DNA from: JAGLHV01 sp023143305 [NCBI: Clostridia bacterium]
Lineage (GTDB): Bacteria > CBDUZB01 > JAGLHV01
Assembly (NCBI GenBank): GCA_030637025.1
Contig: DAOVVV010000027.1
Location: forward strand, 1 to 33,276
Length of the DNA stretch: 33,276 nt
Reading direction: 5' to 3'
Shown here: piece by piece, positions 1 to 33,276 of the stretch
Layout: every line of letters starts with the position of its first letter
How positions within the stretch are numbered: the stretch's first letter is position 1
Notes under the pieces: generated by a model
What the model saw: only the letters and a program-made list of their open reading frames with translations
Told to the model about the DNA's origin: nothing
Database searches by the model: none
Made by a program: the position numbers and the translations under genes

Positions 1-156
1 ATAGGGGAGTTTTTATTACGAAATAAGACTCAACGGAAAAAGCTTTTAGAAATATTTTTTTCGTTGCCTAAAAAATGGCAAGCAAAAATAATAAGAAATG
101 TAAAGGCTAATTCTCAGCCGATTTTTGATTTTTTGTCAAAAAAAGAAAAGAGATAA
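1..156 (+). CDS. C-terminal fragment of an unidentified protein
   Basis: An open frame enters from the left edge in frame 1 and ends at TAA 154-156, giving 51 residues that finish in the basic tail SKKEKR. The visible part is rich in Lys, Arg and aromatic residues, with no recognisable motif or membrane segment, so I cannot name a family. It is followed by a hairpin at 198-226 that could terminate both this gene and the converging tmRNA gene. The reading frame and the terminator are the only support. Confidence 0.5.
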   Translation: MGEFLLRNKTQRKKLLEIFFSLPKKWQAKIIRNVKANSQPIFDFLSKKEKR

Positions 157-197
157 AAGAAGTGGAAGATAGAGAAACAAATGAAAAAATAAAATAT

Positions 198-233
198 ACC
201 CATTCCAAAGAAAGTTTGGAATGGGTTTTCTTT
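198..233. terminator. Bidirectional terminator between the left-edge gene and ssrA
   Basis: A perfect 12-bp stem (acccattccaaa at 198-209 with its complement at 215-226) closes a 5-nt loop. On + it is followed by ttttcttt. On - it is followed by a T-rich stretch. It lies between two converging genes, so it probably serves both. Confidence 0.8.
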
Positions 234-239
234 ATTAAA

Positions 240-592
240 TGGTGGAGGTGGCGGGAATCGAACCCGCGTCCAGAAATAAGTAAACAATCCTTCTACAAGT
301 TTAGTCTATGTTTTAGTTCATAGTTTATTACTCCCATAGACACGATTAATAAACTATTAGCCTTTTAGAGTTTCATTTTAGTCTTAAAGGCAAAGACTAA
401 AACTATCCTGCTTCGTTGACACTTGATCCCTCTTTTGCAGGCAAAAAAAGGGTAAGCGTAGCCGCGGTTAAGCGGCTAAAGCTAACTTTTGGTCAGCAAT
501 TATGATTATTAGTCGATTGATTTACGAGCCTTCGACTGACCTCGACTTGCCGGAATTGCTTCCTTTATCCCTGTCGAAACCTATTCACCCCC
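240..592 (-). ncRNA. ssrA: tmRNA (transfer-messenger RNA)
   Basis: This is the one-piece tmRNA that rescues stalled ribosomes together with SmpB. On the minus strand it begins GGGGGTGAATAGGTTTCGAC at 592 and ends in a T-arm and acceptor (GGTTCGAATCCC, then CCTCCACCA) at 240. The 5' GGGGGTG pairs with the 3' CACCTCC over seven positions, which fixes both ends, and the terminal CCA is encoded. The resume frame reads GCT at 497-495 to TAA at 470-468, giving the tag ADQKLALAA with the usual ALAA-type degron end. The exact resume codon is inferred from the normal small first residue. smpB lies just upstream on the same strand. A terminator-like hairpin follows at 198-226. Confidence 0.95.
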
Positions 593-910
593 AATATAAA
601 AAATAAATCCTAAATTCAAAATCCAAAATTCAAAACACAAAAGAAAAACTGATAAATCAGGCAACTACAAACAAAAAATAAAGTCATAAATAGTCATAAA
701 CTATGTTTGACTATTTCTTAATGTTATTTGCAATTTTTTATCCATACACTATCCTTTATCTTTTGTTTAGAATTTAATATTTTGAATTTAGAATTTGTTT
801 AGTATTTAGATATTAGGATTTAGTGTTTATTCTTTATTTTATCTGTCATCTGCTGTCTGTTATCTATGGACTATCGACTGTGGACTATGGACTATTCTTT
901 TGATGTTAGC
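593..910 (-). repeat. 3'-flank word-repeat mosaic between smpB and ssrA
   Basis: This 318-bp spacer has no convincing gene. Next to the smpB stop it carries a 7-bp-period array at 864-896 (ctatgga, ctatcga, ctgtgga, ctatgga, ctatt), which on the smpB strand reads as AGTCCAT-type words followed by AGATAACAGA. Further on come degenerate AATTTTGGATTTTGAATTT-type words (about 600-640 and 765-800). The same words recur after mutL, miaB and ATPase subunit E. No clear promoter for ssrA was found here. Confidence 0.6.
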
Positions 911-1375
911 CTATTTAAGCCTGAATTTGGATTCTTTTTCCTCTTCTCTCTGTATCGCTTTTTTTTTCAAACTTTCCCGTTTGTCATAAAGTTTTTTTCC
1001 TTTAGCAACGCCTAAAGAAACCTTCGCCAGGCCTCTTTTATTGAAATATATTTGTAAAGGAACCAGGGTAAAACCACGTTCTGCAACTTTTCCGATTAAT
1101 TTAGTAATTTCTTTTTTATGCAGTAATAATTTTCTTTTTCGGGTAGCATCATATTTTTTTTTATCCGTAGCAAAAGAATAAGGAGAAATATGCATATTAT
1201 ATAGGAATAGTTCTCCTTTGTCAATACGGGCAAAACCTTCTTTTAAATTAGCTTTACCGGTCCGTAAGGATTTTACTTCGTTTCCGGTTAAAACTATGCC
1301 TGCTTCATATTTTTCAATAATAGTAAACATATGAAAAGCAACTTTATTGGTAGCAATATTTTTTACAGATTTCAT
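911..1375 (-). CDS. smpB: SsrA-binding protein SmpB
   Basis: SmpB binds the tRNA-like domain of tmRNA and delivers it to stalled ribosomes. The protein starts MKSVKNIATN and has the family blocks YEAGIVLTGNEVKSLR, ANLKEGFARI, the HISPYSF region, RKLLLHK and, near the end, GLAKVSLGVAKGKKLYDKRE, followed by the basic C-terminal tail that enters the ribosomal A site. The frame is open upstream to a TTG at 1420, and an ATG also lies at 1393. I chose the ATG at 1375 because it gives 154 residues, the usual SmpB length, begins where the family normally begins, and has GGGG about 7 nt upstream. ssrA lies directly downstream on the same strand, a frequent arrangement. Confidence 0.95.
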   Translation of the reverse strand: MKSVKNIATNKVAFHMFTIIEKYEAGIVLTGNEVKSLRTGKANLKEGFARIDKGELFLYNMHISPYSFATDKKKYDATRKRKLLLHKKEITKLIGKVAERGFTLVPLQIYFNKRGLAKVSLGVAKGKKLYDKRESLKKKAIQREEEKESKFRLK

Positions 1376-1645
1376 TTTTTTACCCCAAATCATTTTATCA
1401 AACTTTACTTTTTTTTGCAATATATCTTTTTGTTAGTACCCTCTTTTTGAAAGTCAGGATAAATCTTGTCCCTTCTAAATTGAAGACAGGGTAAGATCTT
1501 CTTATTTAGTGTTTAAAGAAAGAAATTTGTTAATAGAATAAAACATAAAAAAAGAAAATGTGCCTTTTATTCTGCCTGTAGAAAAGGAGTGTGCTTAAAA
1601 ATAAATGCCAGAATAAATCTTGACACTTCTGTGAGCTGTTATTAG

Positions 1646-1675
1646 TTGACAGATTTTTGTTTTTTATGTTATAAT
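1646..1675 (+). promoter_or_regulatory. Sigma-70-type promoter for mgtE
   Basis: TTGACA at 1646-1651 and TATAAT at 1670-1675 are perfect consensus boxes with an 18-bp spacer. Transcription would start near 1682, leaving a leader of about 90 nt before the mgtE start. That is too short for a standard M-box magnesium riboswitch, and I saw no such fold. The rest of the 1376-1645 divergent spacer shows only an imperfect hairpin around 1467-1492 (ttgtcccttc facing gaagacagg). Confidence 0.75.
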
Positions 1676-1771
1676 CAAAAAAATAGTCGGAAATTTTTTA
1701 GTATAGAAATCATTTTGTAATGGTATTTTTTAAGTTTGTAAGATAAATTATATGCAAACATGAGGATAATA

Positions 1772-3166
1772 ATGAAACAAAACAAGTGGAAGTATGGTAT
1801 TTCTTTGTTTTTGCCTGAAATTAAAGAATTACTTGCTAAAAAAGATTATGAAGAATTAAAAAAATTTCAAAAAGAAATTTATCCTATCGATTTTGCTGAA
1901 GATTGGGAAAAATTTTCTTCTTCAGAAAAATATATTCTTTTTCATTTACTTCCTCACGCCCGAATGATTGATTTATTCGAAGAATTGGAATTTGACCAGC
2001 AAAAAGAGCTAATAGATAGTTTGCAGTCTCAGGAATTAAAAGAAGTCTTGGATGAAATGGCTTCAGATGAAAGAGCTGATTTGTTTAGAGAACTATCCGA
2101 AAAGACTAAAAAGAAACTTTTTGCTGTAATGAAAAAAGAGAAGGTAGAGGATGTAAAAAAACTTCTTACTTATGAAGAAAATACTGCCGGCAGTGTAATG
2201 ACAACCGAGTTTCTGGAATTAAAAAGAGAGATAACTGCCCGTGTAGCTTTATTAAGACTACAAGAATTTGCCAGCCGGTATAAAATAGAAGATATATCGA
2301 ATGTTTATATTACTGACGAACAACATCGTTTAATAGGAATTGTTTCCTTACAAAAATTAATTACTGCTCCCAGCACCAATATGTTATTAAAAGATCTTAT
2401 GTCTGCAGTTCAAATGATTAAGATCAATGTTAACCAGGACCAGGAAGAAGTAGCACGTCTCTTTAGTAAATACGATCTTCTTTCTGCACCTGTAGTAGGG
2501 GATGGAAACCAGTTATTAGGAGTTATTTCCATTGATGATGTAGTTGACGTTATAGAAGAAGAAACATCCGAGGATATTTATGGAATGGGTAAAATCAGCA
2601 GTGTGCACGATGCAGTACAAATCAATTATAGTCGTGCTTCTGTTTTTGTTTTAGCGAAAAATCGACTTATATGGTTGTTTATTCTTTTAATGATTGAAAT
2701 TTTTGTTTCCGGAAGATTAATTAAGAATTATTCGCATATGATAGAAACACTGATTATACTTACTTGTTTTATTCCTATGTTAATGGATACCGGGGGCAAT
2801 GCCGGTTCTCAGTCTCTAACAATGGTAGTTAGAGGCCTGGCTACGGGTGAGGTTAAAATTAATCAATTATGGAAAGTACTCCGGAAAGAAATTCTTGCTG
2901 GAATATCAGTAGGAGTATTGATAGGAATCGTGGGAACGATAGCTGTTTATTTGTTGTATGGATTTAATTTTAAACTAGGAATTTTAGTGGGAGTATCATT
3001 ATTAACAGTAATTACAATTTCTACAGTAACGGGGGCTTTATTGCCTTTGTTGTGTCAACGGATTGGCCTTGATCCGGCAATATCCGCAAGTCCTTTTATT
3101 ACTACGGTAGTAGATGCAACTACTATTGTTGTTTATTTTGAAATAGCCCGGTATTTATTTTTTTAG
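1772..3166 (+). CDS. mgtE: Magnesium transporter MgtE
   Basis: This is a Mg2+ channel/transporter of the inner membrane, gated by cytoplasmic Mg2+. The 464-residue protein has the N-terminal superhelical MgtE_N domain (about residues 10-130, with DERADLFREL), a tandem CBS pair (about 135-260, ending in VISIDDVVDVIEEE) and a C-terminal membrane domain of about five helices. That domain carries the hallmark PMLMDTGGNAGSQS and ends in PFITTVVDATTIVVYFEIA. An upstream in-frame ATG exists at 1760, but GAGGA at 1762-1766 sits 5 nt before the ATG at 1772, so I use the latter. Transcription is from the consensus promoter at 1646-1675. Length and domain order are normal. Confidence 0.95.
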   Translation: MKQNKWKYGISLFLPEIKELLAKKDYEELKKFQKEIYPIDFAEDWEKFSSSEKYILFHLLPHARMIDLFEELEFDQQKELIDSLQSQELKEVLDEMASDERADLFRELSEKTKKKLFAVMKKEKVEDVKKLLTYEENTAGSVMTTEFLELKREITARVALLRLQEFASRYKIEDISNVYITDEQHRLIGIVSLQKLITAPSTNMLLKDLMSAVQMIKINVNQDQEEVARLFSKYDLLSAPVVGDGNQLLGVISIDDVVDVIEEETSEDIYGMGKISSVHDAVQINYSRASVFVLAKNRLIWLFILLMIEIFVSGRLIKNYSHMIETLIILTCFIPMLMDTGGNAGSQSLTMVVRGLATGEVKINQLWKVLRKEILAGISVGVLIGIVGTIAVYLLYGFNFKLGILVGVSLLTVITISTVTGALLPLLCQRIGLDPAISASPFITTVVDATTIVVYFEIARYLFF

Positions 3167-3196
3167 TTGACATTTAGATTTAGTATTTTCTATGAT
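3167..3196 (+). promoter_or_regulatory. Promoter for the HD-GYP response regulator
   Basis: TTGACA at 3167-3172 directly abuts the mgtE stop codon (3164-3166) and is followed after 18 bp by TATGAT at 3191-3196. Transcription would begin near 3203, about 60 nt before the TTG start at 3262. Confidence 0.65.
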
Positions 3197-3261
3197 AAAC
3201 AATAAGATAGTAAATATAGTTATAAAAAATAATTTTTTTAGAGAAAAGAGAGGATTTTATT

Positions 3262-4776
3262 TTGAAACAAGAAACGAATATCTTAGTAATAGATGATGTA
3301 GACGTAATCCGAAATTTACTAATGGATATTTTGACAGATGTAGGATATAAAGTGACTGTTGCTTCTACAGGTAAAGAAGGGATTAATTTTGCGAAAAAAA
3401 ATACTTTTGATTTGGTAATAAGCGATTTGAAAATATCTGATATGGACGGACTTAACGTTATTAAAGAAATTAAAAAAATTAGTCCGGGAATAATGACTAT
3501 TATCATTACGGCTTATGCTACGGTAGAGACGGCACAGGATGCATTAAGGGAGGGGGTATTTGATTATGTTACTAAACCGTTTGATGCAAAATCACTTGTT
3601 TTTATAGTAAATAGAGCAATTAAATCTAAAAAACTAACAATGGCTAATCAGCAATTAATGAAAGACCTTATAGACCAAAAAGTTAAATTAGAAGAAGAAG
3701 TAGAAGACCTTTCAATTTTATATAAAATAAAACAGGAAATTTGTTCAACATTAGAATTAAATAAGATATTAAAAATTATTGTCGGTCGGGCAGCGGATAT
3801 TTTAGATGCCCAGGTATGTGTAATTCTTTTAATGAATCCCAGTTCCAAAGAATTATTTGTTCAGTGGGCACATGGATTAAGTAAGGAATATATAGAAACC
3901 ACTAAAATAAAAATAAATGAAGAAATTTCAGGGTGGGTTGCCGGCCATAATGAAGCAATTATCGTAGAAAACTTAAAAGAGGATTCCCGTTTTAACAAAA
4001 GAAAACAGGAAAAATATTATACTGATTCTTTTATTAGTGTACCTCTGATTCTTAAAGAAGAAGTAATCGGTGTAATTAATGCCAATGGCAAAATATTAAA
4101 AAATATTTTTACCGAGCATGATTTAAGACTTTTGTCCGGGGTAGCCATGGAAGCTGCTATTGCCATAGAACATGCCGCTCGATATAAAGATCTTCAGGAT
4201 AGATATTTAAAAAGCATAGCTGTTTTAGCTAATGCTCTTGATAATAAAATTAAATGTACAGAAGATCACTCAAAAAACGTTGCTAAATATGCAGCTGCTA
4301 TTGCCAAAAAGCTTGGTCTTTCTAAAAAAGAAATTGAAACAATCAAGCAAGCGGGAAAACTCCATGATTTAGGTAAAATAATTGTGTCTGACACTATTCT
4401 CACTAAAAAAGACAAGTTAACCGAGGAAGAGTGGGATAAAATAAAACAGCATTCATTGGTAAGTGCGGAAATAATAAAACCGTTAGATTTTATGGGGGAT
4501 GTTGGTAAAATCATAACGCAGCATCATGAACGTGTTGATGGGAAAGGGTACCCGTACGGCCTCCAAAAAGAGCAAATAAGTATAGGGGCACGAATACTAT
4601 CGGTTGTCGATGCTTTTGATGCAATGACTACGAACAGGCCTTATCGAAGTAAAAAAGCCTCTATTGATGAAGCAATTGCTGAATTAAAAAAATTCAGCGG
4701 AACACAATTTGACTCAAAAATTGTAGAAATATTAATTGAATTAGTAAAAGAAGATCCGGAATTATTTAAAAGATAA
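3262..4776 (+). CDS. Response regulator with REC, GAF and HD-GYP domains (probable cyclic-di-GMP phosphodiesterase)
   Basis: This is a 504-residue soluble signalling protein. Residues 5-125 are a receiver domain with the acidic pair D11-D12, phosphoacceptor D55, and the conserved Thr (IIITAYA) and Lys (VTKPF). A short coiled coil leads into a GAF sensor domain (about 150-300), and residues 315-490 are HD-GYP. All catalytic signatures are present: HDLGK, the downstream QHS, HHERVDGKGYP and DAFDAMTTNRPYR, so it should be active and not a degenerate sensor. The start is TTG, backed by AGAGAGGA 7 nt upstream. No histidine kinase is nearby, so the partner is unknown; the GAF ligand is also unknown. 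It has its own promoter and terminator, forming a single-gene unit. Confidence 0.9.
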   Translation: MKQETNILVIDDVDVIRNLLMDILTDVGYKVTVASTGKEGINFAKKNTFDLVISDLKISDMDGLNVIKEIKKISPGIMTIIITAYATVETAQDALREGVFDYVTKPFDAKSLVFIVNRAIKSKKLTMANQQLMKDLIDQKVKLEEEVEDLSILYKIKQEICSTLELNKILKIIVGRAADILDAQVCVILLMNPSSKELFVQWAHGLSKEYIETTKIKINEEISGWVAGHNEAIIVENLKEDSRFNKRKQEKYYTDSFISVPLILKEEVIGVINANGKILKNIFTEHDLRLLSGVAMEAAIAIEHAARYKDLQDRYLKSIAVLANALDNKIKCTEDHSKNVAKYAAAIAKKLGLSKKEIETIKQAGKLHDLGKIIVSDTILTKKDKLTEEEWDKIKQHSLVSAEIIKPLDFMGDVGKIITQHHERVDGKGYPYGLQKEQISIGARILSVVDAFDAMTTNRPYRSKKASIDEAIAELKKFSGTQFDSKIVEILIELVKEDPELFKR

Positions 4777-4789
4777 TATTTTAAAATTA

Positions 4790-4831
4790 AAAACAGGAAA
4801 TATTAACCAAATATGATTTTTCCTGTTTTTT
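4790..4831 (+). terminator. Intrinsic terminator of the HD-GYP gene
   Basis: aaaacaggaaa at 4790-4800 pairs with tttcctgtttt (stem about 11 bp, loop about 17 nt), followed by a run of T. It starts 13 bp after the stop codon and separates this gene from miaA. Confidence 0.75.
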
Positions 4832-4852
4832 GACAAATTGAGATTTCATAAA

Positions 4853-5827
4853 ATGAGTAAACCTTTAATAGCGATACTTGGTCCTACCTCTTCAGGAAAA
4901 ACAAAATTCTCTATATTCCTTGCCCAACAAATCAATGGAGAAATTATTTCTGCTGATTCCATTCAAGTATATAAATATATGAATATAGGAACTTCCAAAC
5001 CGCCCGGAAAATGGTTAACGGTTAAAGGGAAACGTTTTTTTATGGTTAATGGAGTTCCTCACTATATGATTGATGTAATAAAACCCGAACAAAAATTTAG
5101 TGTAGGGAAGTATACCATCGCAGCAACTAAGATTATTGAGGAAATTTATAAAAAGGGTAAAATACCTATTTTAGCAGGGGGAACGGGGTTATATATTAAA
5201 GCAATAATTAAAGGTTTATGTCCGGCACCTTCTGCTAATCAGAAAATAAGGAGAAACTTAAAAAAAGAAGCAACTCAAAACGGTATTGAATATCTTTACA
5301 ACCGTTTAAAAAAAATAGATCCCTGTGCTTCATTGCAAATTCATTGTAATAATTTACAGAGAATTATTCGAGCCTTAGAGGTTTATCAAATTACCGGTAT
5401 ACCTTTTTCCCAAATACAACAAAATACTCCAATTCCTAATTATAAAACAATAATGATTGGGTTAAAATGGAATAGGGAAATGCTTTATAAGAGAATTAAT
5501 CAAAGAGTAGAAAAAATGTTTAAAGATGGGTTGGTCAAAGAAGTTCAAAGCTTATTGGATAGAGGTTACAATCGAAACTTGCCTTCAATGCAAGGTTTAG
5601 GATATAAACAGGTTTTTGATTACCTGGAAAAAAAAATTGATTTAGAAGAAACAATATCTTTAGTAAAACGTGATACTCGAAGATATGCGAAAAGGCAATT
5701 AACCTGGTTTAATAAAGATAAGGATATTCATTGGATAGAGATAAACAAAGATATCGACATAAAAGAGGGCATGAATAAGATGTGTTTACTTGTGAAAAAA
5801 ATATTAACTCGAAAAATAATAATGTGA
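4853..5827 (+). CDS. miaA: tRNA dimethylallyltransferase MiaA
   Basis: MiaA transfers a dimethylallyl group from DMAPP to N6 of A37 in tRNAs reading UNN codons, forming i6A. The 324-residue protein has the P-loop GPTSSGKT (residues 10-17), the substrate-binding block SADSIQVYKYMNIGTSKPP, GGTGLYIKAI, and the C-terminal MQGLGYKQV and RRYAKRQLTWFN motifs. The frame also opens at TTG 4838. I chose ATG 4853 because it places the P-loop at the usual distance from the start; neither has a good SD. The last base of the TGA stop lies beyond the GTG of the next frame (GTGA overlap at 5824-5827), suggesting coupling with hflX. The product is the substrate for MiaB, encoded at 30946-32373. Confidence 0.95.
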   Translation: MSKPLIAILGPTSSGKTKFSIFLAQQINGEIISADSIQVYKYMNIGTSKPPGKWLTVKGKRFFMVNGVPHYMIDVIKPEQKFSVGKYTIAATKIIEEIYKKGKIPILAGGTGLYIKAIIKGLCPAPSANQKIRRNLKKEATQNGIEYLYNRLKKIDPCASLQIHCNNLQRIIRALEVYQITGIPFSQIQQNTPIPNYKTIMIGLKWNREMLYKRINQRVEKMFKDGLVKEVQSLLDRGYNRNLPSMQGLGYKQVFDYLEKKIDLEETISLVKRDTRRYAKRQLTWFNKDKDIHWIEINKDIDIKEGMNKMCLLVKKILTRKIIM

Positions 5828-5838
5828 CTAATTTACTA

Positions 5839-7101
5839 ATGGGTAAAGAAAAAGTAATACTAATAGGTGTTTTATTACCTTCCAAAAAGAGGATTTTCGT
5901 AGAAGATTGCCTGGAAGAACTATCCAGTTTGTGTAATACTGCCGGGGCAGAGGTAGTAGATTTTTATATACAAAAAAGAAAAAAAATTGATTCTGCCTAT
6001 TTTATAGGTAAAGGGAAAATAGTTCAAATACAAAAAAAACATTTAACTAATGGAAAAATAAATACTATCGTTTTTGATGATGATCTTTCTCCCGCACAAC
6101 AAAGAAATCTGGAAGAAATTACCGGGATAAAAATTGTAGACCGTACCCGCTTGATTTTAGATATTTTTGCTAAAAGAGCTTATAGCAAAGAAGGTAAATT
6201 ACAAGTGGAATTGGCCCAATTAACTTACTTGCTTCCTCGCTTGATGGGAAAGGGTATTGCTTTATCTCAACAAGCAGGGGGGATTGGAACAAAAGGCCCG
6301 GGAGAAAAGAAATTAGAAATAGATAGAAGACGGATAAAAAGCCGCATTTTTGTTTTAAAAAAGGAAATTGAAAAAATAAAAAGTCATAGAGCACTTCAGA
6401 GGGAAAGAAGAAAACAGATTCCCATGCCAATGGTTACCTTAATTGGTTACACTAATGCCGGCAAATCTACCTTGTTTAATACTTTGGCTAAAGCATCAAT
6501 TTTTGTTGAAAATAAACTATTTGCTACTTTAGATCCAACTATCCGGCAAATAATTTTACCTGATGGTCAAAAAGCCCTTTTAGCTGATACAGTGGGATTC
6601 ATTCGTAAACTTCCACATCAATTGATAACCGCTTTTCGAGCTACCCTGGAAGAAGTATCACAAGCAGATATTCTTTTACATATTATAGACTCGACCCATA
6701 AAAACAAGCAGGAACAAATTAAAGCTACATATCAAGTATTAGAAGAATTAGGGATAGAAAACAAACAGATAGTAAATGTATATAACAAAATAGACCTTCT
6801 TCCTACAGAAATAAAGCAGAAAGAATTAAGAGGGGAAAAAGGGATTTTTGTTTCCGCTTTAAAAAGCGAAGGAATTTTGTTGCTTTTAAACACGATATCC
6901 GGTTTGCTGGAGAAGGAATTAGTAAGAGCAACCATTGTTATTCCTTCTTCTGAAAGTAGTATTATTTCTAAGATTTTCGATAAAAGCGTAGTGTTAAAGA
7001 AAAAATACAATAAAGATAAACTTACTTTAGAGGTAAAGTTGGCTAAAAAACATGCCGAAAAGTTCAAAGAATATATAGTAAAGACAGTTGAATTGGTTTA
7101 G
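5839..7101 (+). CDS. hflX: GTPase HflX
   Basis: HflX is a ribosome-associated GTPase that splits or rescues ribosomes under stress. The 420-residue protein has the HflX N-terminal domain with NLEEITGIKIVDRTRLIL, a glycine-rich linker (GGIGTKGPGEKKLEIDRR) and then the G domain: G1 GYTNAGKST (about residue 202), DPT, G3 DTVGFIRKLP, G4 NKID and G5 SALKSEG. ATG 5839 gives a normal N-terminus (MGKEKVILIGV). A GTG at 5824 overlapping the miaA stop would add five residues and is a real alternative, since neither has a clear SD. The stop codon TAG (7099-7101) lies inside a 9-bp-period repeat array, so the last codons appear repeat-derived. Confidence 0.95.
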   Translation: MGKEKVILIGVLLPSKKRIFVEDCLEELSSLCNTAGAEVVDFYIQKRKKIDSAYFIGKGKIVQIQKKHLTNGKINTIVFDDDLSPAQQRNLEEITGIKIVDRTRLILDIFAKRAYSKEGKLQVELAQLTYLLPRLMGKGIALSQQAGGIGTKGPGEKKLEIDRRRIKSRIFVLKKEIEKIKSHRALQRERRKQIPMPMVTLIGYTNAGKSTLFNTLAKASIFVENKLFATLDPTIRQIILPDGQKALLADTVGFIRKLPHQLITAFRATLEEVSQADILLHIIDSTHKNKQEQIKATYQVLEELGIENKQIVNVYNKIDLLPTEIKQKELRGEKGIFVSALKSEGILLLLNTISGLLEKELVRATIVIPSSESSIISKIFDKSVVLKKKYNKDKLTLEVKLAKKHAEKFKEYIVKTVELV

Positions 7102-7128
7102 ATTGGTTTTATTAGTTACATTGGTGTG
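7092..7128 (+). repeat. 9-bp-period array spanning the hflX stop codon
   Basis: Successive units are ATTGGTTTAG, ATTGGTTTT, ATTAGTTAC and ATTGGTGTG. The same array in the same gene-relative orientation follows ATPase subunits D (15133-15168) and E (19373-19409). The hflX TAG falls inside the first unit. Confidence 0.75.
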
Positions 7129-7382
7129 TGCCAAGATAAGTTTTTTGTAAACTATCCTGATGAAAAGTTCAGGAGACAGTAAATGTCTGTTAGAGGCATC
7201 CTCCTTATTCTCAGGCGGAGCGGACTATCGCTTTACTCCAGCAAAAAGAAAAAGACATTTTTTCCCCCTTTAAAAAAGGGAGTAGGGGGATTTAGACAAG
7301 AGGCAAATACTAAATTTTAAACACATTTTGCCTTTATTTACTTTATTAATTTTTAATTAAATAAAAACAGGGGTAATTAAAA
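7129..7382 (+). repeat. Repeat-rich spacer between hflX and der
   Basis: No gene is seen. At about 7212-7247 is a GC-rich word (CTCAGGCGGAGCGGACTATC followed by GCTTTACTCCAGCAA) that recurs inverted at about 19278-19316 in the spacer after ATPase subunit E. At 7262-7291 a run of C and A/T followed by AAAGGGAGTAGGGGGA forms a short hairpin without a T tract. der is expected to have its own expression signal, but I could not identify a convincing promoter. Confidence 0.55.
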
Positions 7383-8714
7383 TTGAAAAAGAAAGAAAAA
7401 AATATGAATTCATTACCTGTTGTAGCCGTAATTGGAAGGCCTAATGTAGGCAAATCAGCCTTATTTAATCGGTTAATAGGACAAAGAAAAGCTTTAACCT
7501 GCGACTATGCCGGTTTTAGCCGGGATAGAAATTATGCTACTTGTTCCTGGGGAGAAAAAGAATTCTCCATCATTGATACCGGAGGATGGGAAATAAATTC
7601 CAAAGAAAAAATATGGGAACTTGTTCGTTATCAGTTGGAATTAGCTATTAATGAAGCGGATTTAATCTTGTTTATGGTTGATGGAAAAGAAGGATTGAAT
7701 CCTAAAGATAAAGATCTTTTTAATTTTGTCCGAAAATGCGAAAAAAAATGCCTTTTGGTGGTAAATAAAATTGATTCGGAAAAAGAAGAAATAAATGCTT
7801 ATCAATTTTATCCACTTAGTAGTGAGTTAATTACAATTTCTTCTATACATGGTTTAAATATAAATACCTTGCTGGATAAAGTTTGTTCTCTCCTGCCTTT
7901 TTTTTCCTCTATTTCTTTGGAAAAATCAGAAGAGTTAAAAATTGCTATTGTAGGAAAACCTAATGTAGGAAAATCATCGTTGGTAAATGCTTTATTAGGA
8001 GAAGACAGAGTAATTGTGCATTCCACTCCGGGAACGACCAGGGATTCCATAGATAGCGTATTTAACAACGAAGGGGATACTTTTCGACTTATTGATACAG
8101 CAGGAATCAGAAGGAGAAAGAAAACCAAAGAGGTTTATGAAAAATTAAGTGTTATTAATGCTCGTAAAAATATTCAAAGGGCAAATATTTGTCTCTTAGT
8201 TTTAGAATCATTTACTTTTTCGGATCAGGATATAAAAATTGCCAATATGATTGAAGATGGGAAATGTGCTTGTGTTGTTATTGTAAATAAAAGTGATTTG
8301 ATAAAGAAGAGAGGAGAAGAAAAAAAGATTATTCTTCAGGAAATTAAAGAAAAATTATATTTCATGGATTATGCCCCTGTTTTGTTTACTTCCGCTAAAA
8401 ACAAGGCGGGCATAAAAAAAATGTTAAGAACAATTAAAAAAGTGCTTATTCAGTATAACAGAAATACAAGTAAAAAAGAAGTAGAAAAGTTAATTCTTTC
8501 TGCTTATTTAAATAATCTACCTGGGCTTACTAACGGAAAACGAACAAAAATATATAGAGCGCAACAGGTTAAAACAGCACCTCCTTTATTTTGCATTTGG
8601 ATAAAAGGATATCTTCCTAATGTAGCTTATAAACGTTATTTAAGAAATAAAATTAGACAAAAATTTGGTTTTATCGGAAGTCCTTTGAATTTAGTTTTTA
8701 GAAGGACAAAATAA
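7383..8714 (+). CDS. der: Ribosome assembly GTPase Der (EngA)
   Basis: Der has two tandem G domains and a KH-like C-terminal domain and acts in 50S subunit maturation. Here the first P-loop is GRPNVGKS (residues 18-25) with DTGGW and NKID. The second is GKPNVGKS (about 191) with DTAGIRRRKK and NKSD, and the basic C-terminal domain ends in GSPLNLVFRR. The first-domain switch I reads YAGFSRDR where PGVTRDR is usual, a mild departure. The TTG at 7383 has AGGGG 9 nt upstream. An ATG at 7404 lacks a clear SD but would give 436 residues, also a normal length, so the start is uncertain by seven codons. Confidence 0.95.
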   Translation: MKKKEKNMNSLPVVAVIGRPNVGKSALFNRLIGQRKALTCDYAGFSRDRNYATCSWGEKEFSIIDTGGWEINSKEKIWELVRYQLELAINEADLILFMVDGKEGLNPKDKDLFNFVRKCEKKCLLVVNKIDSEKEEINAYQFYPLSSELITISSIHGLNINTLLDKVCSLLPFFSSISLEKSEELKIAIVGKPNVGKSSLVNALLGEDRVIVHSTPGTTRDSIDSVFNNEGDTFRLIDTAGIRRRKKTKEVYEKLSVINARKNIQRANICLLVLESFTFSDQDIKIANMIEDGKCACVVIVNKSDLIKKRGEEKKIILQEIKEKLYFMDYAPVLFTSAKNKAGIKKMLRTIKKVLIQYNRNTSKKEVEKLILSAYLNNLPGLTNGKRTKIYRAQQVKTAPPLFCIWIKGYLPNVAYKRYLRNKIRQKFGFIGSPLNLVFRRTK

Positions 8715-8765
8715 GTTAATGGCTATTTTATATAGGAGAAAAAATTAATTGTAAATAAAAATTAC

Positions 8766-8793
8766 TTGATTTTTACTGATTTTAGTGTATAAT
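8766..8793 (+). promoter_or_regulatory. Promoter for plsY-gpsA and the small Cys-rich gene
   Basis: TTGATT at 8766-8771 and TATAAT at 8788-8793 have a 16-bp spacer, and a TG directly precedes the -10 box. Transcription would begin near 8800, about 30 nt before plsY. Confidence 0.6.
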
Positions 8794-8829
8794 TAGTAAT
8801 GTAGTATGTAAAAAAATTGTCAATAACTT

Positions 8830-9456
8830 ATGGGGGAGAGCAGTATTTTCATTTATTTTATATTAGTTTTATTTTTAAGTTATGTGTTGGGTTCTCTTCC
8901 TAATGCATATTTAATGGGAAAATGGATAAAAGGAATAGATCTTCGCCAATATGGTAGTGGAAATGTAGGATTTACCAATTTGTATCGAGTAACCGGTTTT
9001 AAACCCGCAATAATTGTGCTCTTAGTAGATATATTAAAAGGTTTGATTCCGGTGCTGGTAGGGCTTTATTTATTCGCAATTTATCCTAATGCTCGAATTA
9101 TGGCAATTTTTTTTGGCATGGCTGCTATTATAGGACATAATTGGAGTATTTTTTTAAAAGGGAAAGGTGGAAAAGGGGTAGCTACTTCCACAGGCGTTTT
9201 TTTAGCTTTAATTCCAATACCGACAGTATGTGCATTTATTATTTTTGTAATAATAGTTTTTTTTACTCATTATATATCCTTAGGTTCTATTTTGGGAAGC
9301 ATTTCTTTGCTTTCGGTTGCTTATTTGAGAAAAGAGCCCCAGGAATCGATTATTTTTGCTGTTATAGTGGTTATTTTAATTATCATTAAACATCATCCTA
9401 ATATAAAGAGATTATTAAATAAAAACGAAAATAAATTTAATTTATTTAAAAAGTAA
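8830..9456 (+). CDS. plsY: Acyl-phosphate:glycerol-3-phosphate acyltransferase PlsY
   Basis: PlsY is an inner-membrane enzyme that acylates sn-1 of glycerol-3-phosphate using acyl-phosphate, the first step of phospholipid synthesis in most bacteria. The 208-residue protein has about six hydrophobic segments and the family motifs: YGSGNVGFTNLYRVTG (usually GSGNxGATN), then GHNWSIFLKGKGGKGVATSTG. The replacement of Ala by Phe in the first motif is unusual but lies between conserved residues. The ATG start at 8830 lacks a strong SD. gpsA, which makes its substrate, follows after 4 bp, so the two are almost certainly cotranscribed. Confidence 0.93.
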   Translation: MGESSIFIYFILVLFLSYVLGSLPNAYLMGKWIKGIDLRQYGSGNVGFTNLYRVTGFKPAIIVLLVDILKGLIPVLVGLYLFAIYPNARIMAIFFGMAAIIGHNWSIFLKGKGGKGVATSTGVFLALIPIPTVCAFIIFVIIVFFTHYISLGSILGSISLLSVAYLRKEPQESIIFAVIVVILIIIKHHPNIKRLLNKNENKFNLFKK

Positions 9457-9460
9457 AAAA

Positions 9461-10492
9461 ATGAAAGAAAAAATATCTATTTTAGGTGCAGGCTCTTGGG
9501 GTATAACTTTAGCTGTTCTTTTATTTAAAAAGGGATTTGATATTACGCTGTGGGAATTTAATAAAACCCAGTCGCAATTACTTGACCAAAAACGGGTTTT
9601 GGATTTTTTACCTCAAGTAATAATCCCAAAGGAAATTTTGATAACTTCTGATTTAGAAATTGCTTGTAAGGAAGCAGAAGTTATTGTTTTTGCTGTTCCT
9701 TCTCAAGTGATGAGAGAAGTGGCTAAAAAAGTATCTAATTTCAAAAAATCCGAAAAATATATTGCAGTTAGTGCCTCAAAGGGTTTTGATTTGGAATCAC
9801 TTAAACGAATGTCTGAGGTGTTAGAAGAAGAATTAAATGCTGATTCACAAGCGGAAATTGCTGTTTTGTCCGGTCCCAGCCATGCAGAAGAAGTAAGCAA
9901 AGGGATTCCTACAGCAATAGTAGTGGCGAGTAAAAATATGACTACGGCCAAATTTTTACAAAAGGTTTTTATGACTTCGTTATTTCGAGTTTATACCAGT
10001 AAAGACCTGATAGGGGTAGAAATAGGAGGAAGCTTAAAAAACGTTGTTGCTCTGGCTTGTGGAATAAGTGACGGGTTGGGATTGGGTGATAATACTAAAG
10101 CAGCTTTAATGACGCGTGGATTGGTAGAAATAAGGCGTTTAGGAGTAAAAATGGGGGCTAACCCTTTTACTTTTTCAGGCCTTTCCGGAATGGGTGACTT
10201 AATAGTTACCTGTATGAGTAAACACAGTCGAAATCGCAATTTAGGTGAAAAAATAGGGCAGGGGAAGTCTTTAAAAACAGCTTTACAAGAGATAGTGATG
10301 GTAGCCGAAGGAGTACCCAGTACCTGTTCTGCTTATAAATTAACTAAAGAGCTTGATATTTCCTTGCCGATAACCAAAGAGGTATATCAAGTTTTATTTG
10401 AAGATAAAAACCCTAAAATAGCAATTAAAAACTTAATGGAAAGAAAACCAAAATCTGAGTTAGAAATAGAAAAAAACATAGAGAGTGAATAA
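9461..10492 (+). CDS. gpsA: NAD(P)H-dependent glycerol-3-phosphate dehydrogenase
   Basis: GpsA reduces dihydroxyacetone phosphate to sn-glycerol-3-phosphate, the PlsY substrate. The 343-residue cytosolic protein opens with the dinucleotide-binding motif GAGSWG (residues 9-14), followed by VFAVPSQ, LSGPSHAEEV, the catalytic-Lys block EIGGSLKNVVALACGISDGL, NTKAALMTRG and SGMGDLIVTC with SRNRNLG. Length and motif order are standard. It starts 4 bp after plsY and its TAA is separated by a single base from the next ATG (10494), so the downstream small gene is probably translationally coupled to it. Confidence 0.96.
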   Translation: MKEKISILGAGSWGITLAVLLFKKGFDITLWEFNKTQSQLLDQKRVLDFLPQVIIPKEILITSDLEIACKEAEVIVFAVPSQVMREVAKKVSNFKKSEKYIAVSASKGFDLESLKRMSEVLEEELNADSQAEIAVLSGPSHAEEVSKGIPTAIVVASKNMTTAKFLQKVFMTSLFRVYTSKDLIGVEIGGSLKNVVALACGISDGLGLGDNTKAALMTRGLVEIRRLGVKMGANPFTFSGLSGMGDLIVTCMSKHSRNRNLGEKIGQGKSLKTALQEIVMVAEGVPSTCSAYKLTKELDISLPITKEVYQVLFEDKNPKIAIKNLMERKPKSELEIEKNIESE

Positions 10493-10493
10493 A

Positions 10494-10712
10494 ATGTGTG
10501 AAATTTGTAATAAAGAAAGTGAAAAATTAACTTTTTGTCCCTTATTCGGTGGAAAATTAATTTGTTTACGATGTTGTTTTTCCATTTCCACAGGAGACCC
10601 CCGGATGCTTAAAAAGATAAAATCAAAAACAAACCTGCTCAAGCATGTTGTCTTAAAAAAATGCCGAATTTGCATTGAAAAAGCCGGTACTGCAATAGAG
10701 ATTGAGAAATAA
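10494..10712 (+). CDS. Small Cys-rich protein of unknown function coupled to gpsA
   Basis: This 72-residue protein begins MCEICNKESEK. It contains nine cysteines, most of them in pairs or clusters: CEIC, then CP, CLRCC and CRIC. The N- and C-terminal CxxC pairs, with the CLRCC block between, look like one or two structural zinc sites; it is basic overall and has no membrane segment. The ATG lies 1 bp after the gpsA stop, with GAGAGTGA upstream overlapping the end of gpsA. A GTG 9 nt earlier in the same frame would overlap gpsA. Position, Cys spacing and gene-like composition support a real gene. I do not recognise the family. Confidence 0.6.
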   Translation: MCEICNKESEKLTFCPLFGGKLICLRCCFSISTGDPRMLKKIKSKTNLLKHVVLKKCRICIEKAGTAIEIEK

Positions 10713-11327
10713 AAGCCAACCCCAAAAACTAATAAAATCAATTTATCGATCCAATTATTAAATAGTTCTGATTCCTTTTAGGGGTATCTTTGGAACCTTC
10801 CTGAGTAATTTTTTCTCCAATTTAAAGCAAAGACAAATATAGTTTATCCTAAATAGTAACAATGTTTAACTTTTTATAGGTTAGATCATTGCATACTTAA
10901 AGTAATTTATTAGATACAATACCAAAAGATATTGTATTATTTAGAATACACTTATTTTTTAATAATTTACTTTAACATGGTTTTTGTTTGAAATTATCTT
11001 GAGAAGTTAACATAAGATATATTATAGGACGTTGTTTAGGGCTTTTTCGTGGTGAAAAAATCAACCATACTTCAATACAAATATTGTAGTTATTGATAGC
11101 CGACGGTTTTAGCCGGGGCGAATTTTTTTTTTGTTGGTTTCTGTTTTTCTGTTTCTTAGCGAACATATTTGAAGTGTATACAAATTGTAGGTGCAGAATT
11201 TACTCTGCTCAAATATTGACCGGTTTAAACTCAAAGGCACAATAAAATAGATGATTATCCAGGTGTAATACCATTCTTCCTTAAAAAAAATGGCTTAAAT
11301 CGAATTGTAATTTCTTATTTCTATAAA
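10713..11327. other. Convergent intergenic region with a nested palindrome, no supported gene
   Basis: This region lies between the 3' ends of the plsY-gpsA unit (+) and the GH57 gene (-). It holds the nested palindrome at 10897-10975, a degenerate GC word (tagccgacggttttagccgg at about 11098-11117) resembling the start of the palindrome at 30797-30847, and a short hairpin (gcagaatttactctgc) near 11192-11207. A 64-codon frame on - runs through the GC word and lacks an SD; I do not accept it as a gene. No T-tailed terminator was found for either flanking gene. Confidence 0.6.
10897..10975. repeat. Nested imperfect palindrome (79 bp)
   Basis: Outer arms of 16 bp match at 15 positions (ttaaagtaatttatta at 10897-10912, inverted at 10960-10975). 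Inside them are perfect 8-bp arms (atacaata at 10914-10921 and tattgtat at 10930-10937) around an 8-nt loop, with about 22 unpaired bases on the right. It could be a decayed MITE-like element or a fold at the shared 3' end of two converging transcripts. Confidence 0.65.
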
Positions 11328-13541
11328 TTACGCAGACCAATTGGCAATAAAATAATCTTCTTTCGGTTTTATGAAGTGAACAAGATTTCGGTTGGGCCAT
11401 CTTTCTATTTCCAAACTTTCTTTTTCTACCACAATTACAAAAGCAATTTCCTCATCATCCTTTACTCCAATGTCTGTAAAAGAGACGGCTGCTTCAATAA
11501 TTTTGTCTACAGCGACAGACTGAATAGGTTTTATCTCCACAAAAGATTTATTTCCTGAAGATTCGTCCAGTGCCCATAAACCCGCTTTTCCGGGAGTATC
11601 TTTTTCTTGAAAAAGGTTTAAGATTATTTCTTTCTTAGTGTTTAAGAAAACTAATTTAAAGGTTACCTGCCCTATTTTTCCCGAAAGTAGAGGAACAGTA
11701 GTGTCTATTCGTAAATAAAGATTGTTCAAATCAAAGCCGTAATGGAAAGATTTGATAATACTTTTAGTTTGATGCATGGTTCCGCCCAATTTTCCAACAT
11801 CATAAAATCCGGCATTATACCATTCAAAGTAATTATTGACTTTTCCATCGATTTTTGGGCTAAGAAACCCTATGGGTCCAAAAGCAGTCTTAGTTGTCTT
11901 AAATTGGCCTTTAATAGCTACATAAAGCCTGTTAGGAACCTTTTCCCCTATTAATTCGTAAACAGAGATTAAATGTTTTCTAAACAGGTTATCAAAGGCA
12001 TCATCATTTCCTGAACAGTGATCATCTCCGTACCACCAATTCCAGTCACTGCCTTCGGCTATATATATTTCTTTCCATGCTTTTTCTATAATCTCTTTAT
12101 ATTCATCTTGGGGGTGGGTTTTTTCAAATTTTTTCAAATCCTTTCGTGCACAGGATAAAGAATCCCATGCCAGATTATCTTCAGGATGACCGATCCAGAC
12201 CCCAAAATCGTGATTTATCCATGATCCCGGCCATAATTTAGGTAAAGTAGTCTTAAAGGGAAATTGTTCTAAATATTCACTTACGGTTACTGTCTGAAAA
12301 TTATGGTCGGCTGATAAAATTTTATAGATTTTAGTAAGAAAATCCCTTCCGTCATTCTTATAATATTCCCAGCAGTTTTCTCCATCCAGAATGATACTGA
12401 GCAAATGATCTTCACCGCTAAGAGAAACCGTTTCCCATATATTATAAAGGTTTTTCATAAATAAATCAACGGCTGCATCTGTTTCTAAATTGGAACAGGT
12501 AAACCCAATCAAATTAGATATTTTCTTATCACGAAAGACAATACTTAAAGAATGTTCGTCTTTTTTTACTTTATACGGTTTATAAAGAAGCCTTTCTTTA
12601 TGATAACGTTTTTCTTTAGAAGAGAACGAATTCAGCAAAACATCTTCATCTGAAGCAATCCATTGAATACCGGCTTTAGCAATAAGAGGTATTATTTCTT
12701 CCGATACCGAACCTTCTGCCGGCCACATCCCTTTAGGTTTTTTTCCAAAACATTCTTGATGTAGTTGTATGGCTTTTTGTATATGCCATTGAGCATCTTC
12801 CGGATAAAAGAAGCGTTCTTTAGGTAAGATTAGTTTAGATATGGACTCTTTAGCTATATCCGTATCACAAATAAGGGGTAAAATAGGATGATAAAAAGGA
12901 GTAGTAGTTATTTCTATTTGTCCCCTATCCTGTAATTCCTTGTATTTAGGGATGATTTTAGCCATTATTTCTCTTTGTTTACTGATTAAGTTGATTTTGT
13001 CTTTTTCACTAAAATCTTTGCCTTTATTAATTAAATCTCTTATCAAGATATCATTTTTTTGAAAATAAGGATCCATCCATGTCAGATTAAACCATACTTG
13101 CAGGTCCAGAAAATCCCTGGAATTAAAGCGTAAATGAATGTTTTTTAAAGTATCTAAAGTGGCAAATTCCCCTCTTTTATGGAACAATTCAGCATAACGG
13201 GGATAAGGTTCTACCATTGTATTCCAATTGGCCATAAAAAAATTATGTAAAATAAAAATCCGGTCTTTTGGGGTTAATTTTTGAGCTGGTTTTAAGGTAA
13301 GGTCAAGAAATTTATCAGTAGCATTATTAAAAACGTAGTCATTGATTTGTTCAATTAGAGAAGGAACAAGATTAAAAGTTTGATGAATATCGGGAAATTC
13401 ATCCAAAATTGCTACCATATCGTAGTAATCTTTAGTGCAATGTAATCTTACCCACGGCAATACATATTTTCCGCTGCTTAAATCTTTATAATAGGGTTGA
13501 TGATGATGCCATAAAAAAGCAACAGATAATGGTCTGGACAT
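11328..13541 (-). CDS. Glycoside hydrolase family 57 protein
   Basis: GH57 enzymes are retaining alpha-glucan-active enzymes (amylase, amylopullulanase, glucanotransferase, branching enzyme). The 737-residue protein has an N-terminal catalytic barrel with WHHHQPYY (residues 11-18), the nucleophile motif WPAEGSV (E276 likely), IASDEDVL (about 296-302) and the motif with likely acid/base D386 (ILDGENCWEYY). From about residue 550 to the end comes a beta-rich domain (YFEWYNAGFYD, LYLRIDTT) resembling the accessory domains found in this family. No signal peptide is visible, so it is probably cytosolic and acts on stored glucan; the exact specificity is not determinable here. The start has AGGAAG 8 nt upstream. 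Confidence 0.88.
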   Translation of the reverse strand: MSRPLSVAFLWHHHQPYYKDLSSGKYVLPWVRLHCTKDYYDMVAILDEFPDIHQTFNLVPSLIEQINDYVFNNATDKFLDLTLKPAQKLTPKDRIFILHNFFMANWNTMVEPYPRYAELFHKRGEFATLDTLKNIHLRFNSRDFLDLQVWFNLTWMDPYFQKNDILIRDLINKGKDFSEKDKINLISKQREIMAKIIPKYKELQDRGQIEITTTPFYHPILPLICDTDIAKESISKLILPKERFFYPEDAQWHIQKAIQLHQECFGKKPKGMWPAEGSVSEEIIPLIAKAGIQWIASDEDVLLNSFSSKEKRYHKERLLYKPYKVKKDEHSLSIVFRDKKISNLIGFTCSNLETDAAVDLFMKNLYNIWETVSLSGEDHLLSIILDGENCWEYYKNDGRDFLTKIYKILSADHNFQTVTVSEYLEQFPFKTTLPKLWPGSWINHDFGVWIGHPEDNLAWDSLSCARKDLKKFEKTHPQDEYKEIIEKAWKEIYIAEGSDWNWWYGDDHCSGNDDAFDNLFRKHLISVYELIGEKVPNRLYVAIKGQFKTTKTAFGPIGFLSPKIDGKVNNYFEWYNAGFYDVGKLGGTMHQTKSIIKSFHYGFDLNNLYLRIDTTVPLLSGKIGQVTFKLVFLNTKKEIILNLFQEKDTPGKAGLWALDESSGNKSFVEIKPIQSVAVDKIIEAAVSFTDIGVKDDEEIAFVIVVEKESLEIERWPNRNLVHFIKPKEDYFIANWSA

Positions 13542-13570
13542 ATTTTTTTCTTCCTGAATACTCTTATTTT

Positions 13571-13613
13571 AAAGGCAATCCCCACACCTTTATTCAGGTG
13601 TGGGGATGCCTTT
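13571..13613. other. Long stable hairpin between the barrel-like gene and GH57
   Basis: Arms aaaggc(a)atccccacacct and its complement pair over 18 bp with one bulged A and a 6-nt loop (ttattc). No T tract follows on either strand, so it is not a classical terminator. It could be a 3'-end stabiliser, a processing site or a repeat copy. Confidence 0.6.
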
Positions 13614-13629
13614 ATGTCAGTTGTTAAAT

Positions 13630-14127
13630 TTAATAATAGTAATGTACTCCTACTTCTCCATAAGTCGTTCCAAAAAAGGAATTTTCATAAATATCTTCAC
13701 CTAATTGAAGTCCGATTTCTGCCCCAAAACCTAAATTAGGTAATCCACGAAAGAAATATTCTATACCGGTCAGGAATTTCATCCGGTATCCGGTAGTAGA
13801 ATCTCCGTTCCCGGCAAACTCCAAGTCCAATCCCCCACCAATAAAGGCATTTAATTGCTTTTCACTTTTTACAACAGATAATAACTTTATTCCCATAATA
13901 ACATCATGCATATCCTGTCCGCCTCTTTCATAAAAATTAAGGCCGCAAACAAAATTTAAAGCAGTTTTGTTGCTTAACCAGTGTCTAAGGGATAAAGCAC
14001 CTGGTATCGGAGACAGTTGATAAAAACCAATACCCGTTTTTTTCGCCATGTTCTTTCCATAAGCAAAACTTAAAGAAAGAATACTAATACAAATTACTAA
14101 TAATACTACTTTAAAACATTTACTCAT
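13630..14127 (-). CDS. Small secreted protein, probably an outer-membrane beta-barrel
   Basis: This is a 165-residue protein of unknown specific function. It opens with a signal peptide (MSKCFKVVLLVICISILSLS, then FAYG). The mature part consists of short alternating, glycine- and aromatic-rich strands (ALNFVCGLNFYE, NAFIGGGLDLEFAG, YRMKFLTGIEYFF, LGFGAEIGLQLG) and ends in VGVHYYY; a C-terminal aromatic residue is typical of outer-membrane barrels. The frame extends upstream to 14175, but GGAGGT 7 nt before the ATG at 14127 fixes the start and makes the signal peptide N-terminal. The upstream region is the palindromic element 14161-14292. Its presence suggests an outer membrane. Confidence 0.75.
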   Translation of the reverse strand: MSKCFKVVLLVICISILSLSFAYGKNMAKKTGIGFYQLSPIPGALSLRHWLSNKTALNFVCGLNFYERGGQDMHDVIMGIKLLSVVKSEKQLNAFIGGGLDLEFAGNGDSTTGYRMKFLTGIEYFFRGLPNLGFGAEIGLQLGEDIYENSFFGTTYGEVGVHYYY

Positions 14128-14160
14128 TTTTACTACCTCCTTTTTTTGTTGTTTTAAGAT

Positions 14161-14291
14161 TTCTGCAAAATACAATATTCTGTCATTCCGCTCCGCCTAA
14201 GGCACTTGATGCGGAATCTATATGTTTTTAAATATCAATAGATTCCTGCTTTCGCAGGAATGACAAAAAGATAAAAAGCTATTTTGCAGAA
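14161..14291. repeat. MITE-like nested palindrome, copy 1
   Basis: The core at 14181-14265 starts TGTCATTCC and ends GGAATGACA. Inside it GGAATCTAT faces ATAGATTCC around an AT-rich centre. Outside the core, ttctgcaaaata at 14161-14172 is exactly inverted at 14280-14291. The core is shared with 20498-20596 and partly with 32546-32628. No reading frame is present, so it is non-autonomous if mobile. Confidence 0.8.
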
Positions 14292-14305
14292 GTCTATGTT
14301 ATTTT

Positions 14306-14333
14306 ATAGTGTTTTTGAAGACACTATTTTTTA
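14306..14333. other. Small hairpin between the usp gene and the palindromic element
   Basis: atagtgt (14306-14312) pairs with acactat (14321-14327). The T run follows on the + strand, whereas the adjacent gene is on -, so a role as the usp terminator is doubtful. Confidence 0.35.
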
Positions 14334-14346
14334 CTTTTATAGAATT

Positions 14347-14832
14347 TTATAAATTATCATACATTTCATCTATTTCTTCATCACCTTTTACTACTAATAC
14401 GGGACAGGGTGCTTCTCTAAAAATCCTTTCACTTTCATCGTAAAACGTTTCCCGGCGCGAAGAAGCTTCTTTTAATTCACCCATTACTAATAAGTCTATA
14501 TCCGACTCTTTTATTTTTTTTGTTACTTCTTCATGAACAATACCTTTAATTTCTACAGTCGAAATGGTTACCCCTTTTGCTTTTGCTAATTTCTCAGTAT
14601 GTTTAAGATATCTTTCCCCTTGAGATTCTAAGTCGTGTTCATATTCCTGTTCTTCTATCTGAACAAATAATTTTACCCGCAAGAGATCATTTAATGCTTT
14701 CATATCTACTACGTAGATAGCAATTAATTCCGCATTTAACCACTTGGCCAAACTAATAGCATATTTAGCCGTACCAAGAGAGGCTTCTCCCCCTGCTATA
14801 GCTACTAATATTTTCTGGATGGAATTATTCAT
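14347..14832 (-). CDS. Universal stress protein (UspA family)
   Basis: This 161-residue single-domain UspA-like protein opens with IQKILVAIAGGEAS and has AELIAIYVVD, the DIDLLVMGE strand and APCPVLVVK near the end, all as in the family. The ATP-binding signature GxxGx9G(S/T) expected after the VMG strand is missing: the stretch reads GELKEASSRRETFYDES, keeping only the first Gly. It therefore probably belongs to the non-ATP-binding class. Its role is unknown beyond stress-related signalling. AAGGTGG lies about 10 nt before the ATG, and a good promoter lies at 14860-14888, so it is independently transcribed. Confidence 0.88.
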   Translation of the reverse strand: MNNSIQKILVAIAGGEASLGTAKYAISLAKWLNAELIAIYVVDMKALNDLLRVKLFVQIEEQEYEHDLESQGERYLKHTEKLAKAKGVTISTVEIKGIVHEEVTKKIKESDIDLLVMGELKEASSRRETFYDESERIFREAPCPVLVVKGDEEIDEMYDNL

Positions 14833-14859
14833 TTATTATATCCACCTTTCATTTGTCTG

Positions 14860-14888
14860 ATTATACTTAATTTCTTTTTAATTTTCAA
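14860..14888 (-). promoter_or_regulatory. Promoter of the usp gene
   Basis: On the minus strand TTGAAA (14888-14883) and TATAAT (14865-14860) are separated by 17 bp. The expected start is near 14853, giving a leader of about 20 nt containing the SD. Confidence 0.75.
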
Positions 14889-14889
14889 C

Positions 14890-15192
14890 TAAAATTTTTA
14901 AGTAATATTTAACTTGTAATTTATTGACCACTTGAATACAAACTATTCTTTCAAATTCCCAATTTCAAACTTCAAACTTCTTTAACTCATGACTATCTCT
15001 TTGCCATTCTCCATTTGCAATCTTTTGTCTTTTAACTGTCTTTGTTCTTTTAACCTATAACTTTCTGTTATTTAAGAACGATCTGTTATCTTTTCTTTTA
15101 ACTTTGTGCCTTTGTGCCTCTTTTTTTATCCTTTAACCAATTTAACTAATAAAACCAATGTAACCAATGCACCGCCTTTTAACCGTCTTTAA
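14890..15192 (-). repeat. 3'-flank word-repeat mosaic after ATPase subunit D
   Basis: Read from the subunit D stop on its own strand: a perfectly phased 9-bp array (15168-15133, four units of ATTGGTTAC type), two 8-bp GGCACAAA units (15118-15103), TTAAAAGA and AGATAACAGA words, and GAAGTTT/GGAATTTGAA words near 14945-14980. The block ttttaaccgtctttaa (15177-15192) covers the last codons and stop of subunit D and is identical to 19418-19433 at the end of subunit E. No gene is seen. Confidence 0.7.
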
Positions 15193-15814
15193 TTCTTTTC
15201 TCTAATCGTTTCTTTATCAGTTTAGCAATAATGAAACTTTCTCTTTCCTGTTCTTCCAATGTTTCCTGTATATAATTTGTTGTTTCTTTATAATCCGGTA
15301 TGGATATTTTTTCCAGAGCATTTACCCTATGAATGGTTTTCTTCACTTCCCGGGCAAGCCGAAGCAGTGAAAGCCGATCCTGGACATGCTGCCCAATTAA
15401 TTGTAATACTTCTTTAAACCGATTGATAACTTCATCCAGGTAAGGGCTGGTTCCTTTTAAACTGTAATAAGGAGGATTATCTTCATATTTGGTTTCTACC
15501 AATGGCAATTCTACCCCCATAATTCCTCGTTTGCGCAGAGTAATGGAAGTAGTTAAATTTACGGCTAAAGAAGCCTGTTCCGCTGATTTTCTCCCCATTT
15601 TAATTATTACCTCTTCCAGGGCAATATAAGCCTCTTTAAGTTCTTCTTCTATCTTTTTCTGAGAACTTATTGTTTTATACATTATTCCCAACAACTCAGC
15701 AATCAATATTTCCCGTTTTTGTTTTAATAATTCGTGCCCTTCCTGAACAAAAGAAAGCTCTCTTTTAAGTTTAAAAAGATTAGTTTTTGTGGGTGCTATT
15801 TTACTTTTAGCCAT
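15179..15814 (-). CDS. ntpD: V/A-type ATPase subunit D
   Basis: Subunit D is the coiled-coil central rotor shaft inside the A3B3 head, the counterpart of F-type gamma. The 211-residue protein opens with PTKTNLFKLKRELSFVQEG and LLKQKREIL, typical of the family. Long N- and C-terminal helices flank a central segment (about residues 75-130), and LVETKYEDNPPYY precedes the C-terminal helix. It starts 11 bp after the subunit B stop and is the last gene of the operon. Its final residues KDG and the stop codon lie in a 16-bp block shared exactly with subunit E, suggesting that repeat-related sequence reaches the 3' end of the gene. Confidence 0.95.
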   Translation of the reverse strand: MAKSKIAPTKTNLFKLKRELSFVQEGHELLKQKREILIAELLGIMYKTISSQKKIEEELKEAYIALEEVIIKMGRKSAEQASLAVNLTTSITLRKRGIMGVELPLVETKYEDNPPYYSLKGTSPYLDEVINRFKEVLQLIGQHVQDRLSLLRLAREVKKTIHRVNALEKISIPDYKETTNYIQETLEEQERESFIIAKLIKKRLEKRIKDG

Positions 15815-15825
15815 AGATATCTCTT

Positions 15826-17220
15826 TTATTTTCCGTAGTGTTCAGCCAGTTCTTCTTCACTAACACGGTGTAATTCTTCCTGAGGAATAATAGAAAGAAC
15901 TTTCCATCCTAAATCCAGTGTTTCTTCCAGTGACCGTTCTTCATTTCGTGATTGACTTAAGAATTGTTTTTCAAAAGCTTCTCCGAACTCCAAATAAGTA
16001 TGGTCTAAAGGAGCCAATTCTTCTTCTCCGATAACCGAAGCCAAAGCCCGCACAGCTTTAACCTGAGAATAACAAGAAAACAATTGAGAAGAAAGGTGAA
16101 AGTGGTCTCCTCTGGTTAACCCTTCTCCGATATTATCTTTCATTAATCGGGAAAGGGAAGGAAGTCCGGAAACCGGAGGATAAATGCCTTTCTGGTACAA
16201 TTCCCGTTCCAAAACAATCTGCCCTTCAGTAATATATCCGGTAAGATCAGGGATGGGATGAGTTATATCATCGTTAGGCATAGTTAAAATGGGTATTTGA
16301 GTTATTGAGCCGGGAATACCTTTAATCATTCCCGCCCGTTCGTAAATATTGGCTAAATCACTGTATAAATATCCCGGGTACCCTTTGCGGGCAGGAATTT
16401 CTCCTCTCAGTGTAGAAATTTCCCGTAAGGATTCGCAATAATTGCTCATATCAGTAAGAATTACTAATACGTGCATCCCCTGGTTAAAAGCAAGAAATTC
16501 AGCAGCAGTTAAGGCGACCCGGGGAGTAATTAATCTTTTAATTGAAGGAGCATCGGCTAAACTCAAAAATAAAACTATTTTTTCCTGGATTCCCCCTTCT
16601 TTAAAACTGTCTATGAAAAATTGAGCTACATCGTGTTTCACTCCCATAGCCGCAAAAACAACTACAAATTTTTCTTTTTCACCAATAATTTTAGCTTGTT
16701 GGGCAATTTGTGCTGCCAGTAAATTATGAGGAAGTCCGCTGCCGGAAAAAATAGGTAACTTTTGACCTCTAATTAAGGTATTCATTCCATCAATACAGGA
16801 AAGCCCTGTTTGAATAAATTTACAAGGATAATCCCGTGCTGTGGGATTTACCGGCAATCCATTTACATCCATTGTCAAATCAATAATAGGTTTAGGAAGA
16901 TTGTCTATTGGATTTCCCAATCCATCAAAAACTCGTCCCAGCATATCCCGTGAAACACCTATTTGAAACGGTTTCCCTTTAAATTTTACTTTAACTTTAT
17001 CTAACGATAATCCGGCAGTACCTCCAAAAACCTCAACTATTGCCATTTTTTCCGATACTTCCAGCACCACTCCTAATTTTTCTTCCCCGGTTTGACTATT
17101 GGTTATTTCAACCAGCTCGTTATAACCCACATTATCAACATTTTCAATAAAAATTAAAGGGCCTACTGCTTCATTGATTCCAATATATTCCCTATCCATG
17201 TGTTGATTTTTAACTTGCAT
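15826..17220 (-). CDS. ntpB: V/A-type ATPase subunit B
   Basis: This is the non-catalytic nucleotide-site subunit of the A3B3 head. The 464-residue protein has the N-terminal barrel ([15 protein letters not shown]), [14 protein letters not shown], and [16 protein letters not shown] where the catalytic subunit has a P-loop. It also has [50 protein letters not shown] and [14 protein letters not shown]. The absence of a P-loop is normal for B. Its start overlaps the end of subunit A by 11 bp, and its SD (AGGAGG) lies inside the A coding region, indicating coupled, near-equimolar synthesis. An alternative start at Met8 would remove seven residues. Confidence 0.97.
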
Positions 17221-18988
17221 AAAATGGATCGCCTCCTAATTTATCTAATTGTTTTTCTAATTTATATAGTAATTCATCTAATTTTTCTGTTTCTTCATTA
17301 GGAATAGTTAGTTTCATCCGCATTATTTTGTTATAAATTTTAAGTTTTTTCAATCTAATCAAGGGTACTCCTTTTTTTAAACATTCCAATCCCCAGACAT
17401 AAAACATTACAATAATTTTCAACATTTTAATCTGTTTTCGGGCAACAGAAAACATATCTTCTTTTTCAAATGCATTTTGTTGTAAAAATCCCTCTTTAAA
17501 CAACTTACAGCATTCTAAAACCAGGCGTTGGGTCTCCGGCAAAACATCAGGCCCTACCAGCTTTACCACTTGTTGCAATTTAGTTTCCCGCTGAAGAAGA
17601 TCCATTATTTGATTTCTAAGACTTTTCCATTCAGAATCAATATTTAATTCCCACCAATCACCTATATCATCTATATATTCGGAATAACTATCCAACCAGC
17701 TAACAGCAGGATAATGACGTCCATTAGCTAAATCCCTGTCCAGTACCCAAAAACAACGCACAAATCGTTTGGTATGTTGGGTTACCGGTTCGGAAAAATC
17801 ACCTCCCGGAGGGGATATAGAACCGATAATGGTAATAGAAGCATCCTTTTCTCCCAGAGTACGGACCATTCCCGCCCGTTCGTAAAATTCGGCAAGACGG
17901 CTGGGTAAATAGGCCGGAAAGCCTTCATCTGCAGGCATTTCCTCCATTCTTCCGGAAAGCTCCCGTAATGCTTCCGCCCAACGGGAAGTAGAATCAGCCA
18001 TTACTGCTACATGGTAACCCATATCCCGATAATATTCAGCTAAGGTTATTCCGGTATAGATACTTGCTTCCCGTGCAGCTACCGGCATATTAGAGGTATT
18101 GGCAACAAATATAGTCCGTTTCAGAAGAGGTTTATTTGTGCGTGGATCTATCAACTTAGGGAAATTAATTAATACATCGGTCATTTCATTTCCTCTTTCG
18201 CCACAACCGATATAAATGATTACCTCAGCATCACACCATTTAGCTATTTGATGCTGGAGAGAAGTTTTACCCGTACCAAATCCACCAGGCATAGCAACAG
18301 CGCCGCCTTTAGCTATAGGAAAAAGAGTATCTATAATCCGTTGACCGGTAATCAAAGGAATAGATAGTCTTTTTCTTTGTATATACGGCCTGCCTTTTCT
18401 GACTGGCCAACGATGAAATAGTCTAAGAGGTATAGTTTCTTTATCTGTTTTCAAATGGGCGATAATATCATTAAGTGTATATTCTCCTTCATTAACAATA
18501 TCTTCTATTTTGCCCTTTTTATCCGGTGGAACCATTATTTTATGTTCTATTAAATCGTTTTCCGGAACTATCCCGATTGTACTGCCACCGGAAACAATGT
18601 CTCCTTTCTTTACTGTTGGTTTAAATTTCCACTTCTTTTCTCTATCTAAACTGGGAAGGTGAATTCCTTTTTGAATGTAATATTGATGAGACATGTTTTT
18701 CATCAATTCCAGAGGCCTTTGAATACCATCATAAATAGCACCTATCAAACCAGGTCCTAATTCTACCGAAAGAGGCATTCCCTGGCCATATACAGTTGCC
18801 CCGGGTTTAAGCCCGGTAGTATCTTCGTAGACCTGAACTACTGCTTTTTCCTTATGTAAATGAACGATTTCACCTACTAAATGCTCATCCCCTATTTCCA
18901 CTAATTCCAGCATTTGAGCATCAGATACTTCCTTTAATTCTACTATAGGGCCAATAATCCGGCTCACCTTACCAATAATTTTATCCAA
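17210..18988 (-). CDS. ntpA: V/A-type ATPase catalytic subunit A
   Basis: This is the catalytic subunit that hydrolyses or makes ATP. The 592-residue protein has the N-terminal barrel ([16 protein letters not shown]), the bulge domain characteristic of A subunits (about residues 110-190), the P-loop GGFGTGKTS (about 233-241; GPFGSGKT is common in the family), [12 protein letters not shown] with the catalytic Glu, [13 protein letters not shown] and [12 protein letters not shown]. It starts at TTG 18988 with GGGG 9 nt upstream. It is followed by B with an 11-bp overlap. A 431-bp repeat-rich spacer separates it from subunit E, unusual inside an ATPase operon; I saw no promoter there. Confidence 0.97.
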
Positions 18989-19433
18989 AATCTTTTTCCC
19001 CTTCCATTCATAATTTCCCGTCTTGCAGACTAGCGGACAAACGCCATTCCCCTACTCCTCTTGCAATCTTTTATCTGTTGTTTATGGACTATACTTTCAA
19101 ACTCCCAAATTCAAATTTTCCGCCTTATCCACCAGTCTGTAAGGCGGATCTTTCTCTTTTAACTTTGTGCCTCTGTGCCTTGATGCCTTTGTGCCTGTAT
19201 TTTACATAATTAATAACTTATAAATATCTGTTTGTCTTTTGCTTTTTGTCTTTATCCGTAATCTATGGACTATCTGTTGCTGGAGCAAAGCGACAGTCCG
19301 CTCCACCTGAGGCGGATAAAGCGGATTCCTCAGTGCCTGTCTTTTTCTTTTAACTGTCTTTTCTTTTATCTTTTAACCAATCTAACTAATAAAACAAATC
19401 TAAACCAACTAACCGTTTTTTAACCGTCTTTAA
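18989..19433 (-). repeat. 3'-flank word-repeat mosaic between ATPase subunits E and A
   Basis: Read on the operon strand after the subunit E stop: a 9-bp array (19409-19373), TTAAAAGA words, a GC-rich block at about 19316-19278 that recurs inverted at 7212-7247, AGTCCATAGAT at about 19272-19262, an 8-bp array (19195-19164, four GGCACAAA-type units), a TCCGCCTTAC...TAAGGCGGA block (about 19150-19122), GAATTTGGGAGTTTGAA, and a last AGTCCAT word near 19090. No gene is seen. Confidence 0.7.
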
Positions 19434-20049
19434 AAAGCTTCCGGGCAATAGTTGCTCTGATTGAATTATCTAACCGTTTCATTCGGGCTTGAAAAGTATT
19501 ATCAAAGACAATTCTTTCATTTTGTGACTTAATAATTACCCCTAAATCATCAATCATTTCTTTAGTAGTTAAGTCTATTTTTACTTTAAATGAATATTTT
19601 TTATCCAATTCCGTTTCTACAGCGGAAATAAATTTTTTATCAACTATTTTCTTGTCCGCTTTATTAATTATAATTTTCACTTGATTTTCTTCCAGATTAA
19701 GAATCCCTTCAATAATAAATTGTTTTAACACTTCAGGATATCTTTTTGAGGTACTGAATATTTTCTTTTTTTTGTCTACACATTTTAAGACTTCATTAAT
19801 GATTTCTTCTTTTGCTTCTAACTCAATCTTTTTTATCTGAAAGGTGATTTCAGATAAAATCTTTTTTTCTAATAATTTTGATTCCACCTGAGCTTTACTA
19901 ATTATTTGTTTATAAATTTGTTCCGACTCTTTCTTCCCGTTGTTCAATCTTTGAAGAACTCTCTCTTTGGATTCGGATAAAATAGAATCTATTTCTTTTC
20001 GAGCTTCTTTTTCAATTTCAGAACAAATTAATTCCAAAGATTTATCCAT
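19420..20049 (-). CDS. ntpE: V/A-type ATPase subunit E
   Basis: Subunit E is the peripheral-stalk protein that, with subunit H/G, holds the head against rotation. The 209-residue protein has a long charged N-terminal helix (IEKEARKEIDSILSESKERV, continuing to about residue 85) followed by a globular alpha/beta C-terminal domain ending in VFDNTFQARMKRLDNSIRAT. That final block is characteristic of E subunits. It lies 30 bp after subunit F with GGGGAG upstream. Its last residues KDG and the stop codon are in the 16-bp block shared with subunit D. Confidence 0.92.
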   Translation of the reverse strand: MDKSLELICSEIEKEARKEIDSILSESKERVLQRLNNGKKESEQIYKQIISKAQVESKLLEKKILSEITFQIKKIELEAKEEIINEVLKCVDKKKKIFSTSKRYPEVLKQFIIEGILNLEENQVKIIINKADKKIVDKKFISAVETELDKKYSFKVKIDLTTKEMIDDLGVIIKSQNERIVFDNTFQARMKRLDNSIRATIARKLFKDG

Positions 20050-20079
20050 TTTATGTTTTTTCTCCCCTAACTCTGCTTA

Positions 20080-20385
20080 TTATATTTTTATTCCAACCGC
20101 AGATTTTACCAGTTCAGCTATTGATTTTCTTCCGGGAAGAGGACCTTCCCAATCAGGAATTTCAATAACCAACGGTAAATTTATTTCATAAATATATTTT
20201 TCTACCTCGGCTTTAATTTGCCCGGCAATTTTTTCGGTAATGATAATAATTCCTACTTCCGGAGTCGCTGTAGCTATTTTAAAAGCCTCTTTTGATTCCG
20301 AAATAGTCTTTACAATCCTTCCTTCTACCCCTACTAATTTAAATCCCAGGACAGTATCTTCATCACCTATAACAAAAAATTTCAT
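20080..20385 (-). CDS. V/A-type ATPase subunit F
   Basis: Subunit F is the small regulatory rotor subunit that binds the D shaft. The 101-residue protein opens MKFFVIGDEDTVLGFKLVGV, the usual F start, followed by EVGIIIITEKIAGQI and LPLVIEIPDWEGP in a CheY-like alpha/beta fold. The length is normal. GGGG lies 6 nt before the ATG. The 292-bp gap to the upstream subunit K gene contains a MITE-like palindrome. Confidence 0.93.
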   Translation of the reverse strand: MKFFVIGDEDTVLGFKLVGVEGRIVKTISESKEAFKIATATPEVGIIIITEKIAGQIKAEVEKYIYEINLPLVIEIPDWEGPLPGRKSIAELVKSAVGIKI

Positions 20386-20497
20386 CTTTTTCCCCGTTAC
20401 TTATTAACATAATGTCCAAAATGTTTGACATTTAGTTTCTAATTTTTCATTTATATTAAAATAAGTGCTTTTTATTTTGCGTGTCCGTACTTTATTT

Positions 20498-20596
20498 TGT
20501 CATTCCGCTTTGCCTGATCCGCCTGAGGCGGAGGATGATATGAAATCTATAATGTTCTTAAAATATCAATAGATTCCTGTTTTCACAGGAATGACA
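20498..20596. repeat. MITE-like nested palindrome, copy 2, inside the ATPase operon
   Basis: It begins TGTCATTCCGC, contains CCGCCTGAGGCGG, then GAAATCTAT facing ATAGATTCC, and ends GGAATGACA. It matches copy 1 (14181-14265) over both ends and the AT-rich centre, with extra GC-rich sequence in the left half. It lies between subunits K and F; the rest of the 20386-20677 gap has only AT-rich sequence and a small dyad (aatgtcc...tgacatt near 20413-20432). Confidence 0.8.
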
Positions 20597-20677
20597 ACAA
20601 CAGTATTTTAGTATATTTTAATGTAATCTCGTACTTATTCATTTTTGACATTACTCTTATTCAATTGCAGTCTCTCT

Positions 20678-21052
20678 TTACAGTTTTCCTAAAATCATAA
20701 TAGAAATAATTAAGCCGTAAATGGCAATTCCCTCTGCTAAACCCACAAAAATCAATGAACGGATAGCCAATTCCGGTTTTTCACTAATAGCGCCCATTGC
20801 GGCTGCTCCTACATAAGCAACAGCTATTCCAGCGCCTAAAGTTCCCATTCCTGTAGATATAGCTGCAGCTAAAAAACCCCAGCACATTACTTTCGGGTCA
20901 GTAGCAGGGGTTAATACTCCTCCACTGGTAGCGGCAGCAAGGACTTTAGTTACCATGAAACCTAAAATTATTACACTCAATCCACCTGTCCAATACAACA
21001 ATTTGTTTACTTTCTTTCTGAATTTGACAATTACTTCTTTTTTTTCCGACAT
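20678..21052 (-). CDS. ntpK: V/A-type ATPase subunit K (rotor ring proteolipid)
   Basis: This subunit forms the membrane rotor ring that carries the coupling ion. Of 124 residues, about 20-40 form a hydrophobic segment ending in VLAAATSGG that looks like a cleavable signal or an extra helix. It is followed by one two-helix hairpin: GTLGAGIAVAYVGAAAMGAI, the loop SEKPEL, and FVGLAEGIAIYGLIISIMI with the ion-binding Glu. Neither helix has the Gln of Na+-binding rings and the Glu is followed by Gly instead of Thr or Ser, so proton coupling is more likely. The single hairpin contrasts with the duplicated form of Enterococcus. A strong SD (GGAGGTGGAG) precedes the ATG. Confidence 0.93.
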   Translation of the reverse strand: MSEKKEVIVKFRKKVNKLLYWTGGLSVIILGFMVTKVLAAATSGGVLTPATDPKVMCWGFLAAAISTGMGTLGAGIAVAYVGAAAMGAISEKPELAIRSLIFVGLAEGIAIYGLIISIMILGKL

Positions 21053-21073
21053 TCTCCACCTCCGATTTTATTT

Positions 21074-23029
21074 TTATTTTCCAATGGGTATATATTTCTT
21101 CCCTTTTCCCTCAAAAAATTTAGAGAAAAACTCGTAATATTCTAGGCGAACACACTGAATGGTAACAACTAATCCTTCTAAAAGAATAATAAAAATATTT
21201 CCTAGAATAAGCACACCTACAGATAAAAAAGCCCCTCCTGTTTTTTCTTTTAAGATGTTTGCTAATGAAAAAACAGCAATAAATAAACCCGCATGAGCTA
21301 AAGCAAAAGCACCGATACGGACAAAAGATATTGTATTGGCTAAATAACCGACGAATATTTCAACAATTTCTACCATTATTTCCATCAGATAATTAGCTAT
21401 ACCTCCCGGGAAAAAATCCATTTCCTTTTTTAAAAATTTTAAAATTGGCCCTCTTAAAAAAAGCAACATCAACGGAATGCCGATTACCCCCATAATCATC
21501 CACGAATTTAAGGCAACTGAAGGCATTATAAGTTTTTTAGAAATGATTCCTATTCCTCCCCAATAAATAATTCCTCCCATTAGTCCTGATTTACCGAATA
21601 AACCTTCCTTAAAATTTTGATGAGATAAGTTATTAATAATATTAATAACAATTCCGCTACTGATTAATATTATACCAAAAATTACGGTTAATTTCAAAAA
21701 ACTCATAATATTATGTATAGGCCGCATCCAGAGCGGATTGATTATTTCAAATCCAAAAAAACTCCCAAACAAAAATCCAAAAAGAATAGATGTTCCCCCT
21801 CCATAAGTAATAAGTGCCGCCGCCTTGGCAATAGATTCTTTTTTACTTTTAAGTAAAAAAATACCGAGCAAAAAAAGCACCAGTCCGTGACCGATATCTC
21901 CGAACATTGCACCGAACATCAGCAAAAAAGTTATAGCTACCAATAATGTGGGATCCAGCGTTCCGTATTCCGGAAGACCGTAATTATTAATAAGCAACTC
22001 AAAGGGTTTAAGCAAGGAAGGACTAAATAATTTAACCGGAACCTGCACCTTTCCTTCTTTTACTGCTTTTATTTTGTTAACCGGGATTTCTTCAATGTAG
22101 CAACGGTCATTGGTTAATTTACGGACAATTTTTATTAATTTATCCTTTTCATCAAAAGGTATCCACCCGGAAACCAAATAAGTATGTTGTGTTTTCTTAA
22201 AATAATTTTTAGCTTTAACCGTTAATTGATTCATTGCTATATTTTTTGATAAATTTATCAACGGAAAAGAGTATTTTTCTTTTAAAGCGTTGATTTTTTT
22301 TTCTGTTTTTTCCAGTGCTGTTTTTTTTTGCTCTAAATCATCTTTTATCTTTTTTTGAATATCACCGGAAATACCGGATATTTCTTCGGGTTTTTCCACT
22401 TTTTCAAAAGGAGTAATTTGAATAATTTTCTCCAGAATCGCTTTGTTGTTTTTAAGAACCGCAATAAAAACTAAAATTTTATTTTTCTCACTACGGAAAG
22501 GAATAATTAAATTAGGTATTGATTCCAGTTCGTTTTTTATTTTGGAAAAATCTTTGTTTTCTACCCATCCGGTAAGAATATTTAAAAAAGAATATTTTCT
22601 TGTCGCAGAAATCCTTAATATATCCAGGGGTAAAGGTATTAATTGTTTATAAATTTCCTGATGTTTTATTGTTTTTAGTTTTTCGTCTTCCTGTTTCACA
22701 AATAGAGGATTTAGTTTTAGTTCTATTTCTTCAATAATTTTTTGTGCTTCCATATCATCAAATGGTTTTATTTCTTCTTCATGGATTTTTGTTTTATCTT
22801 CGTCTATTCCCATTTTTTTTATAATTTCTTTTATTCTTTTAGCCAAAGGATTATGCCGTTCATTAATCACTTCTGTATTTACTGTATTTAAATTCCCTGT
22901 CCAATCCTGCAAAGAATTGATTTTCAACAAATGTAATAGCTTTAGATTAATAATTTCTTTAGTAATTATATCTATATCCTTGTTCATGACAACAATATTT
23001 ATTTGTTCCATTTTGGCTGATTTTAGCAT
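21074..23029 (-). CDS. ntpI: V/A-type ATPase subunit I
   Basis: Subunit I is the membrane stator (a-subunit equivalent) that provides the ion half-channels. The 651-residue protein has a cytoplasmic N-terminal half (to about residue 340) with coiled coil and a C-terminal half with about seven to eight membrane helices. Family blocks include the FAMFGDIGHG-type motif (LLMFGAMFGDIGHGLVLFL), FGFLFGSFFGFE, and NTISFVRIGAFALAHAGL, where the conserved Arg faces the rotor Glu. It ends in VQCVRLEYYEFFSKFFEGKG, as is usual. Its start overlaps the subunit C stop by 7 bp. Confidence 0.96.
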   Translation of the reverse strand: MLKSAKMEQINIVVMNKDIDIITKEIINLKLLHLLKINSLQDWTGNLNTVNTEVINERHNPLAKRIKEIIKKMGIDEDKTKIHEEEIKPFDDMEAQKIIEEIELKLNPLFVKQEDEKLKTIKHQEIYKQLIPLPLDILRISATRKYSFLNILTGWVENKDFSKIKNELESIPNLIIPFRSEKNKILVFIAVLKNNKAILEKIIQITPFEKVEKPEEISGISGDIQKKIKDDLEQKKTALEKTEKKINALKEKYSFPLINLSKNIAMNQLTVKAKNYFKKTQHTYLVSGWIPFDEKDKLIKIVRKLTNDRCYIEEIPVNKIKAVKEGKVQVPVKLFSPSLLKPFELLINNYGLPEYGTLDPTLLVAITFLLMFGAMFGDIGHGLVLFLLGIFLLKSKKESIAKAAALITYGGGTSILFGFLFGSFFGFEIINPLWMRPIHNIMSFLKLTVIFGIILISSGIVINIINNLSHQNFKEGLFGKSGLMGGIIYWGGIGIISKKLIMPSVALNSWMIMGVIGIPLMLLFLRGPILKFLKKEMDFFPGGIANYLMEIMVEIVEIFVGYLANTISFVRIGAFALAHAGLFIAVFSLANILKEKTGGAFLSVGVLILGNIFIILLEGLVVTIQCVRLEYYEFFSKFFEGKGKKYIPIGK

Positions 23030-24075
23030 TTAAGTTTCCCCTGAATTTCGGTTGGTGTTATTTTGTATATTTTACTGTAAAGCAAAGAAACTATGTTTTT
23101 CAATTCCGCTTGTTTTAAAATCAAATAAGCAAGGATAGTTCCTATACTAAAAGGATATTTTCCCAAAGAATGTTTTGCTTCTTTTATCAATGCTTCCCAT
23201 AAAATTTTTTCCATCAAGAATACAGATGATTTATCTTTCGTCTCTTTTGTAAATACATTTAATTTTTCATACGGTTTTACAGCAAAAAATTGCAACATGC
23301 TTTTTATATCACCGGTAAAAGGTTTTAAAGATTTTAATTGACCGGTTTTGTATCCGTGAGGAATTATATAATCAGTTAATTCTTTTACTGAAGAAGAAAC
23401 AGAATAATAATATTGTTTAAAGCGAACAATTGCAAGAAGATTCTCTATATCTATTTCTATCCCCACTAATTTTAAGGATATACGGCGGTCCGAAGAAGCA
23501 AGTAAATTGATGTTTTTATATAAACGCTGATAATAATCTATATCCAGAGCTGTTTCCAGATAAAAAAGACTTTTTTTCTCTTTAAATTGCTCCAGTGCTT
23601 TTAATAGCACATCCTGATATGGGGTTTTATTCAATAATAAAATTAGTTCTTCTATGCTTTCCGCCTCAAGAATTTTTGTTACCGGAATAGAATAACAAAT
23701 CTTTTCTTTAAAAATGTATTTTTCCTCATCAACTTCTTTTCGATACCAGCACCGGATAACATTTTTAAGATTTTCAATTTCCAGTTTATTAAGCATTAAA
23801 AAAACTAATTGATAAGACGCTCCCCGTAAATTTCGTAGTAATTTAAAATAGGTTTGTATATGATTTTTAAACAATTCAAATTCAATCATTCCCAAATCAG
23901 AAGTGGAACTATACATAGAAAAAATATCAGCATAATTACTTTCTCTTAAAATATCCCAAAATTCATCTACATCTTTGCTATGGATAAGAGTATCTATGGT
24001 TTCGGCCGAAAGCATAGAACCTAACATTGCCCGCACCTTAGCATTAATAAAAGCATATTTTCCTATTGAGTTCAT
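23023..24075 (-). CDS. ntpC: V/A-type ATPase subunit C
   Basis: Subunit C (d-type in eukaryotes) is the socket linking the central shaft to the K ring. The 350-residue, mostly helical protein opens with YAFINAKVRAMLGSMLS, typical of the family, has KLEIENLKNVIRCWYR and DIENLLAIVRFKQYY as internal blocks, and ends with AYLILKQAELKNIVSLLYSK. The length is normal. It lies 45 bp after subunit H and overlaps subunit I by 7 bp. Confidence 0.93.
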   Translation of the reverse strand: MNSIGKYAFINAKVRAMLGSMLSAETIDTLIHSKDVDEFWDILRESNYADIFSMYSSTSDLGMIEFELFKNHIQTYFKLLRNLRGASYQLVFLMLNKLEIENLKNVIRCWYRKEVDEEKYIFKEKICYSIPVTKILEAESIEELILLLNKTPYQDVLLKALEQFKEKKSLFYLETALDIDYYQRLYKNINLLASSDRRISLKLVGIEIDIENLLAIVRFKQYYYSVSSSVKELTDYIIPHGYKTGQLKSLKPFTGDIKSMLQFFAVKPYEKLNVFTKETKDKSSVFLMEKILWEALIKEAKHSLGKYPFSIGTILAYLILKQAELKNIVSLLYSKIYKITPTEIQGKLKC

Positions 24076-24120
24076 TGTTTAATACTACCCTTTTGTATAT
24101 TTTGTGCCATCTGCGTTCTC

Positions 24121-24444
24121 TTAAGATTCTACTTTAACTATTTTTTCAAAAACCTCACTGGCTGTTTCTTCTGTTTCCTTCATTTTCGCTGTTTTAAATC
24201 CGACAAAATAAGCTGCTGATTTTTTAATTTCTTCGTCTGTTTTTTTCCTGGCCTGTTCTTGTGCGTCTTTGATCATTTCCTTCGCCTTTAAAACAGCTTT
24301 TTCTTTTGTTTCCTTTAATAAAGTCTCATTCTGTCTTTTTGCTTCATATACCATCTTTTCTGCTTGTTCACGTGCATCTTCAATACTTTTTCCGGAATTA
24401 TTCTCTACTTCCAGTATTTTATCAATAACCTCTTTCAATTTCAT
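24121..24444 (-). CDS. V/A-type ATPase subunit H/G-like peripheral-stalk protein
   Basis: This is a 107-residue, almost wholly helical, Ala/Glu/Lys-rich protein (residues about 5-100) with hendecad-like spacing (EDAREQAEKMVYEAKRQNE, KAKEMIKDAQEQARKKTDEE), as in the AhaH/VatG family that pairs with subunit E. AAGGAG directly abuts the ATG at 24444 with no spacer, while a TTG two codons later (24438-24436) sits at an ideal 6 nt, so translation may start at TTG, making the protein two residues shorter. The preceding gene stops at 24450-24452 and its TAA forms part of this SD region, indicating tight coupling. Confidence 0.85.
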   Translation of the reverse strand: MKLKEVIDKILEVENNSGKSIEDAREQAEKMVYEAKRQNETLLKETKEKAVLKAKEMIKDAQEQARKKTDEEIKKSAAYFVGFKTAKMKETEETASEVFEKIVKVES

Positions 24445-24449
24445 CTCCT

Positions 24450-25706
24450 TTATTTTTTATATAAATTTATTTCCTCTTTATTTTTGTAATAAAAATAAAA
24501 AATACTGATATAACTAATAATGGAAATAAATAATAGGGCTATTGAAACGATGATATCAAGCATTTGAAACGATATTGACCAGTTTGATAAACCAATAGTT
24601 CCAAATGTCGAGTAAAAAAATGACGAAATATAAATCGGTATTGCCAAAAACGCGGTGCAAATCATAATCATGGTTAGATATTTTAAAAGAAAAATTTTAA
24701 TAAAAACTATTGTTTTTTTTATTGATTTTAAAAAATCCAATTTTTCTGTAGTAATAATAAACGGCGTCATCAAAATAATAACGCTCAGTAGAGGCATTAA
24801 AAAAGATGAAGATACTTTTTTAATGCTGTCTAATAATTTAAATGATACCGGGGGTATTCCCGTAAGTAAATATTGTATTGTTTGTCCGAATTCTGAAAGA
24901 GAAAAAATGTAAGTAATTAAGACTAATAATACTTTGAAAACAAATAATTTCTTAAAAACCGAAAATGAATCACTTAATACTTCTTTCAAAGAATATATCT
25001 TGTTTTCAAAAATCCCATTCAAACTTAACAGAATTGCTGCTTCTAAGATTGAAAAAAGCAATAAGCCGGAAAAACTTAATACAATCATTATCCCTGTTGT
25101 GGTTAATAAAAGAATAGTATTACTTTTTATCTTAATATTCAGAATGACTAAAACAATAAAAAAAAGAATTGCAAATAAAGAATACTTCATTTGTCTGCTG
25201 AAAGAATCTACATCAATTTTATTTTTAACGTCTACGAATTTGAGTATTTTTTTATGAACAATTTTATATATTAATAAATAACCGATAATACCAAGAAAAA
25301 ACAGAAAATTCCCTGCTATAAAACCTGAAAAACCATAATCTAAATATAATGGTGCTTTAATTAAAGCACCTAATGATTTTACCATGACTGATAGGACATT
25401 TATACTTTGAGAAGTTCTAAATGCAGAATTTAAAACACACGGATATTTAAGATAATAATAAATCCAAACCGTGATTTTATAAAAACAATTTGCCAGAATA
25501 AAAATGAAAGGCAGAACAAACAACCATGTATTATTTTTTAAGATCAACAGGGATTTTTTAAAAATATCAAAGATTTCATTAAAATTCTTAAAACCGGTAA
25601 AGGAAGTGCCGGGAAGCTTTTTAGCCATTTTTTGATGGATAAAATAAGCTATTAGATAGATTAAAAGAGCTATTCCCACTATGTTCATAAATAATACTTC
25701 TTTCAT
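24450..25706 (-). CDS. Polytopic membrane protein of unknown function heading the ATPase operon
   Basis: This 418-residue protein has about nine or ten hydrophobic segments and no recognised catalytic motif. The first helix is at residues 4-23. A soluble stretch (about 26-58) precedes an amphipathic FKKSLLILKNNTWLFVLPFI. The latter, a helix followed by N-x-W and a hydrophobic LP motif, is reminiscent in style of membrane proteins such as the GPDPase_memb/DUF4013 type, but I cannot assign it. AAGGA lies 10 nt before the ATG. Its stop codon is 5 bp from the subunit H start and forms the context TAAAGGAGATG. It is therefore the first gene of the V-ATPase operon, and an assembly or accessory role is an inference from position only. 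Confidence 0.8.
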   Translation of the reverse strand: MKEVLFMNIVGIALLIYLIAYFIHQKMAKKLPGTSFTGFKNFNEIFDIFKKSLLILKNNTWLFVLPFIFILANCFYKITVWIYYYLKYPCVLNSAFRTSQSINVLSVMVKSLGALIKAPLYLDYGFSGFIAGNFLFFLGIIGYLLIYKIVHKKILKFVDVKNKIDVDSFSRQMKYSLFAILFFIVLVILNIKIKSNTILLLTTTGIMIVLSFSGLLLFSILEAAILLSLNGIFENKIYSLKEVLSDSFSVFKKLFVFKVLLVLITYIFSLSEFGQTIQYLLTGIPPVSFKLLDSIKKVSSSFLMPLLSVIILMTPFIITTEKLDFLKSIKKTIVFIKIFLLKYLTMIMICTAFLAIPIYISSFFYSTFGTIGLSNWSISFQMLDIIVSIALLFISIISYISIFYFYYKNKEEINLYKK

Positions 25707-25854
25707 TTTCTTTTTTTCCTTTAAATAGTTTGCATTTTTTTTGTCTTTTAGTTTAAGTTTCTATTTCTTGTTTTTTTGAATTCATAATTCCTATGTCTGT
25801 TGTCTTTATTCTGTTATCTATGGACTATGGACTAAATCTGTTTTTGTCTCTTGT
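25707..25854 (-). repeat. Word-repeat spacer after mutL
   Basis: On the mutL strand, directly after the stop, come GACAAGAGACAAAAACAG, two and a half 7-bp AGTCCAT units (25834-25818) and AGATAACAGA. The remaining AT-rich part before the membrane-protein gene has no clear promoter, so readthrough from mutSL into the ATPase operon is possible. Confidence 0.55.
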
Positions 25855-27672
25855 CTATATCCTCTTAAACTTCCTATCTAATTCTTCTTCGGTGATTTCT
25901 ATTATTATAGGTCGGCCATGTGGACAGGTAAACGGGTTTTTTGTTCTTTTTAAATCTTCCACTAATTTTTCTATTTCCCTGCTTCCTAATGAATCTTTTG
26001 CTCTTATTGCCGTATGGCAGGCGGTTCTTATAATACGGTCGGTTATTTCATCGCTAAGTTCGATTTCTTTTTTAACGGTTCCTAATTCTAATAAGCGATC
26101 TAAAACATCCTGAATAATCTGTTTATTATTTTTATCTCCCAAAAGTGCCGGTATTCCTTTTACTTTAAAATCATTAGCCCCGAATTCTTCGATTTGAAAC
26201 CCTATTTTATTGAGATAAGTAACGTTTTTTTTTACTACTACACTTTGGCTGGGAGAAAGTTCAATAGTAAAAGGAATAAGTAATCCCTGAATAGAAACGG
26301 CCTCTTTGCTAATTTCTTCTTTAAACTGTTCGTAAACTATGCGCTCAGAAGCAGCATGCTGATCAATTACCAGTAAATTTCTTCCTTTTTGTGCCAGAAT
26401 ATATTTATTGCTCATCTGCGCCAGGGGTTGTATCTGAATATCAATAAGTAATCCTTCTTTTTCTTCTTTTGAATTTGAATAAACAAATTTCTTAGGTTGG
26501 GATAAATCCTGTTTTGATAAATTTTGTTTGTTAATATTCGCAAAAAAATTCTTCCGGTCAACTGAAGAACGAAATGTTTTATTCGGTTTAGTCATATAAT
26601 CAGCAATACATTCTTTTATTCCCCTGTCCCGTTGATTAAACTGGTTGGGTAACGGCTGATATTTAACATTGGCGGAGAATTCCCCCCGTTGCAATGATTT
26701 TTTTATTTCTTCGGCTAATAAAGAATGTATCGCCTGCTCATTAATAAAACGGATTTCCGATTTGGCAGGATGAACATTTACATCAATCAGGGATGGTTCT
26801 ATTCGGATAAACAGAAATATCGCCGGATACCTTTTAGGAGGAATTATATTTAAATAAGCACTATAGATAGCATGGCTGAGTAATCTTGACCCGATAAAGC
26901 GATTATTTACAAAAATTAATTGTCGGTTTCGATTAGAAAAAGTACTGGAAGGAGGAGAAATAAAACCTCTGACGGATAAAAAATTATTAGAAAAACTTAA
27001 ACTTTTTAGTCTGCTAAAAAACTGATTTCCGTATAATGCCACCAATCGATCAGCAGGGTTTTTAATTCGAGGAACATTGATTAATTCCTTTCCTTCACTG
27101 ATTAGTTTAAAAGCAACCTCATAAAAAGATAAAGCCATACTTTCTACTATTTTACTGATATGGTCTATTTCGGTAGTATTAGACTTTAAAAACTTTCTTC
27201 TTGCCGGAGTATTAAAAAACAATTCTTCTACATCAATTTGCGTCCCTTCCGGACAACCCGCTTCTTTTATTGCTTCTTCCTTTCCTCCGACGGAAATAAT
27301 TTGATTTCCGGCTAAAGAACCCTTTGTTTTAGTAAATAATTTAATTTTAGAAACAGCGGCAATACTGGGCACAGCTTCACCTCTAAACCCCAGAGAAGTT
27401 ATTTTTTCCAAATCTTCGGCCCGGGTAATTTTACTGGTTGCATAACGATGAAAAACCAGGGGTAAATCCTGCCTGCTTATTCCTTCTCCGTTATCAGTAA
27501 CCCTGATTAAACCTTTACCTCCACCCTTTATTTCTACCAGTATTTGAGTGGCTCCGGCATCCAGGGAATTTTCCATTAATTCTTTAACTACCGAAGCCGG
27601 ACGCGATACTATTTCTCCGGCAGCAATTTTGTTTACAACCTCAGTAGATAAACTTTTTATTTTATTAGGCAT
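25855..27672 (-). CDS. mutL: DNA mismatch repair endonuclease MutL
   Basis: MutL couples MutS mismatch recognition to strand incision. The 605-residue protein has the GHKL ATPase N-terminus (IAAGEIVSRPASVVKELMEN, VTDNGEGI, GFRGEAVPSIAAVS, FFNTPARRKFLK). After a variable linker (about residues 335-405) comes the C-terminal dimer/nuclease domain. The metal-binding endonuclease motifs are present: DQHAASERIVYE, ACHTAIRA, CPHGRPIII and a final FKRI. This marks the incising type found in bacteria lacking MutH. The frame opens at GTG 27681, but ATG 27672 begins MPNKIKSLS at the normal place; it overlaps the end of mutS by 8 bp. Confidence 0.96.
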   Translation of the reverse strand: MPNKIKSLSTEVVNKIAAGEIVSRPASVVKELMENSLDAGATQILVEIKGGGKGLIRVTDNGEGISRQDLPLVFHRYATSKITRAEDLEKITSLGFRGEAVPSIAAVSKIKLFTKTKGSLAGNQIISVGGKEEAIKEAGCPEGTQIDVEELFFNTPARRKFLKSNTTEIDHISKIVESMALSFYEVAFKLISEGKELINVPRIKNPADRLVALYGNQFFSRLKSLSFSNNFLSVRGFISPPSSTFSNRNRQLIFVNNRFIGSRLLSHAIYSAYLNIIPPKRYPAIFLFIRIEPSLIDVNVHPAKSEIRFINEQAIHSLLAEEIKKSLQRGEFSANVKYQPLPNQFNQRDRGIKECIADYMTKPNKTFRSSVDRKNFFANINKQNLSKQDLSQPKKFVYSNSKEEKEGLLIDIQIQPLAQMSNKYILAQKGRNLLVIDQHAASERIVYEQFKEEISKEAVSIQGLLIPFTIELSPSQSVVVKKNVTYLNKIGFQIEEFGANDFKVKGIPALLGDKNNKQIIQDVLDRLLELGTVKKEIELSDEITDRIIRTACHTAIRAKDSLGSREIEKLVEDLKRTKNPFTCPHGRPIIIEITEEELDRKFKRI

Positions 27673-30346
27673 TATTTTCACTTTCTTTTTTAAACTTTAA
27701 TGTTCTTTTCTTTAATTCCTGTAATTTATTTAAAGCTTCCAGGGGAGTCAAGCCATCTATAGGTAATTGCTTAATTTCTTCCATCAGGAGATTTTGTTGT
27801 TGGGTAAAGAGATTTAATTGTTTATTATTTGAATCTTCCGTGTCGGTATTTAGTCGTAAAACATTTCCTTCTTTGTAAACATTCTTTTCCAATTCTACTA
27901 AAATGTCTTTTGCTCTGTTGGTTACCGAAGCAGGTAATCCGGCTAATTTTGCTACATGAATACCATAACTTTTATCGGCACTCCCTTCTATTATTTTACG
28001 CAGGAAAATTATTTCATCGTTCCATTCCCTCACAGCAATATTGTAATTTTTTACTCCTTTTAATATTCGGGCTAATTCAGTTAATTCAAAATAATGCGTA
28101 GCAAAAAGGGTTCTTGGACCTTGATTAGTATCTTTATCCTTTTTACTGTGCAGGTATTCCACACTGGCCCAGGCAATACTCACTCCGTCAAAAGTGGAAG
28201 TCCCTCTCCCTACTTCATCTAAAATTAATAAACTACGGGAAGTAGCATTATTAAGAATATTTGCTGTTTCGTTCATTTCCACCATAAATGTCGATTCTCC
28301 CTCAGCAAGATTATCTGCAGCTCCGATACGGGTGAAAATTCTATCCACTATCCCTATTTCTCCTTCTCTGGCCGGAATAAAACTACCGATTTGAGCCATA
28401 AGGGTAATCAAAGCTACCTGCCTGAGATAAGTTGATTTTCCGGCCATATTAGGTCCGGTTATAATCAAAATCTGGTTCTCGTTGCCGTCTATCTGTATAT
28501 CGTTGGGAATAAAACCCATCCCTACCAGACTTTTTTCTACTACCGGATGTCTTCCGTCCCGTATAACAAACCGGTAATCATTAGTTACTTCCGGCCGGCT
28601 ATAATTATTGATTACCGCAGCTTCGGATAAACTTAAAATAGCGTCCAGAGTCGCAACAGTTAAGGATACTTCCTGAATAGCTGTAGTTTTTCTGATTACT
28701 TTTTCCTTGATTTTTTGAAATACCTCGTATTCTAAGTTAAAAATCTTTTCTTCCGCTCCTAAAATAAAAGATTCCTGTTCTTTCAATTCCGGGGTAATGA
28801 ATCTCTCAGCGTTAGTTAAGGTTTGTTTACGAATGTAGTTTTCAGGTACATTAGCCAGATTTGCCCTGGTTATTTCAATATAATATCCAAAAACACCGGT
28901 ATAGCCTATCTTTAAGGAATTAATTCCGGTACGTTTTTTTTCTTTTTTTTCTAAATTGAGTATCCATCCTTTACTTTCCGAACGAGCCAGGTTAATTTGG
29001 TCTAATTCAGAGTGATATTCCTTTTTAATTAATCCCCCTTCCCTCAGAGATACAGGGGGTTCATCCACTATTGATTTTTCAATCAGTCCATAAACTTCTT
29101 TTAAGTCGGATAATTGTTTTGTCAAATTACGCAGGAAATTACAATGAACTTTATCCATCTTTTCTTTAATCAAAGGAATAACTTTTAACGAATTTTTCAA
29201 GGCTACCAAATCCCGGGCATTGGCTGTTCCACAATTTAGCCGGCTGATTAATCTTTCCAAGTCACTTATTTTTTTTAATTCATCCTGTAGGTTCTTACGC
29301 AAAACAGTATCGAGAAAAAATTCAGCATTTGCTTTTTGTCTTGCCTGGATTTTTTCTATATCCAGCAATGGTTCAAGTATCCATCGCCTGAGAGTTCTTG
29401 TTCCCATTGGGGTTAAGGTATAATCCAGTACTTCAAGCAAGCTGTTTTTTCTGGTTTTAGTGGATAAACCGGTCACCAGTTCCAGATTGTCCTGAGTAGA
29501 TTTATCCAGAACCATAAAATTTTCCGTAGAATACCACTGCAGGTGATTTATATGAGCAAGAAAAGTTTTTTGTGTATCTCCCAGATAAGCAACAATTGCT
29601 CCCGAAGAAAAAATAGCCTCTTCTTTATCTTCTAAGTTAAATCCTTTAAGTGAGGCGACTTTAAACTGATTTGTTAACTTTTGATAAATAGATGCTTTTT
29701 CATATCGCCAGTCCTCAATAAAATTAATGGAAATATTCCACCTTCCTAAAAAATCCAGAAAATCTTTTTTTTCTTTCATAAAACAGGGTAAAATACATTC
29801 GGCCGGTTGAAAACGGGAAATCTCATTGCTTAATTTATCCAGAATATGTTTGCCGCCTATTTGTGTAGTTAAAAATTCCCCGGTAGAAATGTCGGTAAAG
29901 GATAAACCAATTTTACTGTTGGCATTTAAGTCGGAAATTTTGACCCCTTCGAATATTTTGGGATCAATATAAATAGCGGATAAAAAATTATTGTTTTCCT
30001 TAGAAAGAAGATGATCTTCTACAATCGTCCCGGGAGTAATTAAACGAACAACCTCTCTTTTTACAATTCCTTTACCGGCTCCGGGAGATTCCATTTGTTC
30101 ACAAACAGCTACTTTTTGTCCCTGCTTAATCAGCCGGGCAATATAATTGGTAGCAGAATGATGAGGAACACCGCACATAGGAATTTTGTGACGGGAAGTT
30201 AAAGTAATTTCTAAAAGGCGGGAAGCAACCTGAGCATCTTCTCCGAACATTTCATAAAAATCGCCTAAACGAAAAAAAAGGATAGCCCCGGGATAATTTT
30301 TTTTTATTCGTTGATATTGCTGCATCAAAGGAGTAATTTTATTCAT
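27665..30346 (-). CDS. mutS: DNA mismatch repair protein MutS
   Basis: MutS recognises mismatches and small loops. The 893-residue protein has the mismatch-binding N-terminus with the FYE motif (FFRLGDFYEMFGEDA), connector, lever/clamp helices, and the C-terminal ABC-type ATPase with P-loop GPNMAGKST (about residue 630), the signature and Walker B region DEVGRGTSTFDG, and FATHYFELTEL. A short C-terminal tail follows from about residue 805 to 893. The ATG at 30346 is preceded by GGAGG at about 14 nt, a long spacing, but an in-frame stop just upstream leaves no earlier start. It lies 9 bp after the LapA-like gene and overlaps mutL, so the three form one operon. Confidence 0.97.
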   Translation of the reverse strand: MNKITPLMQQYQRIKKNYPGAILFFRLGDFYEMFGEDAQVASRLLEITLTSRHKIPMCGVPHHSATNYIARLIKQGQKVAVCEQMESPGAGKGIVKREVVRLITPGTIVEDHLLSKENNNFLSAIYIDPKIFEGVKISDLNANSKIGLSFTDISTGEFLTTQIGGKHILDKLSNEISRFQPAECILPCFMKEKKDFLDFLGRWNISINFIEDWRYEKASIYQKLTNQFKVASLKGFNLEDKEEAIFSSGAIVAYLGDTQKTFLAHINHLQWYSTENFMVLDKSTQDNLELVTGLSTKTRKNSLLEVLDYTLTPMGTRTLRRWILEPLLDIEKIQARQKANAEFFLDTVLRKNLQDELKKISDLERLISRLNCGTANARDLVALKNSLKVIPLIKEKMDKVHCNFLRNLTKQLSDLKEVYGLIEKSIVDEPPVSLREGGLIKKEYHSELDQINLARSESKGWILNLEKKEKKRTGINSLKIGYTGVFGYYIEITRANLANVPENYIRKQTLTNAERFITPELKEQESFILGAEEKIFNLEYEVFQKIKEKVIRKTTAIQEVSLTVATLDAILSLSEAAVINNYSRPEVTNDYRFVIRDGRHPVVEKSLVGMGFIPNDIQIDGNENQILIITGPNMAGKSTYLRQVALITLMAQIGSFIPAREGEIGIVDRIFTRIGAADNLAEGESTFMVEMNETANILNNATSRSLLILDEVGRGTSTFDGVSIAWASVEYLHSKKDKDTNQGPRTLFATHYFELTELARILKGVKNYNIAVREWNDEIIFLRKIIEGSADKSYGIHVAKLAGLPASVTNRAKDILVELEKNVYKEGNVLRLNTDTEDSNNKQLNLFTQQQNLLMEEIKQLPIDGLTPLEALNKLQELKKRTLKFKKESENNA

Positions 30347-30355
30347 TACTTATCA

Positions 30356-30646
30356 TCACTCCTCCGGTTCTTCATCATCTTTTTTTAATTCAGCAAATCG
30401 AACAGATAAAGCCTCAATTTTCCTGTCTTTTTCTTTGAGTATGCTGATTAATTTCCATTGCTTTAAAAGTCCCAGGATAGTAGCAAAGAGACCTCCAAAT
30501 AAAACCGAAATCAAAATGACCACCATTAAAGAAAGAGGAGGGCTTACCCATCCAAATAATTTAATTTCAACCGGTGAAATATTTTGCATAGTAAAAACAA
30601 CCAAAATTAAAGAAAATAATAAAATAACAATTAATTTTAACTGCAT
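30356..30646 (-). CDS. LapA-like (DUF1049) small membrane protein
   Basis: This 96-residue protein has two membrane helices (residues 3-21 and 38-63) joined by the family signature TMQNISPVEIKLFGW. A cytoplasmic coiled-coil tail (LKEKDRKIEALSVRFAELKK) ends in DDEEPEE. The LapA domain family includes the E. coli lipopolysaccharide-assembly factor, but small members in other phyla have no proven role. GGAGG sits 5 nt before the ATG, and a promoter lies at 30685-30714. It leads the mutS-mutL operon, so its promoter probably drives mismatch repair expression. Confidence 0.8.
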   Translation of the reverse strand: MQLKLIVILLFSLILVVFTMQNISPVEIKLFGWVSPPLSLMVVILISVLFGGLFATILGLLKQWKLISILKEKDRKIEALSVRFAELKKDDEEPEE

Positions 30647-30684
30647 CCCTGCCTCCTTTTTTTCCCTTATATTTTCAATAAAGT

Positions 30685-30714
30685 ATTATAATCATATTTC
30701 AACACTTTTTTCAA
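30685..30714 (-). promoter_or_regulatory. Promoter of the lapA-like-mutS-mutL operon
   Basis: On the minus strand TTGAAA (30714-30709), an 18-bp spacer and TATAAT (30690-30685) form a sigma-70-type promoter. Transcription would begin near 30678, about 30 nt before the lapA-like start. Confidence 0.7.
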
Positions 30715-30796
30715 GATATTTTTCTTGCTCTGCCAATCTGTAAGGTGAATAAAACGGGTCATTTTTATATACAGGCTGTATCATGGCCCCCTTTTT

Positions 30797-30847
30797 TGGT
30801 AGCCGCAGGCTTTTAGCCTGCATAAAATTTAAAGGTTGCGGCTACCA
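30797..30847. repeat. 51-bp three-part palindrome
   Basis: Outer arms tggtagccgca (30797-30807) and tgcggctacca (30837-30847) are exact complements. An inner hairpin gcaggc...gcctgc lies at 30805-30821 and shares bases with the left arm. AT-rich sequence (ataaaatttaaagg) fills the rest. It lies in the 299-bp spacer between miaB and the lapA-like gene, has no reading frame, and looks like a dispersed palindromic repeat; a decayed relative may be at 11098-11117. Confidence 0.75.
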
Positions 30848-30873
30848 CATAAAAATCTGAATTATGCCACAGG

Positions 30874-30970
30874 AGGATATTTTTTCTTTTAACTTTATGA
30901 CTCTGTCTTTCTGCCTATATTTTTCTTTTATCTGGTATCTGTGGACTATGGACTGTCGACTATGGACTGT
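30874..30970 (-). repeat. Word-repeat mosaic overlapping the miaB 3' end
   Basis: On the miaB strand a 7-bp array (30970-30939: AGTCCAT, AGTCGAC, AGTCCAT, AGTCCAC units) is followed by AGATACCAGATAAAAGAAAAA and AAGTTAAAAGAAAA words. The last seven codons of miaB (QSIVDSP) and its TAG stop lie wholly within the array. Confidence 0.75.
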
Positions 30971-32373
30971 TTTTTATTTTTTATCTTCCCCATCAACGAA
31001 AAAATATGTGCATCATTAATTTCTACATCAACAAAATCTCCGATTAGTTCTTTCTCCGCTTCAAAAATTACTACTTTATTATTACGCGTTCTTCCTACCA
31101 TTTTATTCGGATTATGTTTATCTTTTCTTTCTATCAATACCTCTTCGGTTTTTCCTATCATTTTTTGATTTTGTTCTTTACATTGTTGTCGGCACAATTC
31201 CATTAATCTTGCTAAACGGCTTTCTTTTTCTTCACGACAAACATTATCTTCTTCGTTATCTGCCTGGGTTCCCGGCCGGGGAGAATATTTAAAAGTATAG
31301 GCAGCATCAAAGGATATTTCTTTTACTAAGCTGAGGATTTCATTAAAGTCTTCTTCTGTTTCCTGAGGATAACCAACCATAATATCAGTACTAATACTTA
31401 CTTGTGGAATTTCCTTGCGTATTTTCTGGGCTAATTTTATATATTCTTCCCTGGTATAACCCCGTTTCATTTTTTGTAATATTTTATTAGAACCATGCTG
31501 TACCGGCAAGTGAATATGCTCACATAATTTAGACAAATTTTTTACCGCGAAAATAATCTCTTTGTTCATATCTTTAGGATGAGAAGTCGTAAATCTAATT
31601 CTCTCGATTCCGTTAATTTCATTTATTCTTTCCAATAATCTGACAAAGTTATAATCTACACCTCCTAATATGGAGCGAGCATCGTAATAAGAATTTACAT
31701 TTTGACCCAACAAAGTGACTTCCTTACATCCCTGGCCGGCTAAATCCTTAATCTCTCCTATAATTCGTTCTAACGGTTTACTTTTTTCTTCCCCCCTCAC
31801 ATAAGGAACAATGCAGTAAGAACAAAAGTTGGAACATCCCCGCATTATAGTCACAAACGATTTTAAAATTTTTTCTTCTTTATTTAATTTAGGAACAATC
31901 GTCGTATTTGAAGAAAAAACGGGTTTGGTAAGTACTGTTTTTTGTTTGGATGAAATAAAATTGGTAACGATAGAAGAGAGATTAGATAAGTTTTGTGTGC
32001 CCAGGATAATATCCACACAGGGAAATTTTGACATCAAAGTTTTTTCCAATCTTTGCGCCATACAGCCAACAACAATTATTATTACCTCGGGATTTTTCTT
32101 CTTAATTTGATTTAATAAACCAAGATAACTAAAAGCTTTATCTTCCGCTGATTTACGCACACTACAGGTGTTTAAGATAAGCAACCATGCTTCTTCTATA
32201 GTTTTAGTCGCTGTATACCCTTTCTGCTCTAATATACGCCCTATCATCGTAGAATCATATTCATTCATCTGACAGCCAAGGGTTTTAATAAAAAACTTTT
32301 TATTATCGATTACCCCGGCTACCGGCAGAATACTGGGACTATTTTGTTTATAATGATTTGTATTTTCTAACAT
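30946..32373 (-). CDS. miaB: tRNA-2-methylthio-N6-dimethylallyladenosine synthase MiaB
   Basis: MiaB methylthiolates i6A37 in tRNA, acting after MiaA. The 475-residue protein has the N-terminal methylthiotransferase domain binding one [4Fe-4S] cluster (C34 in TLGCQMN, C70 in NTCSVR, C104 in VGCMAQ), and the radical SAM core with C180, C184 and C187 (GCSNFCSYCIVPYVRG). It also has SISTDIMVGYPQETEEDF and a C-terminal TRAM domain (from about 405). About 25 residues precede the conserved start FFIKTLGC, a moderate extension. The last seven residues and stop come from a 7-bp tandem repeat. AGAGG lies 12 nt before the ATG, and a promoter is at 32420-32448. Confidence 0.95.
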   Translation of the reverse strand: MLENTNHYKQNSPSILPVAGVIDNKKFFIKTLGCQMNEYDSTMIGRILEQKGYTATKTIEEAWLLILNTCSVRKSAEDKAFSYLGLLNQIKKKNPEVIIIVVGCMAQRLEKTLMSKFPCVDIILGTQNLSNLSSIVTNFISSKQKTVLTKPVFSSNTTIVPKLNKEEKILKSFVTIMRGCSNFCSYCIVPYVRGEEKSKPLERIIGEIKDLAGQGCKEVTLLGQNVNSYYDARSILGGVDYNFVRLLERINEINGIERIRFTTSHPKDMNKEIIFAVKNLSKLCEHIHLPVQHGSNKILQKMKRGYTREEYIKLAQKIRKEIPQVSISTDIMVGYPQETEEDFNEILSLVKEISFDAAYTFKYSPRPGTQADNEEDNVCREEKESRLARLMELCRQQCKEQNQKMIGKTEEVLIERKDKHNPNKMVGRTRNNKVVIFEAEKELIGDFVDVEINDAHIFSLMGKIKNKKQSIVDSP

Positions 32374-32419
32374 AATATCTTGCGACCTCTAAAGAAATAA
32401 ACCTCTCTTTTAAACCTCT

Positions 32420-32448
32420 ATTTTATCATATAAACATATCTAAGTAAA
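32420..32448 (-). promoter_or_regulatory. Promoter of miaB
   Basis: On the minus strand TTTACT (32448-32443), 17 bp, then TAAAAT (32425-32420) preceded by TG one base upstream, an extended -10 element. The leader is about 40 nt and contains two AGAGGTTTA copies. Confidence 0.55.
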
Positions 32449-32479
32449 TATCTTTATTAAATTTTTAGGATTTTGTAAA

Positions 32480-32640
32480 AAGGAAGTACTTGCCTCTCGA
32501 CGTGTTCGACAATCCTTAAGGTGGATCATTTCGCACACATTCTGCCTGCCTGCCCGCTCCGCCTGAGGCGGATAAGGCGGATCATTCCGTACTTGATACG
32601 GAATCTATAATGTATTTAAAATATCAATTCGGTAAGTTTA
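32480..32640. repeat. GC-rich words and truncated MITE-like copy 3
   Basis: The spacer upstream of miaB holds ctccgcctgaggcggat followed by aaggcggat (about 32555-32582). Then comes attccgtacttgatacggaat (8-bp perfect stem) running into GGAATCTATAATGTATTTAAAATATCAAT, here described as the left half and centre of the element seen at 14181-14265 and 20498-20596. The right terminus (ATAGATTCC...GGAATGACA) is missing. The rest of 32374-32728 is AT-rich with no gene. Confidence 0.65.
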
Positions 32641-32728
32641 AAAACCCTACTATTTTCTTTTGGTTATGTCCAAGATTTTTAAGGTTTCTTTTAAAAGAAG
32701 GTCTATAATGTAAAGATCAAGGCTTTAA

Positions 32729-33013
32729 TTATACTTTTCTTTTTTTTAAATGAGCAATGAATTTTTTTACAATAATCCCCAATAGAGATATCAACATTAT
32801 GATTAAACCAAACGATTCAATTTTTATTGCTATGGTTTTATGGAAATTAAATTTTTGAATCATTAACGGTGTGGGATCTTGATAGGGTATTCCAGCAAAC
32901 ATTACCTCATACACAAATCCTATTATAATTAGTAATATCCCCCCAATAATTCCCCAAATTAGTATTTTTTTTTTGAATATTGTATTCATTATGTTTTCGT
33001 ATAACATTGGCAT
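32729..33013 (-). CDS. Small two-helix membrane protein of unknown function
   Basis: This 94-residue protein has two hydrophobic segments (about residues 17-40 and 67-86) separated by a polar loop (GIPYQDPTPLMIQKFNFHKT) and ends in a basic tail HLKKRKV, probably cytoplasmic. AAGGAG precedes the first ATG by only 3 nt; the ATG two codons later (33007) has a better 9-nt spacing and may be the true start. I recognise no family with a known function. It stands alone between the miaB promoter region and a divergent gene at the right edge. Confidence 0.7.
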   Translation of the reverse strand: MPMLYENIMNTIFKKKILIWGIIGGILLIIIGFVYEVMFAGIPYQDPTPLMIQKFNFHKTIAIKIESFGLIIMLISLLGIIVKKFIAHLKKRKV

Positions 33014-33142
33014 TCGCTCCTTTTCCTCCCCCCGACAACTTTCCTGTCTTTACCCCCTGTTTCGTTTAAATGTTTACTCGCCAAATATACTAACACACTT
33101 CTCGTTTCTTTTATCCATACTTTAAAACTTTAAGCAACGTTG

Positions 33143-33148
33143 TATAAT
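33143..33148 (+). promoter_or_regulatory. Possible -10 box for the right-edge gene
   Basis: TATAAT at 33143-33148, directly preceded by TG and by the 8-bp palindrome caacgttg (33135-33142). No good -35 box lies 16-18 bp upstream. Confidence 0.35.
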
Positions 33149-33187
33149 TAATTTGATCGAAAAAGTTAATAATCTTGAAAAAGTAGA

Positions 33188-33267
33188 GCCACCTATGATA
33201 CTGTGATAGAGTAATATTTGTGAGAACAAAACTCTAAACAGGAGGTGGCCCCATGTCCACTCTATCA
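33188..33267 (+). promoter_or_regulatory. Leader with potential SD-sequestering structure
   Basis: gccacct at 33188-33194 is the exact complement of aggtggc at 33243-33249, which overlaps the SD of the next gene. tgatagagt at 33204-33212 is the exact complement of actctatca at 33259-33267 inside the first codons. An alternative local hairpin pairs agagt (33208-33212) with actct (33231-33235). The leader could therefore switch between SD-open and SD-closed forms. Confidence 0.45.
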
Positions 33268-33276
33268 AAAATTGAA
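33253..33276 (+). CDS. N-terminus of an unidentified gene running off the right edge
   Basis: Eight codons (MSTLSKIE) are visible before the window ends. AGGAGGTGG lies about 4 nt before the ATG, one of the strongest SDs in the window. Too little is present to name it. The SD-occluding leader is a design often found in insertion-sequence transposase genes, so a transposase is one possibility, but this is inference only. Confidence 0.55.

What the first reader, a model, noticed from the sequence alone, without database searches (positions are those of the whole stretch)
593..30970. Word-like, short-period repeat mosaics in gene 3' flanks with a fixed orientation
Spacers after smpB (864-896), hflX (7092-7128), ATPase D (15103-15168), ATPase E (19090-19409), mutL (25818-25834) and miaB (30939-30970) are built from the same few words: AGTCCAT (period 7), GGCACAAA (period 8), ATTGGTTAC (period 9), plus AGATAACAGA and TTAAAAGA. 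Read on the strand of the preceding gene, the words are always in the same orientation and the 9-bp array comes nearest the stop. I know of no standard element type that behaves this way. Possible explanations are slippage-driven growth of transcribed 3' UTRs, a retro-element acting on mRNA ends, or selected mRNA-end signals.
Basis: seen in the sequence. Interest (0 to 1): 0.65.

Follow-up and report, generated by a model that had tools for sequence, protein, structure and literature searches.

The report
Repeated DNA words facing gene gaps
Short repeated DNA words, often copies of a 7-letter unit, sit against the ends of genes and read outward into the gap; the pattern is real and occurs in unrelated bacteria, but it extends a published kind of repeat and its purpose is unknown.

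Summary
The words are real; the 7-bp one has 7 hits against 0.13 expected. The window's own genome is not held, so relatives G001-G003 were used. In a 0.92 Mb sample of G002, AGTC[CG]A[TC]AG lies within 100 nt of 30 of 455 gene 3' ends and 9 of 467 5' ends; at all 39 it reads AWAY from the gene, sense after stops and antisense before starts. The rule recurs in three unrelated genomes. Opposite arrays in one gap face each other 18:1, and modules keep an order. Orthologous gaps keep the slot while words turn over. No reverse transcriptase is detected in four word-bearing genomes. Four-unit arrays dominate in G002 and G359 but not in four other samples.

Rehm et al. 2015 (PMC4692102) reported this polarity for GGGNATC-type heptamers in Xanthomonas and Nostoc, with facing pairs in Xanthomonas. 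AGTCNAY cannot form quadruplexes, so quadruplexes do not explain the architecture in general. Best reading: polar arms of foldback-like intergenic inserts. New variant of a known kind.

The parts
606..635 (+). AATCCTAAA/AATTCAAAA period-7 words at the 5' side of the tmRNA gene, reading away from it
   Evidence: TRF; orientation; tmRNA 240-592 (-)
762..823 (-). TTCTAAA/CTAAATCC words, tail of the smpB 3' arm, facing the + words at 606-635
   Evidence: TRF
857..896 (-). four-unit AGTCNAY array followed by AGATAACAG, after the smpB stop (911)
7092..7128 (+). 9-bp ATTGGTTAC-type array overlapping the hflX stop (7101)
15132..15168 (-). 9-bp array after the V-ATPase D stop; conserved in G003
15102..15119 (-). 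8-bp GGCACAAA array (two units); this module is absent from the orthologous G003 gap
15028..15102 (-). GTTAAAAGA and AGATAACAG words in the same 3' arm
19369..19419 (-). 9-bp-type words directly after the V-ATPase E stop; G003 has the 7-bp array in this same slot
19263..19271 (-). single AGTCCATAG in the E-A gap
19163..19195 (-). four-unit GGCACAAA-type array in the E-A gap; sense strand, but in the start-side half, so it reads toward atpA (against the outward rule)
25811..25834 (-). two-unit AGTCCAT array plus AGATAACAG after mutL; one copy of AGTCCATAG in G003
30939..30970 (-). four-unit AGTCNAY array that overlaps and supplies the miaB stop codon

Best explanation
These are DNA-level intergenic inserts with two arms that face each other, like foldback elements: each arm starts against a gene end with a short tandem array (in this genus often 7-bp units, in G002 mostly four), is followed by further short-period words in a preferred order, and reads toward the middle of the gap. 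Because the insert fills the gap, its arms read away from the neighbouring genes (outward reading shown; that the two arms belong to one insert is inferred for G002 and clear only in G359). Arms next to start codons are lost or selected against more often than arms next to stops, giving the 3' surplus (inferred). The slots are inherited, while the words in them are replaced, expanded and contracted by slippage and copying between dispersed copies (turnover shown; copying mechanism inferred). How new arms arise, and which enzyme if any moves them, is not shown.
For: Within 100 nt of gene ends in G002: 3' ends 30 away, 0 toward; 5' ends 9 away, 0 toward. Outer-zone 7-bp arrays away/toward: G002 70/6, G003 7/0, G001 4/0, window 1/0, G359 8/0, G027 7/0, G068 6/0. 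Neighbouring arrays of opposite strand in one gap face each other 9 times and diverge once in G002, 6:0 in G359, 1:0 each in G003, G027, G068. Both gap ends armed (both / left only / right only / neither): G002 5/19/18/353, p = 0.009; G359 4/4/1/56, p = 0.0005; G027 1/1/2/35, p = 0.15; G068 1/2/1/41, p = 0.13. The nine word-bearing G359 gaps printed look like compact two-armed elements of about 90-150 bp with a similar loop; six of them that I folded had z from -1.9 to -5.8. Module order on the sense strand: 7-bp before ATAACAG 25:1, before GTTATAAGTTA 16:0, before 8-bp 18:0. Slots: of 60 ortholog comparisons 8 word/word, 2 word/none, 0 none/word, 50 none/none, p = 2e-8. In the 8 word/word comparisons the head word is swapped for a 9-bp or 8-bp one in 3 and stays 7-bp in 5, with different mosaics behind it (by inspection); at the V-ATPase E-A gap window and G003 differ in the head word. 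One near-empty counterpart (403 bp against 28 bp).
Against: In G002 most arm-bearing gaps show only one 7-bp arm (37 of 42), and among gaps of 300 bp or more the association of the two arms is not significant (p = 0.07). No target-site duplication, exact terminus or dedicated transposase was found. In G359 the two arms differ in unit type, so they are not perfect inverted repeats. Counter-oriented cases: 6 outer arrays in G002, mid-gap arrays 12 away/8 toward in G002, 3/3 in G003 and 5/3 in G359, one 5' end in G001, 3 of 9 contig ends in G003 and 1 of 15 in G002. The 8-bp word in the start-side half of G002 gaps is more often toward (9) than away (5), which fits a sense-strand bias better. Outward lean is not unique to the tandem words: over whole gap halves CGCAGGCTTT is 22:5 and CCCCCTTTG 25:13, against 47:11 for the 7-bp word; within 150 nt CGCAGGCTT is 16:6 and CCCCCTTTG 14:9, against 43:2 for AGTCCATAG. 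Several arrays share a gap, so array counts are not independent. The stretches of G001, G003, G359, G027 and G068 were chosen because they match the window or hold words.
Confidence: 0.4

Rival explanations
1. Protein-binding arrays: a few tandem 7-bp (or 8-bp) sites form an iterated operator for a DNA-binding protein, placed at gene ends as insulators or chromosome-organising sites; polarity reflects directional binding.
For: Exactly four units in 75 of 122 runs of G002 and 10 of 18 of G359, the G359 ones all different in sequence, so there unit number is constrained more than sequence. Slots are conserved. Iterated heptads bound by a protein exist (parS of pSM19035, PMC9499535, seen in a search listing only; ribbon-helix-helix binding recalled).
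Against: Four is not the mode in G003 (5 of 22), G001 (1 of 6), G027 (1 of 9) or G068 (0 of 12). The head word in one slot changes between relatives from 7-bp to 9-bp types. No candidate protein was sought.
Confidence: 0.19
2. 3'-end RNA function: arrays are selected parts of mRNA 3' ends (stability or termination), and 5' antisense arrays are by-products.
For: 3' surplus (30 of 455 against 9 of 467 ends); many arrays start within a few tens of nt of the stop or contain it; the 8-bp word is mostly sense. Rehm et al. found transcript starts and stops more often at quadruplex-type repeats (section 15 read).
Against: All 9 near-start ends in G002 are antisense and read away; arrays occur in divergent gaps of G359 and G027 with the same polarity.
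Confidence: 0.18
3. End addition: a polymerase extends free 3' DNA ends at breaks in gaps with templated words, so words read outward from both sides of the break.
For: Symmetric outward polarity and preferred order of words from the gene outward. Enzymes that make tandem-repeat DNA exist in bacteria (DRT10, PMC12632851, abstract read).
Against: RVT_1 not detected in G001, G003, G068, G097 (G003 is 86% complete). G359 elements share a loop between the arms, which suggests copying of whole elements.
Confidence: 0.1
4. Slippage plus gene conversion in unconstrained spacers, with no element and no function; polarity is a relic of a few founding copies.
For: Copy numbers differ between relatives (mutL one against two); length varies by a median of 256 bp in word gaps and 4.5 bp in word-free gaps; two 28-mers supply 50 of the 75 four-unit runs in G002; some non-tandem repeats also lean outward.
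Against: Polarity recurs in unrelated genomes with other unit variants; word-free gaps never carry words in the ortholog (0 of 50).
Confidence: 0.13

Closest known systems
GGGNATC / GGGGA(C/T)T heptamer repeats of Xanthomonas and Nostoc (Rehm et al. 2015, PMC4692102; abstract, sections 14-16 and passages read)
   Same: Tandem 7-bp unit, within 50 bp of stops on the sense strand and of starts on the antisense strand; convergent pairs (70 cases in X. campestris, 75 in X. axonopodis, few in Nostoc); 83% in the same gene context between the two Xanthomonas; four-unit preference (here in G002 and G359 only).
   Different: Unit is AGTCNAY, without quadruplex-forming G-tracts; words of periods 7, 8 and 9 combine in one arm in a preferred order; relatives can carry different words in one slot.
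TAACTGA direct repeats of marine Beggiatoaceae, cyanobacteria and Bacteroidetes (MacGregor 2015, PMC4679880; abstract, introduction, section 24 and passages read)
   Same: Intergenic heptamers next to gene borders with a strong orientation; forward strand carries stop codons; sporadic across phyla.
   Different: Mostly just upstream of starts in the main genome; here mostly after stops. Different unit. A sample from Microcystis showed mixed orientations.
STRR and small dispersed repeats of cyanobacteria; long simple sequence repeats (Mrazek 2007)
   Same: Abundant 7-bp tandem arrays and mosaics in spacers (recalled; Mrazek as cited in the MacGregor introduction).
   Different: Not compared here; the original papers were not read.
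Foldback transposons of Drosophila (recalled, no call)
   Same: Long inverted arms built of short tandem repeats of several periods in a set order.
   Different: No transposase, termini or target duplication found; many slots have one arm only.

Membership tests
Polar gene-end heptamer repeats (Rehm 2015 kind) | 7-bp tandem unit | tested here: met
   TRF period 7 in the window; runs of two or more units in all seven sets
Polar gene-end heptamer repeats (Rehm 2015 kind) | preference for four units | tested here: inconclusive
   exactly four units: G002 75 of 122, G359 10 of 18, window 2 of 3; but G003 5 of 22, G001 1 of 6, G027 1 of 9, G068 0 of 12
Polar gene-end heptamer repeats (Rehm 2015 kind) | sense within 50 bp of stops, antisense within 50 bp of starts | tested here: met
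   within 60 nt in G002: 3' ends 30 away/0 toward, 5' ends 6 away/0 toward
Polar gene-end heptamer repeats (Rehm 2015 kind) | convergent pairs | tested here: met
   convergent against divergent 18:1 over five genome samples
Polar gene-end heptamer repeats (Rehm 2015 kind) | same gene context in relatives | tested here: met
   8 of 10 word-bearing comparisons keep words, 0 of 50 word-free ones gain them
Polar gene-end heptamer repeats (Rehm 2015 kind) | G-quadruplex-forming unit | tested here: not met
   the common 28-mers have no run of three or more G on either strand; seen in the sequence
TAACTGA repeats | unit TAACTGA, mostly just upstream of starts | tested here: not met
   unit is AGTCNAY; 30 of 39 gene ends are 3' ends
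MITE / foldback transposon | two inverted arms | tested here: inconclusive
   clear in G359; only 5 of 42 arm-bearing gaps in G002 have both
MITE / foldback transposon | target-site duplication and defined ends | tested here: inconclusive
   one near-empty counterpart compared, at about 69% protein identity; too diverged to define ends
REP / RAYT system | palindromic unit and Y1 transposase | tested here: not met
   unit not palindromic; Y1_Tnp matches: G001 0, G097 0, G002 13, G003 3, G027 3, G068 6, G359 5, and 0-5 in eleven comparison genomes
Retro-element or reverse-transcriptase system | reverse transcriptase gene | tested here: not met
   RVT_1: 0 matches in G001, G003, G068, G097; 2 in G002, 1 in G359, 1 below the cut-off in G027; 1 of 11 comparison genomes

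The most novel reading that the evidence does not exclude
Many bacteria mark gene ends with polar iterated arrays whose sequence is free to change but whose outward direction and slot are kept. The G-quadruplex repeats of Xanthomonas and Nostoc would then be one case of a general, structure-independent system of facing intergenic arms that is rewritten word by word, by a process or binding factor not yet known.
Probability: 0.27. Interest if true: 0.75.

Novelty: new variant of a known kind. Interest (0 to 1): 0.45.

Why it matters
Heptamer arrays are common in bacterial spacers and unexplained. The published analysis of their polarity that I found tied the four-unit preference to quadruplex formation. 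Here a unit that cannot form quadruplexes shows the same outward polarity, facing pairs and conserved slots, and in two genomes the same four-unit mode; three unrelated genomes share the polarity. That speaks against quadruplexes as the general cause and makes the question testable: what keeps direction and slot when the word itself is replaced.

Tried and rejected
Simple strand or replication bias: rejected as sole cause, because 5'-end arrays read antisense and G359, G027 and G068 have many strand switches (22 of 103, 23 of 67 and 29 of 147 neighbouring gene pairs) with the same rule.

Stop codons in the word as the cause of polarity: the AGTC[CT]AC arrays of G027 have no stop codon on their forward strand (by inspection), yet are polar (7/0 outer).

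Reverse-transcriptase system: RVT_1 not found in four word-bearing genomes. RAYT/REP: some excess of Y1_Tnp in carriers, none in G001 and G097.

Shared vocabulary across phyla as proof of horizontal transfer: AGTCNAYAGTCNAYAGTC hits 20 of 386 genomes, in 16 families beyond the window's own (counted by eye), but the reversed control pattern hits about 39 (counted by eye). That control is itself a heptad of the TAACTGA type, so it is no clean null and the claim is dropped. GGCACAAAGGCACAAAGGCAC hits 2 of 98 genomes and none of G001-G003.

The six exact word strings searched are not in the held papers (0 papers). The other literature searches (two found nothing) gave the two close papers used. 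No claim of absence from print is made beyond these searches.

Limits: my gene caller is a simple hexamer scorer that misses some genes (for example 24450-25706), so some gaps are too long. Dropped before counts: gaps shorter than 20-80 nt (by test), the window from some G002 counts, arrays inside genes and at stretch ends (given apart), G002 self-matches (x loci). Ortholog pairs were accepted from 45% protein identity up, so a few may be paralogs.

Full report
What is there. The window is 33 kb of a low-GC bacterium whose own assembly is not held. G001 matches its second part at 100% over long stretches, and G003 at roughly 81-93% over its longer protein-coding matches. Contig lengths suggest that G001 and G003 are the uncultured MAGs RS_2_16 and RS_13_36 (inference). 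G002 is a third member of the genus. The 7-bp word, AGATAACAG, GTTAAAAGA and the 9-bp word are above chance; the 8-bp word is not by count, only by its tandem form.

Genome-scale test. I took 80 stretches of G002 (924,570 bases), called genes with a hexamer script and scored words against gene ends. Counting 10-mers in the spacers without choosing words put the AGTCCATAG type first (CTATGGACTA/TAGTCCATAG 127 against 0.17 expected). With the window included, AGTCCATAG in co-directional gaps is 154 sense to 43 antisense. The antisense hits lie largely on the start-codon side. Scored against the nearest gene end within 100 nt, 30 of 455 3' ends and 9 of 467 5' ends carry the word; all 39 read away from the gene and none toward it. 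Over whole gap halves the G002 counts of ends are 33 away, 4 toward and 3 both at 3' ends, and 14, 7 and 2 at 5' ends.

Replication. In 20 G003 contigs, chosen because they match the window or its words, 9 of 69 3' ends and 1 of 69 5' ends are away within 100 nt and none toward; in 20 G001 contigs, 3 of 70 3' ends are away and 1 of 68 5' ends is toward. In three unrelated genomes, with 20 stretches chosen for words, outer-zone 7-bp arrays are 8/0 (G359), 7/0 (G027) and 6/0 (G068) away/toward, including divergent gaps in G359 and G027. Mid-gap arrays are mixed: G002 12/8, G003 3/3, G359 5/3, G027 1/0, G068 2/0. For the 8-bp word the outer counts are 10/2 in G002, 10/2 in G068, 3/0 in G003, 3/0 in G001 and 1/0 in the window, though in the start-side half of G002 gaps it is 5 away to 9 toward. 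Binomial p is 6e-15 for the G002 7-bp arrays, 2e-10 for the other sets together and 3e-5 for the 8-bp word; arrays in one gap are not independent, so the gene-end counts are the safer ones. As a yardstick, non-tandem repeats of the same gaps lean outward less near the ends: within 150 nt CGCAGGCTT 16:6 and CCCCCTTTG 14:9, against AGTCCATAG 43:2, although over whole halves CGCAGGCTTT reaches 22:5.

Anatomy. Arrays of opposite strand in one gap face each other 18 times and diverge once, over five genome samples. G359 shows compact elements: a 7-bp array, a loop close to TTTTAAAGGAATTATTTATTT, and a facing 7-bp array; six of the nine, folded as single-stranded DNA, have z from -1.9 to -5.8. The two arms differ in unit type, so pairing is imperfect. 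In G002 the head of an arm is commonly the 7-bp array, then ATAACAG, then GTTATAAGTTA or the 8-bp array, with CCCCCTTTG hairpins later; the 7-bp word precedes these 25:1, 16:0, 18:0 and 10:2 times. Exactly four units make up 75 of 122 runs in G002, 10 of 18 in G359 and 2 of 3 in the window, but 5 of 22 in G003, 1 of 6 in G001, 1 of 9 in G027 and 0 of 12 in G068. Two 28-mers supply 50 of the 75 in G002, which points to copying rather than independent slippage; the ten in G359 all differ.

Slots and turnover. Sixty ortholog comparisons between G002 gaps and gaps of G001, G003 and the window set give 8 word/word, 2 word/none, 0 none/word and 50 none/none (p = 2e-8). In the eight paired gaps the mosaic begins within about 30 nt of the upstream stop in both; the head word stays 7-bp in five and is a 9-bp or 8-bp word in three, and the mosaic behind it differs (by inspection). 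At the V-ATPase E-A gap the window starts with the 9-bp word and G003 with the 7-bp word, while at atpD the 9-bp array and at mutL the 7-bp word are kept. One G002 gap of 403 bp corresponds to 28 bp in G001, at about 69% protein identity. Word gaps differ in length by a median of 256 bp, word-free gaps by 4.5 bp. The ortholog contigs were chosen for matches and words, which raises the number of word gaps but not their agreement by slot.

Mechanism. A rule symmetric about the gene/gap border speaks against transcription as the driver and for a DNA-level insert with facing arms. The 3' surplus (30 against 9 ends, p = 0.0005) then needs selection against arms before starts, or an added role at mRNA ends. 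The weak points are that 37 of 42 arm-bearing gaps in G002 show one arm and that no mobiliser or termini were found. RVT_1 reverse transcriptases are not needed, as far as these incomplete genomes tell, and Y1 transposases are more frequent in some carriers but absent in G001 and G097.

Known kind. Rehm et al. 2015 report for GGGNATC-type heptamers the same near-stop sense and near-start antisense placement, a four-unit preference, convergent pairs in Xanthomonas (few in Nostoc) and conserved gene context, and link the four units to quadruplex formation. AGTCNAY cannot form quadruplexes, so that link does not hold in general. MacGregor 2015 reports TAACTGA arrays mostly forward into start codons, which is the same outward direction for its complement at 5' ends. 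The finding is therefore a new variant of a known, unexplained kind.

Noticed in passing
window 14153-14307: A roughly 150-bp dispersed repeat with a CCTGCTTTCGCAGG hairpin in the gap before the usp-like gene; many partial copies at about 76-92% identity in G001-G003 (the list was cut).
   Followed up: no
window 24450-25706: A 418-aa ORF with no NCBIfam hit, present between mutL and its neighbour in the window but missing from the orthologous G003 contig (C130), where about 70 bp separate the flanking matches.
   Followed up: partly
window 1501-1630: 91% match to a G003 contig (C44, L213 3194-3323) whose upstream reading looks by eye like the C-terminal end of a transposase: possible transposase remnant upstream of the gene at 1760.
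   Followed up: no
G002 sample, L095-L174 plus window: Gene strands hardly ever switch: 486 of 507 gaps of 20 nt or more are between co-directional genes.
   Followed up: no
ends of fetched G002 stretches: 26 seven-bp arrays lie beyond the first or last called gene of a fetched stretch, so the arrays may break assemblies and be under-counted.
   Followed up: partly
window 30793-30840 and 7243-7293: Separate palindromic dispersed repeats (GGTAGCCGCAGGC and CCCCCTTT hairpins) in the same spacers, with weaker polarity in G002.
   Followed up: partly
window 18989-19419: The V-ATPase operon is split by a 431-bp word mosaic between subunits E and A, while A-B and B-D are nearly abutting.
   Followed up: partly
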